This document shows, piece after piece, positions 1 through 64,000 of a stretch of DNA of 64,000 nt; the first letter of the stretch is position 1; the number at the start of each line of letters is the position of its first letter. The position numbers were made by a program, and so were the translations under genes. Under the pieces are notes generated by a model that was not told the origin of the DNA, did not search any database, and saw only the letters and a list, made by a program, of their open reading frames with translations. Where the stretch lies: IMG/VR virus record IMGVR_UViG_3300031715_000001, positions 42,689 through 106,688 of that record. The stretch is one strand, 5' to 3'. Source of the stretch: a virus.

Positions 1-1
1 G

Positions 2-460
2 CCCTACGCAGCCAAATACCCGGCGAGTATGCAATTTGGCCCTATCCTTCCCAATGCGGTTTATCACTGGCGGCATCCCAACACCAACCCGCCCGCGAAA
101 ACCGCCGACGTAAAAGTGACCGCGGTGATCTTTTTGGGCGGCAAGGAAGAGGGCGATCCGCTGCGTACCATCCCGCTATTCGTGGCGCGCGCGCAGATGA
201 CCGGCGAATTAACTTATTGGGCCAAGGCCATCGATTCCGTCCACACGCTGGCCCAGCTCGAAACCTTGCTCAGCCATCCGCGAACGCCGGCCGACGCGAC
301 TACGGCGGCCGTGATTCTTAGTACGCTGCGCAGCGTGCCCGCATCCGTGAGCGCTGGGGTGATGACCGAAGGAGCGGGTTTGAACTACGTCCAGGTATAT
401 CTAAAGCGAATGCTGTCCACGTTGGAAGTCGAATCGGTCCGCAAAGGAGGCCAGCAATGA
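2..460 (+). CDS. Hypothetical protein, probably 5'-truncated by the window edge
   Basis: The frame is open back to the window edge, and the first ATG (base 29) has no convincing ribosome site, so the gene probably starts upstream. The visible product has about 150 residues, is soluble and has no signal or membrane segment. Its C-terminal half is helical (TLAQLETLLSHP, YVQVYLKRMLSTLEVE). The stop overlaps the next start as ATGA, so the two are probably translated together. I do not recognise the family. Its strand is opposite to the late operon, so it belongs to a separate rightward module that converges on the tail genes near 2.03 kb. Confidence 0.6.
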   Translation, partial: PYAAKYPASMQFGPILPNAVYHWRHPNTNPPAKTADVKVTAVIFLGGKEEGDPLRTIPLFVARAQMTGELTYWAKAIDSVHTLAQLETLLSHPRTPADATTAAVILSTLRSVPASVSAGVMTEGAGLNYVQVYLKRMLSTLEVESVRKGGQQ

Positions 461-1098
461 ACCAGTTATTTCTTGCGTTGCTGTTCGCTCCACTCGCGGC
501 CGCGCAGTGTCCCGGTTGGGCCATGAGCATCGGAGGGATCTTGGCCGGAACACAGTACAGCTTTTCGCAAACCGGTCCCACCGGAACTGGTATACCTTTC
601 TCCAACTTTTACATCACGCGGACCTACTGGCCGGCTTGTATCTCGCTCACGGGAGCCGGGAGCACGAGCTCGCCGACTTCGCTTAACGCCAGCGGGACTT
701 ACGGCTTTGCCGGAATCTATCCGCAGTGCAATCCCATTTTCAGCGCCGTAAACAGCGGGTATGCAACCGGAATTCAATACGCACAGTATGGAGCCGTCAA
801 CGAAGGTTGGCTGGGAGTCTGTGTCGCGACGGGCATAGTTTCGGCACAGGTCAATTGCCCGACTAGCTGTCAAGCCTCATTGCCGCCACCAACTAAGCCG
901 ACAACCTGTGGGAGCGTGGGGACGCCTCCAGCGTGGTCCTGCAACCTCTGGTGCTGCGACACGTTTTACGGGCTGTGGTACTGTACCGAAGACGGAGTAT
1001 GCAGCAACAACTATTCCAAAAACAGTCCGTTCCTGGTCCGGCCGCGACGGCAGAGTGATGTCCTGGCCATTCAACTCGGGCCACCGCCAGGGAAGTAA
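457..1098 (+). CDS. Secreted cysteine-rich hypothetical protein
   Basis: The product has 213 residues. Residues 1-16 form a clear Sec signal peptide (MNQLFLALLFAPLAAAQ, cleavage likely after AAA). The mature part is rich in Gly, Ser, Thr and Tyr. A C-terminal cysteine cluster (CNLWCCDTF, WYCTEDGVC) suggests a disulphide-bonded extracellular domain. It overlaps the upstream gene by four bases (ATGA), and a GGAGG-type ribosome site lies just before the start (aaaggaggccagcaATG). No enzyme motif is visible. It could be a secreted or surface protein of the host or phage. Confidence 0.65.
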   Translation: MNQLFLALLFAPLAAAQCPGWAMSIGGILAGTQYSFSQTGPTGTGIPFSNFYITRTYWPACISLTGAGSTSSPTSLNASGTYGFAGIYPQCNPIFSAVNSGYATGIQYAQYGAVNEGWLGVCVATGIVSAQVNCPTSCQASLPPPTKPTTCGSVGTPPAWSCNLWCCDTFYGLWYCTEDGVCSNNYSKNSPFLVRPRRQSDVLAIQLGPPPGK

Positions 1099-1127
1099 AA
1101 GCAACGCCCAGTCATAAAGAACCCGCT

Positions 1128-1817
1128 ATGCTAAGAAACTTTGCGCTTCTCAATCTTCTCGCGCTGTCACTCGGCGCAACTCCGACCTATCTCGACACCG
1201 GATCAGCCAGCATCACCTGTGTCCCGAACGGCCCTGGAGATCCAACCACCGTCCAATCCAGTGGTCCGCAGGCAGCGGCGCAGTGCCAATTGCCCAATCT
1301 CAGCCCTGGTGGTGCCGGTGTAGACGCCAATGGCCTTAACCTTTTGGGTAGTATCGGAGGTTGGGCCAGCGCAGCTTCTTTTAGTGCTAGCGGACAGTCC
1401 GTAGATACCGTCACTGAGGGCGACAGCAGCGGAGTCGCTCAGTTCAATATCTCATTCCAATGGGGCGTGCTTTTAGATTTTGGAATTCAAGCTGACGTGG
1501 CGGCTGATTTTTACATCAATGGGGTACCGGTTTGGAATGACAACCATTTTGTGACTGGTGATGTCTCAGTAGGCAATTTTGATATCGCCGCTGTCGATGA
1601 ACCGTTCAGTCTAGGACAGCAATTCACCTTGCAGGAAGATGTTAGCATCTCTGGATCGGGGGGCGGTCCAACTGGGATAGAAGAGTACGGAAACTACATC
1701 AGCGTTGTCGGGATATTAGAAATCAGCGATCCAATTCTTATTCCAGAGCCACGCACGGCTTTTATGGTAATAGTCGGAATCTTACTGCTGGGTATTGCGG
1801 GCAGGGACTATCTATGA
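1128..1817 (+). CDS. Secreted protein with PEP-CTERM-like sorting tail
   Basis: The product has 229 residues. The N-terminus is a signal peptide (MLRNFALLNLLALSLGA). The body is a Gly/Ser/Asp-rich beta-type domain. The last 24 residues hold a PEP motif (PEPRTAF), a hydrophobic stretch (VIVGILLLGIAG) and a short charged end (RDYL), matching the layout of exosortase-processed PEP-CTERM proteins. The final basic cluster is weaker than usual. Such tails are known from Gram-negative biofilm formers, including Acidobacteriota. The gene is visibly more AT-rich than the late phage genes. The next gene overlaps its stop (ATGA). Confidence 0.65.
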   Translation: MLRNFALLNLLALSLGATPTYLDTGSASITCVPNGPGDPTTVQSSGPQAAAQCQLPNLSPGGAGVDANGLNLLGSIGGWASAASFSASGQSVDTVTEGDSSGVAQFNISFQWGVLLDFGIQADVAADFYINGVPVWNDNHFVTGDVSVGNFDIAAVDEPFSLGQQFTLQEDVSISGSGGGPTGIEEYGNYISVVGILEISDPILIPEPRTAFMVIVGILLLGIAGRDYL

Positions 1818-2020
1818 ATTCAAGAACTTGGAATGACATACTGATAGCCAGAATCGGCTGGCTGTTATTAAGTATCAGCCTGATGATGCTACTGCAACCG
1901 CCCAAATCATTGAAGGTCTTACTATATTCAATGGCCTGCGCGTCTGTGGGATTCGTCTCTTGTAAAGTCGGTGAAGCGGTTGCGCGCAGATGGTCGAGTC
2001 GCAGGGAGTCAAGTATATAA
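1814..2020 (+). CDS. Small membrane protein
   Basis: The product has 68 residues. Two hydrophobic segments (about residues 14-27, WLLLSISLMMLL, and 34-48, VLLYSMACASVGFV) end in a basic tail (RRWSSRRES), which suggests two membrane helices with a cytoplasmic C-terminus. It overlaps the PEP-CTERM-like gene by ATGA, so the two are probably co-expressed. The size and topology would suit a holin, but no lysin is next to it, so that remains a guess. It ends 14 bases before the convergent end of the tail genes. Confidence 0.5.
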   Translation: MNSRTWNDILIARIGWLLLSISLMMLLQPPKSLKVLLYSMACASVGFVSCKVGEAVARRWSSRRESSI

Positions 2021-2033
2021 TTACCTAACCTTT

Positions 2034-2873
2034 TCAAGTTCCCTGACAAGGTACTGCGCTCGAAGTAAATGTACCTGTTGAGTCTACACAAACATACCGT
2101 AGGCCGCTGCCGCTCTTCAGGGTTGGCATAACAATCTCCCCTGGTTGGCTGCCGCTCGCGCCAGTTTTTAGCGTACCTGGAATGCTCACATTTCCACCTG
2201 AATCCAGAACTACGCAATTCGGACAGGAGATCACGCCGGTTGCAGGGTTGTAGACAAGCGGCGCGAGAACGCCATTAATGACCAATGGACCAATCGCTGG
2301 AACGGGCGCTGGCTGTGCGGTTCCGGATATCTCGACGCGGAGCCCGGTTGGATTGGGATTGGGCGTATAGTTCGTGACCACAAAATCAAGCGTGTTGATT
2401 CCGGCGATAAATCCGGTCGAGATGGGGAAAGGCGTAAGGGAAAGAAAGGAATCGGAACTGGGGCCAACCGCTGTACCGTTGATCTTTATGATGATAGGGG
2501 GATCGTCGGAAGCAACCTTCACCGTAAGGGCCGCCGTGCTGATATTCAATCCGGTGAGGTCGAAAGTGGTTCGGTAGGTATATGCGCCCGCTAGGTTGCC
2601 AGATCCAGCATCCGCTCTAGGCCCAATCCATTTGGAATTTGGCCCGCTAGCCAGCCAAAGATTCGTTGCAATCGGCCAAGCGTTATTGACCACATATGCG
2701 TTCGGGCCTGGGTAGGCAGGGTCCGCGCTGGTGATCAACTTGTAATGCGCGTCCACGCTAGCGTCGGATGCCAGGACGCCAGGGGAGACCGTGCCGGTAT
2801 TAAAAATTGGAATCGCGACTGGGGTTTGGGCAAGAATGGAACAGGTTATGCCGAGGTATATTAGCATTCTCAT
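2034..2873 (-). CDS. Signal-bearing fibre/adhesin-like protein, last gene of the late operon
   Basis: The start is the ATG overlapping the upstream stop (ATGA), which gives a short Sec leader (MRMLIYLGITCSILAQ); a longer reading would run into the upstream gene. Mature residues about 20-190 look like an all-beta sandwich (YTYRTTFDLTGLNISTAAL, SDDPPIIIKINGTAVG, NTLDFVVTNYTPNPNP). The last 60 residues resemble the C-terminal caps of neighbouring fibre genes (VDSTGTFTSSAVPC). The composition is AT-richer than the capsid genes. A role as a secreted or virion-displayed adhesin is inferred from position. Confidence 0.6.
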   Translation of the reverse strand: MRMLIYLGITCSILAQTPVAIPIFNTGTVSPGVLASDASVDAHYKLITSADPAYPGPNAYVVNNAWPIATNLWLASGPNSKWIGPRADAGSGNLAGAYTYRTTFDLTGLNISTAALTVKVASDDPPIIIKINGTAVGPSSDSFLSLTPFPISTGFIAGINTLDFVVTNYTPNPNPTGLRVEISGTAQPAPVPAIGPLVINGVLAPLVYNPATGVISCPNCVVLDSGGNVSIPGTLKTGASGSQPGEIVMPTLKSGSGLRYVCVDSTGTFTSSAVPCQGT

Positions 2874-5584
2874 CTGACAGTTACCCCAGAAATCGTCGCG
2901 CCAGAGAATGTAGTGTTGCCAGTCGGCGTAGGCAAAGAGAAGCCTGTCGCGCCGCAATAAACAGCCAGGTTGTCTGGTGCTCCGGAATCACTGTGGCCGC
3001 ACTGCAATGTTCCGTCTGGCGAGATGGAAGTTTGGCTGACGTAGTAATCCGTGCCTGTATAGTCACCAATGACACTCACGCCGCGAGTTTTGAGTAATTC
3101 AACTACGTTTATCGGGGTGGCCGAAGTGCCAGTAGCCATCGGCGAAAAGTCCAGAATCATCATGTCCGACTGATTCTGGTAAGGACCGTTTACGCCACTA
3201 GTTGCCATCGTAACGTCGGGGGTGAATATTCCGGTCCCGGCAGTCCAGGTACCCCCCAACGTCCCTCCACAATTGAAGGTCGAGCCCCACTGAGCCGTAG
3301 CGCCTGAAACCGTCCCGGCGTTGTCGGTCAGCGTTAGGCTCGTGCCGCTATTTACCGTCGCCACTTTACAGAACTTTCCTGAACCCAGAGAACAGGTGGT
3401 GACGCCAGCGATCTGAATGTAGTGGCCGGCCAGCGCACTATCAAAGGCAGGACCGCTCGTTGCGGTTAGCGCCGTACCGCCCGTTACGTTCACGCTGCCG
3501 GTCAGATTGGTAAGTCCAGCGATGGTGCATTTATTATTAACGTCCAACAGTCCAGTCACGCCAGAGAGAGTGATCGGGCTTCCGACGATCTTATTGCCGT
3601 TTGATACTGGCAGGTTTCCATTTATATAGTTAGCATCAACGGTGAGTGAGCCTGGGGTGCCGGTTGTCAGACTTCGAATGGCGTAGCCGTATACTGCGGG
3701 GGCGCTGTTACCATTGTCAACAGTTATGATTGACAATGGAGCCGTCAAAGCTCCACCGACATGAAAGTCCTGAAGTTGGTGGTCTATCGGGAAGAGGAAG
3801 TATGCGCCACCGCCTGCCTGCACGGGCGTGAACATACTGACTGCGCCGCCCGCATCTGGATCAGAAGCGGTAACGACGCTGTATGCAGCCAAGTCTACGC
3901 CTTGAACAAAAAGCTCATGCTTGACGCCGCCTATGGAAACCTCAACCCAGCCCGCGTGCCCAGCGGAATTACAATTGGCATTCGCACAATCGGTCGCTGC
4001 ATTGGAAATTTGTTTGAATAGAAATCCTTTATCGCTTGATGATGGCCTTACCGGCATCGGACCTTCATCTACAATGGTGTGCCCCGGCCCTAGCCAACTC
4101 AAGAGTTCGTCAGCGGCGCTTGTAGCGCTCGTTGCTTCCAGAATGCACCACATCTTACCACTAACACCGGAGAATCCCTGACTGCACTGAAGAATTCCTC
4201 TGATATTCGTTTGGCTGCTACTACTAGGATTAGGATTCCCTGGGCTGATCGTTGTGAGCGAGCCATAATTGTACGTAACATAAGTCCCATTCGTTACGTC
4301 TGCGATTAGGGCTATTGGGCTATTACCTGTAACATGTACGTTGTTGGTGAGTGGGAAATACTTCCCACCAACCACCATTGTGTCGTTTGAAGAGGCGAGA
4401 CTATATAAGGCCGTAAAGGAGGGTCCGGTCGTTCCCACCAACAAACCTATATCCGCGTCGGAGCCGCCCGGAATCAGGACCCGATGAATTGTGGCGGAAT
4501 GCGTAGTATAGAGATAGGCATCCAAGCCTGGATTGAACGCTGTATAACTTGGGTCCCAGAGCATGTCTCCATCAGTTAGGGTTGTGACAGTCAACACATC
4601 ACCAGTACCATTCGTCTTGGTGATGTAAGTCGTACCACCTGGAAGGGTCTCTGTTATTACGTAATTGCCTGTCGTGCTGACGGAAGACTGAGGACCATCC
4701 GTTAGGATCACTCGAATGGCATTCGATGGGGTAACGCGATAACGAACACTCCCTGCTCCTGGGCCAAAGTTCGGGTCGGTGTCGGTGGTGGACGTACCGG
4801 GAGTCGTCGGCAGGAAACGAGTTCCACCAGGCACGGCGTTTGTAATAGTGCAAAGTTCCTCGTGTTGATAAATAGCACTCCCAACAGCACAGTTTACAGC
4901 AGCCCCGTTAGGAGTCTTCCAATTTTGAACGGACGGTGCAAAGGTCTGATAGTTGATTGTTTCCGTACAGCCCGAAGGGCACGAGCCGCTTTGAGTGATG
5001 GTGATAGTGGACTGCGGGCAGTTTGTTCCTACTGTTGAGCATGCCGGGAAACCTGTCAGATTCGATCCGGTCCAGTAAACGTAGACCTGATTTGGGGCAG
5101 TTGTCGTTGACACCGTGGCTGTCCCAGAGCATGAAGCCGCTGTTCCAGGGCTTGCTATAGCCGTGGTTGGACTGGAAGTATAGCCGCCGCCTCCATTGGT
5201 GATGACAAGTGCTGTCCCTCCGGCGATTGTATTTGTGCCGGTCAACGCCACTGTGGCCGCGCCGAGTTCCCCACCTCCGTTGAACAGATTCAGGACACAG
5301 GTCTGGCTGACTGAACCGACTGCCGTGATGCCGCTTGTATAAGTCCCAGCCGTTAGTGTCGAAGTGACCTGGGTGTGCATGATAGCGCACAGAGAACCAC
5401 CGGTCGTGATAGTATTCGCGCATCCCGATACCGTGATCGTGCCCGAACCGCCAGTGAGGGTGATTGCGCGCGGGTAGTCCTGCGCATAGGCCGAGACGCC
5501 TTGGAAGGTCAGCGTAGTAGGGCTGATCTGTCCCAACAATGCGGAAGAAATGGCCAGCGCCAATGCTAAAAAGCCGAATTTCAT
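2870..5584 (-). CDS. Large Thr/Ser/Gly-rich fibre-like protein
   Basis: The product has 904 residues with a Sec leader (MKFGFLALALAISSALLGQ). It is dominated by beta-prone Thr/Gly/Ser repeats. An N-terminal Ig-like stretch (LTFQGVSAYAQDYPRAI) has scattered Cys pairs, and the C-terminal part has the short G-N-T strands typical of the other fibre genes here. It is ATGA-coupled at both ends to its neighbours. No catalytic motif is visible. It is probably a tail-fibre or host-surface-binding protein, judged from composition and its place in a five-gene fibre block. Confidence 0.6.
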   Translation of the reverse strand: MKFGFLALALAISSALLGQISPTTLTFQGVSAYAQDYPRAITLTGGSGTITVSGCANTITTGGSLCAIMHTQVTSTLTAGTYTSGITAVGSVSQTCVLNLFNGGGELGAATVALTGTNTIAGGTALVITNGGGGYTSSPTTAIASPGTAASCSGTATVSTTTAPNQVYVYWTGSNLTGFPACSTVGTNCPQSTITITQSGSCPSGCTETINYQTFAPSVQNWKTPNGAAVNCAVGSAIYQHEELCTITNAVPGGTRFLPTTPGTSTTDTDPNFGPGAGSVRYRVTPSNAIRVILTDGPQSSVSTTGNYVITETLPGGTTYITKTNGTGDVLTVTTLTDGDMLWDPSYTAFNPGLDAYLYTTHSATIHRVLIPGGSDADIGLLVGTTGPSFTALYSLASSNDTMVVGGKYFPLTNNVHVTGNSPIALIADVTNGTYVTYNYGSLTTISPGNPNPSSSSQTNIRGILQCSQGFSGVSGKMWCILEATSATSAADELLSWLGPGHTIVDEGPMPVRPSSSDKGFLFKQISNAATDCANANCNSAGHAGWVEVSIGGVKHELFVQGVDLAAYSVVTASDPDAGGAVSMFTPVQAGGGAYFLFPIDHQLQDFHVGGALTAPLSIITVDNGNSAPAVYGYAIRSLTTGTPGSLTVDANYINGNLPVSNGNKIVGSPITLSGVTGLLDVNNKCTIAGLTNLTGSVNVTGGTALTATSGPAFDSALAGHYIQIAGVTTCSLGSGKFCKVATVNSGTSLTLTDNAGTVSGATAQWGSTFNCGGTLGGTWTAGTGIFTPDVTMATSGVNGPYQNQSDMMILDFSPMATGTSATPINVVELLKTRGVSVIGDYTGTDYYVSQTSISPDGTLQCGHSDSGAPDNLAVYCGATGFSLPTPTGNTTFSGATISGVTVR

Positions 5585-7128
5585 CGCAGCGTTACTCCAG
5601 GAGTTATATTCATGCCACTTCCTAGAATGGAAGGCAAGATCGTAGTTCCACCGCTGAACTCATAAGCCCCCGCATCCCACACACCGGTTGCCGGTCGAGA
5701 AGTGGTGGAACGAGACACGGCCTTATGATTAACCGAATCGTAGCTGGTGTAAGTTGAATCGCTCGTGCATAAACTGGCAAAGACGCCCGAGCACGAACTA
5801 GTGAAGTCTGTCCCGACCCCAACTGTTGAGTTGGTCGAAGCTACCGGTGAGTAGGCATAGGTTTCTGAAGCCGTATACTGATCGAAGCGAGGGGAACTGT
5901 CAGAGTCAGCCTGTGCCGCCGTCTGTTGCACGTTGCCACCATCGTTGATGCAACTTCCGTTCACGAAATTGCATATTGTTGGCGAGATGCAGTGAAAATT
6001 GCCGTAATGCGCCGTGCCCGTTCCCGCAGACCCGTTTTGCATACACGCTCCCGTGGCTGTTACGACGGTATTGTTGTAATAATAGAATGTGCCGTTCGTT
6101 GAAGGACCACCGATGCTAAAGCCTTTATCGGAGTTCACCTCGTTATCGTAAAGAACATTATTGAAGGCATAGGCAACGTAGGATGGGTTGGCTGAATTGG
6201 CCAACATGAAAATGGTGGTCCCGCCGCTACACACCGAGTGACGGACGACGTTGTTGGAAACTTGGATTACCGTACCGCTAAAGACCCCCTGCGGATAAAT
6301 CATGTTGCAGTGATCGCCCGTGGTCGAGAGGTTGTTATATTCAACTAGATTTCCGTCGATCACGTTGAAGATGCCGTTCATCCCGTCATACACGTAACGC
6401 ACGATGTTGCCATGTACGATGTTGCCGTGCAAGATTCCACCGAAACAGTAGTTGCCTCCTATGTCTGATGAGTCCGATCCGTCGATGACGTTGTACTGAA
6501 AAAGATTGCCGGTTCCTTCGCCGCCGAAGTTGCTCCAGTTCATGGTCATGGCGAATGGATCGTTTGTGCCGGAACCGCAAGAGCCACCCGTACGTGACCA
6601 GCCATGAATGTAAAGATTTTCTACCGTAATACCGTTGCCGTAAGTAGCGACGATGTTTGAACTAGACCCATCGTACTTATAGCCGGTGACCTCGATGTTG
6701 TCGAGAGTCAGGTAATTCCCCGCAAGCCAGACCACGTTACCGAGAGTGCTAGAGTTATTCCCGCAATTAGTCGCTTGGCAACTCCAAATAGGCCGCGTCC
6801 AGGATGCTCCCGTGAACCACGTTTGATCCACGCCGATGTAGATCGTGGACCCGCTGGAACCGGAGTAGGTAAGGTTCACGCCGCCTAAGTCCGTCGAACC
6901 CCACGTATCCCCTCCGTAGAGGATAAAGCGATCCCCAGGATTAGGGGAATATCCAGCAGCGTTAGATGTAGCGCCAGCCATTCCTGGAATATGCGCCCAC
7001 GGAGTTGCTTTCGATTGGGCAGTTGTAGAAGAACGAGTATCGAGACCGTTTGTTTTTGAGATATAAAATGTCGCCCCAGACAATGGAAGGCATAGCAGTG
7101 CTAAGAGAGCAAATCTCCTGTAGGTCAT
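5581..7128 (-). CDS. Right-handed beta-helix tailspike/depolymerase-like protein
   Basis: The product has 515 residues. A leader (MTYRRFALLALLCLPLSG) is followed by the pectate-lyase-like opening FYISKTNGLDTRSSTT with a PWAHIPGM motif, as in polysaccharide-degrading beta-helix proteins. Residues about 130-400 show parallel beta-helix rungs (GNYLTLDNIEVTGY, NGITVENLYIHGW, NLFQYNVIDG, NIVHGNIVRYVYDG, NGTFYYYNNTVV). An Asn/Gly ladder of this kind is typical of tailspikes that cut capsule or O-antigen. It is ATGA-coupled to the next gene and directly abuts the previous one. The substrate is unknown. Confidence 0.7.
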   Translation of the reverse strand: MTYRRFALLALLCLPLSGATFYISKTNGLDTRSSTTAQSKATPWAHIPGMAGATSNAAGYSPNPGDRFILYGGDTWGSTDLGGVNLTYSGSSGSTIYIGVDQTWFTGASWTRPIWSCQATNCGNNSSTLGNVVWLAGNYLTLDNIEVTGYKYDGSSSNIVATYGNGITVENLYIHGWSRTGGSCGSGTNDPFAMTMNWSNFGGEGTGNLFQYNVIDGSDSSDIGGNYCFGGILHGNIVHGNIVRYVYDGMNGIFNVIDGNLVEYNNLSTTGDHCNMIYPQGVFSGTVIQVSNNVVRHSVCSGGTTIFMLANSANPSYVAYAFNNVLYDNEVNSDKGFSIGGPSTNGTFYYYNNTVVTATGACMQNGSAGTGTAHYGNFHCISPTICNFVNGSCINDGGNVQQTAAQADSDSSPRFDQYTASETYAYSPVASTNSTVGVGTDFTSSCSGVFASLCTSDSTYTSYDSVNHKAVSRSTTSRPATGVWDAGAYEFSGGTTILPSILGSGMNITPGVTLR

Positions 7129-9252
7129 TTAATTAAAACACGCATTCGCTGCATAGAATGTATCCCCACTTGTTCCATCAGTGACGACAGGCGTTTTAGA
7201 ACCAGCCGTAGTCGTAATCAACGCAACAGACCCGTCCTGCGTGTTGCCATAAATTGTGTGGGCATAACTGAACGAATTGCCGGATGCGGGGGCCGTCGTT
7301 AAAGATCCGTTGACGCCAAACCCAGCCAAACAGAAATCATTCGTTCCTGTCGTAGTTACCGATGGTCCTGTGCAAGTAGTCCCGCTACAAGTCCCCGCAT
7401 TTGTCGCTCCGCCCGAGCCGTCCTGGGACCAACTACTCCCAGAACCCTTGGCAACTTGATAGATCGTAAGCTCCGCGTTTGTTACAGCGCCGCTAAATAC
7501 GATGTGAATTTGTGATGCTGCGGTACTGGGAGCACTCACAAACCAAATAGAAGGCGTCATGTGGCCCGTGGCAGCGGTCGCCCCGGCAGCTTTTGACATG
7601 GTGCCACCCGTAATGCAAGAACCCCCGGAAGACAAACAGACAGAGGATGTCGAAATCGCCGCGCTTCCGCTTTGCTGCGCTATCTCAACCGCCATGAGAT
7701 TGTTCTGAATAGAGGCTTTAGTCAGCGCGAAATTTAGGGATGATCCACTAGTAGCTTGATCCGACTCGCCATCTATGATACCGATGCCACCAGACCCCCA
7801 AAATCCAACAACGTCTCCTGTCCACCCTGTACTCCCCGATGCCGACAGTGTGAATGTGAATGGTGGCCCAATGGTTCCTGCCGATGGGATGCAATGCCCA
7901 AATGGATTATTCTGCCAAAGCGGTTGTGGTCCATCTATAGGCTCACCGCCGAAAGATCCAGCATCGAATTGACAGTTCGATCCCGTCCCGGAGGGAGCCG
8001 TCAACGCAATAGCGGTGTTCGTTCCCTCCGACCCAACGGCCTCTGAAATTCCCACGGATGGCAGAGGACTCCAGGTAGGCCCAGATGAAACCGCATCAAA
8101 GGCTAACGATGTAGCACCGCTGCTCCCGCTTGAGAAAGAAGCGCGACCTGCCGTAACGCTAGTGGGCGCATTGACGTACTCTCTCAACACAAACGTACAA
8201 TCTTGGGACGTAGCAACGGTGAAGGTCAGGTCTCCTGGGGATGTCGCCGCCGCGTTGGCAAGATAATACTCATTGAGTCCGCCGACCGAGCCGTTAAATG
8301 TGGTAGTCCAGGTACGGCCCGCATCCGTAATCGCGGTCGGCCCAGCGCTGATACAAGAATTGGTGTCGGTAAGTAAGCTCCCGCTGGCGTTGGGAAATTG
8401 CACCTTAAAGGATGTGGCCGATGAGCTATTCGGTTCTGAATAACCCAACATGCGGCTGACATATACTCCACTTGGGGCTGTACCGGCAGACGCAGATTTG
8501 AATGCAATGAGAAATTCCGTATAACTGGAAGATGTTCCCAGCGTTATGGTGGGGTTCTGTACCCCTGCCGAAGTAGCGACAGTCCAACCTACAGCACAAT
8601 CGTCCTGTAGGTTACTAGGCCCTTGCGTCCATCCACCCGGAAAGGTGATAGATGCTTGGACTTGGCTACTGGCCGGACAAACCTGAGCCAGAACAAGATC
8701 GTTTGCCGCCGTGGTGGTTATGCTGGCGCAATTGGCGGACGTTGTTGCAGCGTGACTACAACTTGTGTCCACATCCACCGGGCTAGAGGTTGCAATGTTA
8801 TAAAACTCCCAGACTTGGGCGCTGGCGTTGCTGACGGCTGTTGTTCCGAACGTAACGTTTGTCTTGATAGCCCCAGCGGTCACATTTGGCGCATAGGCAA
8901 TACCATTCCACAGGTTAGTCCCGCTTGGGTCTTGTGATCCTGAGAGCACGGTAAAAGAATTGCTCTTATCGTCTGCTGCCGTCGCCGTTACCGAAGTACT
9001 GGCATGGGCATACTGAAACGGAACTACCCTGAGGTTCCCGCTGAGCGCCGGGTATGACGCCTGGAGACAATAGGAAAAGGTAGGACAGGCGGTCTGGCCT
9101 GTAGGGTTACTACCCACGCTTGTGCCGGTCGTGCTATTGCTTGCGCTTGCGCTGACGAAGCCGGGAGTGGCCGGTACAACAGAATTGAAAACTGTCGGAA
9201 CAAATTGACCAAAACAAGCGCCTGCTGCTAACAATACAGATAACACTCGCAT
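7129..9252 (-). CDS. Fibre-like secreted protein with repeated beta-sandwich modules
   Basis: The product has 707 residues with a Sec leader (MRVLSVLLAAGACFGQF). At least three similar modules follow, each carrying an 'AxxLxxAQxC' or 'LTKASIQNNLMAVEIAQQ' strand and a 'FLIAFKS' or 'ELTIYQVAKGS' strand, so it looks like a tandem array of one beta domain. Its TAA stop abuts the ATG of the next gene. There is no catalytic motif. An adhesin or fibre role is inferred from the repeats and the fibre-block context. Confidence 0.6.
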   Translation of the reverse strand: MRVLSVLLAAGACFGQFVPTVFNSVVPATPGFVSASASNSTTGTSVGSNPTGQTACPTFSYCLQASYPALSGNLRVVPFQYAHASTSVTATAADDKSNSFTVLSGSQDPSGTNLWNGIAYAPNVTAGAIKTNVTFGTTAVSNASAQVWEFYNIATSSPVDVDTSCSHAATTSANCASITTTAANDLVLAQVCPASSQVQASITFPGGWTQGPSNLQDDCAVGWTVATSAGVQNPTITLGTSSSYTEFLIAFKSASAGTAPSGVYVSRMLGYSEPNSSSATSFKVQFPNASGSLLTDTNSCISAGPTAITDAGRTWTTTFNGSVGGLNEYYLANAAATSPGDLTFTVATSQDCTFVLREYVNAPTSVTAGRASFSSGSSGATSLAFDAVSSGPTWSPLPSVGISEAVGSEGTNTAIALTAPSGTGSNCQFDAGSFGGEPIDGPQPLWQNNPFGHCIPSAGTIGPPFTFTLSASGSTGWTGDVVGFWGSGGIGIIDGESDQATSGSSLNFALTKASIQNNLMAVEIAQQSGSAAISTSSVCLSSGGSCITGGTMSKAAGATAATGHMTPSIWFVSAPSTAASQIHIVFSGAVTNAELTIYQVAKGSGSSWSQDGSGGATNAGTCSGTTCTGPSVTTTGTNDFCLAGFGVNGSLTTAPASGNSFSYAHTIYGNTQDGSVALITTTAGSKTPVVTDGTSGDTFYAANACFN

Positions 9253-9254
9253 GA

Positions 9255-12200
9255 CTAGTTCGCCTGCACCACTAACAGCCTCGGAAAGGTTACATCGGCT
9301 GAGTAAAAGTTGATATTACCTGTCGCTGTATCGGTAGCCCGCCCGACCTGTACAATCATCAATCCCCCTGCAATACAACCGCTCATTTGTGTAGCACCGA
9401 ATTGAACATTCGAGCCGTTATAGAAGCCGTTCGCTACCGCGCTAGCTCCGAATGTGACGGTACTTGATGACTGCGCCGCTGAAAAGGTAGCGTCATCCGA
9501 CACCGTGCCATTTCCGGCAGTAGGGCACGATACCTTCACCTGTGGGATTACGGTATGCCCGTTAGTTGTATCGGAAGCAGCCGAGAAATAAAAGCGGACG
9601 TATGGATTGGTCGCCGTATCCCAATCTTCAGGAATAGTTAGTGAGAACTGAGCAAACGTGCTGGAGGTGTCGGTAATAGTAACGAATCCGCCCTGGTTGT
9701 TTGTTCCTGCCCGGCAGCCAACGGTGCCTCCCGATCCAATTGACCAACCCGCTCCAGCCGTAGTGTTATTGCAATTAGCTGCCGGGATCTGAAGGCGTTC
9801 GGGGAAGTCTATATAGGTTGGTTTGGTGCTAGCACCCTGAGAAACAAATACTTGCCCGCTAGTCCCCGCAACAGAGGACTGAAAAGCACCGGTTGATGTA
9901 GTACCGCCTAAGATAGGAGCGAAAGCCGTAACAGACGTGTCGCCAGTGCCGCCCCCTGAGACAGTAATCGTTGGTAGATCTCCGGTTGCAATAGCCCTGA
10001 ATGCTGGAGCGCCTGCAGTGGCGAACAATGCATGAGTCGTTGTCGTGTCAGCCGAGATGGTAGCCTCAGCTTGCGAGCCTTGACCGATCACGACAGCGTT
10101 GTTGGTCAATGCTGCCGCACTGGTTACCTGGGTGGCCGGGTTTAAAGAAAACTGAGCGTACGTGATGGCACTTCCAGAAGATCCGATGGCCGTCACCTGG
10201 GACGTGAGAAGCCAAGAAGTGGTCCCGTTGACGGTGCCGGATTGAACAGGAATGCTTCCGGTATTGTTGACGTCGGACGGCGTATCGTAGTCTAAAGCTC
10301 GCGTGAACACGGTGCTTATGCCCGTAGTCCCCACCACGGTCACTGTGTATACGCCATTGTAAGCTGCCGTGGATAGATTCTTTAGTAGGTAACGCTGCCC
10401 GGTTCCACTAACAGTCACGCCGTCAATGGTCGTCGTCCCGGTTGCTGTCAGGGTATACGTGTCACCGATACCACCCCCGACCTGCACGTACGTACCTGGG
10501 ATATTAGCGGTAGTAGCTGCAAGTACGGCAACCGCTGGATTGACGGCTGCGATGGCATTCGATACGGCGGTGGTAACGAAAGCGTCAGTGGCGAGGTCGG
10601 TCGAATTATCACCGGCTGTCTGGGTGGGAGCGGTGGGGGTACCGGTCAGCGCAGGACTAGCGGAAAGAACAGCCGTGGTGCCCGTTCCGGTGGTGGTGGT
10701 GGCAATGAGTTGCTTACTGCTGTTGGTTCCTAGCAAGGTGGCTGATGTTGGAATTGCAGCGCCTTCGACCTGCACCACCGTAGCAGCCACAGATCCAGAA
10801 CCGGACGCCGTCACATCGCCAGTTAATGCGCTGATACCTCCGCCCGAGGCAGCAGCCCCCGCAGGATTCATGTCAATCAGCGGAAGAGTGGTGGAGAGAG
10901 TAGCCGAAATACCGTCTCCGAACATACCGGCAGGCAGCGTTCCGGCAACCGCCATGACGATACCAACAGTGGAACCTTGCCCGGACGTACATGAACTCGT
11001 TCCACCAGAATCCGTCACTTGGCCAGCCGTTGAGCCCGCGCAAACGGTATGGTTTAACGTCACCGCTGAGGAGGCGTTGATCGGGATCAAGCTCCCAATC
11101 TTAGCCACATGCACAGTATTCGTAAGGACTTTTTCAGCAGCGCCTAGCCAATTCGTAGGACTAGCAGGGCAATCAGCGACAGTGTTAGCTGTGGCCGCAA
11201 CAGGGCATTCCAAATTGAACTGTGTCGCTGTTGTACCTTTATCGTATGGCTGTAAGAGTATCAACGGCCCCTGCAAACCTTGTGTTGTTCCGGTGGACTC
11301 TCCGCCTTGCAACTGCAAGCTCCCCGCTACCGAAGCCGCATTCGCCACAGCGTTGTTTCCGCCGCGCACAAGCGTGTAACCACCGACCGAAGAAGAACCG
11401 CCACCAGCCTGGCTATCCGCACCACGAAAGACACCACCTGGGAGCGTGCCATTCAGGGCTGTATCTAATCCACCATCATAAACCCCTGGATTTCCGCTAT
11501 TGTTGTACATGGTGTTTCCGGGAGCCGAAAAATTGCTCGTGGTTAACTGACCCCCGAAACCACCACCCATCGAAATAACGCCGTTCCCTAGATTCACCGT
11601 TGAATAGGCCGAATAAGCATTGGCCCCATTGCCCCAAATCATGGGCTGCGCGTTGGTTGAGTTGATGCCGAAGTTGTCGGTGGCTGTTGCGGTGAAGCCC
11701 GCAGCGGCGGGGATTTTTAAGTTACCGGCGCTTCCATCGAAGATACCTCCTGATCCGAGGGTGATCGTAGTTCCAGAGTAGGTAAGTTGGCTAATTCCGC
11801 CGAACGCGCCCGCGTTATTATATTGAATCTGTGTGCTACTGCCTCCGGGACTTCCGCCTCCGCCGCCCGAGGGAGTAACTGCGTTATAGCAAGGATTGGG
11901 GCTACCTCCGGTCGTGTATTCGATCGCCTGGCCATTGGTTGGGGTAAACCCCGAGCACAGAGGAACTCCGTTAATTCCGGCCACGGTGGTTGCTGGGAAG
12001 GTACCAGAAACATCTCCGGTGAACACGCCCGCATTTACCAGGTCAGCGGCTGGAACCAACCCATAGGTTATTTGCGACACGTTGCTACTGGGAGCGCCGA
12101 CAAGCATGACTCCTGCGGCTGAAGGGCCGGTAGGTGACGCCTGTAAACCGTAACCTGTGAACGTTGCTACATCAGGACCTATAAAACTGAATATATTCGC

Positions 12201-13991
12201 TAGTATCGGCCACAGGGTGGTGTTGCCGACGAGTTGGACAACCCCTGAATTAACCCCATTGTTGGCGGAAGAGACCGGGCCTGGGAAGGTTGTGGTGGCT
12301 ACTCCCGTCGCGCTGCCGGTGTGGGTGAAGGCGATGGTAGAGGCGGCATCGGTTCCATTCCCCGGCTGAAATTGAAGCGAGACGCAGCCCTTGGTTGAAG
12401 CCGCCGCGTGCCATTCGTTACCGCAGGAGAGATCTAGGGATGGACCGCTTTGGGAAGTACTGGAGGTTGCGGCGGTTGTGTTGTACCAGGCAAACGCATC
12501 TGCCAACGCTGAGGTGTAGTCAAAAACCGACGTGTCCCCGGTCATGCTAAGGGTGAGGTTTCCGGTTGGGTTGCCGATAGCGCTCCAAATTACCGAGCCC
12601 GATCCAACAGCCCCGCAGGTTAGCGTGTGGCTTGGATAGACCAGTGCATGTGCGCCGTCATTGGCACAGACGGGGATGGCTTGAGTGCTTGGGATTGCTG
12701 AGGAGGCAGTGAAATTACCGAAGATGTTGTCCGCGCCGACGCTGGCTAATCCGCCTGCCGGGAGGCCAAGCGCATTTGCTAGATTTACGCTGACTGGCGT
12801 TCCAAGTGCAGGAGCTACCAAGGTTTTACTGGAGAGGGTTTGGGGGTCGGTGGTGCCGACTATCGTACCTGTGGGCGCAGCCACCGTGGTTCCCCACGAG
12901 GTGCCTGAAACTACAATCGGAACGCCGGAGCCGGTAGGATAGACCATCCCGCTTCCGCTCCCAAGGGCGGTCCATATATTTGTAGTAGCGCAGCCTTTGA
13001 ACGTCGCCGCCACGGTATTAAATTCGATCTGACCAGCCGCGCAACTTGCTGGGTCGGAGGCATGGTTGGGGAGTAACAGATCCACAGCGCTGAAACTCTG
13101 CAACCCTGTGGAGTACGTATTCGCTTGGTCGTTGAATACAACATCGCTGGCTAGGCGCGCTTTTGCAAGCGTCCCAGTCCACCCTGCCGTAAGGACTCCG
13201 CCAGATAGTGAAAGCGTTACATTGGTATCATTCGCGGTGGATGTGACCGTGCCTAAACAGGACCCACTGCCGAACAATGCGTGGGTGGCGTCACAAGTAC
13301 CAGTCCACAGGCCAATTATGTCGCTAGCCAACGCAGACGCCGTCCCTCCAGCCCCATTACCTTTGAGTGGAGCGCTTCCGGAAGTTGCGGCCACGTAATC
13401 GGTGCCAGCAACAGCTAATCCCGCCACACCGCTGGTAACCTTCACGATTCCCGTACCGGAGGGAGCAGGACCAGCCGGACCAGCCGGTCCAGTTGCGCCA
13501 GTCGCCCCAGGGACTCCGGGGAGTCCCCACGTCATGGTGACAGACCCGGTGATGGAGCCTCCCGCCACCACCATCCGGATGTCGATGAGGTCATTCACGG
13601 CTGTCGTGAAATTAGCGGTGCTGCCGCATGTGATATTTGCCGGCGCGGAAGAACTGCCATTGACAGGGCACGTCACTGTTTGCGGCAACGTGTTGTCCAT
13701 AAATGTAAATGTGGCCGTGACGCCGGCACCTAGAGCGGAACTCCAGCGCGCCGCGAAATTTGAAATAGAACCAGCGATCAGTACAGGCGTTTGGACAACG
13801 GTCTCAGTCGTGTTGGCCGCGATATTGCCGCCGGCTGCCGGGAAGTAGTAAGTGCCTGCGATATAGGTGGCGGATGCAACCGCGGAACTTCCGCCGCCTC
13901 CCCCGCCGCCGCCCGTGCCGCCCGGACCATTGACGAACTGAGCCTGGACGAATGCGCACACGAATACGGCAAAGAAAAGAAGTCTTCTCAT
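9255..13991 (-). CDS. Giant collagen-like tail fibre
   Basis: The product has 1578 residues: a Sec leader (MRRLLFFAVFVCAFVQAQ), a polyglycine hinge (about residues 22-36), a short jelly-roll-like stretch and a collagen-like GXY segment near residue 165 (GVPGATGATGPAGPAGPA). Long beta repeats follow. The inner spacer (STQIQYNNAGAFGG) recurs in other fibre genes of the window. The C-terminal domain (about 1400-1578, FYSADVTFPRLLVVQAN) resembles knob domains of environmental phage fibres. A fibre carrying a secretion signal is odd, because most phage fibres assemble in the cytoplasm. Confidence 0.7.
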   Translation of the reverse strand: MRRLLFFAVFVCAFVQAQFVNGPGGTGGGGGGGGSSAVASATYIAGTYYFPAAGGNIAANTTETVVQTPVLIAGSISNFAARWSSALGAGVTATFTFMDNTLPQTVTCPVNGSSSAPANITCGSTANFTTAVNDLIDIRMVVAGGSITGSVTMTWGLPGVPGATGATGPAGPAGPAPSGTGIVKVTSGVAGLAVAGTDYVAATSGSAPLKGNGAGGTASALASDIIGLWTGTCDATHALFGSGSCLGTVTSTANDTNVTLSLSGGVLTAGWTGTLAKARLASDVVFNDQANTYSTGLQSFSAVDLLLPNHASDPASCAAGQIEFNTVAATFKGCATTNIWTALGSGSGMVYPTGSGVPIVVSGTSWGTTVAAPTGTIVGTTDPQTLSSKTLVAPALGTPVSVNLANALGLPAGGLASVGADNIFGNFTASSAIPSTQAIPVCANDGAHALVYPSHTLTCGAVGSGSVIWSAIGNPTGNLTLSMTGDTSVFDYTSALADAFAWYNTTAATSSTSQSGPSLDLSCGNEWHAAASTKGCVSLQFQPGNGTDAASTIAFTHTGSATGVATTTFPGPVSSANNGVNSGVVQLVGNTTLWPILANIFSFIGPDVATFTGYGLQASPTGPSAAGVMLVGAPSSNVSQITYGLVPAADLVNAGVFTGDVSGTFPATTVAGINGVPLCSGFTPTNGQAIEYTTGGSPNPCYNAVTPSGGGGGSPGGSSTQIQYNNAGAFGGISQLTYSGTTITLGSGGIFDGSAGNLKIPAAAGFTATATDNFGINSTNAQPMIWGNGANAYSAYSTVNLGNGVISMGGGFGGQLTTSNFSAPGNTMYNNSGNPGVYDGGLDTALNGTLPGGVFRGADSQAGGGSSSVGGYTLVRGGNNAVANAASVAGSLQLQGGESTGTTQGLQGPLILLQPYDKGTTATQFNLECPVAATANTVADCPASPTNWLGAAEKVLTNTVHVAKIGSLIPINASSAVTLNHTVCAGSTAGQVTDSGGTSSCTSGQGSTVGIVMAVAGTLPAGMFGDGISATLSTTLPLIDMNPAGAAASGGGISALTGDVTASGSGSVAATVVQVEGAAIPTSATLLGTNSSKQLIATTTTGTGTTAVLSASPALTGTPTAPTQTAGDNSTDLATDAFVTTAVSNAIAAVNPAVAVLAATTANIPGTYVQVGGGIGDTYTLTATGTTTIDGVTVSGTGQRYLLKNLSTAAYNGVYTVTVVGTTGISTVFTRALDYDTPSDVNNTGSIPVQSGTVNGTTSWLLTSQVTAIGSSGSAITYAQFSLNPATQVTSAAALTNNAVVIGQGSQAEATISADTTTTHALFATAGAPAFRAIATGDLPTITVSGGGTGDTSVTAFAPILGGTTSTGAFQSSVAGTSGQVFVSQGASTKPTYIDFPERLQIPAANCNNTTAGAGWSIGSGGTVGCRAGTNNQGGFVTITDTSSTFAQFSLTIPEDWDTATNPYVRFYFSAASDTTNGHTVIPQVKVSCPTAGNGTVSDDATFSAAQSSSTVTFGASAVANGFYNGSNVQFGATQMSGCIAGGLMIVQVGRATDTATGNINFYSADVTFPRLLVVQAN

Positions 13992-14060
13992 GAAGTTGGA
14001 ACCTTAAAGTTGAAATTGGTGGAGAGCGGGGAGCTTTACGCTAGATCTCTAGGGCGCATA

Positions 14061-17000
14061 TTATTTGGCGGTCACTGTCCAGGCCGAGCCATCACAGTAG
14101 GCTTCGACGTGGTTTGATCCCCCGCCGGTGATTGTCGCTCCCCACGTGTTGGTCACTGAGTCGGTAACGGGCGCATGGCGCCCTTCGTTTCCGGATGCAC
14201 AGGTAGCCAGAGCCGAGAATGAATTGGTTTTCGATCCGTAGGACCCGACGTCATCAAGCGACCAAGCCAGCGCTTTGGCGTTGTTCAAAATCTGGTACTG
14301 GCCCGCGCTGGCTACGCGAAAGTATTTTATGGGCGACGTGGCGCCGGTCTCCACATTTTCGAAAATCATCTCGTTGGTGTCGCTGGTTGCGTTGAAGCGG
14401 TAACGAGCCGGTGTCTCGAAGGTGGCGTATTGGGTGGCGGCCGTATAGGCGTTCAACTCAGTCGAATCAACAAGCGGAACTCCAGACGACGCCTGCACTG
14501 GCGCCCTCATGACCAAACGTGTCGGCGGTGTCGATGTATCCAGCCTGATGCTGCGAAAGGTTCCCCCAAATTTCGGATTAATGAAGGAAACCAAGTCGGA
14601 CGAGGTTTGGACCTTGACGTCGCCGCCCAAGCCCGATGCATTATTGCTCCCGAACGTAGTGTTGCCGAACGACACGATGGCGCTGTTATCGATAAGCCCC
14701 GCGAATACGGAGCCGCTGACGGAATTGGAGAAAAAGGAATTGTCTATCTGAACGTTTCGCGCGTTGTGCGTATAGAGCGATGACGTTGAGGCGGTCCCAT
14801 CGACGATCAACTGATCGAAAAACGAGAACATCGATTGCAGCGAATTGGTGTTCTCTATTTGTACGGCGACTGCCCACGCACCATAGATTCTGATCCCAAA
14901 GCCGTAGGTTGCTCCAGCAGCGGCCGCCGTGGTGGCAAGATCATGAAACGCTATCTGCCCGGTTCCCGCCGGCGGATTGATGACAACATTGTAGAAGCTG
15001 TTCTCTCCGGCGCTCCCCGTCTTGTCATGATGAACTGCGTCGCAACTGACATTGGTAATACCCAGATTGCCGAAACCGGATGCCTGCGTGAGGGCGATAT
15101 TGAGGCCGTTACAGCCGCCATAGAGAGATGCATCGGAGACGAAGTCAGGAACTCCGCCCAGGCCGCCGTAACTCGACACCACGACGTCGTCCTTTGTGGT
15201 GCTCTGGTTGTCCACCGTCAACTTGTGGAGTCCGACGCGGTCGCGTCCTATGGGGCCCGGATTTTGACTGTCGCAGGTGAACCGGAAGGCAGGATTCGGA
15301 ATCGTGGCATCGTAGACCAAGACCACACCGCTTCGCGAGGTGCCGACTATTTCCACGAGGTTTAGATAGACCTCTACCCCGGCGTGCATTGTGAAGGTCC
15401 CGTCGGGAATGGTTACCGTGCCGGAGTGGCCGCCGAAGTTGGGATCCACTGGAAGAGCCCACATTGCTTCATCGATGCCGGCGGTTGCGCTCGATATCGT
15501 CCAGGAGCCGGTATGATTATTAGCCGGCACAAAGGTGAGGGTTCCAGTGGAGGCGCCGGACGTGCACGTTCCACCGGTGATGAGCACCGCCTCGGCGGTT
15601 CCCGTCCCGGCCGAAATCCACTTGTAGTCGCGCGCGTTCGTCCCGTTCACCCCTAAAGGACAGGGAGCCATGTTGGCTGTGTTCGTAAGCCCCGCAATGA
15701 GGGTTCCTCCTGGACTTTGGGCTTGAAAGTTGTAATCAGCGGCATTATTGATGGCCAGCGTGCTGAACTGCAGTGTCGGCGTCACGATATTGGGCGCGAC
15801 GCGCAAATAGTTAAGCTGCGCTCCCGTTCCCAGCCCGAGGCCGCCATTTGCGAGCTGTAATATTCCAGTCACATCCGTTGTGAGCCCGACCGGGGAATAA
15901 GCTGGAGGACCGGCCACGTTTCCGTGCAGCAAGGTGGTCGTCGTTCCTAGGGTCGAGAGCGCCGAAGTCCCCTGCGAACCGGCCCCGATGATCAGAGCGT
16001 TCAGCGTCTCCGCCGCGGCGCTCGTTACGCACGTCGGGCAGGCGATCGCGCCCGTAGCCGTGATCGGACCTCCGGTGATTGGACCGGTGGTCGTGATGCT
16101 CGTGACCGTGCCCGTTCCAGCCGTGTTAGCGACCCATTGGACACCGCCTGGTTGGGCGGAATTGGACTCCAGGACGAAGCCGTTGGTGCCCGCAACCGTG
16201 ATCCCGAAGGTTCCGGTGCCGGTCCCGGTGACGATTCCGCCTTTGGCAACCCCGCTCGAATCGAAGCCGGTTCCGCCTTGCGCGGGCGTCACCGCCGCAT
16301 TGGTGGTTAATACCGTGGCGCTGGCGTTCGGGAATGCAAAGGTCTTGAGCGAAGTGGTGGGTCCTGAGACGGCGAAAAAGCCGTTGCCTGATCCACCGCT
16401 CGCGCCCGGCAGAATTCCCGCGACATCGGTGGTCAGAGTAACCGGAAGAAAAGAGCCGGTGCCTCCAGCGTTGCCGTGGTAGACCGTCGTCGTACTTCCA
16501 AGCGTCCCCAGCACCGTCGCGTCGTTTGCACCATTGCCGATCAGCAGTTGTCCCGCAAAGAGTGGGCCGCTCGAGTTGGTAACCGTCCCCGCGCCCGCTA
16601 CGGTCGCCCAGGTTCCATCGCCGCGCCAGAAAGTGATGCTCGACGCTCCCGTGCCGCCGTTCAAGTTTGAAACTGGTAGATTACCGGTCACGCCGCCATT
16701 TCCCGAGGCCGCCAGGTTGATCGCCGCCAGGCGCGCCCCTGCGACTGTTCCGCCCGAGAGATTGTTACCGTTCGTTGCGTCAATGGTCGCCGAAGGCGAA
16801 AAGCCGGTGCCGTTCGTGGTTGTGACGATCGTGGCGCAGCTTCCGGCCGCTTTCTGCACATCTCCGGTAAAAGCGGGAACTTGAGGACAGAGCAGCGAGC
16901 CGCTCAATACGGAAGCGGGCAGGCTTGTGATCCAGGCGGGATTCGAATAGCTTCCCGTCGAGACGATGAGATTCGCCGCCGGAATCGAACTGTCGATGAT

Positions 17001-17939
17001 ATTGCCGCTCGAATCGAAGAACGGAATATCCCCTGTCGAAAAGACACCTGATCCGCTGGTGAGTTTCCCGCTGTTTCCATACAGCGAAGTGATGGGCACG
17101 CCTAGGATCTGATTGGCGTTATTGATTCCGGTTCCTGAAAAGGTCAAGACACTGCTCGATCCGACCGTCAGGGTCTGGCCGGTGTTATTCACTCCGGTCA
17201 GGATGGAGGAAAAGGTGGTGGATCCGCCGCCTCCCCCTCCGCCCGCGCCCGGCGCCCAATAATTGCCGTTCCAGGTGAGCACGTTGCCGATCGAAGCGCC
17301 GGCGTTTGAGATTTGCGCGGGTGCGATGATGCCGGTAGAAGGAGGCGGGCAACCGACTGAGGATTCGACGATGTTGAGCGAGACCGGGGAGGAGGAGACT
17401 GGGACGTACCAGTATCGTGAGCTGGCCTGCCCATTGAGCCGGTATTGGACTTGAAAACAGCCGATCGGCAACATGGCCGCGGTGGGGAACAAAGAGATGT
17501 TGACCGCACCGTTTGTGATCGAGACGGTCTCCGAGCCGGGAAAAATCACCTGCCGCGGATTGGCGTCGTTGGTGTAACGCCCCCACGAAATTACGATCGT
17601 GCCGCTTGGATGCGTATTGTTCGGCCAGGTGATGGTGTCGGAGATCTGGGTCAGCGCGGACTGCCCGAAAACATTGAGTGAAAACGCTAAAGCGATGGTA
17701 AGATACAGAATGAGCCGCGCGACGTTGACGCGCCGCAGCGGCTCGGCACGAGACCCATAGGAGGGGTCAACATGCAAACCAATATTACACCTGCGCTCAG
17801 TTGGCACATCCAGGATATTTCCGGGCAGACCTTTGGAGCGCTCATCGTCGAAGAATTTAGTCATGTTGGAAAGAGACATACGACCTACTGGAAATGCCGT
17901 TGCGCATGCGGGGTGGTGAGAACCATCCGTCAGGACCAA
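14061..17939 (-). CDS. Giant tail fibre/tailspike with unclear start
   Basis: The frame spans 1292 codons. The first part, opposite the HNH gene, looks non-native: real fibre sequence begins about residue 70, where a leader-like stretch occurs (RLILYLTIALAFSLNVFGQ). No ATG, GTG or TTG lies in frame just before it; CTG or ATT would be needed. The body has a polyglycine hinge, fibre repeats (TSITTTGPITGGPITATG), a beta-helix-like region (TVTIPDGTFTMHAGVEVYL, GLHKLTVDNQS) and the common fibre cap (YCDGSAWTVTAK). It is GC-richer than the fibre genes to its left. The insertion upstream may have removed the original start. Confidence 0.65.
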   Translation of the reverse strand: MVLTDGSHHPACATAFPVGRMSLSNMTKFFDDERSKGLPGNILDVPTERRCNIGLHVDPSYGSRAEPLRRVNVARLILYLTIALAFSLNVFGQSALTQISDTITWPNNTHPSGTIVISWGRYTNDANPRQVIFPGSETVSITNGAVNISLFPTAAMLPIGCFQVQYRLNGQASSRYWYVPVSSSPVSLNIVESSVGCPPPSTGIIAPAQISNAGASIGNVLTWNGNYWAPGAGGGGGGGSTTFSSILTGVNNTGQTLTVGSSSVLTFSGTGINNANQILGVPITSLYGNSGKLTSGSGVFSTGDIPFFDSSGNIIDSSIPAANLIVSTGSYSNPAWITSLPASVLSGSLLCPQVPAFTGDVQKAAGSCATIVTTTNGTGFSPSATIDATNGNNLSGGTVAGARLAAINLAASGNGGVTGNLPVSNLNGGTGASSITFWRGDGTWATVAGAGTVTNSSGPLFAGQLLIGNGANDATVLGTLGSTTTVYHGNAGGTGSFLPVTLTTDVAGILPGASGGSGNGFFAVSGPTTSLKTFAFPNASATVLTTNAAVTPAQGGTGFDSSGVAKGGIVTGTGTGTFGITVAGTNGFVLESNSAQPGGVQWVANTAGTGTVTSITTTGPITGGPITATGAIACPTCVTSAAAETLNALIIGAGSQGTSALSTLGTTTTLLHGNVAGPPAYSPVGLTTDVTGILQLANGGLGLGTGAQLNYLRVAPNIVTPTLQFSTLAINNAADYNFQAQSPGGTLIAGLTNTANMAPCPLGVNGTNARDYKWISAGTGTAEAVLITGGTCTSGASTGTLTFVPANNHTGSWTISSATAGIDEAMWALPVDPNFGGHSGTVTIPDGTFTMHAGVEVYLNLVEIVGTSRSGVVLVYDATIPNPAFRFTCDSQNPGPIGRDRVGLHKLTVDNQSTTKDDVVVSSYGGLGGVPDFVSDASLYGGCNGLNIALTQASGFGNLGITNVSCDAVHHDKTGSAGENSFYNVVINPPAGTGQIAFHDLATTAAAAGATYGFGIRIYGAWAVAVQIENTNSLQSMFSFFDQLIVDGTASTSSLYTHNARNVQIDNSFFSNSVSGSVFAGLIDNSAIVSFGNTTFGSNNASGLGGDVKVQTSSDLVSFINPKFGGTFRSIRLDTSTPPTRLVMRAPVQASSGVPLVDSTELNAYTAATQYATFETPARYRFNATSDTNEMIFENVETGATSPIKYFRVASAGQYQILNNAKALAWSLDDVGSYGSKTNSFSALATCASGNEGRHAPVTDSVTNTWGATITGGGSNHVEAYCDGSAWTVTAK
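17722..17755 (+). repeat. Hairpin repeat, degenerate copy before the first HNH gene
   Basis: GCGCCG...CGGCACGAGACCC resembles the plus orientation of the family (stem with one G-U pair, GAGAC tail). It overlaps the 5' end of the fibre gene on the other strand and lies just before the HNH ribosome site. The match is weaker than for other copies. Confidence 0.5.
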
Positions 17940-18578
17940 TTGAAAGCGGGCCAGCCCTGCAAGGCTTGCTATGTGGGGCAGAAGAGGGAACGAGTACTAG
18001 CGAGGATGGAAAAGCGCTGCAGTGTCTGCCATCAGACGCTTCCGCTATGCGGGTTCAATAAGGACAATCAATACACGGGGCGGATCAGTTCCCGCTGCAA
18101 GGCCTGCGCCATAGAAATGCAAATACGACAGAGGGAGAGAATAAAGGTCCTAGCCCTTCAAAGGCAAAAGCGGAGAGCGTCAGAGTCCGCGTTGGAAGAA
18201 AAACTCTGCCCGAAATGCCACAAGACCAAACCGGTTGGAGACTTTTGGAAAACTAAGCAGACCGTTCATGGGCTAACGTCCCGGTGTAAGGAGTGCCTAG
18301 TAGCAGACGATCGCGAACGAAAATTCGGTCTTACTCCAGAAGCGCTGCAGTCTATGTCGAAGTCGCAAGGGAACTGTTGTTATGTCTGTCACAGTCCTTT
18401 TTCCGGCCCTCACACAAGAGCAATAGACCATTGTCATGAGTCTGGATTGGTTCGCGGGCTATTATGCCCACAGTGCAATCTTGGACTCGGGTGTTTTCGT
18501 GACTCGCCTGACCGACTCCGGGCCGCCGCTCTCTATATCGAGAAATGGCTGGAGCGGCGCGCCACCCCTGCGGCGTAA
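17772..18578 (+). CDS. HNH endonuclease, endonuclease VII type, with DNA-binding N-terminus
   Basis: The product has 268 residues. Residues about 15-70 match the domain that accompanies homing HNH proteins (ISGQTFGALIVEEF, WKCRCACGVVRTI, CKAC). Two zinc-ribbon repeats follow (CSVCHQTLPLCGF, CKAC; CPKCHKTKPVGDF, CKEC). The C-terminus (about 195-255) is the endonuclease VII-like HNH/zinc fold: CYVC, DHCHESGLVRGLLCPQCNLG. Known members cut branched DNA or act as free-standing homing nucleases. It runs against the late operon behind a strong ribosome site (aggaggggtcaacATG). Its 5' flank holds a hairpin-repeat copy and the start region of the fibre gene on the other strand. Confidence 0.85.
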   Translation: MQTNITPALSWHIQDISGQTFGALIVEEFSHVGKRHTTYWKCRCACGVVRTIRQDQLKAGQPCKACYVGQKRERVLARMEKRCSVCHQTLPLCGFNKDNQYTGRISSRCKACAIEMQIRQRERIKVLALQRQKRRASESALEEKLCPKCHKTKPVGDFWKTKQTVHGLTSRCKECLVADDRERKFGLTPEALQSMSKSQGNCCYVCHSPFSGPHTRAIDHCHESGLVRGLLCPQCNLGLGCFRDSPDRLRAAALYIEKWLERRATPAA

Positions 18579-18620
18579 GCTAAATGCAGGTGTTAGGGAT
18601 GAACCGGGATGATCTTGTAG

Positions 18621-19019
18621 CTATTTCTTCTCGGGCGTAGGGGGCTTATTCCACCACACGTGCGGCGTTACGGGCCGCCCCTCCGGGCCCTTTAGCAACT
18701 TTCCATCCGGGCCGAATCCGCTGACTCCGCATTCCGGGGTCTTTATCTTGTCCTTGGGGACGCCCACCGATTCACAAGCTTTCGCTACCATCGCTTGCTG
18801 ATCAGCGATCACGGGATCGATCTCATTGTGATAGTCGTCGATCTTGTAATTCTTGTTGATCAGATTGATTTGAGAGATCGTGAAGGCTAAGTGATAGGTC
18901 TCTTCGTCGGTGAAATCTCTTCCATTCGATGATTTCTCGGTTTGCTTCGGAACTACTGATTTCGGTTCCTGAGCATAAATAAGTGATGTCAAAAGTGTAA
19001 GTAAAATCAAAAGCTTCAT
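18621..19019 (-). CDS. Small secreted hypothetical protein
   Basis: The start is the ATG with a clear purine-rich ribosome site (gaaaggaaaaagcATG), giving 132 residues with a Sec leader (MKLLILLTLLTSLIYAQ). The mature part is charged and helical (TDEETYHLAFTISQINLINK), then has a loop with one Cys pair (ACESVGV, ECGVSGFG) and ends in Pro/Lys. The family is not recognised. It lies downstream of a hairpin repeat and close to the convergent end of the HNH gene. Confidence 0.6.
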   Translation of the reverse strand: MKLLILLTLLTSLIYAQEPKSVVPKQTEKSSNGRDFTDEETYHLAFTISQINLINKNYKIDDYHNEIDPVIADQQAMVAKACESVGVPKDKIKTPECGVSGFGPDGKLLKGPEGRPVTPHVWWNKPPTPEKK

Positions 19020-19033
19020 GCTTTTTCCTTTCG

Positions 19034-19074
19034 TGCGTCTCGTGCGCTCCTGGAACCCGCGCACGTTGGGGATT
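19034..19074 (-). repeat. Hairpin repeat, minus orientation, left end of the 19.1-kb cassette
   Basis: Stem GTGCGC (19042-19047) pairs with GCGCAC (19059-19064). The minus-strand order is CCCCAAC, stem, GGTTCCAGGA-type loop, stem, GAGACG. It lies after the stop of the zinc-ribbon gene and before the ribosome site of the next gene. Confidence 0.85.
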
Positions 19075-19076
19075 AG

Positions 19077-19238
19077 TTATTTCGTATCGTCAGCAGCGCA
19101 TGGAAACTGGTGCTCTGGAAACTCGGCAGGATCGCCGGGATACTCACCACCGCAGTTTTCGCAGTAGGTGACCGTCTCGTACGAGTCGGCCACGTCAGGA
19201 GGCCCACCAGCACGCTGACTCTTCCATTTATGCTCCAT
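19077..19238 (-). CDS. Small zinc-ribbon-like cassette gene
   Basis: Starting at MEHKWK the product has 53 residues and a possible metal site (CENCGGEYPGDP, later a lone C). An in-frame ATG at 19367 would add 43 residues, but these would be encoded by the long hairpin repeat and resemble a translation of the other long copy at 38 kb, so the shorter form is preferred. The gene is the only content between two outward-facing repeat copies, which makes it a complete cassette between the fibre gene and the next late gene. Confidence 0.5.
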   Translation of the reverse strand: MEHKWKSQRAGGPPDVADSYETVTYCENCGGEYPGDPAEFPEHQFPCAADDTK

Positions 19239-19250
19239 CTCGCCAGTCTC

Positions 19251-19350
19251 CCACGTGCCCGTCGGCATCGAGCGAAGACGGGTCCCCGTACTTATCCGCA
19301 GGATAAGGCCGGGTATCCAGGATGCGAGTGGACGAGGGCACGAAACGCAC
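19251..19350 (+). repeat. Long-loop hairpin repeat, right end of the 19.1-kb cassette
   Basis: The outer stem GTGCCC (19255-19260) pairs with GGGCAC (19336-19341); the tail is GAAACG. About 75 bases lie between, with an inner hairpin CTTATCC-GCA-GGATAAG (19291-19307). 46 of 47 bases at 19291-19337 match the long copy at 38061-38107. Confidence 0.85.
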
Positions 19351-19367
19351 GATAGCCTCAATTCCAT

Positions 19368-21884
19368 TTAACAACCACTTGAGCTAATTAAGAGCCCAAA
19401 TGTGAAATTCATAGAGCAACTTCCATTAACTACTGTCTTGCTGGCTCCCGCACCACTCGGAGTCTGGTATCCGATGTTGGTGAAGAAACCATTCACGCCG
19501 TCCATGGTGGCTTTCACATTTCCTGATGCATCCGTGGCCGCGCATTGCCCGGCTCCGCTCAATCCACCTCGCGAGCCGGCATCGCACCACACCACTAGTT
19601 CGCCGCCAGCGCTATAGCCCGAAAACGAGTAAGGCGCCGTCGCGCTGCTCACCCAATTCCCATAGGCCGCTGTGTAGGTATTTCCGCGGTGATGGTCCGC
19701 GTTGTCGATCACGTTCGCCCCGCCGACCTGGAAGGCTCCCGAGGTGTTCGATACACTCACCGCTCCATTTCCCGTTACCCAAAAAGCGAAATTCGAGTTC
19801 GAGAATGTGAATAAGCCACCTGTGTTGTTGGCCGTCATCTGCAGGAACTGAACACTGTTCGCGGTCCCGATCTGCTGCGGCAACGTTAAAGCTACGGTTG
19901 ACCCGGAGGGTGTAACGGTGATCGCGTTCGGCTGCGCGCCATTTGTGATCGTCAGCGTACCGAGGTTGTTCCAGGCGGTCCCGTTGAAGACTTTTTCCTG
20001 AGCCGCGCCGTTATCCCAGTACATCGCCCCTGCGGCGAAGGTGTCGCCCGTGGTCAAGGTCGGAGTTCCCGAGGAATTTCCGGTCTGGATGTAATGAGCG
20101 GCGCTGAAGCTCAAGGCCGTCATTCCGGCGTCGACCGCTTGGACGGCATCGAACCGGGTATTGGTCCCGAAGGGAAGTACTTTGAATCCGTTGTCTGATT
20201 GCACGTAGCCGCCGGCTACCGTGATGGCTTGATTCGATCCCGTTCCGTGAACGGTCAGCGTATTGATGGAATTCTGCCAGGTCAGGTTGGCGCTACCACC
20301 GAAGATTCCGGCGTTGTTGTATTGCAGGTTCGTATCGGCGCCCGCCGGTGTTCCGCCCCCTCCGCCTCCCCCGGAAAGCGCTACCCAGGCCGTTCCGTTG
20401 TAGTATTTTTCGACACAAGGGCTTACGCTCGTATCGCAGAACATCATGCCCTGGTTCAAATTGTCGCCTGGAGTAATGGGCGCGGATCCGCCGCCCGATC
20501 CGGGAGGACCGCTCGAAAATCCGGTGGTGATGTAATTGGCGGCAGTGAAGCTCGATGCCTTCATTCCGGCGGGAGTGATGATGGAATCGTAGCGCGTGGC
20601 AAGACCGAAGGGAACTGCGAAACCCCAGTCGGAGGTTACTAGGCCGGTTTGGACCTCCAGGGCCGGGATACCGGGACCGCCGGCGTTCCCGACTACATGC
20701 AAAATCTGGTTGGTATTGTCCCACCAGAAATTGGCGCTTCCGGCGAAAGAGCCCGCGCTATTGAACTGAACGTTGGTTGTCGCGCCACCCGGCGAAGTAG
20801 CGCCGCCCGAGGCCAGATTCACCCAGGCTGAGCCGTTATAGAGTTTCTCCTGGCAGGGTGAGCTGCCGGTATCGCAATACATCGTTCCGGCGTGCGGAAA
20901 GCCAGGCTCGCTGCCCGTGGCTGGAGGCGCTCCGGACGAGGCCCCGGTTTCAATGTAGTTCAAAGCTGTGACGCTGGTTGCGAGCACCCCCGTGCCTATT
21001 GCGCTGATCGCGCTGTAGCCGGCGCTGGTTCCGTTCACCAGGAATCCGTAATCGGAGCTCACGGAGGCCTTTGAGACTACGAGGGACGCAGGCGCGAGGC
21101 CCAGGCCCGTAAAGGTCCCGGATATATGCACAACCTGATTGGTGTTGTCCCACCAGAAATTGGCGCTGCCCGCCAGCGCGCCCGCATTGTTGTACTGGAC
21201 GCTGGTCGTCGGGCCGCCGGGCGTCCCCCCTCCGCCGCCTCCACCTCCACCGCCCGGAGCGAATACAAGATTGCCCGCGCCATCGGAGGTCAGCGCGCCC
21301 GCCGCGTCCTGTTGCGGCAGCGTCCAGGCCAGATTCTGCGACATGCCCGGATTGGCCTTGAATATTGCGTAATTCGGGGTTGGATTTCCGTTGCCGACTT
21401 CGAGGGCCTGTCCGGCGATCACATTCGCGCCGGCCGTAAAATTTCCGCCCACGATTACCGGGCCACCTCCGCCTCCATTGCTGTTGCTGATGGTGGCTCC
21501 TGACAATGTCCAGTAATTCCCATTGCCCACTGGGGTTACCGAGGAACCGATCAGATTGTCCCCGCCCGCCCCCACGATGACGGCGCCGGTTGAAGTTGTG
21601 ACGACTAGCTTGTAAGGAACATTGGGAGTCAACCAGATCCCCGAAGGTGTGCGTCCTGATCCATCGAGGATGATGGGATTGGAATTGGCTAACGTTCCCG
21701 CTGAGGTGGTGAAGGTCCCTAATGGCGTGCCTGGACAACTTGAGCCTGCCGCACAGGTGTAAACTCTGCCGTTCGATAGTGGATTGCCGTTGTTATCAAA
21801 GAACTGCTGATTAGCCCAAGGAACAATAAGAGCTTGACCGCATAAATAAAACGGGAGTAAGAGAAGTAGAAGTAGTTTACGCAT
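19368..21884 (-). CDS. Tail fibre with podovirus-type N-terminus and three tandem modules
   Basis: The product has 838 residues. After a Leu-rich Sec leader (MRKLLLLLLLPFYLCGQA) comes the fibre-base domain common in podovirus fibres and tailspikes (QQFFDNNGNPLSNGRVYTC, NPIILDGSGRTPSGIWL, YKLVV). Three copies of one module follow at about residues 210-360, 360-510 and 510-650. Each opens with a polyglycine hinge and 'QYNNAGxFxGSANxxW', then 'YGFxV', 'YIxTGxSSG' and 'EKxxNGxAWxxL'. A cap of about 190 residues ends in a single Cys. The modules may extend fibre length by recombination. Confidence 0.75.
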   Translation of the reverse strand: MRKLLLLLLLPFYLCGQALIVPWANQQFFDNNGNPLSNGRVYTCAAGSSCPGTPLGTFTTSAGTLANSNPIILDGSGRTPSGIWLTPNVPYKLVVTTSTGAVIVGAGGDNLIGSSVTPVGNGNYWTLSGATISNSNGGGGGPVIVGGNFTAGANVIAGQALEVGNGNPTPNYAIFKANPGMSQNLAWTLPQQDAAGALTSDGAGNLVFAPGGGGGGGGGGTPGGPTTSVQYNNAGALAGSANFWWDNTNQVVHISGTFTGLGLAPASLVVSKASVSSDYGFLVNGTSAGYSAISAIGTGVLATSVTALNYIETGASSGAPPATGSEPGFPHAGTMYCDTGSSPCQEKLYNGSAWVNLASGGATSPGGATTNVQFNSAGSFAGSANFWWDNTNQILHVVGNAGGPGIPALEVQTGLVTSDWGFAVPFGLATRYDSIITPAGMKASSFTAANYITTGFSSGPPGSGGGSAPITPGDNLNQGMMFCDTSVSPCVEKYYNGTAWVALSGGGGGGGTPAGADTNLQYNNAGIFGGSANLTWQNSINTLTVHGTGSNQAITVAGGYVQSDNGFKVLPFGTNTRFDAVQAVDAGMTALSFSAAHYIQTGNSSGTPTLTTGDTFAAGAMYWDNGAAQEKVFNGTAWNNLGTLTITNGAQPNAITVTPSGSTVALTLPQQIGTANSVQFLQMTANNTGGLFTFSNSNFAFWVTGNGAVSVSNTSGAFQVGGANVIDNADHHRGNTYTAAYGNWVSSATAPYSFSGYSAGGELVVWCDAGSRGGLSGAGQCAATDASGNVKATMDGVNGFFTNIGYQTPSGAGASKTVVNGSCSMNFTFGLLISSSGC

Positions 21885-21952
21885 GGATTTTCTTTTTGGG
21901 TCGACGCTCTTCAGATCTGTCGTGGTAAATTCGGTTTGAGGACGTTCGCGCT

Positions 21953-22435
21953 ATGAATGATTTCGCCCGTTCGATCAAAGAGCCGATCCGTTTCTTTTTG
22001 CGATCGGGCCCCGATTCCTGGTTAGCGGCGCTGCTGGCGCATGCCCAGGACGGCAAGCTGGGGTTCTACAGTTGCTGTTGTTTCGTCGGAAGCCGCACTG
22101 CGACGCATGCGCTCCGACCGGCTTATGGGACCAACAACGCCTTTGTAGAGTCTCTCCATTGTGAGTGGCGGTGGTCTTCCCCACACCATTGGCTGCCTAG
22201 TATCGCTGGCTCCGCTGACCATCTAAAGGAGGCTCGTAAGCAGCCTGGAGGAACGGAAGCTGAAATTGCCTTCAGAGATCTTGGTCTTCGCTATGGAGTG
22301 AACGACGATGCACTTCGCCGGCGCGTCGTGATTCCCATGATCAAGGCCGAAATGCGGAGACGCGAGAGAGCAAGCGAATCCCCAACGCACGCGGGCTCCA
22401 GGAGCGTGCGAAACGAGCCAGTATTGACCTGTTAA
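21953..22435 (+). CDS. Hypothetical plus-strand cassette protein, helix-turn-helix-like C-terminal half
   Basis: The product has 160 residues. The C-terminal half (EAEIAFRDLGLRYGVNDDALRRRVV) looks like a helix-turn-helix or small DNA-binding motif followed by a basic helix (MIKAEMRRRERASE). The last 20 residues are encoded by a hairpin-repeat copy. The gene stands alone on the plus strand between two minus-strand late genes, as the other cassettes do, but no repeat is visible on its left. The family is not recognised, and the first half has few secondary-structure cues, so the exact start is uncertain. Confidence 0.45.
   Translation: MNDFARSIKEPIRFFLRSGPDSWLAALLAHAQDGKLGFYSCCCFVGSRTATHALRPAYGTNNAFVESLHCEWRWSSPHHWLPSIAGSADHLKEARKQPGGTEAEIAFRDLGLRYGVNDDALRRRVVIPMIKAEMRRRERASESPTHAGSRSVRNEPVLTC
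22378..22414 (+). repeat. Hairpin repeat, plus orientation, end of the 22-kb gene
   Basis: CCCCAAC, stem GCACGC with GCGTGC, loop with TCCAGGA, tail GAAACG. It encodes the last codons of the plus-strand gene at 21953. This stem version does not occur in the same order elsewhere. Confidence 0.85.
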
Positions 22436-22469
22436 ATACCCGTACTGGGGACCGTTCCACGTGCAACGT

Positions 22470-25400
22470 TTACCGTGAACTGGCCGTGGCGGCGCGCTGT
22501 TGCTGCAGCACATGTTCCGCCGCGAAAGGATTGGTGGAGTTTCCAATTAGTCCGGTGCCGACGATGCTCATATTCAGTACATTGTTGAGCACAGCGGTGG
22601 CGTTTATCTTGACCGGTCCTACTTTGACGCGAGCCGCTTCCTGTTCCCGCTTTTCGTTGCCTTGAAGTCCCGCTATGTCACCAATTGAATTCGCGAACGC
22701 GTTCAGTTGCGCCGCCGCCGCTAGGGCGGTTCTCCAAGTAGTAGGCCAGCCAGCCGGAGTCTTATCCGGTATAGCCGACATCAGTTCAGGCGCTAGTTTC
22801 CCGCTGCGATCGCGGAAGCCGGTGAGGTACGGCTCTTTGGATAATGTGGCGGTCACAGCCGCTCGCGGTAGCGGGCCAAGTACCGGATGGCTGAAGGTGT
22901 TCACAATGTCGCGCATCCCAGCCTCGCGCGCCTGCCCGCCCGTCCCGCGCTCCATGAGCGTCTGGTAAGCCCCCGGGACTCCAAGCGCCATCGCTCCGCG
23001 ACGGATCAATGGATTGAAGGCGTAGACGTTTACGTAACCAACTTCTGGCCCCTTCCCCCAGAGCGTGTTCCCGAGTGTGCTGTGCCGGAACTTGTCGATT
23101 CGCCCCGCACCGCTTCCCACGGGAATGGACAGGAACTTCGAGCGCTTATCCTCCCAGGGATATTTGCCTGTGAGTTCCTTGCTCAACAGGAACCAGACTC
23201 CCAGCGTTCCGAGGATTCCAGCGGTGAGAGCGTGCCAGAGCCGCAACTGCGCTTTGTTCTTCGGAACCCACGGAGCTTTTCCTTCTCCGGGCGTAATCGT
23301 CGGACCGGAACTGAACATGGCGTTCACACCGTTGCGGATCATCGTAGACCCGGCGGTGTAGAAGGGTGAAAACGGGAATGCTTTGACGTGCTTCTCGAGA
23401 TCCGACCAAAGGGCCGGTGTGTAATTTCCAAGTTGATTTACGAACTCGTTCAACTCTTGGGGCGACACATTGGGATTGATTGCCTTGGCGACTCTCCACA
23501 TGATGTAGCGGGCGCGCGCGTCAATCCCTTTGGGACCGTAGAGCATCGGAGACAGCGAGTATCGGACCAGCTTCGCTCCGGTCAGCTTCGCGAGTTCCTT
23601 ACTGTACGTTACCGAAGCATACCGGGTCGGAAGAGCGCCGGCGTCGGCCATTTCCTGAAAGGCTTGGACCGCCTCTTCTTTTGTGGGGTCCGTTGTGGCC
23701 AGCATTCCGAGCGCCTGGAATTTCTTGGTCAAGATATTCGAAGATGCGAGCATGCCTCCGAGCGACGAAGAGAGGAACGGAGTATTCGCAATGAGTGCGC
23801 CCACGAGATTGGCGGAGTGGAAAGTCATGTCCGCCGGGCCCTGCAACGCGAAGGTATTGACCATCTGTAGCGCCCTGTGAATAGCACCGGGCTCTGGTCT
23901 TGAGTCTTTATCGACCACGTCCTTGATTTCGTCGTAGAACCATTTCGGCATGTAAGCTTGAACGGCTTGGGTGTAGAAAGACTTTTCTCCCTGCTTGATG
24001 ACCATTCGCGGAGGCGTGACGGTAACCTTCTTGGTGGGATATTCCTTGCCGCGCCACAGGAATGTATCGGTATCGACCGAACTGGACCTGGGTACTTTCT
24101 TCATGAGGCCCGCGTCATAAGCCGCTTGAATTACGGACGCCCTTCCGCCTTGTGATAAGTCTCTTGCGAGAGCTTGACGAAAGCGCTCGATGTCGACGAC
24201 ATAGCCTTTTTTCGAAAGTCCGGTCGCCATGACGTTCCGCGAGTTACCGGGTTTCTTGAAGCCCAGCTTTTCAAAAAAGGTCGGTTTGCCTTCTTCGGCC
24301 GCGAGTAATGGAAAATAGCGTCCCGCTGGTCCTAGAGCGGTGGTAAAGACGCCTTCGTTCAAGGCGTGATTCTGCGCGATGGGGTGCTCGATGCGCTCGC
24401 CGTAGATCCGGTCGGCTTCTTTCACCTTCGGATTGGTTTTGATCTGATCGCGGATGTGATCGAAGTGATCGGTATCCATGGCGGGACGGACGTTGTTGGC
24501 AGCGGTCTCAAAGAGCGGCCAGAGGTAATTCCGAAGGTCTTCCCAGCGTTTCTGCTCGACCAGGGCACTGGCTATTTGCGCGGGGTTTTCCGGCATTCCG
24601 GCTCTACCCTGTAGATTGTCGAGCATATCCACGAAGTCTTGCGACATCGAGCCTTCTTCGCCGCCGCCCGAGAAATCCTTTTCCATCTGCTCGTCCGTCA
24701 GTTTTTGCGCTTGATTGGCGAAGTCCTGCCAGCGGTCCCGGATTCCCTGGAGGCGTGAGTCGACGTAATAGAGAAACAGCGATTCCACCGGGACTCCGGT
24801 GCCTTCGAGAGCTTTGCGCATCAGCGGTAAAGATGCTCTGATGATGGCCGCCGAGCGAGCTTCAGGCGATGCTCCGCGCAGCATGGCTTCGTGGACGGGA
24901 GGCGATGCACGCTTGGTTTGACCGAGACCGCGGATTAGCGAGGATTCGACCGCGCCTCGGACGCTGTAGTTCCCTCCGCGTGCTCCTTCGTAACCGGTTT
25001 GGATGAGGTCCCCCAAGGCCGGGGCCGATCCACGTTCCCCACGCTTGCCGGGGACTACATCCCGTGTTTTTCGGGGTCGTACTTCTCGGTCGGTTGTGGT
25101 GGGGGATTCGTCAGGACCTGGGCGTGGCTGCTCGTCAGAAAACGAACTCTCTTCAGGGCGGTAGGCGGATATATCTGGTCCAGAGCTTCCTGAAGGCCCT
25201 TCTCCCCGTTCCGTTGCAGGCCCACCAGGCAATTCTTGAGATTCGCTTGGGGCTCGTTCAGGGCCGAAGGCGGAGAAGACTTCGCGGGCGATTCGTCCTG
25301 GAGCTTTAGATCCATATTCTCTCCTCAATGTTCGCACGTATTGCGCCGCAAGGGAACGCGCGTCTGGTACCGACAGGCCCAGTTCCTGGTAGCCCTGTGG

Positions 25401-28400
25401 GCGCATTAAACGCACGGCCACTTCCGTAGCTTGTTCTGGTGAGTCAGGAGCGAGATCGCTGTACGTTCTAGAAAGATGAAGCGCAGCCTTCTCGTAAACC
25501 GGACTGCCGGTAAAACGAGAAAGAGATTCTCCGAAATGCTTGGTCGCCGTTCCCTGAAGGGTCGCCTGGAGCGCGTGGTGTAATTCTTCCGTGAAGGCAG
25601 TATCGCGATGCTGATCCATTGCCGGAGAATCCGAGACAAGGATAAAAGACTTTCCAGCCGGTCCCGCCGAATCGAGCATCTCACGAAGACGGCGCACTGG
25701 CTCGGGCGCGTTGTGAGGGAAAAGGCGTCCGAGGTTACGGGAGAGAACGAACGTATCGCGTGGTGAGATATGAAGCGCGGCGTGAGTAAAAGGGATCGAG
25801 TCCTGTGTTTTATTCCCGGCGCGGGCGACCAATTCCATGGCACTCTGGTTTCCGAGATAGGCGACGGCAAGGTCGTGATATTGCGGCCCGATGGGTATTG
25901 GTTCGATGACGGCTCTGCGGGCGTGGAATCCGTTCGGTGCCTCGCTTATGTATTGGGCGTTTCGCACGTCCTCGGGAAGATGCGGAATGCGGGAACCCTC
26001 TATGCTGACTGGTTCAGAAGCAAGCGCAGTCAGCGACCTCAGTTTCTCTGGTACAGCGTCGTTCCTGATCGGCATGACGAGGCCAACAAGCTTGCTTCCC
26101 TTGTGAGCCTGAAATGCCTCGTTGGTCGCGATCGCGGTCCACTTATCCGGCTTGTGCGCCTTATTGAGGTAATCGAAGTACCCTGAATCCATCACGCCGC
26201 CGTTCGAGAAGACGACGTATTCGTGAGCGCCTTGTTTGTAGAAGCCAACCGGAGTGACTGTTTTGCCGCCCTTGTTTGGGATGACCTTCGAAATATCAGG
26301 CCCTTTTCTCTCTACCTCCGACGGCGTCCAATATTTCGGCGGTGCTCCCTCGACCAGAATGTGTCCGTTCGTGTGCCACACGCCGCCCTTGAATGGAATT
26401 GGCCCGTTGAATCCAAACCTACTATCACCCGGATCTTCAATCTTTCCAGACCCAGGTTTGTACTCTGACATGGGCAGTCCAGCTTCGGCTTTAGCAAAAG
26501 GACTTGGCTCGCCCTTCAAGAACGCTTCCGCAACGGCGCGGGCTTCGGCCTTTGGATACCCAGCGCCAACGATCTCAGTTTCCTGTCTGCCGTATTTATT
26601 CGCTTCGCCGGGAGGTGTGTCGTAGTATTTCCGCTCAACATCCCAACCGTCTGAAATGTTGCGCGACTGCCGGAGGTCTACGCGCTCGCCAGTCGGCTTA
26701 CCTTCGGCGTCCACGCCGTAAGCGGTGAACACTTTTCTTCCGTTTTCCGCTTTCTCTTTTCCGAAAGTAACGGTTGAAGCTTTAACCTCGATGGGCGGAC
26801 CCTTCTTCTTGGCCTCGGGAACCTTTTGTTTCTGTTTTGCCAGTGCATCATTCCGACGGATGTGTCCGTCACGAATGACTTGATCGGCATATTCGTAGTT
26901 GGACGGAGTCTGCAGGTTTGCGCTGGCGCGGTATTCTTCCGCCTCTTCGAGGAGATTCCCGTATTCCTGAGACGCTGGTTTCCCGCGCTTCAGCCGCTCC
27001 TCCAGCGATTCGATCCAGGTACGCACGAGTCCTGGGGAAGCTGCTGTTCCTGGTACCTCATCAGGCTTTGGAGCAGCGGCCATCGCTTGCTGCTCCTTTT
27101 TCTGCACCGACGGAGCGGCACGCTCTGGCATCTTCGGCTGCTCTGGCGCGGGCGCTCCTTCCAATGCGCTTGGGCTCTTGGGGGCGAGATAATCTGTTGG
27201 TTGCGTGACTGATGCCCGCGACACGATCCTTGAGCCTTTGTCTGGTGGCGTAGAATGCGTCCTTGGCTGCTCACCCGCGATCGGACTACCATCCTCGTTG
27301 ACGCGCTGCTCGGTTAGTGTCCAACCGCCGCCCGGTTTCTCGTCGTACGCTAGGACCTTGTCGTACGTGTGCCAGTAGCCGCTAAAGATTACGTTGCCGG
27401 GCGTGTAGAACTCACGACGGCGAGCGATCAACGGAGGAACCGGCTTGGACTTCTTCGCTGTGGCCTTTGTTGGCTTCTCCCTAGTTGTTGTTATAGGCTG
27501 CTGCCGCATCGCGGATATATTCAGCGGCGTCCATGCGGAAGGTACCAGGGTACGACCATTACCATGTATCGCGCCCCATAGCCACGTCTTTCCGTTCGGC
27601 TCGCGGGTCAGGAAGGATTGGCTCTTGGACGGACCTTCGACTTCGAGTCCTAATTCTTTGGCCTTCGCTACGAAAGCGTCATTGGCCGCGTGCCGCAAAT
27701 CTTCGACTTGATCGTTCGTAAGACCGGACGCGCTCTTTACAGTTTTGGCACTTTCACCTTTGGCGCGCTCAGTTTCGGTACCTTCGCCGGCGGGAGCACT
27801 TGTTGGACCCTCGGTACCGCGCTCTGAAATGCTGGATGTAGAGGCTCTGGGACTGGATGGGCCAGGTTGGGCACCTTTGGATCCGCCAGCTTCGGAGGTT
27901 TCACTAGGCGTGGCTTCGGTAGGCGGATGCGCAGGACGTTGGGGGACGACTTCGGTTGGCTTGGATTCATTCTTCTCACCAGTTTTAGACTTTTGTGGTT
28001 CTTGCTGCCGCCCTGGAGTTGCGGCAGCGCTGGATGCTTGTGCTCCGAGTGGGATGTCCGTTCGTTCGCCCGTCTTCGGCATGAAATGAACTCGGTCAAA
28101 TTCGATTTGCTTGCCAGTCAGGCCCGGTACCGCGCGGCCGGCGTACTTCTTTCCTTCGCCCGCTTTCACATAGGCGATGGTCACGTGGGGCTTGTACTCC
28201 GGGAATTCGTTGCCGTTGGGGAGCTTGGAGAGTTTCTTATTCAGTCGCTTCAAACCCTCCGAGTCGACGGCGAGTTTGAGCACATCGTAATCGGGATGCT
28301 GTTTCGACGCAGGGAAGATCGAGATGCGACCAATGTTAGCTTTGATCGGTCCTTGGTCCGCGATGAGCTTTTGCACGTCAGCGGGTTCATTGGTATGCAA

Positions 28401-31400
28401 TCCGTAGAAGACGGTGATGTGAGGTTCGGTTTCACGTCCATCCTCGGCGAGATCGGAATCGGGAATCTTCGCGGCGGCTTTGCGGAAGGCGTCGGCGAAT
28501 TGCTGTGGCAGATTGACCTGAGTAGAAGAATAATCGTGTGCCTTCTTTTCCGTTGGAGCGTTTTGCTGCCCAACTGAGGCTTGGGCAGCGGCGCGCGCTT
28601 CCGTCGCTTTATCTGCCCCCTCCTGTCCGAAGGCATCAACAATCTCGTTCAAGGTTGCCGCCGCCATTTGGCGCGCATTCGCTAGCGAGGCTTCGAGTTC
28701 CTTCTTCCGCTTCGGCGTGAGCTTCGGATTTCGGAGGGCTTCCTCTAAATTGCGCGCTGCGTTTGCGTGCCCGACGTATTGGTCGCGGGCTCCCTCGAAT
28801 AGCGCCTCGGGCGGATTCTCTTCGCCTTCATAGCGGGAGCCTTCCCGGACTTTCAGCGGTTCGGCAGCCGGCGGTTTCGCCGCAGCAGTGGGCTCTGGCT
28901 GGAGTTTCTTAATCCAGTCGATCATCGCCTGTTGACGTTTGGCAGTTTTCTCGGGAACATCCGACGGAAGTTTTGCCGTCAGCGCATTCTGCGGGCGTGT
29001 TGCACTTTTCAGAAATTCCTGAATCGCTTCCTCGCGTGTTGGATAGAACTTATCGAATCCCGAAGTTCCGAGGTGTCCGCCAGCTTGTCCCTGTAAATTG
29101 AAATTGCCCGCGACTTGCCATCCCTTTCCAGGATGATTGCCAATATGTACATCAATCTTGTCGTTGCCCTTCGAGCGATATTGAAGTTTCTCGACTTGCG
29201 GCTCGGGGCCTGCCGCGGGAAGGGAAGAAGGAGTTTCAGAGGTAGCTGCGGGCTTCAGTAATTCGCGAGGCTTCGAACCATCCGCTGGTCCGATGATTCC
29301 TTCCTTCTCCATCCGATCAAGCATGCGGGCGGCTTGACCGTAGCCCATTCGCAACTTTCGTTGCAGGATAGACGGTGAGGCTTTTCCAGCCTCGCGGACG
29401 ACTTGAAGCGCTTCGGGATAACGAGCCTCTTCCGCTTCTGGAAGAGTGGGTGCCGGGAGAGAAACCTCTTTCGGAAGAGGTGTCGCTTCCGGCTGCGCCT
29501 TCACACTCTTCGGTGGATTAAAACTAGTTGCTGCATGTTCAGTTAAGTACACTCCTGGTTCTGCATCATCAGATACTTTCTGTAATCCTTTATCTGTTGA
29601 TTTGAATAATTGTCCTGTTGCGGACCAATAAGGCTTCTTAGCCATCTCAGCATGGTCAAATTGGAAATCAGAGGGTGATCCGGCTTTCTTCCAGGCATCG
29701 ACGATCTGCAGGCCTCCGCCGGTCAAGACGACTAACGCACGGCCTTGGGGCGGAAGATTCTTTTCGACCTGGTCGAAATTCTGTAGCGTCGGCAATTTGA
29801 ATTGGTTGAAGCTTTGCCCCGGTTCACCGGAGATAGGACTTACGCCTTCCGGTTTCGAATCCGGATTGAGCATGAGCGAGGAGACTTTGTCTGCGACCTG
29901 GTCAACTGGTTTACCTTCATCCTCACCGCGGGCCCAGCCGTCGAAGGCCGGAACTTGGGTGGGCGAGTCCGAGAAGTTCTTGGCCGTATCGACTAATCGA
30001 TCGTCGGTACCGGTAATGACCTGATCGAAGGGCTTCGATAATTTGGAGGCTAATTCTGAGGCTTGTTGTTCTCCTTGAGAAGACAGGGGAATATCGGCTG
30101 ATCCGGTGACTCTACGAACTGATCCTGCAGTATCCGCGCCTTGAGCGGGGGGAGGAGGTTCAGGTTGAGCACTGCCAGGTCCGCCTCCGGTCTCCACAGG
30201 AAGTCCACGTAGACCTGCGGGGCGTTGATCCTCAACTGGCGGTTGGACACTACCTGGCTGACTTTCAGGAACAGCTCCGGACTGTTGCAGTTCCTGATCT
30301 CGACCGTTACTAGGTGATACATTGGTTGCCTTTGCGGCCAGTTTGGTGAACAAAGAGAGCGGCAACCGCTGGCCGGGGACCACGCTTCCATCAGGTAGTT
30401 TCTGGTCGAATTGAACGCCCGTGTTATCGGATTTGGTGACAGTGTAGGTCCCTGAAGGGAGTTCGAAGCTGGAGCCAGGACTCAGCGCGGACGGTGCTGG
30501 AGACGTTGCCGCGGCGGGAGTTTTGAGAAAGTCTTCGGGCGCGACGGAGAGATCTGGAGCAGCTCCGCCGGCGGGTTGAACGGGCGGGACGCCAGGCGGG
30601 GGAATTTCGCCTGCAGGCGGAGTAGGCGGCGCTTCAGGTGCGGGGCCCGCGATTTGCTTCGGTGCCATGGCAGCGCGTTCTTGGGCCTGACGCTCCGCGT
30701 ATTCGCGGTTGACCTTGTTCTGGAGGAAGTCCTTTAGCGCGGCGCGAAACTGCGCGTTTCGGATCATGCCCGGTATGCCGGTGATAACCCCGCCTCCGGC
30801 CGCTCCGACGAGACCGGCTAAAGTTGAGGCTACTTCGTCGTATTCCTCGGGTACGTCCAGTTTCTTGAGCAGTGCATGGGTGGCTTCGGTCGAAGCCGTC
30901 CCCAGACCGAGGGCGATAGCAGCCTCTACGGGCGCGATAACTCCTTCACCGACCATCGCGGGTGTGCCGGCTTTCATCGCTCCACCCAAGACGTTCCCCA
31001 CCCCTCCTGCAAATTGCCGGGTGAGTTGTTCCTGCTCCGATGGGCTGACGGGCGGCGGTTGCGCTGGCACGATGGAGCTTGGGCCAGCGACGATAGGCGC
31101 TCTCCTTGAAAGCGGCTCTGCCATCTGTTCGGCGCCGCGAGCGATTTGCTCTACTCCCTGTACTGGGGCGTCTAAAACTCCGAGCGGGCCGGTGCCGGTG
31201 TCATCGCCGTAGTAGCGTGCTCCGGTTCGCGGGTTGATGAACAAAGGCGCATTGTTCGCTATTGCTCGTGCCTTGGCGTCCGCGGGCGTCTGCAGCTCGC
31301 CAGGGGCAGGCGGAGTGGGAAGTGCTGGTACTGACCCCGGCTCAGGTTGTGCGGTGGTGAGCCCCGGTGGAACCGTGAGTGGAGTAGTGGGTGGTATGGC

Positions 31401-31925
31401 CGTACTGGAGACCGTTCCACGTGCCACGTCGGGAGCAGTGATCGGAGTTTCCCCGGCCACTTCCCAGCCAGTGTTAGAGACCGGTGATTCTGACGCGACG
31501 TCCCAGACAGCAGAACTGCTTTCTTTGTTCGCTTGGAAAGCTGCTAATTTCTCACGATCGACGGAGGAGAGCTTGGCAGTTCTGTTCGCGCCCAGCGACT
31601 TCTCCGCGTCCCGAATGTACTGCTCGGTATCGTTTTCAGACGGCGGCGCGTAGGAGTTGATATAGTCGCCGAGCGTGTCCCCTTTGTCCGCCCTGGACTG
31701 GATGTGCTGCCGGAGCGCCTCGTAGCCCGACTCAGGGGAATCGAATTTCGCAAAGCTTCCATTCTGGGTTGCACCGGGTTGTTTAGCATACTCCAAATTT
31801 CCTGGGTTGTTGTTCTGGTAGGCCAACTGGACGCGGTTCGGCTGTCCGGGCGCGACGGGAGGAATCGTCACGCTCGCGCTAGGAGCAAGGTCCTGTTCTT
31901 CTTCTACTTCCCAAGCTACGGGCAT
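22470..31925 (-). CDS. 3151-residue polyvalent (ejected) protein
   Basis: This large multidomain protein fits the class of phage polyvalent proteins injected with DNA. Visible parts: a lysozyme/transglycosylase-like region (about 30-150; NNNPGNLEYAK, FAKFDSPESGYEAL, YAPPSENDTEQYI); hydrophobic helices near 330-390; a histidine-phosphatase-like domain (about 600-770) with the RHG motif replaced by RRVTG; an FtsK-gamma-like winged helix (about 830-885; SILQRKLRMGYGQAARMLD); a 2H phosphoesterase (about 1130-1290; PHITVFYG and PHVTIAYV); a zincin-like remnant (about 2115, TEELHHALQ); and a C-terminal region (about 2670-3080) with one membrane segment (LTAGILGTLGVWFLL). It ends the head-internal gene series, where P22 gp16 would be. 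Confidence 0.8.
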   Translation of the reverse strand: MPVAWEVEEEQDLAPSASVTIPPVAPGQPNRVQLAYQNNNPGNLEYAKQPGATQNGSFAKFDSPESGYEALRQHIQSRADKGDTLGDYINSYAPPSENDTEQYIRDAEKSLGANRTAKLSSVDREKLAAFQANKESSSAVWDVASESPVSNTGWEVAGETPITAPDVARGTVSSTAIPPTTPLTVPPGLTTAQPEPGSVPALPTPPAPGELQTPADAKARAIANNAPLFINPRTGARYYGDDTGTGPLGVLDAPVQGVEQIARGAEQMAEPLSRRAPIVAGPSSIVPAQPPPVSPSEQEQLTRQFAGGVGNVLGGAMKAGTPAMVGEGVIAPVEAAIALGLGTASTEATHALLKKLDVPEEYDEVASTLAGLVGAAGGGVITGIPGMIRNAQFRAALKDFLQNKVNREYAERQAQERAAMAPKQIAGPAPEAPPTPPAGEIPPPGVPPVQPAGGAAPDLSVAPEDFLKTPAAATSPAPSALSPGSSFELPSGTYTVTKSDNTGVQFDQKLPDGSVVPGQRLPLSLFTKLAAKATNVSPSNGRDQELQQSGAVPESQPGSVQPPVEDQRPAGLRGLPVETGGGPGSAQPEPPPPAQGADTAGSVRRVTGSADIPLSSQGEQQASELASKLSKPFDQVITGTDDRLVDTAKNFSDSPTQVPAFDGWARGEDEGKPVDQVADKVSSLMLNPDSKPEGVSPISGEPGQSFNQFKLPTLQNFDQVEKNLPPQGRALVVLTGGGLQIVDAWKKAGSPSDFQFDHAEMAKKPYWSATGQLFKSTDKGLQKVSDDAEPGVYLTEHAATSFNPPKSVKAQPEATPLPKEVSLPAPTLPEAEEARYPEALQVVREAGKASPSILQRKLRMGYGQAARMLDRMEKEGIIGPADGSKPRELLKPAATSETPSSLPAAGPEPQVEKLQYRSKGNDKIDVHIGNHPGKGWQVAGNFNLQGQAGGHLGTSGFDKFYPTREEAIQEFLKSATRPQNALTAKLPSDVPEKTAKRQQAMIDWIKKLQPEPTAAAKPPAAEPLKVREGSRYEGEENPPEALFEGARDQYVGHANAARNLEEALRNPKLTPKRKKELEASLANARQMAAATLNEIVDAFGQEGADKATEARAAAQASVGQQNAPTEKKAHDYSSTQVNLPQQFADAFRKAAAKIPDSDLAEDGRETEPHITVFYGLHTNEPADVQKLIADQGPIKANIGRISIFPASKQHPDYDVLKLAVDSEGLKRLNKKLSKLPNGNEFPEYKPHVTIAYVKAGEGKKYAGRAVPGLTGKQIEFDRVHFMPKTGERTDIPLGAQASSAAATPGRQQEPQKSKTGEKNESKPTEVVPQRPAHPPTEATPSETSEAGGSKGAQPGPSSPRASTSSISERGTEGPTSAPAGEGTETERAKGESAKTVKSASGLTNDQVEDLRHAANDAFVAKAKELGLEVEGPSKSQSFLTREPNGKTWLWGAIHGNGRTLVPSAWTPLNISAMRQQPITTTREKPTKATAKKSKPVPPLIARRREFYTPGNVIFSGYWHTYDKVLAYDEKPGGGWTLTEQRVNEDGSPIAGEQPRTHSTPPDKGSRIVSRASVTQPTDYLAPKSPSALEGAPAPEQPKMPERAAPSVQKKEQQAMAAAPKPDEVPGTAASPGLVRTWIESLEERLKRGKPASQEYGNLLEEAEEYRASANLQTPSNYEYADQVIRDGHIRRNDALAKQKQKVPEAKKKGPPIEVKASTVTFGKEKAENGRKVFTAYGVDAEGKPTGERVDLRQSRNISDGWDVERKYYDTPPGEANKYGRQETEIVGAGYPKAEARAVAEAFLKGEPSPFAKAEAGLPMSEYKPGSGKIEDPGDSRFGFNGPIPFKGGVWHTNGHILVEGAPPKYWTPSEVERKGPDISKVIPNKGGKTVTPVGFYKQGAHEYVVFSNGGVMDSGYFDYLNKAHKPDKWTAIATNEAFQAHKGSKLVGLVMPIRNDAVPEKLRSLTALASEPVSIEGSRIPHLPEDVRNAQYISEAPNGFHARRAVIEPIPIGPQYHDLAVAYLGNQSAMELVARAGNKTQDSIPFTHAALHISPRDTFVLSRNLGRLFPHNAPEPVRRLREMLDSAGPAGKSFILVSDSPAMDQHRDTAFTEELHHALQATLQGTATKHFGESLSRFTGSPVYEKAALHLSRTYSDLAPDSPEQATEVAVRLMRPQGYQELGLSVPDARSLAAQYVRTLRREYGSKAPGRIAREVFSAFGPERAPSESQELPGGPATERGEGPSGSSGPDISAYRPEESSFSDEQPRPGPDESPTTTDREVRPRKTRDVVPGKRGERGSAPALGDLIQTGYEGARGGNYSVRGAVESSLIRGLGQTKRASPPVHEAMLRGASPEARSAAIIRASLPLMRKALEGTGVPVESLFLYYVDSRLQGIRDRWQDFANQAQKLTDEQMEKDFSGGGEEGSMSQDFVDMLDNLQGRAGMPENPAQIASALVEQKRWEDLRNYLWPLFETAANNVRPAMDTDHFDHIRDQIKTNPKVKEADRIYGERIEHPIAQNHALNEGVFTTALGPAGRYFPLLAAEEGKPTFFEKLGFKKPGNSRNVMATGLSKKGYVVDIERFRQALARDLSQGGRASVIQAAYDAGLMKKVPRSSSVDTDTFLWRGKEYPTKKVTVTPPRMVIKQGEKSFYTQAVQAYMPKWFYDEIKDVVDKDSRPEPGAIHRALQMVNTFALQGPADMTFHSANLVGALIANTPFLSSSLGGMLASSNILTKKFQALGMLATTDPTKEEAVQAFQEMADAGALPTRYASVTYSKELAKLTGAKLVRYSLSPMLYGPKGIDARARYIMWRVAKAINPNVSPQELNEFVNQLGNYTPALWSDLEKHVKAFPFSPFYTAGSTMIRNGVNAMFSSGPTITPGEGKAPWVPKNKAQLRLWHALTAGILGTLGVWFLLSKELTGKYPWEDKRSKFLSIPVGSGAGRIDKFRHSTLGNTLWGKGPEVGYVNVYAFNPLIRRGAMALGVPGAYQTLMERGTGGQAREAGMRDIVNTFSHPVLGPLPRAAVTATLSKEPYLTGFRDRSGKLAPELMSAIPDKTPAGWPTTWRTALAAAAQLNAFANSIGDIAGLQGNEKREQEAARVKVGPVKINATAVLNNVLNMSIVGTGLIGNSTNPFAAEHVLQQQRAATASSR
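28003..28027 (-). repeat. Hairpin-repeat core inside the polyvalent gene
   Basis: CTGCCGC-CCTGGAGTT-GCGGCAG shares the whole core with the copy at 53281 except the outer base pair. It lies in a low-complexity linker after the 2H phosphoesterase domain and encodes AATPGRQ, echoing AATPGRH there. Confidence 0.65.
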
Positions 31926-31933
31926 TTAGTTTT

Positions 31934-33463
31934 TTACTGACCGGGTTGGTCGAGTCTGACCTGCTTGCCACCCTGAAGCGTCCAGGTCTGGCCATTCTTG
32001 AACTTCGTCGCCACTCCCTCTTTGAGGACAGAAGCGGGCGGCGCTTGACTTGTGGCCGCCGGTGTTCCGGCCGGAGCCTGGCTGGGCGACTGGATAGCCG
32101 GGGTATATTTTCCCCACCCGTGGCGTTTCAGAATCTCATCTTGCTGGTTGTTCAGAATCTGCGCTCGCTGGTCGATGCCGTTCATGAGCGTGGTGGCATC
32201 GTCGATCGGCATGTCGCGATTGGTCTTGGGATCTTTAATCGTGTCCTGACCGTCGGCGGACGCCTTCTGAATTCGGTTCTTGTACTGCGCTTTCAGTTGC
32301 CAGAGTTGCGCTTCCTGGCCCTGCAGCGTCTTCTGTAGTTGCGCCTGACGCTCGTCGTCGCGCGATTGGATCATCTGCTGATTGGCTGACGCGCCCGAAG
32401 TTCCTTTCGCCTTCTGTTGCAGCGCCAATGCGTTGGCCGCCGACTGGCGCACTTCCGGAGTTTGCGTCGGATCGCTCGCAAGCACGGCCAGGGCTCCAGG
32501 AGTGGTCCCAGCGCGTTGGGTCATGGCGTCGGCGCGCTGCTTTTGTACGTCCCGTGAGGTCCGTTGATTCGAGTTGAGCGGTACTTCCTGAATCTTCGCG
32601 GCCGTTGCCTGGCCCTGCGGCGTTGACGGGTCGAAGGTCTGGAAATTCTGGAAGAACGGTTTTACCGCTGGATCCAGATTTTCGAGCCATTCGGAATGCT
32701 GTTCCTGGTTGGTGACTCCCAGGTGCTCGGCGGCGGCGTTCTCTTTCTTCTGCTGTAGCGCGTAAGCATCGTTCCCGGCGGCATACTTCTTCTCGATACC
32801 GAGCCGCTCTTTGGCCTGCGCTTGCGCATCCACGTCCTTGTCCCAAGCGGCGAGCGCCCCGACATGCGCTAGGTGAGACCGGAGCGTAGTGTCGGACAAA
32901 TCTCCCGGTTGTGCGGGATAGTCCGGGTCGTTCTCGCCGATGAACTTTTGATCAAGTAGCGTTTGACGCAATCCGGGATAGGCGCCTGCACGCTGCTCGG
33001 CCGGAAGCGAGAGTAGGCTCTGTCCCGCGTTCGCCAGGGCCGTATTCCTAAGCGCGTTGTTTTCCTGTTGGATCTTGGGGAGTTCCAGTTGCTGCTTGAT
33101 GTAGGCCTGTTGGTAATCCTGAATCGGCTTCCAATTCCTGGGCTTGATCTGGGGTTGTACGTCTGCCTGGAAACCGTTCCAATCAGTCGTGCCGTCGGGT
33201 TTCTGGAAACGCGCCATCGAGTCCTGGATGGTCTGCTGATCGGCCTGGTCCTCTTGCGCCTTTTGTAGGTTCAGTTGGAATTCCTGACCTTGCGTCCCAC
33301 TGTTTTGCACCTGGTTGGCGAGAGCCTGGGCGCGCAAGGGACCTTCGGCTACCTGTTGACGCAATAATGCCGCACGATTAGCCGTCTCCGCTATAATCGC
33401 CGGATCGGTGATGTCGGGAGGCTTTATTCCTGTGGCAATTATGGATGGATCAAGAAGTGGCAT
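31934..33463 (-). CDS. Internal virion/DNA-ejection protein, coiled coil
   Basis: The product has 509 residues and is extremely rich in Gln and Ala, with long helical stretches (AETANRAALLRQQVAEG, QNLQKAQEDQADQQ-type heptads, LKAQYKNRIQKASADG). It has no signal peptide. It lies directly between the gp7-like protein and the polyvalent protein, the place of the P22 ejection proteins (gp20/gp16). It stops 8 bases before the polyvalent start. The family is assigned from position and composition rather than motifs. Confidence 0.6.
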   Translation of the reverse strand: MPLLDPSIIATGIKPPDITDPAIIAETANRAALLRQQVAEGPLRAQALANQVQNSGTQGQEFQLNLQKAQEDQADQQTIQDSMARFQKPDGTTDWNGFQADVQPQIKPRNWKPIQDYQQAYIKQQLELPKIQQENNALRNTALANAGQSLLSLPAEQRAGAYPGLRQTLLDQKFIGENDPDYPAQPGDLSDTTLRSHLAHVGALAAWDKDVDAQAQAKERLGIEKKYAAGNDAYALQQKKENAAAEHLGVTNQEQHSEWLENLDPAVKPFFQNFQTFDPSTPQGQATAAKIQEVPLNSNQRTSRDVQKQRADAMTQRAGTTPGALAVLASDPTQTPEVRQSAANALALQQKAKGTSGASANQQMIQSRDDERQAQLQKTLQGQEAQLWQLKAQYKNRIQKASADGQDTIKDPKTNRDMPIDDATTLMNGIDQRAQILNNQQDEILKRHGWGKYTPAIQSPSQAPAGTPAATSQAPPASVLKEGVATKFKNGQTWTLQGGKQVRLDQPGQ

Positions 33464-33482
33464 TTAAAAAAGAATGAAGGTC

Positions 33483-33938
33483 TCAGACTTGGAACGTTTC
33501 GTGCCGAACTGAGGTTTCGGCACGTTGGGCTAGCGCGTTCCGGCGTTCTATCCGTTTGTTTCGCCAGTGGTAATAACGCCAGCGACAGTGCAGAATGAGC
33601 GAAGAAAGCGAACGCTCAGTATATTCGCTGCACCCGATTTGAATCGAACTTGTGGTTGTTTTCTGGTCGACATACCACTGCCGCCAGACGATATGACCAT
33701 CCGCCCTCTTGCGAACGTCGAGGTGCGAAGGAAAGTCCTCCAATCGGCACATGATCGGAGGGTCAGCTTCCTTCGGGCATATTCGGATAAACAGGCAGAG
33801 TACGACGTTTCGGTAGATATTCCCGGTCGAGGCTTCCGTACAGTCGCCACGCTTCCGTTCGCCGGAATCGTAAAGCCCGACCGAAAGACCGTCTTCGTCG
33901 TAATGTGCAGTAAGTCGCTGAATGTCAGGTCCGTGCAT
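33483..33938 (-). CDS. Cassette gene, paralogue of the gene at 54366-54815
   Basis: The ATG at 33938 has a good ribosome site (ccAGGAGacttgcgATG) and gives 151 residues; an upstream ATG would add residues encoded by the hairpin repeat. The core (GLYDSGERKRGDCTEAS, RNVVLCLFIRICP, HLDVRKRADGHIVWRQWYVD) matches the other paralogue (GAYDTGQRKRADYYDV, RNLLVRLLIQVLP, HLDIRTRSDGAVVVRQWIGD). The C-terminus runs through a hairpin repeat. It is bracketed by outward-facing repeats on both sides, a complete cassette between two ejection-protein genes. Function unknown. Confidence 0.6.
   Translation of the reverse strand: MHGPDIQRLTAHYDEDGLSVGLYDSGERKRGDCTEASTGNIYRNVVLCLFIRICPKEADPPIMCRLEDFPSHLDVRKRADGHIVWRQWYVDQKTTTSSIQIGCSEYTERSLSSLILHCRWRYYHWRNKRIERRNALAQRAETSVRHETFQV
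33491..33530 (-). repeat. Hairpin repeat, minus orientation, left end of the 33.5-kb cassette
   Basis: Stem CGTGCCGAA pairs with TTCGGCACG, loop CTGAGGT. The copy at 39931 has the same loop but stem CGCAGCGAA with TTCGCTGCG, so both arms changed together. Confidence 0.85.
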
Positions 33939-33953
33939 CGCAAGTCTCCTGGC

Positions 33954-34026
33954 CGATAACCGGACTGCCCGGTTAGCGGTCCGATGTGCTCTGCGCCCGT
34001 TTACAGGAGGGCGCAAGACGGAAGAA
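33954..34026 (+). repeat. Hairpin repeat with Box A, plus orientation, right end of the 33.5-kb cassette
   Basis: Box A GATAACCGGACTGCCCGGTT (itself able to fold AACCGG with CCGGTT) precedes the main stem GCGCCC/GGGCGC and the tail AAGACGGAA. It separates the cassette start from the gp7-like stop. Confidence 0.85.
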
Positions 34027-34028
34027 AG

Positions 34029-35027
34029 TTATGGGGTTCCAGTCGGGCTATAAGATCCCGCAGGAGGTGGTGCTGCTGTTCCATTTACTCCCCCACCAGG
34101 TATGAGTAAAGTGTTTCCGCTGTTGCCAGGCATTCCGTATACCACGCGATTGGCGGCATTGGTGATTCCGCCCAAGGCCGTGTTTAAAGCATTGGTCTGC
34201 CCGATCACACCCGCGCCTTGTGCGGCCGCTCCGCCCTCTAAAGCTTGCCCGGCGATCTGGGCCGCCTGCAGGCCTGTGTTGCCGGCGTAGGTCGCGGCGC
34301 TCGTGGTGTTGGCTGCGATTTTCCCCGCCGTGTTCTGTACGTTCGTATTCTGGAGCTGCCCGGTGTTTCCGATGTCGGTGTTGACCAGGCCGGTCGCCTG
34401 CAGTCCGCTTCCAGAGAGATTCTGGAGTCCCGAGATCTGCGAGAGCACGTTTTGACGGTTGGTGTTGTACTCCGATAGTGCATTATTGAAATCGGCTTGG
34501 TAGTTGGTGGCCGCCAGGCTATTGGCGAGCCGTGATGTTTCCCTCGTCGCTCCACCGGTGAGCAGTCCACCCGACGCCGCCTGGCTCCGCTGCAAGGCTT
34601 GCTGTTGCTGCTGGACCTCATAGTTATAACCGGGATTGGCGGGATTATTGGTTAGATCATTCGCGGTAAAGCTGAACTGATTCGACGGTGCGGTCAGTGA
34701 GCTGAGCGCGGCCTGCAGCCCCGTGGTGGCTGTCTGTCCGGCCTGGACATAAGGATTGACCGCCGCGATCTGATTGGTGAGGGCGCTGCTTAATGTCGCG
34801 TTGCCCGTATCGGACGCCGCCTGTAGTCCGGTGTTCGCGGCTCCGGTTGCTGTGTTGACGCCCGCCGCCGCGGTTCCGGCCGCCGCTGTAGCCTGCTGAC
34901 CGACCTGTTGCGCCGCTTGAGTCTGGATCTGGGCGGCTTTCGCGGCGCCCTTGCCGCCGAAGATACCCCCGAGCAGGCTTCCGCCCGCGCCAATCGCACC
35001 AGCAGTGACGGCCCCCCCAAGCGGCAT
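34029..35027 (-). CDS. P22 gp7-like DNA-transfer/internal virion protein
   Basis: The product has 332 residues: a Gly-rich hydrophobic N-terminus (AVTAGAIGAGGSLLGGIFGG), then Ala/Gln/Thr helices. The motif around residues 150-190 (SGGLLTGGATRETSRLANS, NYQADFNNALSEYNTNR) is typical of podovirus tail or DNA-transfer proteins of the gp7/gp14 kind. The C-terminus is Gly/Pro-rich. It probably lines the head-tail channel or is ejected. It lies just upstream of the coiled-coil ejection protein, with one cassette inserted between them. Confidence 0.65.
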   Translation of the reverse strand: MPLGGAVTAGAIGAGGSLLGGIFGGKGAAKAAQIQTQAAQQVGQQATAAAGTAAAGVNTATGAANTGLQAASDTGNATLSSALTNQIAAVNPYVQAGQTATTGLQAALSSLTAPSNQFSFTANDLTNNPANPGYNYEVQQQQQALQRSQAASGGLLTGGATRETSRLANSLAATNYQADFNNALSEYNTNRQNVLSQISGLQNLSGSGLQATGLVNTDIGNTGQLQNTNVQNTAGKIAANTTSAATYAGNTGLQAAQIAGQALEGGAAAQGAGVIGQTNALNTALGGITNAANRVVYGMPGNSGNTLLIPGGGVNGTAAPPPAGSYSPTGTP

Positions 35028-35030
35028 TGT

Positions 35031-35498
35031 TTAATTAATCTCCATCGGTCGGGACAGCCCAACAATAATCAAATCTTGAAGTCGGCCATGTTTCATAAAC
35101 GAGCGTGGGTGTACGCCGACGATTTCCATGCCCGAAGCCTTGGCAAACGCTAAAGCAGCGCGGTTACTCGCCACGATCGTTCCAATCAGTCTTTGGCATT
35201 TGGTTTCGCCCCAGATCCATTCCCTGAATTCCCTTGCGGCCCTACGCGCTCTTCGTCCCCAGGCTGAAGGGAGAAAGGCTTCGTGCAGTTCCCACATCAC
35301 GTGAGAATGTTTGGCGACCATGAATAATCCGATCAGCTCGGGACCGTCTTTGACCAGCACGTACTTCAGTAATTCGTGCTCGGGCGGTTCCCATTCGGAA
35401 GCCGGCGGCGCGAAATCATCGTGCATGTGTTCGTAGAGTTTGGGGTGTGTCAGTATGCTCTTGAGGATCTTTGGATCGGCGCAAACCTCGAAAGTCAT
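35031..35498 (-). CDS. GNAT-like protein, P22 gp14/DUF2824-like
   Basis: The product has 155 residues with an acetyltransferase-like fold: ELIGLFMVAKHSHVMWELHEAFLP, then WGETKCQRLIGTIVASNRAALAFAKASGMEIVG, where the last part matches the GNAT motif B region. Phage members of this group (P22 gp14, head completion) sit among head genes as here, next to the gp7-like gene. It overlaps the upstream GNAT gene by 83 bases, unusually long for this operon. Whether it still binds acetyl-CoA is unclear. Confidence 0.6.
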   Translation of the reverse strand: MTFEVCADPKILKSILTHPKLYEHMHDDFAPPASEWEPPEHELLKYVLVKDGPELIGLFMVAKHSHVMWELHEAFLPSAWGRRARRAAREFREWIWGETKCQRLIGTIVASNRAALAFAKASGMEIVGVHPRSFMKHGRLQDLIIVGLSRPMEIN

Positions 35499-35979
35499 TC
35501 GCGGTGATACTCACTGTCAGGTATGGGACGAGCTGGCCCGCGCGCCAGGAGCTGCCCGGCATATCGCAGTCTTTAGCGGCCAGCTTGGCCAGGAATTTCG
35601 CGATCGCGATATTGTCCGAGAAGAATTCGGCGTAAACGCGCTCGACGCCCGCCTCAAACCCGCGCTTCAAAACCTCGAAGACAGCTTCGAGCGGAAGTCC
35701 CGAACCGTGCACCTCTCTGGTGAAACAGATGCCACGGAACCAGGCCACGGGCTTCCCTTGAATCTCCATGCGCTGGTATCCGATGGCTCCGATCGGCAGG
35801 CTATCCCAGAAGACCAGATAAAGGTCCCAGCCACGCTCTTTTCTCCGCTCCATCTCTTCGGTGAACTCGATGTAACTCTTCGGTCCATGGTCGGAGAAGT
35901 TAAACTCCGGGAATTCTTGCATCCATTCCCAAAGGGTTGTGTAATACCACGATGGAAAGGGTGTCACTAATCGAATCAT
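35416..35979 (-). CDS. GNAT-family acetyltransferase-like protein
   Basis: The product has 187 residues. It shows the GNAT strand order: YLVFWDSLPIGAIGYQRME, AWFRGICFTREVHGSGLPLEAVFEVLKRGFEAG and VERVYAEFFSDNIAIAKFLAKLAAK. The strict Q/RxxGxG/A acetyl-CoA loop is degenerate (EVHGSGLP). The last 28 residues overlap the next gene. Two adjacent GNAT-like genes suggest an old duplication or two roles, such as head completion and protein modification. It precedes a cassette with outward-facing repeats. Confidence 0.6.
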   Translation of the reverse strand: MIRLVTPFPSWYYTTLWEWMQEFPEFNFSDHGPKSYIEFTEEMERRKERGWDLYLVFWDSLPIGAIGYQRMEIQGKPVAWFRGICFTREVHGSGLPLEAVFEVLKRGFEAGVERVYAEFFSDNIAIAKFLAKLAAKDCDMPGSSWRAGQLVPYLTVSITANDFRGLRRSKDPQEHTDTPQTLRTHAR

Positions 35980-35990
35980 TTAGGTTATGG

Positions 35991-36058
35991 TGCGTCTTGC
36001 GCCCTCCTGTCAACGGGCGCAATGGAGAGGGGATGGTTTACCCGGCGGTCCGTTTATT
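35991..36058 (-). repeat. Hairpin repeat with Box A, minus orientation, left end of the 36-kb cassette
   Basis: Stem GCGCCC/GGGCGC with loop GTTGACAGGA-type; Box A ATAAACGGACCGCCGGG includes the stop codon of the small basic gene. Tail AAGACG. Confidence 0.85.
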
Positions 36059-36335
36059 GTGCGGCGGCCGCAACACCGGAGTAAGGCACGGCCCGGAGCG
36101 CGAATCCCAGTTCAGGAAACAGTTTCTCCTTCACGGCTTCCGCATCCAACTTGCGCGCGAAGCGCAGCGCATCGGCTCGCACTCGCGTAAAGGAATCCTT
36201 CTTCAAGCCGCATCCGGACCAGTACACTTGATCGCCTTCGATAATCCAGCCGAGTTCGGCCCCAGGGGCGAAAGGCGGCTCATAAGGCGCTGGCTTCTTA
36301 GCGGCGCGCTTTCTCTTTGCGGGTTTCTTTGTCAT
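36054..36335 (-). CDS. Small basic cassette protein
   Basis: The start at MTKKPAKRK gives 93 residues; a longer frame would overlap the divergent gene. A lysine/alanine-rich basic N-terminus (KPAKRKRAAKKPAPYEPP) suggests nucleic-acid binding. A folded part follows (ELGWIIEGDQVYWSGCGLK, VRADALRFARKLDAEAVKEKLFPELGF). The TAA stop lies inside Box A (ATAAACGGAC) of the hairpin repeat that ends the cassette. It is divergent from the plus-strand gene 27 bases away, and together they form a two-gene cassette. The family is not recognised. Confidence 0.55.
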   Translation of the reverse strand: MTKKPAKRKRAAKKPAPYEPPFAPGAELGWIIEGDQVYWSGCGLKKDSFTRVRADALRFARKLDAEAVKEKLFPELGFALRAVPYSGVAAAAQ

Positions 36336-36362
36336 TGGCTCGAATCCTGGATAATAGTCAGC

Positions 36363-36695
36363 ATGGCTGATTGTGAAAACTGCGCTGTTCTCCAGGCTCG
36401 AATTGACAACCTTTTGACCCTTCTCCAGGAGCAAATAGCGAAACTTGGAGACCAAACGCTAAAGAGCCCTTCCTGGGAAAGGAGAATGCGGATATTAAAG
36501 GCTGTCATGAACAATGACGCACCGGAGCGCGGTCAGCTTAGAGAAGACTTAGTGAGGGCGGTTGCTGATCGTGACATGAGTCATATCTTCCACGAATCCT
36601 TAGCGATAGCTGTCGTTGCGGCGCATGAACTCGGCATGACGCCGGAGCACCTCTACAAAGCTGTAAGGCCAATGTGGGAGGCCGAGCATAGATAA
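36363..36695 (+). CDS. Cassette protein with N-terminal CxxC and coiled coil
   Basis: The product has 110 residues: MADCENCAVLQARIDNLLTL, a Cys pair leading into a heptad helix, then a helical domain (ERRMRILKAVMNN, LAIAVVAAHELGMTPEHLYKAV). The stop TAA is part of the GATAACC start of the downstream hairpin repeat. It is divergent from the basic protein gene, and a weak promoter-like pair (TTGTCA, GATAAT) lies in the 27-base gap and the adjoining start. The family is not recognised; a regulator or inhibitor role would suit its size but is a guess. Confidence 0.55.
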   Translation: MADCENCAVLQARIDNLLTLLQEQIAKLGDQTLKSPSWERRMRILKAVMNNDAPERGQLREDLVRAVADRDMSHIFHESLAIAVVAAHELGMTPEHLYKAVRPMWEAEHR

Positions 36696-36762
36696 CCGAA
36701 CTGCTCGGGCGAAGATCGCCTTTTGATTGCGTGCGGGTTCCAGGAGCACGCAAGGCGTACCA
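36691..36762 (+). repeat. Hairpin repeat with Box A, plus orientation, right end of the 36-kb cassette
   Basis: Box A GATAACCGAAC holds the stop TAA of the plus-strand gene. Stem GCGTGC (36729-36734) pairs with GCACGC (36746-36751), loop GGTTCCAGGA. A stem version unique to this copy. Confidence 0.85.
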
Positions 36763-36774
36763 GAACCTAAATAT

Positions 36775-37269
36775 TTATTGGCTCATGTCCTGCAACACCG
36801 TTCCGTCGTACAGCAGATCGATGATCCCGCCCACTCCATAAGCTGTTGCGATATTCAAGGCCGGATTGAAGTGCGACCGTATTGGGATTGCCGGGCCGTC
36901 GTTGTACGCGCACGAATTCACGCCGACCTGCAAGGTATGGGCGAGCTTGATCCGGAACTCGACACCCACCGCCAGAACAGGTCCAGAGCCTTCGGGACAC
37001 GCGATTGCGTTATTCGCGCCCGTCTCGGTGAGGATCACATGCGGGAACTCGGTGAGCCCGGTCACCGTCTGGTCGACCATCAGGAGCAACTGGTAAAGCG
37101 ACATCACCACTTGGTGCACGCGGTCGATGTACTGATACCACGGGATGCTGAAGACGTTCTCGGTAAGAGTACTCTTCGGGTCAGTCGATGGCGCGAGGAC
37201 TTGATCCTCGTAATTAGGCATCGGAGTCAATTGAATGACTGTACCCGGTGTGATTGCAGTAGTACTCAT
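36775..37269 (-). CDS. Virion structural protein, tail/baseplate-like
   Basis: The product has 164 residues. The early helical part (PWYQYIDRVHQVVMSLYQLL) resembles phage structural proteins that precede fibres. The C-terminal beta domain (AVGVEFRIKLAHTLQVGVNSC, PAIPIRSHFNPALNIATAYG, GIIDLLYDGTVLQDM) looks like an adaptor or baseplate fold. It lies between the gp10-like hub and head-completion genes. No signal peptide. The exact role is not established. Confidence 0.5.
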   Translation of the reverse strand: MSTTAITPGTVIQLTPMPNYEDQVLAPSTDPKSTLTENVFSIPWYQYIDRVHQVVMSLYQLLLMVDQTVTGLTEFPHVILTETGANNAIACPEGSGPVLAVGVEFRIKLAHTLQVGVNSCAYNDGPAIPIRSHFNPALNIATAYGVGGIIDLLYDGTVLQDMSQ

Positions 37270-37330
37270 CTCAAGTATTCAATGATCTTTGGGGGTTCAC
37301 GCTTGTCTCAGCACGCGAGGAGAGACTGGG

Positions 37331-37365
37331 CTTTGGTTCGTGCGCGCTCCGGGCCGTTGGGATTA
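37331..37365 (-). repeat. Degenerate hairpin repeat, left end of the 37.5-kb cassette
   Basis: The edges (TTGGTTCG and GTTGGGATTA) and CGCTCC match the copy at 58137, but about 14 bases of the stem-loop are missing, so no full hairpin forms. Confidence 0.5.
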
Positions 37366-37390
37366 AGATTGAGCTATCGACGTGGTTCGG

Positions 37391-37711
37391 ATGACTCCCA
37401 CACACAACCCGGTCGCAAATGTGGCCGTGCTCGCTGGCAACTTCGTTCAGTTCGAATGGTACGTGAAAGAGTATATCCGGGACTCGCCTAAGATCGAAGT
37501 GGCCTACTTCCACGGCTTTTCCGTCCAGGTGGGAGACCGTCGCTTTATCTACGCCAGCGACCGATACCGAATCGTTGGGCTTCCGTTGGACGACGTGGTC
37601 TGTGTCGGAACGTGGTATGAGAACCCAGACGCCATCGAAATCAAGAACACTGCCGAGCTGTACCGACGGAGACCTATCGCCTCTTCCCCAATAAACGAAC
37701 CGCTCGGTTAA
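37391..37711 (+). CDS. Hypothetical cassette protein
   Basis: The product has 106 residues from this ATG; a GTG nine bases upstream is also possible. The predicted beta-rich fold (VQFEWYVKEYIRDSP, KIEVAYFHGFSVQVGDRRFIY, RYRIVGLPLDDVVCVGTWYE) has no catalytic motif that I recognise. The stop lies in the loop of a hairpin shared with the convergent small membrane gene. A degenerate hairpin repeat precedes it and a long-loop copy closes the cassette on the right. Confidence 0.5.
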   Translation: MTPTHNPVANVAVLAGNFVQFEWYVKEYIRDSPKIEVAYFHGFSVQVGDRRFIYASDRYRIVGLPLDDVVCVGTWYENPDAIEIKNTAELYRRRPIASSPINEPLG

Positions 37712-37733
37712 GCGCACGAGCAGTTCCGTTTAT
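37691..37733. repeat. Hairpin between convergent cassette genes
   Basis: ATAAACG...GCTCG pairs with CGAGC...CGTTTAT (37691-37706 with 37717-37733, small bulges). Both outer arms look like Box A of the repeat family in opposite directions. The stops of both convergent genes lie within it. Confidence 0.6.
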
Positions 37734-38023
37734 CGGCCCGGAATCGGGTTCCATCCGCAGGGCTCCTTGCATTCCACAATCGTGATGGTCTTCCAGTGTT
37801 GTCCTAATTCGCGCTTTACAAGATTCACCACTTGTCGCGGCGAATCGCACCATGTGACACCTCCGAAGCCAGGAGAATCCATGAGCACCTCGTATCGTCG
37901 GCTCGGCCTTGATCCAGGGCCAATCGGCAGTGCCCAAGCTCCCATCATCAACAGGAGTGCGGCAAGGGTGGCGAAGAAAACCTGCCGATAAACGGACCGG
38001 CCGATCGAAGACTTGATCTTCAT
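37730..38023 (-). CDS. Small membrane-anchored cassette protein
   Basis: The start at MKIKSSIGRSVYRQ gives 97 residues. One membrane segment (about 15-33, VFFATLAALLLMMGAWALP) is followed by a soluble tail with two Cys motifs (VTWCDSPRQVVNLV, VECKEPCGWNP). A longer reading would enter the hairpin repeat. It converges with the plus-strand gene across a shared 43-base hairpin. A lipoprotein or superinfection-exclusion role would suit the topology, but nothing confirms it. Confidence 0.5.
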   Translation of the reverse strand: MKIKSSIGRSVYRQVFFATLAALLLMMGAWALPIGPGSRPSRRYEVLMDSPGFGGVTWCDSPRQVVNLVKRELGQHWKTITIVECKEPCGWNPIPGR

Positions 38024-38123
38024 TGCGCCCGTCGGCCAGAAGCGAAGATGGGTGCCCCTGCTTATCCGCAGGACAAGGCCGGGTATCCAGGATGCGAGTG
38101 GACGAGGAGGGCGCAAAACGGAA
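37987..38123 (+). repeat. Long-loop hairpin repeat with Box A, right end of the 37.5-kb cassette
   Basis: Outer stem GCGCCC (38025-38030) with GGGCGC (38109-38114); the 78-base loop carries CTTATCC-GCA-GGACAAG and is almost identical to the long copy at 19.3 kb. Tail AAAACGGAA. Confidence 0.85.
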
Positions 38124-38124
38124 A

Positions 38125-38138
38125 TATGGTATACCATA
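38125..38138. promoter_or_regulatory. Perfect 14-bp palindrome TATGGTATACCATA
   Basis: Fully self-complementary without spacer, directly after the long repeat and ten bases before the gp10-like stop. It could be a protein-binding site or a recombination scar; function unknown. Confidence 0.45.
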
Positions 38139-38147
38139 CTTCACTTC

Positions 38148-39902
38148 TTATGAAGGCCCCAATTCAATCAAGGCATTATAAATAGCTTTCAGTTGTCGAG
38201 CCGTACTCTTGATCTTAAAAGTCTTTGAAATCCAGAAAGCACCGAGTGAGTACCACACAGGCTTAGGATCGAAGACTTGAGGATTAGTCTGCGAGTTCTG
38301 CGTCATATCGGTGATCTCGTCCGGCGTCAGGAAAGTTCCCTCATACTCTCCAGATCGTCCAAGCGATGCAGCTCCGGCATCTACCCAGGTGCGCGCACCG
38401 TCCGATGACGTGGCCAGGTTGACGGTGGGGATCAGCGGCTTTCCATCCAGCCCCAAGTTAGCGGGGTCGATTGTTCCTAACTCGCAATCGAGGGCAAAAC
38501 ATTTGATGTTCTGCATTTCGAGGTTGGAATTGATGTGCGGGGAAATCCGCATCACCGGGATATCGACGCCGTCGTCCTGGTCGAAGTCGGGCGAAACCTG
38601 CCAGATCTTGCCCGAAGCGAAGCCCGCGACCAAGTCCATCCTGGTCCCGCTCGGCCAGGTGACGTGTACCCGAAAAGTTCCCGGGTCGGCCCCATATACT
38701 TCGTCCTCGGGCGTCTCCGGACCCATTTCCGACCACACACCGCCCGCCGTCTGGTCCCATTCCCAGGTTCGATTCGCGGTTGGAAAGTCAATGCGGTAAA
38801 TCGAGTGCCCGCCCTCGAGGTACGTCGAGCCAATGGCATCGTAGACGAGAGGATAGCTTCGCATGGCGTTTTCGATGCCGTGATCGGAAATACGCACAGG
38901 CGCTCCACCAGCGGAGTGAACGATCTGATCCTCGCCCCGCAGCGTGCTAAGCAGGCTGCAGATCGATCCATCGGCGAGCTTCGCCACCGACCACGGCGCG
39001 GATGTCCCGGCGTTGATATTGCGCCCGCTCACTCTGGTGAAAGGGAAATCGGCGTTTCCGGAGTCGCCCCAGACTTCGGTTTGGCTCGTGTCTCCGATCA
39101 AAGCCAATTGTCCGTTGACTTCTTGGATGGCCCCAATATTGTCGATCGAGCCCGATTTGTCCGCGAAATCGAGCTCGTCCCAGGTGCTTCCGTCCCCGAG
39201 CGCTGAGAGACGAAACTGCTTGGTGTTGGGTTGAGAGACGATGAAGTAGTCGTCGATAAATTCCGGCATGACGCCGGTCAAATACTCGGTGCCGGCCTGA
39301 TAAGCCACGTCCTCGATCATTCCGGCGTCTTTGTCCAACACTAGGTCCGTGGCGTCTGTAACGGCGATGACGTTGTAGAGAGTCGTGCCGATCATGAACA
39401 GATCGCCTGGCAGGACATCGCCGCCCGCGCCCTGGAAAAGCGCGCCCGATACCCAACTGACCGCGTTGCCGTTTACGTTTACTGTTCCGGTCGCATAGCT
39501 GATGATCGGACGGAAGAGTGAGACTCCGTTGTAGAGGTACACATTGCCGGCGCTGCACACCAAAAGCTGTAAGCCGTTGGCCCGCATGGTGGCCGGATTT
39601 CCACCTACCGCGATCGGTCCGGCCGCGTGGCTGGAAGTGTCTTCGAATATCTCGTAGAGCATCCCCCCACAAACGACGAAGACCCTGGTCTTGTTGGCCC
39701 ACATCCCTTGTACGCCGGCGCCGGGTGTTTTAAGAGTGGTGAAGAGCTTTTTGCCGGAACGCGGGAATAAGGTGAAGGGACTTTTCGAAGCAGGATCCAT
39801 ATTCTGCTCGATCCGCATGTTTACGGTACGCGTGGCCGAGGCTCCTCTAGCCCGTGAGTTGTAGGAGCCAGCGCAGAAATTAGCTATGGGCGTCAGTGGC
39901 AT
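38148..39902 (-). CDS. P22 gp10-like tail hub/packaged DNA stabilisation protein
   Basis: The product has 584 residues. The opening (NFCAGSYNSRARGASATRTVNM), KSPFTLFPRSGKKLFTTL, beta-propeller-like repeats (TRVFVVCGGMLYEIF, GQLALIGDTSQTEVWGDSG, WDQTAGGVWSEMG) and LDKDAGMIEDVAYQAGTEY match the family of P22 gene 10 (tail accessory factor that closes the portal). The length is close to gp10 and relatives. It lies downstream of gp4-like genes as in P22. The start is an ATG directly after a hairpin repeat. Symbol not assigned because the phage differs from P22. Confidence 0.75.
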   Translation of the reverse strand: MPLTPIANFCAGSYNSRARGASATRTVNMRIEQNMDPASKSPFTLFPRSGKKLFTTLKTPGAGVQGMWANKTRVFVVCGGMLYEIFEDTSSHAAGPIAVGGNPATMRANGLQLLVCSAGNVYLYNGVSLFRPIISYATGTVNVNGNAVSWVSGALFQGAGGDVLPGDLFMIGTTLYNVIAVTDATDLVLDKDAGMIEDVAYQAGTEYLTGVMPEFIDDYFIVSQPNTKQFRLSALGDGSTWDELDFADKSGSIDNIGAIQEVNGQLALIGDTSQTEVWGDSGNADFPFTRVSGRNINAGTSAPWSVAKLADGSICSLLSTLRGEDQIVHSAGGAPVRISDHGIENAMRSYPLVYDAIGSTYLEGGHSIYRIDFPTANRTWEWDQTAGGVWSEMGPETPEDEVYGADPGTFRVHVTWPSGTRMDLVAGFASGKIWQVSPDFDQDDGVDIPVMRISPHINSNLEMQNIKCFALDCELGTIDPANLGLDGKPLIPTVNLATSSDGARTWVDAGAASLGRSGEYEGTFLTPDEITDMTQNSQTNPQVFDPKPVWYSLGAFWISKTFKIKSTARQLKAIYNALIELGPS

Positions 39903-39930
39903 GGATCGGAAAAGCTAGAATTGGGCTTAG

Positions 39931-39968
39931 GTTCGTTTCGCAGCGAACTGAGGTTTCGCTGCGGAGGG
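39931..39968 (-). repeat. Hairpin repeat, minus orientation, left end of the 40-kb cassette
   Basis: Stem CGCAGCGAA with TTCGCTGCG (9 pairs). Loop identical to the copy at 33491, stem different on both arms. Confidence 0.85.
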
Positions 39969-39971
39969 GCT

Positions 39972-40343
39972 GTGAGCAAGAACTTTCCACTGACCGCACG
40001 AAAGTACGATCTTTATGTAGCCTTGGATGAGGCGGTAGAAGTTGGCCGCGTACTATTCGCAGGGCGCAAGCGGCGTTTCGTGATTAAGGAGCTTATGTCT
40101 CGCGAGGCGTGGGATGCCGAAAGAGCCATTCCGCCCCAAGGCGATCCGAAGGGGCGCTGGCTAGGGCCTGGAAAATGTGACGACAAGCCCAATGATGAAA
40201 GCCTGAGCTACAACCCGTCCGCAGGCATTCCAGAAGAATGCAAATTCTTCTATGGGGCGGACTACCTACCTCAGGACCTCAGGACTAATCCCCAACGTGC
40301 CCGTGCTCCGGGAGGGCACGAGACGGACCACAGGCCTGATTGA
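39972..40343 (+). CDS. Hypothetical cassette protein ending in a hairpin repeat
   Basis: A GTG start follows a strong purine run (gcGGAGGggctGTG), giving 123 residues. The middle is ordinary soluble sequence (SKNFPLTARKYDLYVALDEAVE, RRFVIKELMSREAWDAERA). The last about 20 codons read through a hairpin repeat and give the recurring peptide NPQRARAPGGHET. The next gene overlaps by four bases (ATGA). It is bracketed by outward-facing repeats, on the strand opposite to the neighbouring late genes. The family is not recognised. Confidence 0.5.
   Translation: MSKNFPLTARKYDLYVALDEAVEVGRVLFAGRKRRFVIKELMSREAWDAERAIPPQGDPKGRWLGPGKCDDKPNDESLSYNPSAGIPEECKFFYGADYLPQDLRTNPQRARAPGGHETDHRPD
40287..40326 (+). 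repeat. Hairpin repeat, plus orientation, inside the 40-kb cassette gene end
   Basis: AATCCCCAAC, stem GTGCCC/GGGCAC, tail GAGACGG. It encodes NPQRARAPGGHET at the end of the gene at 39972. Confidence 0.85.
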
Positions 40344-40528
40344 TGATGTGCCCTCGCTGCCGTAGGGAGCTTTCCCTTGGCGAAGTCCACATCGCCTGCT
40401 CTCCAGCGATTACCATGGCGTGCCCGATATGCCGCGCCGAAAATGACCGTACACGCTCAAAGTGCCATCACTGCGAATCCGAGCTGCATCCCAAGCGGCA
40501 GGTTCAGCATGTGACCACTGATCACTGA
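40340..40528 (+). CDS. Small zinc-ribbon protein
   Basis: The product has 62 residues with CPRC-x(16)-CPIC and CHHC pairs, a double zinc ribbon typical of small phage regulators. It overlaps the preceding plus-strand gene (ATGA) and the end of the convergent gp4-like gene by seven bases. The repeat that closes the left part of the cassette lies inside the previous gene, so this second gene may have been added afterwards. It could be a transcription or translation regulator; no direct evidence. Confidence 0.5.
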   Translation: MMMCPRCRRELSLGEVHIACSPAITMACPICRAENDRTRSKCHHCESELHPKRQVQHVTTDH

Positions 40529-41262
40529 TATCTGTTTCCAAGATATACGTTACTTCTTCGGTCTCCCACCGCCCAGTCGAGTTCTCTCTTTAATGGCCGG
40601 TCGTTGTTCATCTTGATCAGTGCGAGTGATCGGATGGCATTGGCTCGCGTGTCTTCCGACATTTGCTGTTCGTTGGGATAGCGCGCGGCCAATTGTACGG
40701 CTAAATTGGACTCGATCATCATCTGGTAGCCGTTGGGATAAGTCAGTTCGGCGTCGCCAGTGGCATCGATTTGCGAAAGCGGCTGCTCGAGATACAACGC
40801 TATCTGGTTGGCATCGGTCGGAACGAATACCAAGTGCAGGGTACCAAGGGGCGGCTGAGAGCGTTCGTAGTAGAAGCATCTTGGATAACTGATAGTCTGG
40901 GTCTTTAATGTCCAGCCCTGCCATTCATCGAGCGTGAGTGGTTGCATCCGATATTCAGGGTAGGGCGCGTTGGCTGTGACGGTTACGAGTACCCCGGCGC
41001 GTTCGATCTGGTTCGGTGCGACCGGCATATCGAAGTCTCCGCCCGGTCCTACCAGATAATCGCCCTGGTTCGAAACCAGAGGAAACAGCATACGTGCGAC
41101 GTGCGAGACGGTGAAGCCGTCGGCGGCTAGTTGATCGACGAAGCGGTTGTAGAGCTGCCGGCATTCCTCGTTCTGATCTGGAGAGAGGATGGTCTGCTCG
41201 GTTTTGACAATCCCTGCGTCTCTAAATGCGCCGTAGAATAATTGAGTGATCGATATGCCCAT
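40522..41262 (-). CDS. Tail adaptor, P22 gp4-like, copy 2
   Basis: The product has 246 residues: a mostly helical N-terminus (ITQLFYGAFRDAGIVKTEQTI, NEECRQLYNRFVDQLAADGF), then a beta region (MPVAPNQIERAGVLVTV), then helices (MMIESNLAVQLAARYPNEQ). This order (DALxxIG, NxxVxxLxx, later AxxLAxxLA) is shared with the gene at 45198-45959, and both resemble P22 gp4, the head-to-tail adaptor. Two diverged copies flank several structural genes and cassettes. The end overlaps a convergent cassette gene. Confidence 0.6.
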   Translation of the reverse strand: MGISITQLFYGAFRDAGIVKTEQTILSPDQNEECRQLYNRFVDQLAADGFTVSHVARMLFPLVSNQGDYLVGPGGDFDMPVAPNQIERAGVLVTVTANAPYPEYRMQPLTLDEWQGWTLKTQTISYPRCFYYERSQPPLGTLHLVFVPTDANQIALYLEQPLSQIDATGDAELTYPNGYQMMIESNLAVQLAARYPNEQQMSEDTRANAIRSLALIKMNNDRPLKRELDWAVGDRRSNVYLGNRYQ

Positions 41263-41294
41263 GAGGATTTAGGAGAAACTGAAATGACGTTAGG

Positions 41295-41332
41295 AGCGTT
41301 TCGTGCCGCACTGAATTAGCGACACGGTCGGA
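41295..41332 (-). repeat. Hairpin repeat, minus orientation, left end of the 41.5-kb cassette
   Basis: Stem GTGCCGC with GCGACAC (one mismatch), loop ACTGAATTA shared with the copy at 54224. It ends just before the plus-strand gene. Confidence 0.8.
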
Positions 41333-41334
41333 AT

Positions 41335-41802
41335 ATGATCATCGTTCGTCTATCTCTGTGGCAAAAGCTAAAGTTACTTTTCGGTTGGTACCTGCAGATC
41401 GAGGAATGGCCAATCGGTCAGAGTTATTACCAGTACGTGCTAGGGCCTTGGGAAACACCGCGACAATTCAGGAGCCGGTGGCGGTGCGAGCGTTGCGGTG
41501 AATATATCGAAGGTGATCGTGATGGTCATAAGTGTGTTCCGCGTCGGCCTCCGTATAGTTCCTATGTTTACGGTGAAGGTGTTGTGCTCGCTGAGATCCT
41601 TAAAGTGGTAGGCAGGCGGGGTATTCAACTCCGTGACATTCAGAATCTCCCAGGCGTTCTCGAACAGGACTATTCGACAATTCAGGACAGGATTGAAGAA
41701 TACGAAAAGCAGATCGCCGTCCTGGAGACGATCAAATCGTCAAGTGTGCCCGACACAGATCCCCAACGTGCCCGTGCTCCAGGAGGGCACGAGACGGAAT
41801 AA
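41335..41802 (+). CDS. Zinc-ribbon cassette protein with repeat-encoded C-terminus
   Basis: The product has 155 residues. A hydrophobic N-terminal helix (IIVRLSLWQKLKLLFGWYL) is followed by a zinc-binding pair (CERCGEYIEGDRDGHKC), a beta linker and a coiled coil (IQDRIEEYEKQIAVLETIK). The last 17 codons are encoded by the right-hand repeat (DPQRARAPGGHETE) and the stop lies in its GGAATAA tail. A left-hand repeat copy ends just before the start. Together this is a textbook cassette: outward repeats, one plus-strand gene, set between two minus-strand late genes. Confidence 0.6.
   Translation: MIIVRLSLWQKLKLLFGWYLQIEEWPIGQSYYQYVLGPWETPRQFRSRWRCERCGEYIEGDRDGHKCVPRRPPYSSYVYGEGVVLAEILKVVGRRGIQLRDIQNLPGVLEQDYSTIQDRIEEYEKQIAVLETIKSSSVPDTDPQRARAPGGHETE
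41759..41802 (+). repeat. Hairpin repeat, plus orientation, right end of the 41.5-kb cassette
   Basis: CCCCAAC, stem GTGCCC/GGGCAC, loop GTGCTCCAGGA-type, tail GAGACGGAATAA, which holds the stop codon of the gene at 41335. Confidence 0.85.
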
Positions 41803-41810
41803 AGTTGAAT

Positions 41811-42206
41811 TTAATTCAGTAAGAACTGCTTGCTATTGGATGTCGTAATTGTCACCATTGCCCCGGCAGCGTGAGGGACGGCATTTGTTCCAAGGGGAAA
41901 GGCAACCGTTGGCCATCCCAGGGTGAAAGCGCGGATGACTGGAACATGCGAGCTGCCGATGCGCCAGCGCGAAGTGACCTGCATGTACTCCCGATCGATC
42001 TGAATCAACGTCGGCGTCGAATGGTGACAGCCTCCCGAGTCAGGATGCAAGATTCCTGTAGGGTCCGCGACAATGATGTAGTCCTCGGTGATTCCCACCG
42101 CGTTCGCCAGCACGGTCGTGTAGGTGTTGACACGGGTGACGGGTGGCGGAGGAGGAGGCGGCGCCGCTGGCTGCGAGAGATCGAAAACCAGCAGCGCCGC
42201 ATGCAT
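41811..42206 (-). CDS. Small virion-associated protein, polyproline linker, paralogue family
   Basis: The product has 131 residues. Residues 11-22 include PPPPPPP. The core (YTTVLANAVGITEDYIIVADPTGI, TLIQIDREYMQVTSRWRIG, VTITTSNSKQF) matches the gene at 44096-44401 (YTTTLLNAVGLQDNYIVVA, IIQIDQEYMAVDARYRFG, VMITTTDSRE). The gene at 47125-47799 shares the same opening logic but is longer. It is probably a virion decoration or minor structural protein; position supports this but no homologue is certain. Confidence 0.5.
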   Translation of the reverse strand: MHAALLVFDLSQPAAPPPPPPPVTRVNTYTTVLANAVGITEDYIIVADPTGILHPDSGGCHHSTPTLIQIDREYMQVTSRWRIGSSHVPVIRAFTLGWPTVAFPLGTNAVPHAAGAMVTITTSNSKQFLLN

Positions 42207-42211
42207 GAGGT

Positions 42212-42739
42212 TCAGTACTGCGTGTACGAAATCATAATGTTCACGGTGCCGGCCGCGCTATTGGTAGCGCACAACGCGCTCCCCGCCGGCGTCTGAAATA
42301 GAGTTCCGATCCCCGAACCTAGGCCCCAAGGAGGCGCACTGGTCGAGAGGGGGAAGTTCCAGGTCGGCGTCAGCGTGGCGGTCGGAGTAGCGCACGCCGT
42401 ACCTGTTCCGGCGATAAATTTCAGGGTGGTGGCCGTCGAGGTAACCGAGCCCTGCACTGAAATCGCGCAGACCCGGATCGCCGTCGTCCCTGAGAGCGCC
42501 ACAATCTGCGTCGTGGTCGCAGTCGCCATCTGCAATTGCGCGGAGTTGTTGCAGACAGCGAGACCGGTCTGAAGTCCTGCGGCGTTGCCGGCGATATAGA
42601 TCGCCTTGGCAGGCACGGCGCTTCCTGTCGCACTACTGGCCGCGTCTACAACCGGGGCGGGTTGAGCGACGTTCAGATCCGCGCGGCACACTAAAAAGAC
42701 AACGAGCAGTGCGAGCGCCAGGCGCAAGGTCGATTTCAA
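42212..42739 (-). CDS. Secreted-type virion-region protein
   Basis: The product has 175 residues with a strong Sec leader (MKSTLRLALALLVVFLVCRADLNVAQ). The mature part is Ala/Thr-rich beta with four Cys (VCNNSAQ, VCAISVQG, ACATPTAT, LCATNSAAG) that could pair. The C-terminus (TVNIMISYTQY) resembles the cap of other fibre-like genes. It is one of at least three signal-bearing genes within the head-tail module. Function unknown. Confidence 0.55.
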   Translation of the reverse strand: MKSTLRLALALLVVFLVCRADLNVAQPAPVVDAASSATGSAVPAKAIYIAGNAAGLQTGLAVCNNSAQLQMATATTTQIVALSGTTAIRVCAISVQGSVTSTATTLKFIAGTGTACATPTATLTPTWNFPLSTSAPPWGLGSGIGTLFQTPAGSALCATNSAAGTVNIMISYTQY

Positions 42740-42743
42740 AAGG

Positions 42744-43547
42744 TTACTCCCTGGTCAGTAAATGAAGGTTGAGGGCCGAAGCGGTGCCCGCGATCGCCGT
42801 GATGCCCGAGGCCATAACTACGCCGCCCAGGTCCATGCCGCCGTTGGCGCCGCAACCCATGTTGGAATTCGGGGGAATCGAGAAATCGCCGTTGCCGCCG
42901 ATCCAGATAATCGGAGTGCCGGTTTTATCCTGGATGCGCAGCGTGACGGCGGAGTTGGTGATGTTATTCACGAAGCATTCGACCACGCAGCCCGTGACGG
43001 AACTGACTGACGTCCCCGTGCTGACTGCCACTCCCACCGTGTTGTGAATAACGTAGGCAGTTCCAGTTCCGCTGCAGCCGGCTGGAAGGTTGAAGGTACT
43101 GCCCAGGATGTTCGCCCCGGCCGGGAGAGCGTTGGTGATGGCGGTTACCGCCGTGATCGTTCCGCTATTGACCACTACGCCGTTGGTGGTCCCAGCGGTC
43201 GTTTGATCGATGCCAAACTTCCCGGCGATGGCCGTGCCTGCGGTGAGCGCTACGGCATTGGTGGTGCCCGGCGTGGTCTGATCGATTCCGAACTTGCCCA
43301 GCAGGTTCGTACCGGCCGGGAGCGCGGCATTCACCTGTACGCCGTTGGTGGTGCCTGGTGTGGTCTGGTCGATGCCGAACTTGCCGGCCAGGGCGGATCC
43401 GGCCTGCAGGGTGACCGCCGAGCCTCCGCCGCCCGATTGATTCAACTGGCCCATGACCAGGCCCGCGCAAAGCAGCGAGACCAGCAGAGCGCTAACGATA
43501 AATTTCGGGCTCCTGAGAAGCGCCCGCGGCTGAATTCCGAATAGCAT
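42744..43547 (-). CDS. Secreted-type protein with three GKFGIDQTT repeats
   Basis: The product has 267 residues. The leader is long, with a membrane-like core (SALLVSLLCAGLVMGQ). Residues about 45-130 hold three repeats of the form AGKFGIDQTTPGTTN (spacing about 30-33 residues). The C-terminal part has paired Cys (CSGTG, CVVECF) and a beta stretch ending LNLHLLTRE. The repeats at DNA level could drive copy-number change. A structural or adhesive role is inferred from repeats and position. Confidence 0.55.
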   Translation of the reverse strand: MLFGIQPRALLRSPKFIVSALLVSLLCAGLVMGQLNQSGGGGSAVTLQAGSALAGKFGIDQTTPGTTNGVQVNAALPAGTNLLGKFGIDQTTPGTTNAVALTAGTAIAGKFGIDQTTAGTTNGVVVNSGTITAVTAITNALPAGANILGSTFNLPAGCSGTGTAYVIHNTVGVAVSTGTSVSSVTGCVVECFVNNITNSAVTLRIQDKTGTPIIWIGGNGDFSIPPNSNMGCGANGGMDLGGVVMASGITAIAGTASALNLHLLTRE

Positions 43548-43559
43548 TGGTTTTACCTT

Positions 43560-44087
43560 TCAACTGTGGTCGTAATACACCGTGGCGAACACCCCGCAGG
43601 AAGCGTCATCGAAGTTTTCTACGGTGAGCCGAAAGAACGCTTCTGCCGGGATCTGGTGATAGTCCTTGTGAGGAGGTTCGTAGTCTTCGCTGGTACCGTT
43701 TGAAACCAGATAACCGAGGATCGTCTCGACGCCGCCTGAAACCGATTTGACGGTCCAGACACAATCGCGGCTGGAAGCAACGATGACCTTGGCCAGCTTT
43801 CCGCCCGCTGAAATGGCGGGGCAGTCGAAATTTTCAGAGCCCGCCGCCGCGAGAGTGCTATTGGAGAACACCTGAAAGGTCGGGTTCATGGGCCCGGCCT
43901 GGCGAACCACCGCGCCTCCGTCGGCTGAGCCCGGATCCACGGCGCGAACATCCTGCAAATCGCCGGCATTGGCACCTGCGATGCGTCCGCGTTCCCGGTA
44001 AACCAACTTGCCCGCGACTTCGAGCGAATCCGCATCGAGGCTTTTGCCCGGCCCGTCTTCCGGCAGTCCGATAACATCGTTGGCCAT
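43560..44087 (-). CDS. Virion-region protein; source of the 95-bp duplication
   Basis: The product has 175 residues: an acidic N-terminal part (MANDVIGLPEDGPGKSLDAD) and a beta domain (GGKLAKVIVASSRDCVWTVKSVSGGVETIL). The C-terminus (KDYHQIPAEAFFRLTVENFDD, then ASCGVFATVYY) comes from the 95-bp segment that is also found, identical, in the divergent gene at 44403-44843, read there on the other strand. No family recognised. It is probably a structural protein like its neighbours. Confidence 0.55.
   Translation of the reverse strand: MANDVIGLPEDGPGKSLDADSLEVAGKLVYRERGRIAGANAGDLQDVRAVDPGSADGGAVVRQAGPMNPTFQVFSNSTLAAAGSENFDCPAISAGGKLAKVIVASSRDCVWTVKSVSGGVETILGYLVSNGTSEDYEPPHKDYHQIPAEAFFRLTVENFDDASCGVFATVYYDHS
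43575..43669 (-). repeat. 95-bp duplication, source copy
   Basis: This segment encodes the C-terminal end of the minus-strand structural gene at 43560. It is identical, base for base, to 44676-44770, in the same orientation, 1101 bases away. The source copy lacks the flanking 14-base direct repeat, so it is probably the donor. Confidence 0.9.
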
Positions 44088-44095
44088 TTGGCTGT

Positions 44096-44401
44096 TTATT
44101 CGCGGCTATCAGTGGTCGTGATCATCACCGTAGCCCCGGCTGCGTGCACAACCACATCCGATCCTATGCTCGGTGCTTGCCAAGCCAGTCCGCGAACCAC
44201 CGTGACGATATTCGAGCCGAAGCGGTAGCGGGCGTCGACGGCCATATACTCCTGATCGATTTGGATAATGGATTGGATGGCGTTGTGAGCCCCGCCTGAG
44301 TCCGCATTTACAATTCCCGTTGGATTGGCGACGACGATGTAATTGTCCTGGAGGCCAACGGCGTTGAGCAGCGTCGTGGTATAAGTTTTGGTCGAGGGCA
44401 T
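44096..44401 (-). CDS. Small virion-associated protein, paralogue of 41811-42206
   Basis: The product has 101 residues without the polyproline linker of its paralogue. Shared core: YTTTLLNAVGLQDNYIVVA, NADSGGAHNAIQSIIQIDQ, VVTVVRGLAW and VMITTTDSRE. It is divergent from a plus-strand cassette gene whose start lies two bases beyond its own start. This implies very compact packing at the cassette boundary. The function is probably structural. Confidence 0.5.
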   Translation of the reverse strand: MPSTKTYTTTLLNAVGLQDNYIVVANPTGIVNADSGGAHNAIQSIIQIDQEYMAVDARYRFGSNIVTVVRGLAWQAPSIGSDVVVHAAGATVMITTTDSRE

Positions 44402-44402
44402 C

Positions 44403-44843
44403 GTGTACGTTATTCCGTTTCAGCTCAACGCTCGCGAGTATTCTATCTTCGTGGTCCTGCAGGAGGAGGGCTTGAAGCGGATCCGCGCCTACGATCCGGC
44501 CCAGGTGAACGTGCAGGCGCTAGGCCCGGCGTTTACGCATCTGCGGCTGAAGGATATTCACGTCGGGTACGCCACTGATTCTGAAATCCGGGAGGTCCTC
44601 AGACTCGCTGAATTAGGGCGAGTGCAGGATGGCCTGAAGTGGCTATCCCGTGGTTTCGAGTTCAAGCCCGAATTCATACACCGTGGCGAACACCCCGCAG
44701 GAAGCGTCATCGAAGTTTTCTACGGTGAGCCGAAAGAACGCTTCTGCCGGGATCTGGTGATAGTCCTTGTCAAGCCCGAATTCGGGGATCACGACGGGCC
44801 GCCGTTGAGCCTGAAACGAAAGCCTGGGGAGCCCGCGCAGTGA
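44403..44843 (+). CDS. Cassette gene carrying an in-frame 108-bp insertion
   Basis: A GTG start with a GAGGG ribosome site gives 146 residues. The head (NAREYSIFVVLQEEGLKRIRA, FTHLRLKDIHVGYATDSEIRE) resembles proteins common in phage genomes, which in memory end with a 'xRPxxGDxD' type motif. Here residues about 92-127 are an insertion of 36 codons made of the 95-bp duplication plus one copy of a 14-bp direct repeat, splitting 'FKPEF' from 'GDHDGPPLS'. Removing it would restore a shorter protein of about 110 residues. Function unknown. Confidence 0.6.
   Translation: MYVIPFQLNAREYSIFVVLQEEGLKRIRAYDPAQVNVQALGPAFTHLRLKDIHVGYATDSEIREVLRLAELGRVQDGLKWLSRGFEFKPEFIHRGEHPAGSVIEVFYGEPKERFCRDLVIVLVKPEFGDHDGPPLSLKRKPGEPAQ
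44676..44770 (+). repeat. 95-bp duplication, inserted copy with 14-bp direct repeats
   Basis: This copy is flanked by TCAAGCCCGAATTC at 44662-44675 and at 44770-44783 (sharing one base). Copy plus one direct repeat is 108 bases, exactly 36 codons, and keeps the plus-strand gene open. Here the segment is read on the strand opposite to the source gene. Confidence 0.9.
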
Positions 44844-44856
44844 TACGCTTGCGAAT

Positions 44857-45123
44857 ATGCAACCAGCAACATCCGCTCCCAATGATCTGACGCGCGCTGA
44901 TCGTCTGACCCCCGCCATCGAGGAGGAGATCGTTCGACAATTCTCACCTCAAATCTGGAATGACGAACAACAGATCCGGGGTGGCCTCGTTCGGGACGCA
45001 CTTATTAAAGCGACGGGCGTCATCATCGCCAACGTTCCGCCTGGTCCCGATCGCACGGTGGCACTACGTAAGCTGCGTGAGGCACGAATGGACTGTAGTG
45101 TGGCAATCAGCTTGAACATATAA
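44857..45123 (+). CDS. Possible Acb2-type cyclic-nucleotide sponge
   Basis: The product has 88 residues, mostly helical. The pattern 'F(S)PxxxxxxQQIRxxLxRxAxIKxxxxI.xNVPPGPDRxxALxxLREARMxxxxAI' resembles Acb2-family anti-CBASS proteins, which end with a similar Pro-x-x-R-x-x-Ala-Leu-x-x-Leu-x-x-Ala-x-Met-x-x-x-x-Ala-Ile tail. Such proteins bind cyclic di- or trinucleotides and blunt CBASS or Thoeris signals. The match is from memory; no search was possible. It is the second gene of a plus-strand cassette. Its TAA stop lies in the start of the closing hairpin repeat. Confidence 0.5.
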   Translation: MQPATSAPNDLTRADRLTPAIEEEIVRQFSPQIWNDEQQIRGGLVRDALIKATGVIIANVPPGPDRTVALRKLREARMDCSVAISLNI

Positions 45124-45185
45124 CCGGACTGCCGGGGCGGCGTCCGCTCTTCATTGCGCCCGTTGCCAGGAGGGCGCAAAACGAA
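45119..45185 (+). repeat. Hairpin repeat with Box A, end of the Acb2-like gene
   Basis: Box A ATAACCGGACTGCCGGGG contains the stop of the plus-strand gene. Stem GCGCCC (45156-45161) with GGGCGC (45172-45177); tail AAAACGAA. The matching left copy of this cassette is not visible. Confidence 0.85.
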
Positions 45186-45197
45186 CCAAAGCCTTGA

Positions 45198-45959
45198 TCA
45201 CTGTCCCGGAACTACTGGTGTTCCATCACCCTTAGTAGGTCCAGCTAATGTTCTTGAAGATCCAAATGCTCCACTCAGTTTGTCATTATTGATCTGCTCT
45301 AACTTCTGAATTGCATCCTGATACTGTGCCGTCACTTCCGGGGTGACACTGAACCGGTAAGCGGGAGCTAGTGCGATCGTCAAACCGAGGCGCATCGGTA
45401 GGATATATTCAGTCGGAAAGTAGTTCTCGATCAGCTGCTGCTCGTCGCCTGGGGCAAAGGTGGTCAGCGGATTCCACTGCGCCTGCTTCAGGAATCCGTT
45501 GAACTGCGGGATGGGCGCGACATTGATGGTCGCAATCGGCACGTTGTAGTCGTAGAAATAATCCGTGGGCCCGTCCGGATCCTGGAGAGTCCTTGTCGTC
45601 AGGCTTCCAAACTGGGGCCGGGTCAGGATATTCAGCGGCCAGCGGCGCGCGGTTCCGACGATATACCAGACGGCCTGCACGTACACCGGCCTGGTGTAAG
45701 TGGGATTCGCGCCTCCGGTCTCGAAGTTTGGCGCAGCGCCGGCCCCCGGCCCGATCTGATAGCTCCCGACGCCCGCCGTGAGCGGATAAGAGACCTCGGG
45801 CACGAAGTTTAGCCGGAGCCTCGAGGCGGACCAGCTTTGCAGCATATCCGTCTGCGTTCGCATGGCGTGCGCGACACGTTGGCCGGACGGAGTCTGTCCG
45901 GGCGTGAGCGCGCCCACGTCAGAGAGCGAGTCGCTTATGAGGTCGAGTACAGAGGGCAT
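45198..45959 (-). CDS. Tail adaptor, P22 gp4-like, copy 1
   Basis: The product has 253 residues. The opening helices (VLDLISDSLSDVGALTPGQT, AHAMRTQTDMLQSWSASRLR) are typical of the gp4 adaptor family; a beta part follows (VSYPLTAGVGSYQIGPG), then helices (RLGLTIALAPAYRFSVTPEV, YQDAIQKLEQINND). The N-terminal pattern 'LIxxSLxxxGxLxxGQTxSxxxxxxAxxxxxxMLxSW' is the family hallmark. Its second, more diverged copy is at 40522-41262. Such adaptors seal the portal. It precedes a cassette. Confidence 0.65.
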   Translation of the reverse strand: MPSVLDLISDSLSDVGALTPGQTPSGQRVAHAMRTQTDMLQSWSASRLRLNFVPEVSYPLTAGVGSYQIGPGAGAAPNFETGGANPTYTRPVYVQAVWYIVGTARRWPLNILTRPQFGSLTTRTLQDPDGPTDYFYDYNVPIATINVAPIPQFNGFLKQAQWNPLTTFAPGDEQQLIENYFPTEYILPMRLGLTIALAPAYRFSVTPEVTAQYQDAIQKLEQINNDKLSGAFGSSRTLAGPTKGDGTPVVPGQ

Positions 45960-46014
45960 CGGGAGCTATCGCGACCACTGCGGTTCGGACTGTTCAGCTT
46001 TTGTTTTGTCGGCT

Positions 46015-46569
46015 TTACTTGTTCGCATCGGCCGCTCTCTTGTCCGCATCGGCCGCTCTCTTGTCCGCATCGGCCGCTTTCTTTTTCTCGGCGTTCAATT
46101 GGTCCTCGCAGTCGGGATCCTTTCCCGGTTGAAAGTCTTTTTCCGGTAGAGGGGGGTTGGCGAGGGGCGGCATGAAACGGCCTTGTTGGGTCGGCGCCGG
46201 CACGAGAACAGCCTCGGGAGCGAGGCGAAGAGGAGGTTCCCCTTCGGGCTGCACGGGCGCTGGGACCACTGGCGCCGTGTAAGCCGCCCGGATCGCCGCG
46301 CCGATATTTCTGCCGATGGACCCGGTTTTGGGGAACTGCTCGGCTATCGCTACGTCGCGGCCCATCTGGTCCAGAACTCCCTGGTTGTAGCCGCGCTGAT
46401 AATCTTCGTCGGCCAGTGCCAGGCGCGAGGCGGTGTCGGTAATGGCACGCTCGCGCGTGAATTGTTTGTAGTCTTCCGGATTCACGCGGCTGTGCTCGAG
46501 TTCATCCTTGACGAGCCGGGGTTTGCCTGGGTTTTGGGGATCCGGGATATAGCGGGGATGATGTTCCAT
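46015..46569 (-). CDS. Acidic/helical virion-region protein with tandem C-terminal repeats
   Basis: The product has 184 residues. The N-terminal half has helical charged sequence (TRERAITDTASRLALADEDYQ), a Pro-rich linker, and a C-terminal tail of three repeats of the form KRAADAD encoded by 21-bp tandem repeats. It starts directly after the ribosome site AAGGAG. No family is recognised; it may be a scaffold-like or head-internal protein. Confidence 0.5.
   Translation of the reverse strand: MEHHPRYIPDPQNPGKPRLVKDELEHSRVNPEDYKQFTRERAITDTASRLALADEDYQRGYNQGVLDQMGRDVAIAEQFPKTGSIGRNIGAAIRAAYTAPVVPAPVQPEGEPPLRLAPEAVLVPAPTQQGRFMPPLANPPLPEKDFQPGKDPDCEDQLNAEKKKAADADKRAADADKRAADANK
46024..46086 (-). 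repeat. 21-bp tandem repeats at the end of the 46.0-kb gene
   Basis: Three units of cgcatcggccgctctcttg-type sequence (unit 21 bases; the third diverges at its end) encode the KRAADAD repeats of the protein. The units are in frame, so copy number can change without loss of the frame. Confidence 0.8.
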
Positions 46570-46581
46570 AAAAACTCCTTT

Positions 46582-47007
46582 TTAGTTCGTGCTCCAGTAG
46601 GAAACGATCACGGTGTCACCCGAGTGCGTTCCATCGATACAGGCCATCGCCAGGTCTTCCCGGTCCGAGGGTGTGTTCCCGTTGGCTCCCTGGGGATCGG
46701 ATAGGCTATTGCCCGGCGAGGTCGACGTGCCGGGGCCGAGTTCGGCCGTCAATTGGGAGGGGTCGGTCGCGCTGCACGCGGTAGCGGCGGGAACGCCAAG
46801 CATGACGTACACGAGGCCCGTGCTGTTGTGGCGATTCTGAACAAATAAGCGGTCGACCAGCGTGGATTTGATCGCCAGGCGGATGGGCGTGCCGGCGGTG
46901 ATCGTTAAGAAGCCGCCACCGGAGGCCACCACATTGACGCGGCGGGCGTCCGCTAGCGGCGCGGTAAGAAATAGAATTGCAAGCAGCGATAGGGCGAGCC
47001 GTTTCAT
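46582..47007 (-). CDS. Small secreted-type protein after the capsid operon terminator
   Basis: The start at MKRLALSLL gives 141 residues with a Sec leader (MKRLALSLLAILFLTAPLADA). The body (VVASGGGFLTITAGTPIRLAI, LFVQNRHNSTGLVYVMLGV) resembles the beta domains of the small virion-associated proteins. Cys pair ACSAT and ACIDG. It lies directly downstream of the intrinsic terminator at 47024-47073, so it needs transcription from another promoter or readthrough. Confidence 0.5.
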   Translation of the reverse strand: MKRLALSLLAILFLTAPLADARRVNVVASGGGFLTITAGTPIRLAIKSTLVDRLFVQNRHNSTGLVYVMLGVPAATACSATDPSQLTAELGPGTSTSPGNSLSDPQGANGNTPSDREDLAMACIDGTHSGDTVIVSYWSTN

Positions 47008-47023
47008 TCGGATGTTCCTCGGT

Positions 47024-47073
47024 TGAAGAAAAAGGGGGAGAGAGCGGCGACTCGGTCGGATCGCCACTCTCTC
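47024..47073 (-). terminator. Strong intrinsic terminator after the capsid-associated gene
   Basis: On the minus strand the stem GAGAGAGTGGCGA pairs with TCGCCGCTCTCTC (13 pairs, one G-U) around a 10-base loop, followed by CCCCCTTTTTCTTC. This is a textbook intrinsic terminator about 50 bases after the stop of the gene at 47125. A second stem (CCGGCAC with GTGCCGG) lies between stop and terminator. Genes further left would need antitermination, readthrough or their own promoter. Confidence 0.8.
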
Positions 47074-47124
47074 GCGTAGGGGAAGGACCCCGGCACTCTG
47101 CAGCGACGTTAGTCGGTGCCGGCC

Positions 47125-47799
47125 TTAGAATACGACAGTGCCTTCGCTATAGACGGTGTAAGCCGGATTGATCACGTTGGTGATCACCACCCGGAAGCGT
47201 TTGCTGTTGTTCTGCGCCACGGTAACGGTGCCGACAATCGTCGCGCCCGTACCAGCCACCAAGGTAATGGCGAACGCGCCGGCCGAAGAGTTGAGAATCG
47301 TGAACTCGAAGCTCTGGTCGATGAAGGGCGTGCAATAAGACCCGATCGAGGCCAGCAGAAGCGTTGCCGTCGGCAGGGTATAGTTGGCCGCGGCGGTAGG
47401 AACCCCGAGAATCAGGATGCCCAACAGTTGCTCGGGCGTCAGAGTGACGGTGCCGATCAGATTGGCGATGTTGACGGTCTCGAATGAGGGCGTGAGGCGG
47501 CTGTAAAGCCCGAGACCTTGCTCCATGAAGGGCGGAAAGTCTTTTTCAGCTCCAGCCCAGACCAGCGCGCCGGCGCCGTGATAGCGGGCCGCCGATCCGA
47601 GTACCCCGCGGTTGGTCGCTACGATGAAATTCACGGGATCGACGATGGAATCGACTTCCAGGCCTTCGCGTCCGATCCAGAGGATGGTCCGGTTGGATTT
47701 GTTAGGTCCGGGAGCGGTAATGCCAGTGAGCGACCCCAGGGTGACGTTCTTGTCGGTGGGCTGAATGGTCGAGGTGAGAGAGGTGACTACGATAGACAT
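47125..47799 (-). CDS. Capsid-associated structural protein, decoration-like
   Basis: The product has 224 residues. Early part: TSLTSTIQPTDKNVTLGSLTG and WIGREGLEVDSIV. Middle part: VATNRGVLGSAARYHGAGALVWAG. The C-terminus is beta-rich (GAFAITLVAGTGATIVGTVTVAQNNSKRFRVV). The first third shares its layout with the small virion proteins at 41.8 and 44.1 kb. It follows the coat protein directly and ends before a strong terminator, which fits a decoration or head-completion protein. Confidence 0.5.
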   Translation of the reverse strand: MSIVVTSLTSTIQPTDKNVTLGSLTGITAPGPNKSNRTILWIGREGLEVDSIVDPVNFIVATNRGVLGSAARYHGAGALVWAGAEKDFPPFMEQGLGLYSRLTPSFETVNIANLIGTVTLTPEQLLGILILGVPTAAANYTLPTATLLLASIGSYCTPFIDQSFEFTILNSSAGAFAITLVAGTGATIVGTVTVAQNNSKRFRVVITNVINPAYTVYSEGTVVF

Positions 47800-47845
47800 G
47801 ATTGGTTGTTCTCCTTATTTGCTGTCTTTTCTTCAAGCCCGCTTT

Positions 47846-49105
47846 TTACAGCGAGCAGATCAGACAAGCCTTTCTCGATTGGCCAACCAGCGTGCCCAAA
47901 AGCATGTCTAGCCGTGTGACCACCTCGCCCGACATCACATCGGAAGCGCGCCAGACGCGCATCCCGATCTTCATGATCTTCGAGCGCGTGCGCCCGGAGA
48001 GTTTGTCGACGTCGGCCGGAAGCACGAGGTTCGGTGAGGCGTAAACCAGCGCCGATTTGTGCATGGCGATTCCCACCGTGAAAGTGATGCTGGAGATGGC
48101 GTTCATCGTGGCGCCGGTGGGTTGGCCCCAGATGAATACGGGAGCGTTGGCGGCCGGAAGCGCGGAAACGTTGGCGTAAGCGGTGCCGAACTCGATTGCC
48201 TCGGTGAGGGTAACGGTCACGGTCCCGGTGTTCGAGGAATTACAGGCGGCCGCAACGGTGAAAGCCTGCAGATCGCCTGGATAGACGACACCCAAGACCG
48301 GGTGCACCATGGCGCAGCCGGTAAACTGCAGCTTGTCGCCTTGCAGAAGGACGCCGGTGATGCTGTTCGCAAAACCGGAGAGGTTGATCGAAGTGCCGGA
48401 TTGATTGGCTCCAGCAACAAGCGGAACCGCGCCGGTGAAATTACCGGTGGTTTGCTGATAGAGCGCCTGTTCCATGTACCAGGTCGCTCCGCCGAATTCT
48501 CCCATCTTGCCGGCCATCGAACCAGTCCGATAGCGTTCGCTGATTTCGGCGGTGGGGTTGAAGAACGTGCGTCCGGTCGCGGTCGCCTTCTGATCCATCG
48601 CGGCGTCGACCAGGATGTGTCTTACTCCGCCCATGCCGGCGGGCGTTCCACCTTGACTCAGTAGCCGGTGGGCGTCTTGGTAGACATCGAGCGAGGTCGG
48701 TACGACGCCCGGAGTACCTACGAAATTCGAAACGCCGAGCGCCATGGTCTGAGTGGCGGATTTCGCGGCGGCGGCCCCGATGGCGTCCACGTGGGGCTCG
48801 AGGACTTGTTCTTTGAAGTCGTTCAATTCCATCGACAGCATGCGGTCGGTCAAAAGTGAGTCCGAACCGAAGGCGGGAGGAATGACCATTGTGACCAGGC
48901 GCTCGTCGATGGCCTGGGGTTGTGCGCGCTCTCCGCGGCGCGATTGCATGTAAACGGGCAACCGGATGGCGATCGTATCGCCTTTTACCGGAGAATTCGC
49001 CCATTGGGGATCGTAGCGGCCGTCTGCCAATTGCAGGATGACGGAATTCTGGCTATACCGCTCCATCGCTTCGTCGAGGATGATGTCGCTAGTTAATAGA
49101 GGCAA
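47846..49105 (-). CDS. Major capsid protein, P22 coat-like
   Basis: The product has 419 residues. The N-arm (ILDEAMERYSQNSVILQLADG, VKGDTIAIRLPVYMQSRRG, LVTMVIPPAFGSDSLLTD) and the C-terminal strand (KIGMRVWRASDVMSGEVVTRLD) match the P22 gene 5 coat family; the 'KGDTxxIRLP' segment and 'RVWxxxDxxxGxxxxRLD' ending are diagnostic. The I-domain is present in between (GCAMVHPVLGVVYPGDLQAF). It lies after the scaffold gene, as in P22. It is about the same length as the P22 coat. Confidence 0.75.
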   Translation of the reverse strand: MPLLTSDIILDEAMERYSQNSVILQLADGRYDPQWANSPVKGDTIAIRLPVYMQSRRGERAQPQAIDERLVTMVIPPAFGSDSLLTDRMLSMELNDFKEQVLEPHVDAIGAAAAKSATQTMALGVSNFVGTPGVVPTSLDVYQDAHRLLSQGGTPAGMGGVRHILVDAAMDQKATATGRTFFNPTAEISERYRTGSMAGKMGEFGGATWYMEQALYQQTTGNFTGAVPLVAGANQSGTSINLSGFANSITGVLLQGDKLQFTGCAMVHPVLGVVYPGDLQAFTVAAACNSSNTGTVTVTLTEAIEFGTAYANVSALPAANAPVFIWGQPTGATMNAISSITFTVGIAMHKSALVYASPNLVLPADVDKLSGRTRSKIMKIGMRVWRASDVMSGEVVTRLDMLLGTLVGQSRKACLICSL

Positions 49106-49192
49106 GTGAGGTCTCCCGAGTTCAGGCGCGCTTCAAGCGGCCCGAGAATTGGGGAGCGAAGGATCGAGTCTTCGGTAGCCTGGGGACGAACC

Positions 49193-50473
49193 CTACATCT
49201 CTCCGCGTTCCTTGCGCAGTTTGCGCCGGGCGTCGGAGTCCATGGGGTCTACATCTTCCGGTTTCAAAGTCGGTGCCGCGCTGCGACCCTTAATGGGCGT
49301 GGGCGACGGCTCTTCTCTCCGGGGTGGCTGGTTGGGTGAAGTCTGCTGGGGGGCCGCTGCTGCAGCAGCTGCGGCAAGCGGGGGAACTGCGGCGACTGGC
49401 GCGGCTGGCGGTTTGGTTTCGCTCTTGAGCTTATAGCGGAAAATGGCGATCTCCTGAGCGGCGACGTAAAGCGCTTGCGATACCTCGTCCGGCGTCTTGG
49501 GATCTCCTACTTTCTTGACTATTTCTTCCAGTTCCGCTTGATGAGCGGGTTGAGCGAGCTCGTACGCCAGTTCAAGTCCATCGGGCAACGACTCTACGAG
49601 CAGGTGCCGCATGATTTTGTTGGTATTGTCCCGGCCGAAGTTGGCGGCGTCGGTTTCCCTGTCGAAGTTGGGATGCGCCTGACGCACATCGCTCAACCTC
49701 TTGGTGATACCTTCGTTACGCTTGACTTCGGTCTGGCGCTGCGTGTCGCGTTCGCGCTGGGCCGTATCCACCCGCTGTTTCTCGGTTTGATCGAAAGCTC
49801 GCCTCTTATCGTTCCAGTCGACTAGCTTCTCGGTGTACTCGGTACGCGCTTCCTCGAGCGCCGCTACCGGGTCGTCCTGATCGGCATAATCTTCCAGTTT
49901 GGGCCGGGCGGGTCTCGCTTCGGAGAATTCAACGGGCTTAATGGGCTCTTCTGCTTTGGCGGGTTCCTTTGCGGGCGTAGCTGCGGGTTGAGGAGTAGCT
50001 ACCAGCGATGACGGGGTAGATGGTTGTGCCACCCGCGCCCGTAATTCGGCAATCGTAGCTTCCTGGACCGCAAGCTTGCGCGCATCCTCGGATCTGGCCG
50101 TTTCGAGTTCATGCAGCCGTTTGGTACGTTTGGCGTGTCTCCCTAGCTTTTCTTCATCAGATTTGGTCGATTCGGCCTGATATTCAGCTCGTGTTTCTGC
50201 GTCGATCGCTTCGTGCTCCTCGGCAGCGGGCGCGCCGGCGGCAGGTACTGCCTTTTCAGGGGCAGGTGGTGCTGCAGCGCTCTTGTCTGGCTCGGGGGGT
50301 GCGGGCGTCTTCGGTTCGGCTGGCTTATCGGCCGGTTGGTGCTGTTCTTCCCCCGACTCTTCGACTTGGACGTCGTAGCCCTTGTCCTTAAAGTGGGCAA
50401 GCGTTGCCGCCTGTTCCTCGGGGGATTGTTCTACGGCGTTCTCAAATGTTCTGTCGTCTAAAGCAGAGGGCAT
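49193..50473 (-). CDS. Scaffolding protein
   Basis: The product has 426 residues, extremely Ala/Glu/Pro-rich and unstructured at both ends, with a long helical middle (TEKLVDWNDKRRAFDQTEKQR, NEGITKRLSDVRQAH). The last 80 residues are Pro/Ala-rich and then basic (KLRKERGEM). Composition, size and a place just upstream of the coat gene fit a capsid scaffold that is removed after assembly. No motif search was possible, so the identity rests on context. Confidence 0.65.
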   Translation of the reverse strand: MPSALDDRTFENAVEQSPEEQAATLAHFKDKGYDVQVEESGEEQHQPADKPAEPKTPAPPEPDKSAAAPPAPEKAVPAAGAPAAEEHEAIDAETRAEYQAESTKSDEEKLGRHAKRTKRLHELETARSEDARKLAVQEATIAELRARVAQPSTPSSLVATPQPAATPAKEPAKAEEPIKPVEFSEARPARPKLEDYADQDDPVAALEEARTEYTEKLVDWNDKRRAFDQTEKQRVDTAQRERDTQRQTEVKRNEGITKRLSDVRQAHPNFDRETDAANFGRDNTNKIMRHLLVESLPDGLELAYELAQPAHQAELEEIVKKVGDPKTPDEVSQALYVAAQEIAIFRYKLKSETKPPAAPVAAVPPLAAAAAAAAPQQTSPNQPPRREEPSPTPIKGRSAAPTLKPEDVDPMDSDARRKLRKERGEM

Positions 50474-50507
50474 TTTCCTATGTCAAGAGTGAGGCATGAA
50501 ACGCGGT

Positions 50508-50747
50508 TTACCTAGGATTGGCCGGTAATACATGCCGATGTGAATTGGCTTGTATCCGCGCTACTTCCGAGTGCATGACACGCGCGATCAGTCCAATTTC
50601 GGAATCCTGGACGTGCATGCGATGGTCCCGGCCGTCCCGCCAGCGATGGGAGCCGCATTCCGGACACCGCCGGCACTCCGGGCGTCCATTGCGTTTCTTC
50701 CACCAGTGGCGGCAGATGTGACAAGTACGTAGTAATGAATCGATCAT
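50508..50747 (-). CDS. Small zinc-finger protein
   Basis: The start ATG overlaps the preceding stop by one base (TGATG); an in-frame ATG fifteen bases upstream is possible but lies in the previous gene. The product (79 residues) has CHICRHWWKKRNGRPECRRC and CPECGSHRW, a clear zinc-binding set. It is one of several small Cys-rich genes in the operon. The family is not recognised. Confidence 0.55.
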   Translation of the reverse strand: MIDSLLRTCHICRHWWKKRNGRPECRRCPECGSHRWRDGRDHRMHVQDSEIGLIARVMHSEVARIQANSHRHVLPANPR

Positions 50748-50986
50748 CAGGCGTCGTTCCATCCATCGCTGCGTTTGCGCCGCTTCTTCACACGGAGTCT
50801 CCGGTAGCCGTATTTCTGCTTGGGCGGCACTGTGTGCTCCGGTAAATCCGATTCCTTGGTTGCGGCGAAGTCGTGGAGTTGCTGGTGTGGCATCTTCAGC
50901 AATCCTTTATTGCGTGCGTAGAGTTGCTCCGGATGGTGCTCCGCGATCGCCATCACGGTTCGCTGTGCTTTGCTTATGGATGGCAC
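50747..50986 (-). CDS. Small basic phage protein of the KESDLPE type
   Basis: The product has 79 residues: SKAQRTVMAIAEHHPEQLYARN, then MPHQQLHDFAATKESDLPEH, a motif seen in small proteins of many phages (DUF3008-like, from memory), then a basic tail (RLRVKKRRKRSDGWNDA). The last seven residues (SDGWNDA) and the overlapping junction to the next gene are repeated at the gene at 52793-53272, which suggests a duplicated gene junction. Confidence 0.5.
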   Translation of the reverse strand: MPSISKAQRTVMAIAEHHPEQLYARNKGLLKMPHQQLHDFAATKESDLPEHTVPPKQKYGYRRLRVKKRRKRSDGWNDA

Positions 50987-51085
50987 GGTGTTTTTCCTTC
51001 TGCCACTGAGATTAAGTACTGCGAAAAACCGTGTTCGGTACTAATTGGAGATGACACGCGGGTTAAAAGCGCATAGCATTGAGCA

Positions 51086-51892
51086 ATGCCAATCCAGAAT
51101 ACGAAGGTCTGCACGAAGTGTGGTCGCGAATTGCCCACATCATCTTTCTGGGTTACCAAAACGCGGAACAACTATATTCACGCACGCTGCAAGGACTGTG
51201 ACATTAGCGCCAAGCGCTCCACCGTGCGAGAGTTTAATCGTTCCGCCGCCCTCTGTGAGAATGGGCACGACGATTGGCAAGTCAACGCGAATGGATTCCG
51301 CTATTGCGTAACGTGCAAGCGTGCTGCTGGTAAGCCGCTATCCAGAAAAGAGCACAACAAACGGCAGGCTCAAAGAAAGCGGAATCTTGCTTCGAAACGC
51401 GGTCACCCATTGTGCGCTTGTGGTTGCGGCGACCGGGTGGTTATCGAAAGTTCTAGATTTCTCAAAGGACACGGACGGGATCCTTGGACTTTATGCGCAA
51501 ATGGGCATTTGCTTTCGGAGACTCGGAAAAGGCACCCCAACGGGGATACCTTTTGCTCTGTTTGTAGAAATGGGCGCTCGAAGAAGTTTGCGGAGGATCA
51601 TAGGGATAGGCTTCCAGCGTACAACCGAAAATCCAAGATCAAACGATCTTATGGCCTGACCACGCGAGACTTTGAGGCCCTCCTCGAATCCCAGGGCGGG
51701 GTATGCGCCATCTGCGGCGGCCAAGATTGGGGTTTTCGCGGTCCCCATATCGATCATGACCATAAGACCGATAAGATTCGCGGCGTTCTCTGCCATCGGT
51801 GCAACACAGGGCTTGGACTCCTGCGCGATAGCGAAGATATTCTAATGAAGGCCATATCCTATTTGGCCAGCCGAAATCAGCGAGCCGCCTGA
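51086..51892 (+). CDS. HNH endonuclease, endonuclease VII type, second copy
   Basis: The product has 268 residues and several Cys pairs at the start (CTKCGRELPTSSF, ARCKDC), a second CxxH/CxxC part (LCENGHDDWQ, YCVTCK), then a basic linker. The C-terminal 80 residues are the endonuclease VII HNH fold: CAICGG, HIDHDHKTDKIRGVLCHRCNTGLGLLRD. It has the same architecture as the gene at 17.8 kb but differs in the N-terminus, so it is not a recent duplicate. It is against the late operon and sits between minus-strand genes. Members cut branched DNA; a homing role is likely. Confidence 0.85.
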   Translation: MPIQNTKVCTKCGRELPTSSFWVTKTRNNYIHARCKDCDISAKRSTVREFNRSAALCENGHDDWQVNANGFRYCVTCKRAAGKPLSRKEHNKRQAQRKRNLASKRGHPLCACGCGDRVVIESSRFLKGHGRDPWTLCANGHLLSETRKRHPNGDTFCSVCRNGRSKKFAEDHRDRLPAYNRKSKIKRSYGLTTRDFEALLESQGGVCAICGGQDWGFRGPHIDHDHKTDKIRGVLCHRCNTGLGLLRDSEDILMKAISYLASRNQRAA

Positions 51893-51919
51893 AACCGCCC
51901 TTGCCGGGGAGAAGAGGCA

Positions 51920-52345
51920 TTACGCCATCGTCACGCCTTGGAGGTTGACGACTTTCCACTTTCCGTTGTATGCCACTAGCTCGATGCCGCCGCCCGCATT
52001 AGCCGCAAACGTCGCGGTGTTCACATGCGCTGCTCCGTCCTGGAATAGTCCCGTGGCGGTGATAACGTGGGCTTGGGCGGTATCGCTGGTGAAGACCAGC
52101 CTGACTCCGTCGTCCCCATTGGCTGACTGCGCGCCAGCGGTAGGGGCCGGAAGCGTGATGGCGCAGGCCCCGGCGGCGTAGGTGATCACGTAAACCGCCG
52201 AAACATGCTGATTGATGAGCGCCGTAGAGAGCGGGAGCGGAATTGGGAAATAAGGCACTTGCCCGAGAGCAACCGCCTTGACTACCTTGATGGCATCGTT
52301 GGCGATAACACCGCCATCTTGCTGGACTTTCACATTGAGGGACAT
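51920..52345 (-). CDS. Virion-region beta protein
   Basis: The start at MSLNVKVQQDGG has a clear ribosome site (aaAGGAGaaatctaaaATG), giving 141 residues. The product is beta-rich (VRLVFTSDTAQAHVITATG, AATFAANAGGGIELVAYNGKW-like ending) and resembles small phage decoration or fibre proteins in composition. No signal peptide. It lies between a cassette block and the convergent HNH gene. Confidence 0.55.
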   Translation of the reverse strand: MSLNVKVQQDGGVIANDAIKVVKAVALGQVPYFPIPLPLSTALINQHVSAVYVITYAAGACAITLPAPTAGAQSANGDDGVRLVFTSDTAQAHVITATGLFQDGAAHVNTATFAANAGGGIELVAYNGKWKVVNLQGVTMA

Positions 52346-52455
52346 TTTAGATTTCTCCTTTGAATTCGAATTGGGATGAGTAGGGGCTTTGCGGGCGCCA
52401 CGTCGGCGCAGCACGCAGTCTATGGGTTGCTTCATTTATTTCACGAACCGAGATC

Positions 52456-52503
52456 TGAGGGGCACCCATCTTCGGTCGATGCCGCCGAGCGCGTTGGGGA
52501 TTT
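52456..52503 (-). repeat. Half copy of the long-loop hairpin repeat
   Basis: On the minus strand CCCCAACGCGCTCGGCGGCA, then CGAAGATGGGTGCCCC, follows the left half of the long copies at 19.3 and 38.0 kb; the right half is missing. It lies right after the stop of the gene at 52513. Confidence 0.65.
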
Positions 52504-52512
52504 GCGGTCCGG

Positions 52513-52800
52513 TTACCTGGGCTTGGTGGTCCTACAGTTGCAATCGAAGGTGTCCCAGATGGCGCAGTCTTTGTGATGCGTGACCATACCGTGTGCAGCG
52601 GCGCGCTCTACCTGACGCGCCGCCGCTCCCAGAAAAAGCGCTGTCGTGGTGGGGTCTTCTGAAACCGCGATGCCGTGCATGTCGATCTCGCCGTTGCTCA
52701 TGAAGGCGTGGTCGTAGCCGGCTGCTTTCAGTTTCAGTTTGATCTCCTGGTATGCATCCGAAGAGACTTCCAGTACCACGTAGGTGTGTGTGTTATGCAT
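52513..52800 (-). CDS. Hypothetical phage protein with C-terminal Cys-rich tail
   Basis: The start overlaps the preceding stop (ATGCATAA); a start twelve bases upstream is also possible. The product has 95 residues. The fold: THTYVVLEVSSDAYQEIKLKL, AGYDHAFMSNGEIDMHGIAVS, TTALFLGAAARQVERAAAHG, ending HHKDCAIWDTFDCNC. The first part looks like a compact alpha/beta protein found in several phage genomes. A hairpin half-copy follows its stop. Function unknown. Confidence 0.5.
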   Translation of the reverse strand: MHNTHTYVVLEVSSDAYQEIKLKLKAAGYDHAFMSNGEIDMHGIAVSEDPTTTALFLGAAARQVERAAAHGMVTHHKDCAIWDTFDCNCRTTKPR

Positions 52801-53272
52801 CGTTCCATCCATCGCTGTGTTGCTTTTTTACGCGTATAACCGCGTGCGCTTTTCGTCCGCCCGCAATCAACTGAATCAGAGCCGGGGTCGTCAGCTTAGC
52901 GCGCTTCGGATCCGCTTCCCAGAGATTGCAGCAACCCATTGGGTCGATCTTGCCCGGTGTTGCCCCCGGTGACCGCTTATCCACGCGCTTGCAATCGTCG
53001 GGCGCTTCTAATTCCTCGCAACGCCGGCACCCGAACCCTGGTTTATTCTCGACGTATCCGGTTTCGATTCGGGTCTTGTCGTGATTGCCTTCGATCCGTC
53101 CCTTGCTTAGATCTTTCCAGTCGTTGCATCCGCCGAATGGCTTCACGTCTTCATCAGACTTTACGTAGTCGGTGCACTTCCCTTTAGAAGAGATGAAGGC
53201 ACACTCACTACAGTGCAGTTCGCATCCGGAGGCAAGAATGTACCCGGCTTCTGCTTTCGTGAGTTTTTCCAA
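52793..53272 (-). CDS. Cys-rich phage protein
   Basis: The product has 159 residues: GYILASGCELHCSECAF, CTDYVKSDEDVKPFGGCNDW, YVENKPGFGCRRCEELEAP, GKIDPMGCCNLWEADP. The pattern of C-x2-C-x8-C and a late CC-x2-W resembles proteins often seen near capsid genes in tailed phages, with a possible iron-sulphur or zinc site. The end (SDGWNDA) is shared with the gene at 50747-50986. Function unknown. Confidence 0.55.
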   Translation of the reverse strand: MEKLTKAEAGYILASGCELHCSECAFISSKGKCTDYVKSDEDVKPFGGCNDWKDLSKGRIEGNHDKTRIETGYVENKPGFGCRRCEELEAPDDCKRVDKRSPGATPGKIDPMGCCNLWEADPKRAKLTTPALIQLIAGGRKAHAVIRVKKQHSDGWNDA

Positions 53273-53278
53273 TGAGGT

Positions 53279-53614
53279 TTATTCCGTCTCGTGCCGCCCT
53301 GGAGTTGCGGCACGTTGGGGATTCCCGCCTGCCGTGGGGGCCTGTTTCTCTCTTGTGACTTCGGCGAGTTTGCCAGCCTCTTCGTCATCGTACTTAAACG
53401 CGCTCCACTCACAGTGAGCTTTTGCGGCTTCGAGCGTCAGATACGATCTATCCACGCCTGCGACTCTTAGATCTGTGACGAACAGGAGGTGCCCGAAACG
53501 GGGCTCGCAAATCGTGGCGTAACATAGCTGGCTGTTGCGGTCGACTAGATAGTGGACGGTGTACCGCTCTCCATCGGCATCGACCGGCGTAGCCTGCAGC
53601 CATTCAACTTCCAT
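53279..53614 (-). CDS. Hypothetical protein ending in a hairpin repeat
   Basis: The product has 111 residues. The core (YTVHYLVDRNSQLCYATICEP, RFGHLLFVTDLRVAG, TLEAAKAHCEWSAFKYDD) is a small alpha/beta protein. The last 14 codons (NPQRAATPGRHETE) come from a hairpin repeat and the stop is its GGAATAA tail. It lies in a run of overlapping small genes between coat-region and portal genes. No family recognised. Confidence 0.5.
   Translation of the reverse strand: MEVEWLQATPVDADGERYTVHYLVDRNSQLCYATICEPRFGHLLFVTDLRVAGVDRSYLTLEAAKAHCEWSAFKYDDEEAGKLAEVTREKQAPTAGGNPQRAATPGRHETE
53281..53323 (-). repeat. Hairpin repeat, minus orientation, end of the 53.3-kb gene
   Basis: Stem GTGCCGC/GCGGCAC, loop CCTGGAGTT, tail GAGACGGAAT reading into the stop. 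It encodes NPQRAATPGRHETE. Confidence 0.85.
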
Positions 53615-53617
53615 CCG

Positions 53618-53854
53618 CTACTTCTTCCACTTCCGTGCATTGTTGGCGAAGTTGGCCATCTGGCGCACGTGTGCATCATCGGAGTTCAAATCTTTGTCGA
53701 TGGTCGACTGCGGGATCTCTTCCCCTTCAGGCGTCCCCGTATGGGCGCGGTAATCCCCTTCATGGGAAGGTTTGATTTTGATCGGCCCGGCACTCTTATC
53801 GGCGTTAGCCGGTGCCGGCTTGCGCTTCTTGATCAGTTTCACCCGCACCCGCAT
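53618..53854 (-). CDS. Small basic hypothetical protein
   Basis: The product has 78 residues: basic N-terminus (RVRVKLIKKRKPAPANADKS), then a loop-rich middle (HEGDYRAHTGTPEGEEIP), ending in a helix (AHVRQMANFANNARKWKK). A KPSHEGDYRAHTGTPEG segment suggests an unstructured linker. It is spaced four bases from the next gene. Function unknown. Confidence 0.45.
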   Translation of the reverse strand: MRVRVKLIKKRKPAPANADKSAGPIKIKPSHEGDYRAHTGTPEGEEIPQSTIDKDLNSDDAHVRQMANFANNARKWKK

Positions 53855-53857
53855 TGG

Positions 53858-54184
53858 CTATTCTCCGTCCGTGGCTGGAGAGGCGGGCGGTGTGTACGGC
53901 TTCTTGGTCTTCATCGGCCCCGCTGGCTGCTCGGTGATCTCATTGCCTGCAGGTTCGCTGTTTGTCGTTCCGGGCGGCACGCCTAAATGCTCGCCAGCAT
54001 GTGCCAATGCTTCCTGGATGGTTGAGAATGATCCGGTGTGCTTACGCATCGGGAAGGGATCTTTCTTCGATCCGGCATTGAGGGTGTGGACGTCGGCTCC
54101 TCCGTTTTCGGCTTTACCGATGTGCACTTCTTTCACTTCGCCGTCGGCGATGGCTTTGGCCTTGGGCTTTACACTGATCTTCAT
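53858..54184 (-). CDS. Small phage protein, two-part beta/Pro-rich
   Basis: The product has 108 residues: a beta N-terminal part (ISVKPKAKAIADGEVKEVHIG), a short helical middle (FSTIQEALAHAGEHLGVPPG) and a Pro-rich tail. The start overlaps the previous stop by ATGA. No recognised family. It is part of an overlapping gene run (53279-55174). Confidence 0.45.
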   Translation of the reverse strand: MKISVKPKAKAIADGEVKEVHIGKAENGGADVHTLNAGSKKDPFPMRKHTGSFSTIQEALAHAGEHLGVPPGTTNSEPAGNEITEQPAGPMKTKKPYTPPASPATDGE

Positions 54185-54405
54185 GATTTACTCCTTGGGA
54201 TTCTGTTCTTACTGGTTTTGGTGCGTTTCGTGCCGCACTGAATTAGCGGCACGTTGGGGATTGGCTCACCGAGCTCCCGCAGCACCTCGCCGGTCTCGGA
54301 ATCGATAAGTTCAATTCGGGTGTAGACGATACCTTCCCGCCAGTCCTTCTCGAAGCGATGAAATCTTATCCCGAGCACTGCGGAAACCTTGGATTCAGCG
54401 CCCAT
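54181..54405 (-). CDS. Small hypothetical protein overlapping a hairpin repeat
   Basis: The start at MGAESKVS gives 74 residues, preferred over an upstream ATG inside the previous gene. The core (VLGIRFHRFEKDWREGIVYT, RIELIDSETGEVLRELGEPI) is a short beta protein. The last 20 codons run through a hairpin repeat in a different frame (PNVPLIQCGTKRTKT) from the usual NPQRA frame. ATGA-coupled to the next gene. Confidence 0.45.
   Translation of the reverse strand: MGAESKVSAVLGIRFHRFEKDWREGIVYTRIELIDSETGEVLRELGEPIPNVPLIQCGTKRTKTSKNRIPRSKS
54224..54263 (-). repeat. Hairpin repeat, minus orientation, left of the 54.4-kb cassette
   Basis: Stem GTGCCGC (54230-54236) with GCGGCAC (54246-54252), loop ACTGAATTA. 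It is overlapped by the end of the gene at 54181, in a frame different from the usual one. Confidence 0.85.
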
Positions 54406-54815
54406 TTGAGAGCGAGCCGCCAATTCCCGAAGGGTCCACGCCGGTAACGGCTAAGCATGTCTCCCGGCTCCATATTCGCTTCTGCCCACCAGACTCTTCG
54501 GCCGTCGATCATCGCAGCGTAAACGCTCGGCTTGCGCTCCTGATAATTAATGGCTTCCGGGTCGCCGATCCACTGCCGAACAACGACCGCACCATCTGAT
54601 CGCGTTCGTATATCGAGATGGGAAAACTGCGATGGATCAATCCTCCCGGACGGCAGGACTTGAATCAATAGCCGGACGAGAAGGTTACGGTAGTGACGGT
54701 CGGCGTACACATCGTAATAGTCAGCCCGTTTGCGTTGGCCCGTGTCATAAGCGCCTGGAGCGAGTTGCTCTTCGTCCCACACCTCGGGCAACAACTGGAT
54801 TGGTAGAATGCTCAT
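54366..54815 (-). CDS. Cassette gene, paralogue of 33483-33938
   Basis: The product has 149 residues. Core shared with the paralogue: GAYDTGQRKRADYYDV, HYRNLLVRLLIQVLPSG, HLDIRTRSDGAVVVRQWIGD, ending in a Trp/Arg-rich tail (WRLALKWALNPRFPQ). It overlaps the preceding stop by ATGA and the next gene by 40 bases. It lies between a minus-reading repeat and the plus-reading repeat at 54826, with a second gene between them. Function unknown, but two copies in similar cassettes indicate a mobile family. Confidence 0.55.
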   Translation of the reverse strand: MSILPIQLLPEVWDEEQLAPGAYDTGQRKRADYYDVYADRHYRNLLVRLLIQVLPSGRIDPSQFSHLDIRTRSDGAVVVRQWIGDPEAINYQERKPSVYAAMIDGRRVWWAEANMEPGDMLSRYRRGPFGNWRLALKWALNPRFPQCSG

Positions 54816-55174
54816 TCGGAATTGCCGATAACCGAACTGTCGGGGTACGGGACCTCTTGACCGTGCGCGGGTTCCAGGAGCGCACAGGACGGAATACTCT
54901 CTTTCGGAACTTCAATCTTCTTTTTTGGTGATGGGAACATCTGCATCCGCATTGCAGTATTGGACACGGCGTGCTGGACCACTTCTTCAAGCGATCGCGG
55001 GCCTTTGGGCTTCTCACTGTGGATCTTGTCCCTCTCGAGCAGCCGGCATTTGGAGGTACAGCGCGGGCAGAAGGGCGTCGGTGATATGACTTCGGCGGCC
55101 TTGCCACCTGGGCGCCAGCTCCTGAAGTCTTTCGAACATCGGTCGCAGATATAGAACGAACGGGTTTCGCTCAT
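54812..55174 (-). CDS. Zinc-binding protein downstream of portal
   Basis: The product has 120 residues. The N-terminal half has CDRCSKDFRSW and CPRCTSKCRLLERD, a zinc ribbon. The middle is helical (LEEVVQHAVSNTAMRMQMF). The last about 22 residues (from CALLEPAHGQ) are encoded by the hairpin repeat at 54826-54896. ATGA-coupled to the portal stop. It may bind nucleic acid; no evidence of function. Confidence 0.55.
   Translation of the reverse strand: MSETRSFYICDRCSKDFRSWRPGGKAAEVISPTPFCPRCTSKCRLLERDKIHSEKPKGPRSLEEVVQHAVSNTAMRMQMFPSPKKKIEVPKESIPSCALLEPAHGQEVPYPDSSVIGNSE
54826..54896 (+). repeat. Hairpin repeat with Box A, right of the 54.4-kb cassette
   Basis: Box A GATAACCGAACTGTCGGGG, stem GTGCGC/GCGCAC, loop GGTTCCAGGA, tail AGGACGGAAT. 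It overlaps the end of the minus-strand gene at 54812. Confidence 0.85.
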
Positions 55175-57462
55175 TGGGTCGGTCCAGCACTCCCTGCGCC
55201 GTTAGGCTGTGGTGGTCCTGGAGGGCCTGGCGCCGGTCCACCCGGTGCCGGCGGCATGGAAGCATTCAATCCGGTTGGCGCTCCCGTGGGCCCGCCAGGC
55301 GGCGCCGGAGCGGCTGGCGTTGGCGTTGAGGGCGACGGCTCGGAAGAATTTTCCGGCAGTTCGTTCTCCAAGGCCATGAGGATTGATTCGAGTTTCGCGT
55401 TTAGAACCGCGATATTCCCGGCGTGTCCCGCCTTGGCGTCGGCCGCCAGAATCTCCGCGCGGTCTGAGGCTGCCGCAATTCTCTCCTTCGATGCTATTTC
55501 CAGGCGCTTGGTGAATTGCACATCGCCCAGTTCCTTTACCTTCTGGATTAGCATCTGAATGAGCTTGTCGGCTTGTTGCAGGTTCTGTTCCTGCGCCTGC
55601 AGGGCTTGGGTAAGTTGTCCCGTGGTCGGTCCGTCGTCGTCGCCAGCTTTGAATCCTGGAGGACGGAGGCGCTCGGCGTACCTGGCCGCATTCGGAACTC
55701 CGAGGTCCTGAATGATCAGGTCTAACGCTTGCCCGACCTGCGGGAAGGACTTAGCCAGGTCAAGCAGCCGTTGCGCCGATTCATTCATTTGGCTGGCGTA
55801 GCTCGGGGCGAGGTTTGGCACCGGACCGTATTTGTGCTGGCCGAAGATATGGCTTGTGACCTTGCCCGTCTGCTGGTCCACGTATTCCTGGTTAATCAAG
55901 ACACGCTTGGTCTTGTCATCAGGCTGTGTGATGGTGATGGCCTGCTTGTCGGTGTAACAGAAGTCCATCAACTCGTTCACGATTTCCGCTTCCTGATTCA
56001 GCGCGCGGTTGAAATTGTCGGGAAATGCCGCGTGCGACACGTCGCCCGATTGTTTGATTTGCGAGATTGCGACGCCGGACTGCTTGCCCTGTTGTTCGCC
56101 TAATTGCGGCGCGAAGGTATTCAGTACCCTTTGCAGGTCGTCCTTGGCACCGGCGGTCGCCTGCACCACGGCTGCTGTGTTGGGCGACGGGGATACCCAT
56201 TGCGGCGGCGGTAGCGCTCGGCCGCTCTGATCTTCTAATGCAGTCGATTCAATGAGCGACCACGGGTAGCGGTTGATATTTTGGACGATGGCCTTCTGCT
56301 GCGGAGAGAGTTGCCCGACGACGCCCATCATGTGCGGCAGCGGAGCCAAGCCAACTTCGTCGATGGTCCGCGACACCATGTAGTCGTGAATGCGCGAGGG
56401 GTGCATGGCAGGCTTCACCATGCCCGAATGAATCTTAGGTCTCTTGCCGCGAAATACCTCGCGTCCGATGCAGACCACGATGGGAATGAGTTTTCCGGGC
56501 CAGAGGCGTTTCTCAACGCACTGCGTGCCGGTCATCTTGCGCCATTCAAGCCAATCGTCCAGTTTTTTCTTCACCCGGATCGGTTCGGCTCCCGGGGGCA
56601 CATCCTCTTTCCACCACTCGGTTCCATCGGCCAGCTTCCAGACCTCGCGCATGGCCCACTTCCTGCGCCAGTATTCGCCCACCCGGATCTTGTCCTTGGG
56701 AAACCACAGCGTGCGCTGCGAATCGTCGGTGATCGCCAGACCGTTCAGATCGAGCGCACGCTCTCCGTCGAAGCCGTAATTGGCCTTGAACTCGTCGCGC
56801 CATAGATCTTCGAACGCATAGCCCCAGCCGGCGTCCGAATAATCGAAGTTGAGGACGGTCGGGTCCATCGCGATCGAATGCAGGTTGTCGACGCGCTGGA
56901 TCCTCAAGCGCCTGGAAAACGTAGGTCCGTCTTCGTCCTCTATTACCACCCGCCAATAGCCCCGCCCGACTGAAACGGCGAACTGGTAGCCGGTCTCGCG
57001 CGCGATGGGGGCTTTCGACTGCCGGTCGATGTTGCGGTAGAGGCCCGAACGCACATCCGCGGTCGCCTGTTTGGCGCCTTCGCTCATAGGAACGAATTCG
57101 ACGGTCAGCTTGTTGACACGGATCGTGTTGACGACCAGATCGACTGAAGGCGAAAGCAGATCGATGACGAAAGCCGAGCGCCCCTGCGCCATCATCTGTT
57201 TGGCTTTGTCTTGACCGGTCTCCTCTTCAATCCAGTGGCGGCCGGACAGGAAGTCTAATTCGATGTCGGTATTGTGCTGGAATTCCGAGTCTGCCTCTTC
57301 CCATTCGGTGAAACGGCGGCGCAGCTCGCTAGCGACTTCGGCTTCTTTGGGATCGCCGAGCTCCGGGTGCACGACGTCGTCAAAGTTTTTGGAGTCGCGC
57401 GAGGACTCGGGTGCGCCGGGGCGTTCACGCTGGGGCGAGATGTTAAGGGTTTGAATAGCCAA
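55171..57462 (-). CDS. Portal protein, P22-type
   Basis: The product has 763 residues, close to P22 gp1 (725). A TTG codon is the only sensible start and lacks a strong ribosome site; the next methionine is far inside. The body matches the P22 portal family: RFTEWEEADSEFQHNTDIELD, GRHWIEEETGQDK, VDLVVNTIRVNKLTVEFVPM, YQFAVSVGRGYWRVVIEDED, WGYAFEDLWRDEFKANYGFD. The C-terminal 70 residues are Pro/Gly/Ala-rich. It forms the DNA entry vertex. It follows the terminase with a short divergent pair of plus-strand genes between. Confidence 0.8.
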   Translation of the reverse strand: MAIQTLNISPQRERPGAPESSRDSKNFDDVVHPELGDPKEAEVASELRRRFTEWEEADSEFQHNTDIELDFLSGRHWIEEETGQDKAKQMMAQGRSAFVIDLLSPSVDLVVNTIRVNKLTVEFVPMSEGAKQATADVRSGLYRNIDRQSKAPIARETGYQFAVSVGRGYWRVVIEDEDGPTFSRRLRIQRVDNLHSIAMDPTVLNFDYSDAGWGYAFEDLWRDEFKANYGFDGERALDLNGLAITDDSQRTLWFPKDKIRVGEYWRRKWAMREVWKLADGTEWWKEDVPPGAEPIRVKKKLDDWLEWRKMTGTQCVEKRLWPGKLIPIVVCIGREVFRGKRPKIHSGMVKPAMHPSRIHDYMVSRTIDEVGLAPLPHMMGVVGQLSPQQKAIVQNINRYPWSLIESTALEDQSGRALPPPQWVSPSPNTAAVVQATAGAKDDLQRVLNTFAPQLGEQQGKQSGVAISQIKQSGDVSHAAFPDNFNRALNQEAEIVNELMDFCYTDKQAITITQPDDKTKRVLINQEYVDQQTGKVTSHIFGQHKYGPVPNLAPSYASQMNESAQRLLDLAKSFPQVGQALDLIIQDLGVPNAARYAERLRPPGFKAGDDDGPTTGQLTQALQAQEQNLQQADKLIQMLIQKVKELGDVQFTKRLEIASKERIAAASDRAEILAADAKAGHAGNIAVLNAKLESILMALENELPENSSEPSPSTPTPAAPAPPGGPTGAPTGLNASMPPAPGGPAPGPPGPPQPNGAGSAGPTQ

Positions 57463-57476
57463 GGTAGTATTGAGGG

Positions 57477-57788
57477 GTGGAGCAGGAGGATCAGTACGTG
57501 AAGGCGCTGGAGGCTGAGCTTAATGAGTGGAAGACGGCTTTCACCGGGCTACTCGGGGAGCAACCCATCACTCTCACGCCTGGGCTTCTCTGGAACGCGA
57601 TTAATCATCTTCGGGCGGAGAAAGAGGATCTCGTCCTGGTACTGAAAATGCTTGACGATGACTTCAAATACTTGGAGGGAAGCTGTCCAGGTTTGTACTT
57701 GACAGGCGCGGGATACGTTCTCGCCCCACGAGTCCTAGAGATACGGAAATTGCTGGGTTCCCCCACGGAGCGAAACCATGAACCTTAG
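57477..57788 (+). CDS. Coiled-coil hypothetical protein
   Basis: A GTG start behind tattgagggGTG gives 103 residues: a helical N-terminus (DQYVKALEAELNEWKTAFTGL), a conserved-looking ITLTPGLLWNAINHL segment and a second coiled coil (AEKEDLVLVLKMLDDDFKYL). The start is 14 bases from the portal start on the other strand. It overlaps the next gene by eleven bases. Possibly a pair of regulators or inhibitors; unknown. Confidence 0.5.
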   Translation: MEQEDQYVKALEAELNEWKTAFTGLLGEQPITLTPGLLWNAINHLRAEKEDLVLVLKMLDDDFKYLEGSCPGLYLTGAGYVLAPRVLEIRKLLGSPTERNHEP

Positions 57789-57978
57789 CCGCCGTGGAGT
57801 CCTAGCGTTCCTGGCTGCGGGGCTCGCGCTCGATCCTGAGCGGTTGCTGTGGGTGCCGGGGAAGAAACTGATCTCGATACCTAAGCCGCTAGTTGACTGG
57901 AATCTTATCGATTCCTACGAGGCGGCGGCCATGGATCTGTTTGAACTGATTAACGCGCTGGATATGACCCGGTATTAA
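57778..57978 (+). CDS. Small protein with Tat-type signal
   Basis: The product has 66 residues. The N-terminus has a twin-arginine motif (LSRRGVLAFLAAGLALD) followed by the segment PERLLWVPGKKLISIPKP, which I recall from other environmental phage proteins of this size. The C-terminal helix (YEAAAMDLFELINALD) is acidic. It overlaps the previous gene and ends about 160 bases before the empty repeat pair. A secreted or membrane-directed role is inferred only from the signal. Confidence 0.55.
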   Translation: MNLSRRGVLAFLAAGLALDPERLLWVPGKKLISIPKPLVDWNLIDSYEAAAMDLFELINALDMTRY

Positions 57979-58136
57979 TGGGAGAGTTGGGCTCTACACT
58001 CCAGCCGGTCGCCGCACTGGTAAAACGCAGAGACCGTCGCTCATAGAAGCCCCAGGACGAATCGCTGAGCCTCGGGTGATACTTCAGGGTCACCTTCGCG
58101 CAACATAGAATCAACAACTTCCAGTTTTGAATCTTG
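57979..58136. other. Short stretch without a clear gene
   Basis: About 160 bases between the Tat-like plus-strand gene and the empty repeat pair. Only the possible gene remnant on the minus strand is visible; no tRNA, promoter or terminator could be made out. Confidence 0.5.
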
Positions 58137-58184
58137 GTTCGTCTCGTGCGCTCCTGGAACCCGCGCACGTTGGGGATTGGACAC
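58041..58184 (-). pseudogene. Possible gene remnant reading out of a hairpin repeat
   Basis: A GTG-initiated frame of 47 codons starts in the gap between the two back-to-back repeat copies, reads through the first copy in its usual frame (NPQRARVPGAHET) and continues into a natural-looking helical C-terminus (LEVVDSMLREGDPEVSPEA, then QRFVLGLL). A short start at MLREGDP is also possible. It may be the tail of an older gene whose 5' part was replaced by the repeat. Too short to be sure; no functional call. Confidence 0.3.
58137..58180 (-). repeat. Hairpin repeat, left half of the empty pair
   Basis: Stem GTGCGC/GCGCAC, loop GGTTCCAGGA on the minus strand, flanks CCCCAAC and GAGACG. It is followed within five bases by the right-hand copy, with no gene between. 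Confidence 0.85.
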
Positions 58185-58255
58185 CGATAACCGGATCGTT
58201 CGGTTATCGGTCCGCTCTTCACTGCGCCCGTTGCCAGGAGGGCGCAGGATAGAAA
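58184..58255 (+). repeat. Hairpin repeat with Box A, right half of the empty pair
   Basis: Box A folds into a perfect stem CCGATAACCG (58184-58193) with CGGTTATCGG (58201-58210). Main stem GCGCCC (58224-58229) with GGGCGC (58240-58245). This is the best-formed Box A in the window and lies at the 3' end of the terminase gene. Confidence 0.85.
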
Positions 58256-58259
58256 CTAT

Positions 58260-59813
58260 TCATCTAGCCCAGCTCATAGATCCACCCACATTCCTTGGTT
58301 CTGGTTGGTTAGATCCTAAAACTGGAGGAGGAGCAACCTTACGTACAAACGTGCACGCCAGCGCATCGGGATAGTCCGGAGATTTAATCTTGCGTTTCGA
58401 CATTGACTCTTTCGACTCCAGCGTGAGTTTTCCGTGGTTGTGATGAAACCCTGGCCCCAGGAACTCCTGAGCCAGTTTCTCATCGTCTGGTATCGCTCCC
58501 AGACGCATCCACTCGCGCATACGGTCCCACATCAGAGAGCGCACATTCAGATAATGCCGCTCACCCGACGTCTCTCCGAAATTGACTTCAAAGCAATTGG
58601 TGAAGCCTGAGTCCTTCGCCCGCTGGATGATCACCGCTCCGAAGGCCTGGTCGCCGAATAACGCGGCTACCTTGCGCTGCGACGAACGATCGGCCATGAT
58701 GTCGCACATCTTCGCGACCACCTGATCACGCGGTGTATCGCCCGGCAGGATCACCGGAGGAATAGACTTACCGTCCAAGCCTCTCCGGAATGCGAATACG
58801 TGCCTTGCCATTCCGCCGTTGGCCGCGTCATACCCGACTATCAAGGGCTCGTCGGGAAGTACGCGGTGAATACGTCTGCGCGCTTCGTCGACGATCTGCT
58901 GCGAGATGAACTGTAATTCGCTCGCTCGCGGACACAGCCCCAGGACGCGGACGCGGAAAAGATCGGAATCTTCGCCCCACTCTTCCCGCCACTCCTCGAT
59001 GAACTTCTTGTTGGTGAAAGCGCTTTCTAAACCTGACCAGATGCGGGTATTCCACAGCTTCGAGGCCTTCCCATTGGTGACGTTGTGGAACTCGCCCGTA
59101 TTGCGGAGCATCTGCCCCCAGGCGAAGAACATCGGCTCCCCATCGGTCATTCCGAAGTAGGCCGGCGTCCAGTTTTCATCGGGAATTTCCGATGCTTCGT
59201 CGAAGAGGTACCAGGAGGTAGACGTTCTGGCGTGCTGGCCGGCGAAGGATTGGGCTCGTTCTTTTGAGGCTGTCTTGGGGTTACATTTCCATTTCTCGCG
59301 CTTCAGCGGGTCCTTGTGAAAAACACCCGATTTCTGGATGTCGAACAAGTCCTTGCCGTGCCCGGCATTGCCCCAGTACATGATGTCGGCCCAGGTGCGC
59401 TCCTCCAGTTGCTGGTAGGTCCCTGCGGTCACAGTGCCGACCGACAGAGGCCGCGTGCGCAACAGAAACCAGGCGATCCAGGCTCCCAGCGTCGATTTGC
59501 CGGTTCCATGCGCCGACTGTATTCCCATCCGGATGGGTTCGACCGGCGTGTGTCCGTCGAAATTGTTGGCCGTTATCTTTTCTCCCAGGTCTATTAGGAA
59601 CTGGGTCTGCAGGGCGTCCGGCCCCTCCATGTGCTCGAATTCGGTGCCCTTTTGCTTCCATGGCCATTCGTTTAATACAAAGCCTAAGGGATCGTGCTTG
59701 TATACCTCTGCAGTAATCTCGGTAGAAGAGGAATGCAGGCCCTGTAGTTTTCCTTCGAGTAAAGAGGCGGCTCCTCTCATGAGATCGAGGTTTTGGTGGT
59801 AAAGATCTAACAA
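58260..59813 (-). CDS. Terminase large subunit
   Basis: The product has 517 residues. Walker A SAHGTGKST (about 100-108), Walker B WYLFDEASEI (201-210) and a nuclease domain with Asp329 in VGYDAANGGM, Asp388 in LFGDQAF and the final SPDYPDALACTF (about 478-489) are all present, so it should power DNA packaging and cut concatemers. The start is a TTG, or an ATG 11 codons in; neither has a clear ribosome site. It lies between the small-subunit/ATPase genes and portal with a repeat copy on each side. Confidence 0.9.
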   Translation of the reverse strand: MLDLYHQNLDLMRGAASLLEGKLQGLHSSSTEITAEVYKHDPLGFVLNEWPWKQKGTEFEHMEGPDALQTQFLIDLGEKITANNFDGHTPVEPIRMGIQSAHGTGKSTLGAWIAWFLLRTRPLSVGTVTAGTYQQLEERTWADIMYWGNAGHGKDLFDIQKSGVFHKDPLKREKWKCNPKTASKERAQSFAGQHARTSTSWYLFDEASEIPDENWTPAYFGMTDGEPMFFAWGQMLRNTGEFHNVTNGKASKLWNTRIWSGLESAFTNKKFIEEWREEWGEDSDLFRVRVLGLCPRASELQFISQQIVDEARRRIHRVLPDEPLIVGYDAANGGMARHVFAFRRGLDGKSIPPVILPGDTPRDQVVAKMCDIMADRSSQRKVAALFGDQAFGAVIIQRAKDSGFTNCFEVNFGETSGERHYLNVRSLMWDRMREWMRLGAIPDDEKLAQEFLGPGFHHNHGKLTLESKESMSKRKIKSPDYPDALACTFVRKVAPPPVLGSNQPEPRNVGGSMSWAR

Positions 59814-59833
59814 GCAATGGGAAGAGAATGATC

Positions 59834-59903
59834 GAGCGTTTCGTGCGCTCCTGGAACCCGCGCACGCTGAAGAGAGGACTGATTACCGGGTGTTCCGTTT
59901 ATT
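59834..59903 (-). repeat. Hairpin repeat with Box A, minus orientation, between 59.9-kb gene and terminase
   Basis: Box A ATAAACGGAACACCCGG includes the stop of the Tat-like gene. Stem GTGCGC/GCGCAC, loop GGTTCCAGGA, tail GAAACG. Left partner of the copy at 62203 if the five genes between are one unit. Confidence 0.8.
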
Positions 59904-60224
59904 TGTGAATTCGCTACGCAGCGCTTCGATAACCTTCGCTTGCATCGCCGGGTACTTGGCAGCGATGTTCTCGTGAGGATTGAATAACGAGCCTTTGCCC
60001 TTTAGGTACGCTGGTAACCTGACCGTGATCGTGTCGCCGCGCTGAGGCACGGGCATTTCCATGCCCCGCAGCCGTGCAAGTACCTGGTTCAAATACAGCT
60101 CGTTGTACACCAGCGGCGACAACCGATCAACTGCGCGACATTGCCGCCCCATGGCGGGCTTGGGCGCGATAAGCGCGGCCAGGGTTGCAAAGAAGGAACG
60201 GCGGTCGAGTCTCATGTCAGGCAT
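59883..60224 (-). CDS. Tat-signal-like protein with coat-like segment
   Basis: The product has 113 residues, starting MPDMRLDRRSFF, overlapping the previous stop. Residues about 5-25 look like a twin-arginine leader (LDRRSFFATLAALIAPKPAM). The middle (YLNQVLARLRGMEMPVP, QRGDTITVRLPAYLKGKGS) resembles the coat protein N-arm (VKGDTIAIRLPVYMQSRRG). The RLRGMEM segment also recurs at the C-terminus of the upstream AAA+ gene. The stop lies in the Box A part of a hairpin repeat. Function unknown; it may have arisen by exchange between neighbouring genes. Confidence 0.45.
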   Translation of the reverse strand: MPDMRLDRRSFFATLAALIAPKPAMGRQCRAVDRLSPLVYNELYLNQVLARLRGMEMPVPQRGDTITVRLPAYLKGKGSLFNPHENIAAKYPAMQAKVIEALRSEFTNKRNTR

Positions 60225-61194
60225 GCAACAGCCCTACCTCGCGCCTGCGGAATCCCTCGACCGGCTTGGGCTGCATTTCCATGCCCCGCAGCCGTTGAAG
60301 TACCTGCTCGTAATCCTGCTCCAGGCAGACCACCGCGACCACCAGCTCGCGCAGATGTGCAATGCTCAATCCCTCGGTCTCATCGCACCACCGTTCCAGC
60401 GGGACCTTCGCCCCGGCGCACGCTTTTCTGAGATAAACCATTCGCGCCGCGGCCGATGGCATACCGATCTTTACCCGCTCGTCGAATCGCGACGGCCGGT
60501 TGATCAGCCTGGCGCCCAGCCGCTCCGGATAATTGGTCGTAGCGACATAGACCACGTTGTCGGTCTGGTGCTCGCCATCGAGCATCGCCAGGATGGAGTG
60601 CTCGCCGTAAGAGGCGATCGTTTCATCCACGTCCTCCAGCACCACGATCAGCGGTCTTTCCGGTTCAATCCTTCGCAGAAAGACCAGCGCCGCCACGGTC
60701 ATGCGTGGATCGGAAGAGACGATCACCACGCCGTCATACTGGCGGATGATCTCCTGCACCAACAATTGCGCCGTTACCGTCTTGCCGCCGCCCGGGGGAC
60801 CCCACAGCAGTACACCGCGTTTGTAAATCAGCCCGTGCTTTTGATAGAGATCCTTGGCGCGCCAAAATTTCCGGATACCGGCCAATACCCTCAGGTGCGA
60901 TGCCTCCGGAAGCTCGACGATCTCATCGGAGAGGATAACCATCCTCTGCAGGAAGAGACCATTATCATCCTGTCCCACGCAGTATGCGCCGGCGTTCAGC
61001 CGCTCCAGGGTACGTGAGCCGGGGCGAAACCGATTATTGGGGAGGACCTGCCAAAGCGCGTAGTCGACGTCGGTTCGAGAATTCGGACTGGGCGAACTCG
61101 GCTGGGCGCACTCCGCATTGTTGGCGCGCTCACGAAGGAACGGCGCTGGAGGCTCGCTAGCCAGCAACTCGCCCAGTTCCTGTTCTTCGGTCAC
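60217..61194 (-). CDS. AAA+ ATPase next to terminase
   Basis: The product has 325 residues (GTG start). Walker A GPPGGGKT (132-139), Walker B IVVLEDVDE (183-191), sensor-1 ATTNYPE (219-224) and the arginine-finger motif RPSRFDER (233-240) place it in the classical AAA group (FtsH/Cdc48-like core) without a protease. The N-terminal 90 residues are unique. A role as a remodelling or packaging motor is inferred from its place between the terminase subunits. The C-terminus (VLQRLRGMEMQPKPVEG) shares a motif with the next gene. Confidence 0.7.
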   Translation of the reverse strand: MTEEQELGELLASEPPAPFLRERANNAECAQPSSPSPNSRTDVDYALWQVLPNNRFRPGSRTLERLNAGAYCVGQDDNGLFLQRMVILSDEIVELPEASHLRVLAGIRKFWRAKDLYQKHGLIYKRGVLLWGPPGGGKTVTAQLLVQEIIRQYDGVVIVSSDPRMTVAALVFLRRIEPERPLIVVLEDVDETIASYGEHSILAMLDGEHQTDNVVYVATTNYPERLGARLINRPSRFDERVKIGMPSAAARMVYLRKACAGAKVPLERWCDETEGLSIAHLRELVVAVVCLEQDYEQVLQRLRGMEMQPKPVEGFRRREVGLLHA

Positions 61195-61202
61195 GCTTCA
61201 GT

Positions 61203-61772
61203 CTACTTCTTTCGCTCAGGCTCGGCAGGCTGCACTTCCGCCGCGGGTAATTGTGCCGCTTCCTTCTGCATCTGTATGCTCTCGGCAGCCTGTATTCCTT
61301 TGCGCAGCCATTCGAGGAGGTCCCGTACTTGCCCCTCGGTCAGATTGTCGAGATCTCCCTCGAGCGGCGCTACTCTCTGGCGGTTGAAATGGTCTGGGTC
61401 CCCGGCTTCGAGGAACTTGATCATCAGGTGATCGGAGTAGATGCGCTCGTAGACCAACTGGCCCTGGTGTCTGACCGGTTTGCCCTTGTAGAGCAGCAGC
61501 TTGAGCACGCCGTCGTGTGCCCTCCGGACAGCTTCGTCCTTCATGCTCTGCAGCCACCGCTTCTCAGCCGCCTTGAACCGTACCGGATACGTCGGGTCTT
61601 CGTCGAGCCACCGGTAATGCTCCGAGCGCGCTACCTTGGCCCAGCGGGAGGCGTCGAGCACCCGCCCGCACTCCGCGACACATGCCAGAAAGCGTTCCTG
61701 GGACGCCAGGTTGAACCTCGCGCGCGCGTAAGCGTGTCCGATGGTGTCTGATGGGGGGCCCGAAACGGCCAT
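61203..61772 (-). CDS. Probable terminase small subunit
   Basis: The start at MAVSGPPSD (ribosome site taGGAcccgttATG) gives 189 residues. The helical N-terminus (RFLACVAECGRVLDASRWAKV) is followed by a helix-turn-helix-like region. KFLEAGDPDHFNRQRVAPLE is typical of small-subunit or phBC6A51-like DNA-binding proteins. The C-terminal tail is acidic/Ala-rich, ending in lysines. Position just ahead of the AAA+ and large terminase genes supports a role in DNA recognition. Confidence 0.6.
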   Translation of the reverse strand: MAVSGPPSDTIGHAYARARFNLASQERFLACVAECGRVLDASRWAKVARSEHYRWLDEDPTYPVRFKAAEKRWLQSMKDEAVRRAHDGVLKLLLYKGKPVRHQGQLVYERIYSDHLMIKFLEAGDPDHFNRQRVAPLEGDLDNLTEGQVRDLLEWLRKGIQAAESIQMQKEAAQLPAAEVQPAEPERKK

Positions 61773-61780
61773 AACGGGTC

Positions 61781-61978
61781 CTAGTTCGGTACGCACTGCC
61801 AGGTGTATTTGCAGTTGCGGCCATTCTCGTCGCAAGTGCAGACTGGCGCCATTCGAGCGCATCCGGGCGGGGGTGGGGGCGGTGGAGGTGGAGCGCCACA
61901 GCCCTGTCCGTTCGCAGTACTGGTTTGCATCGTCATCAGCAGGATTGCAGTTAGGACTAATAACAGTGTGGACTTCAT
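61781..61978 (-). CDS. Small secreted Pro/Cys-rich protein
   Basis: The product has 65 residues. A Sec leader (MKSTLLLVLTAILLMTMQTS) is followed by a polyproline run (PPPPPPPPP) and a Cys-rich end (CTCDENGRNCKYTWQC). The start overlaps the preceding stop by ATGA, and it ends eight bases before the small terminase. Possibly a periplasmic or cell-surface peptide; no family recognised. Confidence 0.5.
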   Translation of the reverse strand: MKSTLLLVLTAILLMTMQTSTANGQGCGAPPPPPPPPPGCARMAPVCTCDENGRNCKYTWQCVPN

Positions 61979-62163
61979 GCGGCTCGCTTCTTTCTAGCTT
62001 TACGTCTAGCCTTGGCCAGGCGCTGGCCGATCGCGGCGCGGTCCTTGTCGCTCATTTGCGCATATTTGGCTTCGTTCAGCTTGCGAGCAATTTCAGATCG
62101 CTCATCAGGTGAAGTCTTACTCCAACGCTTTTTTGCCAGTTCGGATGCCGCCGCGTCCGTCAT
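61975..62163 (-). CDS. Small basic protein opening the late operon
   Basis: The product has 62 residues, helical and very basic at the end (RLAKARRKARKKRAA). The middle (SELAKKRWSKTSPDERSEIARKL) looks like a small DNA-binding helix pair. It is the first leftward gene after the divergent promoter region, so it could be a regulator of the late operon. ATGA-coupled to the next gene. No family recognised. Confidence 0.5.
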   Translation of the reverse strand: MTDAAASELAKKRWSKTSPDERSEIARKLNEAKYAQMSDKDRAAIGQRLAKARRKARKKRAA

Positions 62164-62183
62164 CCCCTACAGTCTACACCATT

Positions 62184-62201
62184 ATGTCCGTCCGCACGCG
62201 C
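62184..62201. promoter_or_regulatory. Operator-like half-site near the leftward start
   Basis: ATGTCCGTCCGCACGCG matches the left half of the operator in the early promoter (ATGTCCCTACGCACG) in 13 of 15 bases. On the minus strand the same spot contains CATAAT, a plausible -10 for the leftward late transcript, though no convincing -35 is seen. The regulator that would bind is not identified. Confidence 0.4.
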
Positions 62202-62202
62202 A

Positions 62203-62274
62203 AATAACCGGAACGTCGGGGGATGGGGAACTTTTCAAAGCGCCCGTGCTACAGGAGGGCGCGAAACGGGAGAA
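62203..62274 (+). repeat. Hairpin repeat with Box A in the divergent promoter region
   Basis: Box A AATAACCGGAACGTCGGGGG, stem GCGCCC (62240-62245) with GGGCGC (62257-62262), loop GTGCTACAGGA-type, tail GAAACGG. It stands between the leftward start and the early promoter. Confidence 0.8.
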
Positions 62275-62289
62275 TAGTCAGATTCGGGC

Positions 62290-62319
62290 TTGACATGTCC
62301 CTACGCACGGACATACAAT
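62290..62319 (+). promoter_or_regulatory. Early rightward promoter with internal operator
   Basis: TTGACA (62290-62295), an 18-base spacer and TACAAT (62314-62319) form a good sigma70-type promoter for the rightward early module. The spacer holds an inverted repeat ATGTCC-8 bases-GGACAT (62295-62314), well placed to block RNA polymerase. A related half-site (ATGTCCGTCCGCACG) lies at 62184-62198 near the leftward start, so one repressor might control both directions. Confidence 0.75.
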
Positions 62320-62377
62320 CGGGTTGTAACTAAACTGCCCGCGCCGAGGCACGAAACCGGCGAAGGAGAAATACGAA

Positions 62378-62785
62378 ATGAATCATTTACAACGAGAGGA
62401 ACGCGACATGGCCACACAAAACGGCTTCCGCGGCTTCCTCGATCAGAACATCCGTTACCGGGATGACGTTCCCTTGAAGCCCGTCGCCCGCGTCGAACAA
62501 CCGGAGCCACTGCCGCCATTCTCGGCCATGGTCGAACAGGCCTGCGAAGACTGCCGGGGAACCGGACAAGATGCCGGCGCACTCGATGACGATTACGATC
62601 CCTGCTCAGCCTGCAATGGATCGGGGAAAGAACTCGTACTCCGCAAATATCTGGCCGAGGCCTTTGCCATCGCGGCCGGCCAGTCGTCGAGGCAACCAGA
62701 GAAAGCCCACATCGTGGCGTTGACTCAGTATGCGCGGGAAACCGTCAGCGCGTTATTCGCGGGCCAGACCAAAGAGGCCGCATGA
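62378..62785 (+). CDS. Zinc-finger protein of the early module (DnaJ-like CxxCxGxG)
   Basis: The product has 135 residues. The start at MNHLQREERD has the best ribosome site (gcGAAGGAGaaatacgaaATG); MATQNG ten codons in is a weaker option. The centre has CEDCRGTGQDAG and CSACNGSGKE, a paired CxxCxGxG zinc motif, as in DnaJ-type central domains. The rest is helical. It opens the rightward early genes under the promoter at 62290 and overlaps the next gene by ATGA. Function unknown. Confidence 0.6.
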   Translation: MNHLQREERDMATQNGFRGFLDQNIRYRDDVPLKPVARVEQPEPLPPFSAMVEQACEDCRGTGQDAGALDDDYDPCSACNGSGKELVLRKYLAEAFAIAAGQSSRQPEKAHIVALTQYARETVSALFAGQTKEAA

Positions 62786-63816
62786 CTAACCAAAACCCGC
62801 TAACTCTCCCAGGGCAGCCGAGTGAACCCGCTAAGATAAACCCGGCTGCCGGATCACCCGTTCAGGTGAACGTCCATTCGAATGGTACTACGGCGATTCG
62901 TAAACCCGCCACCACGGCCTTTCAATTCCATAAGGCCGTCAAACAGAATGCCAAATGCCGTCTAGCAATCTCAGGACCCTCGGGCGCCGGCAAGACTTAT
63001 ACGCTGCTGAAAATAGCCACCGAGCTGGGCGGCCGTATTGCGGTGGTCGACACCGAACACGGCAGCGCATCCAAATACGCCGATACTTTCCAGTTCGACG
63101 TATTAGAGCTCGATAGCTTCGACCCGGACTCTATCCCGGAACTGATCAAGAGCGCGGCCGAGGCTGGTTACGCGGTGCTAATCTTCGATTCGCTTTCCCA
63201 TTTCTGGACCGGCAAGGGCGGCGAACTCGATCAGGTCGACAATATCACCGCACGATCGAGGAGCGGCAATAGCTTTGCCGCCTGGCGCGAAGTATCACCC
63301 AAGCACAATCGCATGGTGGACGCCATGATCTCAGCTCCCATTCACATTCTGGTCAGCCTGCGCGTAAAGACCGAGTGGGTCATGGAGACCAACCGGGACG
63401 GCAAGATGGTTCCGCGCAAGATCGGCTTGCAGCCAGTGATGCGGGACGGCATTGAATATGAATTCGACGTGTGCGGCGACATGGACCAGGAAAACAAACT
63501 GGTCATCAGCAAGAGCCGCTGCCCCACACTCAACGCCCAGGTCTTTTCTAAGCCGGGCGCGGAAGTAGCCAGGATGCTGAAGGACTGGCTAGGCGTTTCT
63601 TCGGCCGAGCCGGCCGTGAATTCGCAGTCCGAAAAGCCCTGGAAAACCGTGCGCGAAATGAAACACGCCTTCGCCCTCGTCCGGGAACAGATCGGCGAGG
63701 TCGTCTTTCTGGGCGAACTCGAAAAGGCCGGCGTAAAGGATTGCGGCCAGTTCCGGACTTCTGATCAAGCGCTGGCTTGCTACGCCTCGCTCATCTCCAA
63801 ACGGGAGGTGGCCTAA
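62782..63816 (+). CDS. RecA-fold ATPase, AAA_24/Sak4-like
   Basis: The product has 344 residues. Walker A SGPSGAGKT (64-72), DTEHGSASKYAD after it and Walker B VLIFDSLSHFW (132-142) match the AAA_24 group of phage single-strand annealing or recombination ATPases (Sak4-like). The last 70 residues are a basic helical tail (ARMLKDWLGVSS). It likely works in replication or recombination with the two neighbouring genes. The N-terminal about 45 residues are low complexity. Confidence 0.75.
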   Translation: MTNQNPLTLPGQPSEPAKINPAAGSPVQVNVHSNGTTAIRKPATTAFQFHKAVKQNAKCRLAISGPSGAGKTYTLLKIATELGGRIAVVDTEHGSASKYADTFQFDVLELDSFDPDSIPELIKSAAEAGYAVLIFDSLSHFWTGKGGELDQVDNITARSRSGNSFAAWREVSPKHNRMVDAMISAPIHILVSLRVKTEWVMETNRDGKMVPRKIGLQPVMRDGIEYEFDVCGDMDQENKLVISKSRCPTLNAQVFSKPGAEVARMLKDWLGVSSAEPAVNSQSEKPWKTVREMKHAFALVREQIGEVVFLGELEKAGVKDCGQFRTSDQALACYASLISKREVA

Positions 63817-63819
63817 AAT

Positions 63820-64000
63820 ATGTGCGCACTCACCATACTCGCCGCTCCCGTATCTTCCGCCACTCCGCTCTACGCAATCGAAGAGTATCTGGCGGCCATG
63901 GTCGATACCGCCGATCTGGTTTCAGACGAGGAACAAAAGGAGTTCCTCGTTGAATTCCAGCAAGCACTGACAGTGGCGGTCGACAAGCTCGATCGCGTCG
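63820..64000 (+). CDS. Partial gene, Gp157-like host-nuclease-inhibitor region
   Basis: The first 60 codons are visible before the window ends. After a hydrophobic start (CALTILAAPVSSATP) comes LYAIEEYLAAMVDTADLVSD and FLVEFQQALTVAVDKLDRV, a helical pattern close to siphovirus Gp157 proteins that often sit beside phage recombinases. The ATG follows the previous stop by three bases. The 3' end is missing, so the call is tentative. Confidence 0.45.
   Translation, partial: MCALTILAAPVSSATPLYAIEEYLAAMVDTADLVSDEEQKEFLVEFQQALTVAVDKLDRV

Follow-up and report, generated by a model that had tools for sequence, protein, structure and literature searches.

The phage record IMGVR_UViG_3300031715_000001 (106.7 kb) carries small accessory genes that lie between two copies of a short repeat. 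The question is whether these repeats bound a modular gene insertion system or serve mainly in the expression of the genes beside them. The stretch analysed here (the window, 64,000 nt) covers positions 42,689-106,688 of the record. We found approximately 42 copies of one hairpin family in the record, and 29 copies scored above threshold compared to 0 in five dinucleotide shuffles. Each hairpin consists of an unpaired tag (CGTYT), a stem of 7-9 bp, a loop mostly of 7-11 nt containing CTG, and a tail that is TTGGGG or another purine-rich sequence among 76 aligned copies. The tag is nearly invariant (C 75/76, G 73/76, T 72/76, Y 76/76 and T 73/76), counts that are biased in that the scan itself demanded four of these five positions. 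The first stem pair is C-G in 64 and T-A in 12 of the 76 copies and the second is G-C in 75. The two sides of the stem vary together at positions 3, 6, 7 and 8, of which only positions 7-8 are unbiased, since the scan demanded six stem pairs. The RNA fold of one long-loop copy was unremarkable (z = -0.57). A few copies allow the tag and hairpin to be translated as an 18-codon ORF; this reading is not maintained over the family, so the main constraint is not coding capacity, and the idea of a leader peptide was dropped. An Rfam search of 18-64 kb gave chance-level matches only, and no match was significant when 43-nt hairpins were compared by blastn with cultured phages and plasmids. A single scan for a hairpin pattern in bacterial and archaeal genomes gave just five scattered single matches; one of these (L064) was inspected and is not a hairpin of this kind.

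With the plus strand defined as 5'-CGTYT-hairpin-TTGGGG-3', an inward pair has its CGTYT tags outside. Among neighbours within 1.2 kb, the 106.7-kb record has 13 inward pairs, 5 outward pairs and 3 in ++ orientation, and 0 of 20,000 label shuffles were as extreme; the window alone has 7 inward, 1 outward and 1 ++ (P = 0.00015). The same bias is seen in three other phages (P = 0.010, 0.004 and 0.016, with a looser hairpin catalogue), and the pooled records G001, G005, G014 and G004 (window's phage excluded) have 18 inward versus 7 outward pairs (0/5000 shuffles). G004 taken alone does not show the inward bias. Exceptions to the pairing include solo hairpins, wide pairs (>2 kb) and some close pairs pointing outward. 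Table 1 lists the features in the window. Left and right copies on opposite strands, as in the original prediction, are found at all eight places that it named (19.1, 33.5, 36.0, 37.5, 40.0, 41.5, 54.2 and 58.2 kb), and its statement that the pairing is independent of the strand of the enclosed gene was confirmed: the genes are on the plus strand at 40.0 and 41.5 kb, on the minus strand at 33.5, 54.2 and 19.1 kb, and on both at 36.0 kb. The repeats had also been described as terminal inverted repeats, a description that does not hold in its simple form because the left and right stems of one pair are mostly unlike in sequence. The bracketed ORFs have codon scores mostly below those of core genes and almost none belongs to a known family. 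The ORFs at 33.5 and 54.2 kb are paralogues (37% identity over 91 aa, using the longer reading 33483-34016 of the former). The 33.5-kb cassette lies between two conserved late genes; the pattern as a whole is not confined to late genes, as about 22 further copies sit in the left 42.7 kb of the record, outside the window.

Table 1. Hairpins, palindromes and genes in the window (window coordinates; + and - for hairpins follow the tag-to-tail convention)
Feature	Position	Strand	Remark
Left hairpin, 19.1 kb	19036..19065	+	
Enclosed gene, 19.1 kb	19077..19226	-	
Right hairpin, 19.1 kb	19254..19347	-	long-loop form; stem CGTGCCC/GGGCACG
Hairpin after 3151-aa gene	22386..22415	-	plus-strand ORF 21953-22435 ends over hairpin
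Conserved late gene downstream of 33.5-kb cassette	31934..33463	-	G013 counterpart 17077-18600
Left hairpin, 33.5 kb	33495..33524	+	tag CGTTT, 9-bp stem, loop CTGAGGT
Accessory ORF, 33.5 kb	33548..33943	-	131 aa; no Pfam/PHROG match
Central palindrome, 33.5 kb	33956..33976	.	ATAACCGGACTGCCCGGTTAG; 16 nt inside right hairpin
Right hairpin, 33.5 kb	33992..34020	-	
Conserved late gene upstream of 33.5-kb cassette	34029..35027	-	G013 counterpart 15740-17074
Left hairpin, 36.0 kb	35993..36021	+	
Accessory ORF, 36.0 kb	36054..36335	-	93 aa
Accessory ORF, 36.0 kb	36363..36695	+	110 aa; divergent from 36054-36335
Right hairpin, 36.0 kb	36728..36757	-	
Degenerate left copy, 37.5 kb	~37337..37366	+	GGTTCG-TGCGCGCTCC..GTTGGGATT, read directly from sequence
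Right hairpin, 37.5 kb	38023..38120	-	~75-nt loop insert; stem TTGCGCCC/GGGCGCAA retained
Left hairpin, 40.0 kb	39934..39963	+	
Accessory ORF, 40.0 kb	39973..40343	+	antisense to late operon; C-terminus ...NPQRARAPGGHETDHRPD runs through right hairpin
Right hairpin, 40.0 kb	40296..40325	-	
Left hairpin, 41.5 kb	41297..41326	+	
Accessory ORF, 41.5 kb	41335..41802	+	155 aa; antisense to late operon; tail ...DPQRARAPGGHETE
Right hairpin, 41.5 kb	41767..41796	-	
Hairpin, no partner detected	45155..45183	-	15 nt past end of conserved gene 45198-45959
Hairpin, no inward partner detected	53285..53314	+	
Left hairpin, 54.2 kb	54224..54253	+	
Accessory ORF, 54.2 kb	54366..54815	-	149 aa
Right hairpin, 54.2 kb	54862..54891	-	
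Left hairpin, empty unit	58140..58169	+	
Central palindrome, empty unit	58187..58207	.	ATAACCGGATCGTTCGGTTAT
Right hairpin, empty unit	58223..58251	-	
Hairpin with palindrome at 59882-59902	59837..59866	+	
Hairpin closing wide pair with 59837	62239..62268	-	

The pair at 58.2 kb, thought at first to be a cassette, contains no gene; 53 nt with a central palindrome separate its two hairpins. Such an empty pair is a dyad-symmetric unit of 110-112 bp composed of a hairpin, 15-17 nt, the palindrome ATAACCG-N7-CGGTTAT, approximately 15 nt and an inverted hairpin. Three of these units were found in two phages, one at 58.14-58.25 kb of the window and two in G014, and self-complementarity reaches 56-58% in the G014 units, where the background averages 25%. 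The palindrome lies 15-18 nt inside the hairpins in G000, G014 and G002. Loaded units have a polarity: in 9 of 9 pairs with one TTGGGGA spacer, that side holds the 3' end of the gene.

Comparison with related phages at the junctions, proposed earlier as a check, showed cassettes present or absent between repeat pairs. The relative G013 (major capsid protein 77% identical, 0 hairpins in the strict scan) lacks the cassette 33495-34020, and its two flanking genes are 2 nt apart there. Another cassette is found only in G014, not in the window's phage, at the junction of homologues of 46015-46569 and 45198-45959. G001 and G005 represent a second clade of phages: a junction filled by a 53-aa gene in one of them has an empty pair of hairpins in the other, a solo hairpin was gained between two core genes, and unlike genes lie between hairpins at a matching place beside the DUF968 gene. 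Two repeated loci in G005 are 95% identical over the outer flank and hairpin and diverge from the inner hairpin edge onward; the comparison locus is not a clean empty site, as it contains a long-loop hairpin itself. Exact insertion points cannot be read because the relatives are mostly ~45-90% identical in protein. Head-closure and portal peptides as queries found no relatives, a first pattern with TTGGGGAT gave no matches, a second capsid-alignment scan added no relatives, and a scan with the G001/G005 capsid family found relatives whose examined stretches are without hairpins. The comparative tests support modular gain and loss of cassettes. Static hairpins for RNA processing or stability at the ends of small operons, unrelated to mobility, would also be placed at both ends of gene-sized segments, and bacterial REPs are believed to work in part at the RNA level (PMC3733652). 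The G001/G005, G013 and G014 comparisons already speak against this explanation, which we consider highly improbable: hairpins are present or absent together with the gene at orthologous junctions, and empty and solo copies exist.

The hairpins could instead be expression signals in the first place (leader, insulator or mRNA end), with homologous recombination between repeats shuffling the adjoining genes as a by-product. T4-type phages reportedly have such elements (PeSLs, attributed to Arbiol 2010 and Comeau 2014), repeated stem-loops beside variable genes that are thought to mediate modular shuffling. PeSLs combine an early promoter with a terminator stem-loop. Like them, the hairpins here are phage stem-loop repeats adjoining variable genes; many 5' copies are followed directly by a Shine-Dalgarno sequence and a start codon, as in GGGAGGTCGATG (G001/G005) and AGGAGACTTGCGATG (the window), 3' copies sit at stop codons with the gene often continuing through the hairpin, and the G005 exchange is at a hairpin edge next to homologous flanks. 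Unlike PeSLs, the copies form inverted pairs and gene-free symmetric units occur, in which regulation would lack a target gene. None of the tested hairpins is terminator-like (no window hairpin in 33.4-42.3 kb is among the terminator-like matches) and no T-tracts were found at hairpins. There is no clear promoter excess: sigma-70-like sites numbered 8 versus 4.9 expected, and consensus scans for a moron-type own promoter or terminator were not above chance, though the host may use another promoter type. The conserved tag is outermost at both ends, so that one RNA strand has the motif at one end and its reverse complement at the other, and a DNA signal therefore fits better. We regard expression signals with incidental shuffling as possible, though the less likely reading.

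A classical transposable element, with terminal inverted repeats and a dedicated transposase cutting at the tags, would account for the inverted conserved ends, the defined 110-112 bp empty unit and the insertion points that vary between relatives. The target duplication looked for in the terminal bases was not borne out: an outer triplet is common to 3 of 13 pairs (P = 0.015, uncorrected), a 4-bp match to none, and no consistent duplication of the insertion sequence or MITE type is present at the outer ends of the 13 pairs. The Y1 (REP-associated) transposase (PF01797), the RAYT enzyme that mobilises REPINs, had no match in 11 records; control genomes were matched, and the host may encode such an enzyme. 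The stems differ at the two ends as well, and a transposable element of this type appears improbable. The original prediction of a modular insertion system survives in part, with gain, loss and swap at junctions upheld, and target duplication and simple terminal inverted repeats given up. A tyrosine recombinase (integron-type or other) occurs in just 3 of the 11 records, attC boxes were not recognised at hairpin sites, and no mobilising enzyme was found. The hairpin set comprises 12 records, 9 of which encode an HNH-type DUF968 protein, compared to 0 of 12 other viral records; the three hairpin-set records without it are fragments of 10-22 kb. A hairpin adjoins the DUF968 gene in at least five records.

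Morons are accessory genes between conserved genes, with atypical codon use, missing from relatives and equipped with their own promoter and terminator. The bracketed genes share the first three properties (the cassette 33495-34020 separates two genes adjacent in G013), and differ in what unites them, an inverted pair of hairpins that recurs. Integron attC sites are folded, conserved in structure and variable in sequence, and lie in direct orientation beside mobile single genes; the hairpins are likewise structure-conserved, sequence-variable and next to single genes, and unlike integron arrays they are inverted. The start-associated sequences of cluster K mycobacteriophages lie just upstream of small-gene start codons, nearly all in one orientation and at gene starts only, and about half are extended by 17-bp imperfect inverted repeats (PMC3203893). 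Their sequence (GGGATAGGAGCCC) is unrelated, and the hairpins here bracket genes. CGTC-tagged REPs are short palindromes, one end of which bears an unpaired tag of the CGTC type; they occur in many intergenic copies, mostly as head-to-head dimers with the tags outside and paired stem changes; a transposase is not known for the CGTC type (Di Nocera, De Gregorio and Rocco 2013, PMC3733652). The phage hairpins resemble these REPs, BIMEs and REPINs in the single unpaired tag, copy number, intergenic location, tags-outside dimers and paired stem changes. REP families 1-4 have stems of 8-9 bp starting with complementary A-T, loops of 4-5 nt and a CCA tail (PMC3733652), whereas the phage stems start with C-G, the loops are 7-11 nt and the tail is TTGGGG. 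The hairpins resemble CGTC-tagged REP dimers without that family's stem, loop and tail features; they are also phage-borne rather than chromosomal, their dimers enclose whole genes, and the central palindrome described above lies between two hairpins.

Anatomy, pairing, polarity, presence or absence at junctions and paired stem changes are observed directly, and in our view the hairpins are probably the ends of a REP-like, gene-carrying element for modular exchange between phage genes. Its simplest form would be the gene-free 110-112 bp unit (tagged hairpin, ~15 nt, central palindrome, ~15 nt, inverted tagged hairpin). In the loaded form an accessory gene would be flanked on one side by the TTGGGGAT spacer of one hairpin and on the other by the opposite hairpin, so that its polarity relative to the unit would stay constant in either orientation of the unit; the opposite hairpin would often retain the central palindrome together with a ribosome-binding site. 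Gain, loss or exchange at gene junctions may involve the whole unit, be it loaded or empty, with the hairpins presumably serving as DNA boundaries (cruciform or single strand) and the units moved by recombination, single-strand annealing or a trans-acting nuclease. A more specific version, which we think unlikely, is a dedicated phage gene-cassette system. Single genes would sit beside the centre of a symmetric unit of three palindromes, always in one polarity, and a phage nuclease, for which the DUF968 protein is a candidate, would move the unit in the form of extruded or single-stranded hairpins.

Entry of accessory genes at phage gene junctions has so far mostly been inferred from mosaicism. 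A recognisable, structure-conserved boundary signal, and matched junctions that are empty in one phage, loaded in another or swapped, make the process directly testable. REP-type elements would extend from bacterial chromosomes to phages, where they would carry genes, and the hairpins provide a sequence handle for spotting accessory genes of phages in metagenomic data. In several uncultured bacterial viruses, small hairpins occur by the dozen in mirror-image pairs around extra genes, and these pairs seem likely to mark the places between conserved virus genes at which extra genes came in, disappeared or were exchanged.

The hairpins follow one plan: a CGTYT tag, a 24-25 nt stem-loop and most often TTGGGGAT. 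The stem has 7-9 bp, the first pairs being C-G and then G-C, and the 7-11 nt loop contains CTG. A strict scan found 29 copies in the full 106,688-base record (G000) and none in five dinucleotide shuffles; with imperfect copies added by inspection the number is about 42. Stem sequence varies from copy to copy with pairing retained, and since the scan required six perfect pairs, covariation is unbiased only at the innermost stem positions. Long-loop hairpins retain the stem despite about 75 additional nt in the loop, and this insert is conserved (two stretches are 94% identical over 135 bases). Two look-alikes are found within the gene for a 3151-aa virion protein (window 28006-28026 and 28559-28589), the former identical, over 21 nt, to a hairpin core at 53292. 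This protein (window 22470-31925) weakly matches families of lytic, tape-measure and tail-injection proteins. The 95 bases at window 43575-43669 recur with zero differences at 44676-44770, a piece of gene 43560-44087 copied into a segment adjoining the hairpin at 45155. The window covers bases 42,689-106,688 of G000. The termini of G000 share a 126-base repeat (99.2% identity between the two ends), so this is probably a complete record. Its genes include those for head proteins of P22 type (portal, Hc3 head closure and major capsid) and for a tyrosine integrase. A megablast search of window 33-55 kb against cultured phages gave no match.

A degenerate hairpin pattern was run against IMG/VR and detected two hairpin-rich contigs, G001 and G005 (largely colinear, most matched genes 45-93% identical), and several others with few copies. 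Two relatives of G000 came from capsid searches. G013 shares 77% identity in the capsid protein and 64% in Hc3 and has no hairpin by strict scan; G014 shares 61% (capsid) and 58% (portal) and has about a dozen or more hairpins. Neighbouring hairpins mostly face inward, with the tags outermost at both unit ends whichever strand carries the gene. Among G000 neighbours up to 1.2 kb apart, 13 were inward vs. five outward, and this inward count was reached in none of 20,000 orientation shuffles (window only: seven vs. one). G001, G005 and G014 are each significant on their own in a looser catalogue, whose false copies are expected to dilute the pairing signal, not to produce one. Each of the eight places named in the original prediction was inspected individually and carries a pair, but the one at 58.14-58.25 kb is gene-free.

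The window cassette at 33495-34020 lies between genes 34029-35027 and 31934-33463. It is missing from G013, where the homologues of these genes abut at 2 nt, hairpin-free, as expected if cassettes are present or absent between repeat pairs in relatives. G014 carries a hairpin pair and a minus-strand gene at the junction of its homologues of window genes 46015-46569 and 45198-45959; neither is found at this junction in the window's phage or G013. At one core-gene junction the G005 pair contains a 53-aa gene and the G001 pair encloses 44 nt. At another junction of core genes G005 has a solo hairpin and G001 has none, and the bracketed gene adjoining the DUF968 gene differs between them: a predicted ASCH-like protein, as read from its sequence, in G005 and another small protein in G001. 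Two repeated loci within G005 are 95% identical over the outer flank and hairpin and diverge from the inner hairpin edge. Another repeated locus lacks two bracketed cassettes that its partner has; it retains one long-loop hairpin and is thus not a clean empty site. Target duplication at cassette ends, also raised in the original prediction, was not convincingly found. Two paralogous accessory genes (51% identical; G000 64641-65123, i.e., window 21953-22435, and 34130-34591) lie far apart, each with a hairpin at the 3' end.

Coordinates of long-loop hairpins, gene-free units and DUF968 genes (G and L: records compared)
Feature	Record	Position	Remark
Long-loop hairpin family	G000	3576-3709, 40430-40564; also 6332, 10656	
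Long-loop hairpin family	window	19254-19347, 38023-38120	
Gene-free unit	G014	1541-1651	
Gene-free unit	G014	9440-9550	
Gene-free unit	window	58140-58251	
DUF968 HNH-type gene	G000	38505-38960	all six rows: co-occurs with hairpins, often adjoining one
DUF968 HNH-type gene	G001	27981-28481	
DUF968 HNH-type gene	G005	40618-41058	
DUF968 HNH-type gene	L032	6638-7033	
DUF968 HNH-type gene	L036	7656-8084	
DUF968 HNH-type gene	L037	5191-5643	

All three gene-free units are built alike: a spacer of 15-17 nt separates the first hairpin from a 21-nt palindrome (ATAACCG-N7-CGGTTAT), and about 15 nt further on comes a second, inverted hairpin. The two in G014 are 111 bp each and 56-58% self-complementary along the full length, against a background mean of 25% and maximum of 45% (2000 random stretches). 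The palindrome is also found 15-18 nt inside the hairpins of loaded units in G000, G014 and a further record, G002; the inner sequences in G001 and G005 differ from it. The loaded form is taken as a unit holding a gene next to its centre. The gene 3' end is at the TTGGGGA side in 9/9 loaded units with exactly one such spacer. Some bracketed genes read through the 3' hairpin, and unrelated proteins have a common tail, e.g., NPQRARAPGGHETE or VPRAETPVQRETEEC (window 39973-40343 and 41335-41802; 3' hairpins of G001, G005 and another record, G004). A single reading frame over the 3' hairpin is used by 8/13 ORFs of at least 100 aa. A promoter-like 58-base sequence (TTGACGGCG..) occurs three times in G005 (257-314, 509-566 and 41365-41422), twice about 20 nt from a hairpin.

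Beyond the observed structure, pairing, polarity and presence or absence of the units, we infer that the hairpins are used at the DNA level. A signal acting in RNA would need to function in two forms, the motif and its reverse complement. A Y1 transposase was not found in the records searched. The DUF968 gene is carried by nine of the 12 records first searched; those without it are three fragments, one of which also lacks hairpins. It is absent from all of 12 other viral records, among them four with the G001/G005 capsid family. At least five records have a hairpin next to the gene. The association is a lead only, because the records are related to each other, the comparison set was not randomly selected and many genes adjoin hairpins.

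Among described repeats, CGTC-tagged REPs come closest; they are mostly head-to-head dimers and have no known transposase (PMC3733652). The phage hairpins are alike in both respects, but do not show the REP stem, loop and tail features and are therefore not classed with them. Literature searches, which covered few subscription journals, revealed no phage units described as such and are thus weak evidence that gene-carrying hairpin units may be new for phages. The phage unit resembles a BIME or REPIN, but carries a gene, and is similar in effect to the PeSLs of T4-type phages.

What the first reader, a model, noticed from the sequence alone, without database searches (positions are those of the whole stretch)
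43575..44783. Perfect 95-bp duplication read in opposite directions, in-frame, with 14-bp direct repeats
Bases 43575-43669 (C-terminus of a minus-strand gene) are identical to 44676-44770 inside a plus-strand gene. The latter copy is flanked by TCAAGCCCGAATTC on both sides; copy plus one repeat is 108 bases (36 codons), so the reading frame survives with no stop. The copy interrupts an ordinary-looking FKPEF/GDHDGP join. Identity without any drift means a recent event, perhaps template switching or a target-duplicating insertion. It creates new protein sequence from an antisense strand.
Basis: seen in the sequence. Interest (0 to 1): 0.82.

Follow-up and report, generated by a model that had tools for sequence, protein, structure and literature searches.

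The report
One-off 94-bp copied insertion in phage
An uncultured phage appears to have copied a 94-base piece of one gene's tail end into the middle of a neighbouring, oppositely oriented gene, doubling 14 bases at the landing site; it is a real-looking but isolated mutation scar, not a mobile element or a dedicated system.

Summary
In detail: 43575-43669 equals 44676-44770 letter for letter, and the second copy is flanked by two copies of TCAAGCCCGAATTC. One T is shared with the repeat, so the insert is 94 bp plus a 14-bp duplication, 108 bp. The window belongs to a 106,688-base IMG/VR record of a P22-like phage whose ends overlap, so probably a near-complete genome. Codon usage gives the direction: the segment scores as coding on the minus strand, like the rest of gene 43560-44087 (donor), not on the plus strand, where it interrupts 44403-44843 (recipient). 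It is single-copy, has no terminal inverted repeats and belongs to no repeat family. No reverse transcriptase or Ku was found in the record, so it is neither a mobile element nor a diversity-generating retroelement. Junction microhomology is 0 and 1 nt. Best reading: a recent, accidental templated (filler) insertion at a staggered break or by a double template switch. The open frame has about a 1-in-6 chance of arising by luck and is no evidence of selection. A chimeric assembly cannot be excluded without reads, and no uninterrupted relative was found. Seen in passing: about 38 covarying hairpins across this genome, more interesting than the finding.

The parts
43575..43669 (.). donor copy (95 nt), the 3' end of minus-strand gene 43560-44087
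   Evidence: codon score 0.221 bits/codon on the minus strand against 0.29 for the rest of that gene and -0.066 on the plus strand
44676..44769 (.). inserted copy (94 nt; position 44770 T is shared with the second 14-mer)
44662..44675 (.). left 14-nt direct repeat TCAAGCCCGAATTC
44770..44783 (.). right 14-nt direct repeat TCAAGCCCGAATTC
43560..44087 (-). donor gene, 175 aa, no family match; lies in the run of minus-strand genes around the coat-protein gene
44403..44843 (+). recipient gene, 146 aa as it stands (110 aa without the 108-bp insertion), no family match and no homologue found
44857..45123 (+). next plus-strand gene, 88 aa, weak match to phrog_1454 (function unknown); with 44403-44843 forms a two-gene plus-strand island

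Best explanation
A one-off templated (filler) insertion. Shown by sequence: a 94-bp segment of the 3' end of gene 43560-44087 is present a second time, in the same DNA orientation, 1.1 kb away inside plus-strand gene 44403-44843, with 14 bp of the target duplicated on either side. Inferred: the target suffered a break with ends staggered by 14 nt (or a polymerase left the template and returned 14 nt upstream), a short nearby DNA fragment was captured or copied, and the 14-nt overhangs were filled in. Near-absence of microhomology (0 and 1 nt) favours end-joining capture over microhomology-driven switching. Inferred: the event is accidental and its open reading frame is luck. Effect on the plus gene's product: a 36-residue insertion near its C-terminus, of unknown consequence.
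For: Exact 95-nt match and flanking 14-mers. Polarity of copying from codon usage: insert -0.066 bits/codon on plus, +0.221 on minus; recipient upstream of the insertion +0.076 on plus and negative in its other five frames. Single-copy: no other related sequence in the record and no match to the donor's central 28-mer in IMG/VR. No terminal inverted repeats. No reverse transcriptase found. The record's end overlap of 126 nt with one mismatch suggests an assembly k-mer near 127, longer than the 95-nt repeat, which argues for a read-supported junction (inference; the assembler is not known).
Against: No reads, no second assembly and no uninterrupted relative. The recipient's status as a protein-coding gene rests only on a modest codon score (6.9 bits over 91 codons), and its last 19 codons score slightly negative (-2.3 bits). 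No end-joining enzyme was found in the phage (Ku absent); the host is unknown.
Confidence: 0.7

Rival explanations
1. Assembly or library artefact: a chimeric read or a wrong graph path put a copy of 43575-43669 into an otherwise intact plus gene.
For: The record is a metagenomic contig with no reads to hand; zero divergence; no record with either the filled or the empty site was found; the joined flanks read smoothly as FKPEF/GDHDGP.
Against: A chimera would not by itself make a clean 14-bp duplication of the target on both sides; 95 nt is shorter than the probable final k-mer (inference).
Confidence: 0.25
2. A member of a small mobile element family that inserts in frame, in the manner of Rickettsia palindromic elements or other MITEs.
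For: Target duplication and an in-frame open insert.
Against: The copy is a piece of another gene, has no terminal inverted repeats and no other copies in the record; RPEs are about 150 bp, multi-copy families (PMC10969869).
Confidence: 0.02
3. A diversity-generating retroelement template/variable repeat pair.
For: Two nearby copies of about 100 nt, one at the 3' end of a gene.
Against: No reverse transcriptase found in the record, with controls ringing; no adenine-specific differences (the copies are identical); the second copy lies inside a gene with target duplications.
Confidence: 0.01

Closest known systems
Templated / filler insertions at double-strand breaks (eukaryotic end joining; short insertions of breakage-replication/fusion, PMC12807874)
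   Same: Short segment (0.1-1 kb class) copied from another site, source copy kept
   Different: Here a single event in a phage, with a clean 14-bp target duplication; the enzymes are unknown
Tandem duplications from fill-in of staggered breaks (PMC5730883; Vaughn and Bennetzen 2014, cited there)
   Same: Overhang fill-in followed by joining would duplicate a short target stretch
   Different: Here a 94-bp segment from elsewhere lies between the two target copies
Rickettsia palindromic elements / MITEs (PMC10969869)
   Same: Short in-frame insertion inside a gene
   Different: Not repeated, no inverted repeats, derived from an identifiable gene

Membership tests
Templated (filler) insertion | inserted sequence identical to an identifiable template elsewhere, which is retained | tested here: met
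Templated (filler) insertion | empty allele exists | tested here: inconclusive
   no relative carrying the site found
Templated (filler) insertion | joined by end joining or template switching | not testable with these tools
   junctions show 0 and 1 nt microhomology, compatible with either
Mobile element / MITE / RPE | multiple copies of the element | tested here: not met
   only two copies, one of them the native gene
Mobile element / MITE / RPE | terminal inverted repeats | tested here: not met
   ATACACCGTGG vs reverse-complement end CAAGGACTATC
Mobile element / MITE / RPE | target-site duplication | tested here: met
   14 bp
Diversity-generating retroelement | reverse transcriptase | tested here: not met
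   PF00078 absent from the record, controls positive
Diversity-generating retroelement | adenine-directed differences between the repeats | tested here: not met
   100% identical

The most novel reading that the evidence does not exclude
The insertion is kept because it does something: it gives the plus-strand island's mRNA 95 nt of perfect complementarity to the 3' end of the mRNA of gene 43560-44087, making a trans-acting antisense brake between two phage transcripts, and/or adds a functional 36-residue segment to the plus-strand protein.
Probability: 0.04. Interest if true: 0.55.

Novelty: new member of a known kind. Interest (0 to 1): 0.2.

Why it matters
If real, it is a cleanly readable example of a short gene fragment being copied into a neighbouring gene in a phage, with donor, recipient, direction and target duplication all still visible: a snapshot of how phage proteins can gain novel segments. 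One isolated event without function or relatives changes little.

Tried and rejected
Homologues of the recipient, as it stands and with the insertion left out: none in phages, IMG/VR or GTDB contigs, and in plasmids only an E=0.6 match. Homologues of the donor: none. Portal-based kin (80 loci, at most 29% identity in the best segment) hold neither gene. Pfam, PHROGs and NCBIfam give nothing for either gene, and PADLOC nothing for the recipient. Exact scans of IMG/VR for the target site and for the donor: none. The second exact 95-nt repeat (inverted, record 3602/40443) raised the suspicion of a fixed-length assembly artefact; it is the identical core of a 135-bp, 94% match between members of a dispersed repeat family, so I treat the equal length as coincidence. 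The 12-bp palindrome CCCGAATTCGGG of the rejoined site: 12-nt palindromes occur in the window as often as chance predicts (16 vs 15.6). Single-sequence AlphaFold models of donor and recipient are too poor to use (pLDDT 42 and 44). Ku and reverse transcriptase: absent. A guess that the 88-aa neighbour is Tad1/Acb2-like found no support.

Full report
WHAT IS THERE. Both copies and the flanking repeats are exactly as described. The copies are direct repeats on the DNA, 1,101 bp apart; it is the genes that run in opposite directions. The T at 44770 belongs both to the 95-nt match and to the second 14-mer, so the event is: 94 bp inserted, 14 bp of target duplicated, 108 bp gained.

WHERE IT IS. The window is part of a 106,688-base IMG/VR virus record. 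Its first and last 126 bases match with one mismatch, so the genome is probably near complete and circularly permuted. It carries a P22-type portal, a P22-type coat protein and a terminase-like protein; the best relatives found through the portal are at most 29% identical in the best segment. The donor gene 43560-44087 lies in a run of minus-strand genes around the coat-protein gene. The recipient 44403-44843 and the next gene 44857-45123 form a plus-strand island in that run. Neither donor nor recipient matches any family or any sequence searched, apart from one plasmid match at E=0.6.

DIRECTION. A codon model trained on 15 long genes of the window scores the 31 codons of the segment at +0.221 bits per codon on the minus strand, close to +0.29 for the rest of the donor gene, but -0.066 on the plus strand. 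The recipient's 91 codons before the insertion score +0.076 on plus and negative in the five other frames, whereas its last 19 codons score slightly negative on plus (-2.3 bits; all). So the segment is most likely native to the donor and foreign to the recipient.

IS THE OPEN FRAME MEANINGFUL? Probably not. Half of the in-phase antisense 31-codon windows of this phage are stop-free and one length in three keeps frame, so about one random insertion of this kind in six would stay open. I see no evidence of selection.

MECHANISM. The donor copy is intact and the target is duplicated, so the segment was copied or captured, not moved. Junction homology is 0 nt at one side and 1 nt at the other. I favour capture or copying of a short fragment at a break with 14-nt staggered ends followed by fill-in; a polymerase that left its template and came back 14 nt upstream gives the same product. 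Comparable outcomes are described in eukaryotes: short templated insertions (PMC12807874) and duplications at breaks with overhangs (PMC5730883). These are analogies, not proof of the same enzymes; Ku was not found in the phage.

NOT A KNOWN ELEMENT. No further copies, no terminal inverted repeats and no reverse transcriptase exclude a MITE/RPE-type element and a diversity-generating retroelement as far as these tools can.

ARTEFACT? This is the main open rival. In favour of reality: the two-sided 14-bp target duplication is not what a simple chimera makes, and the terminal overlap suggests a k-mer near 127 that would span the 95-nt repeat (inference). Against: one contig, no reads, no relative in either state. 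A second exact 95-nt repeat in the record (inverted) at first suggested a length-specific artefact, but it lies inside a 135-bp, 94% match between members of a dispersed repeat family.

VERDICT. Observation confirmed; most likely a single, recent, accidental duplicative insertion, with misassembly at about one in four. Low interest as it stands. The dispersed hairpin family listed under 'noticed in passing' deserves its own look.

Noticed in passing
window 19031, 22420(-), 33490, 34025(-), 35988, 36762(-), 40330(-), 41801(-), 45188(-), 53280, 54219, 54896(-), 58135, 58253(-), 59832, 62273(-); further copies in L002-L004: About 38 copies (42 model matches at E<=0.1) of a 50-nt hairpin element, consensus CGTYT-CGYGCCC-tcCTGgmaac-GGGCRCG-TTGRRGA: conserved flanks and loop, stem varying with compensation (4 of 6 pairs changed on both sides, 97% of cells paired, covariation 0.47 vs 0.19 shuffled). 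16 of 38 begin within 40 nt after the stop of a long same-strand ORF (about 10% expected at random, 4 of 38 on the opposite strand), like a terminator or 3'-end signal without a T-run. No Rfam match in the window, not in 80 related loci; present in an otherwise unrelated IMG/VR phage contig, L091.
   Followed up: partly
record 3563-3764, 6332-6465, 9947-10003, 10656-10761, 40417-40564; window 19257-19337, 38027-38107: A second dispersed repeat family; two members share an exact inverted 95-nt core within 135 bp at 94%.
   Followed up: partly
window 40522-42206 and 44096-45959: Repeated gene arrangement: distantly similar minus genes 40522-41262 and 45198-45959 (E 0.003) and clear paralogues 41811-42206 and 44096-44401 (52%), each pair enclosing plus-strand ORFs.
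   Followed up: partly
record 1-126 and 106563-106688: Terminal overlap of 126 nt with one mismatch: the IMG/VR 'linear' record is probably a complete circularly permuted genome of about 106.56 kb.
   Followed up: yes
L004:612-1772 and L002:2137-2736: By eye, a TnpB/IS605-OrfB-like ORF and a serine-recombinase-like ORF in the part of the record outside the window; no family search was run on them.
   Followed up: no
window 46015-46569: Minus-strand gene ending in a heptad-like repeat (AADADKR), with a 34-nt exact repeat at 21-nt spacing in the DNA.
   Followed up: no
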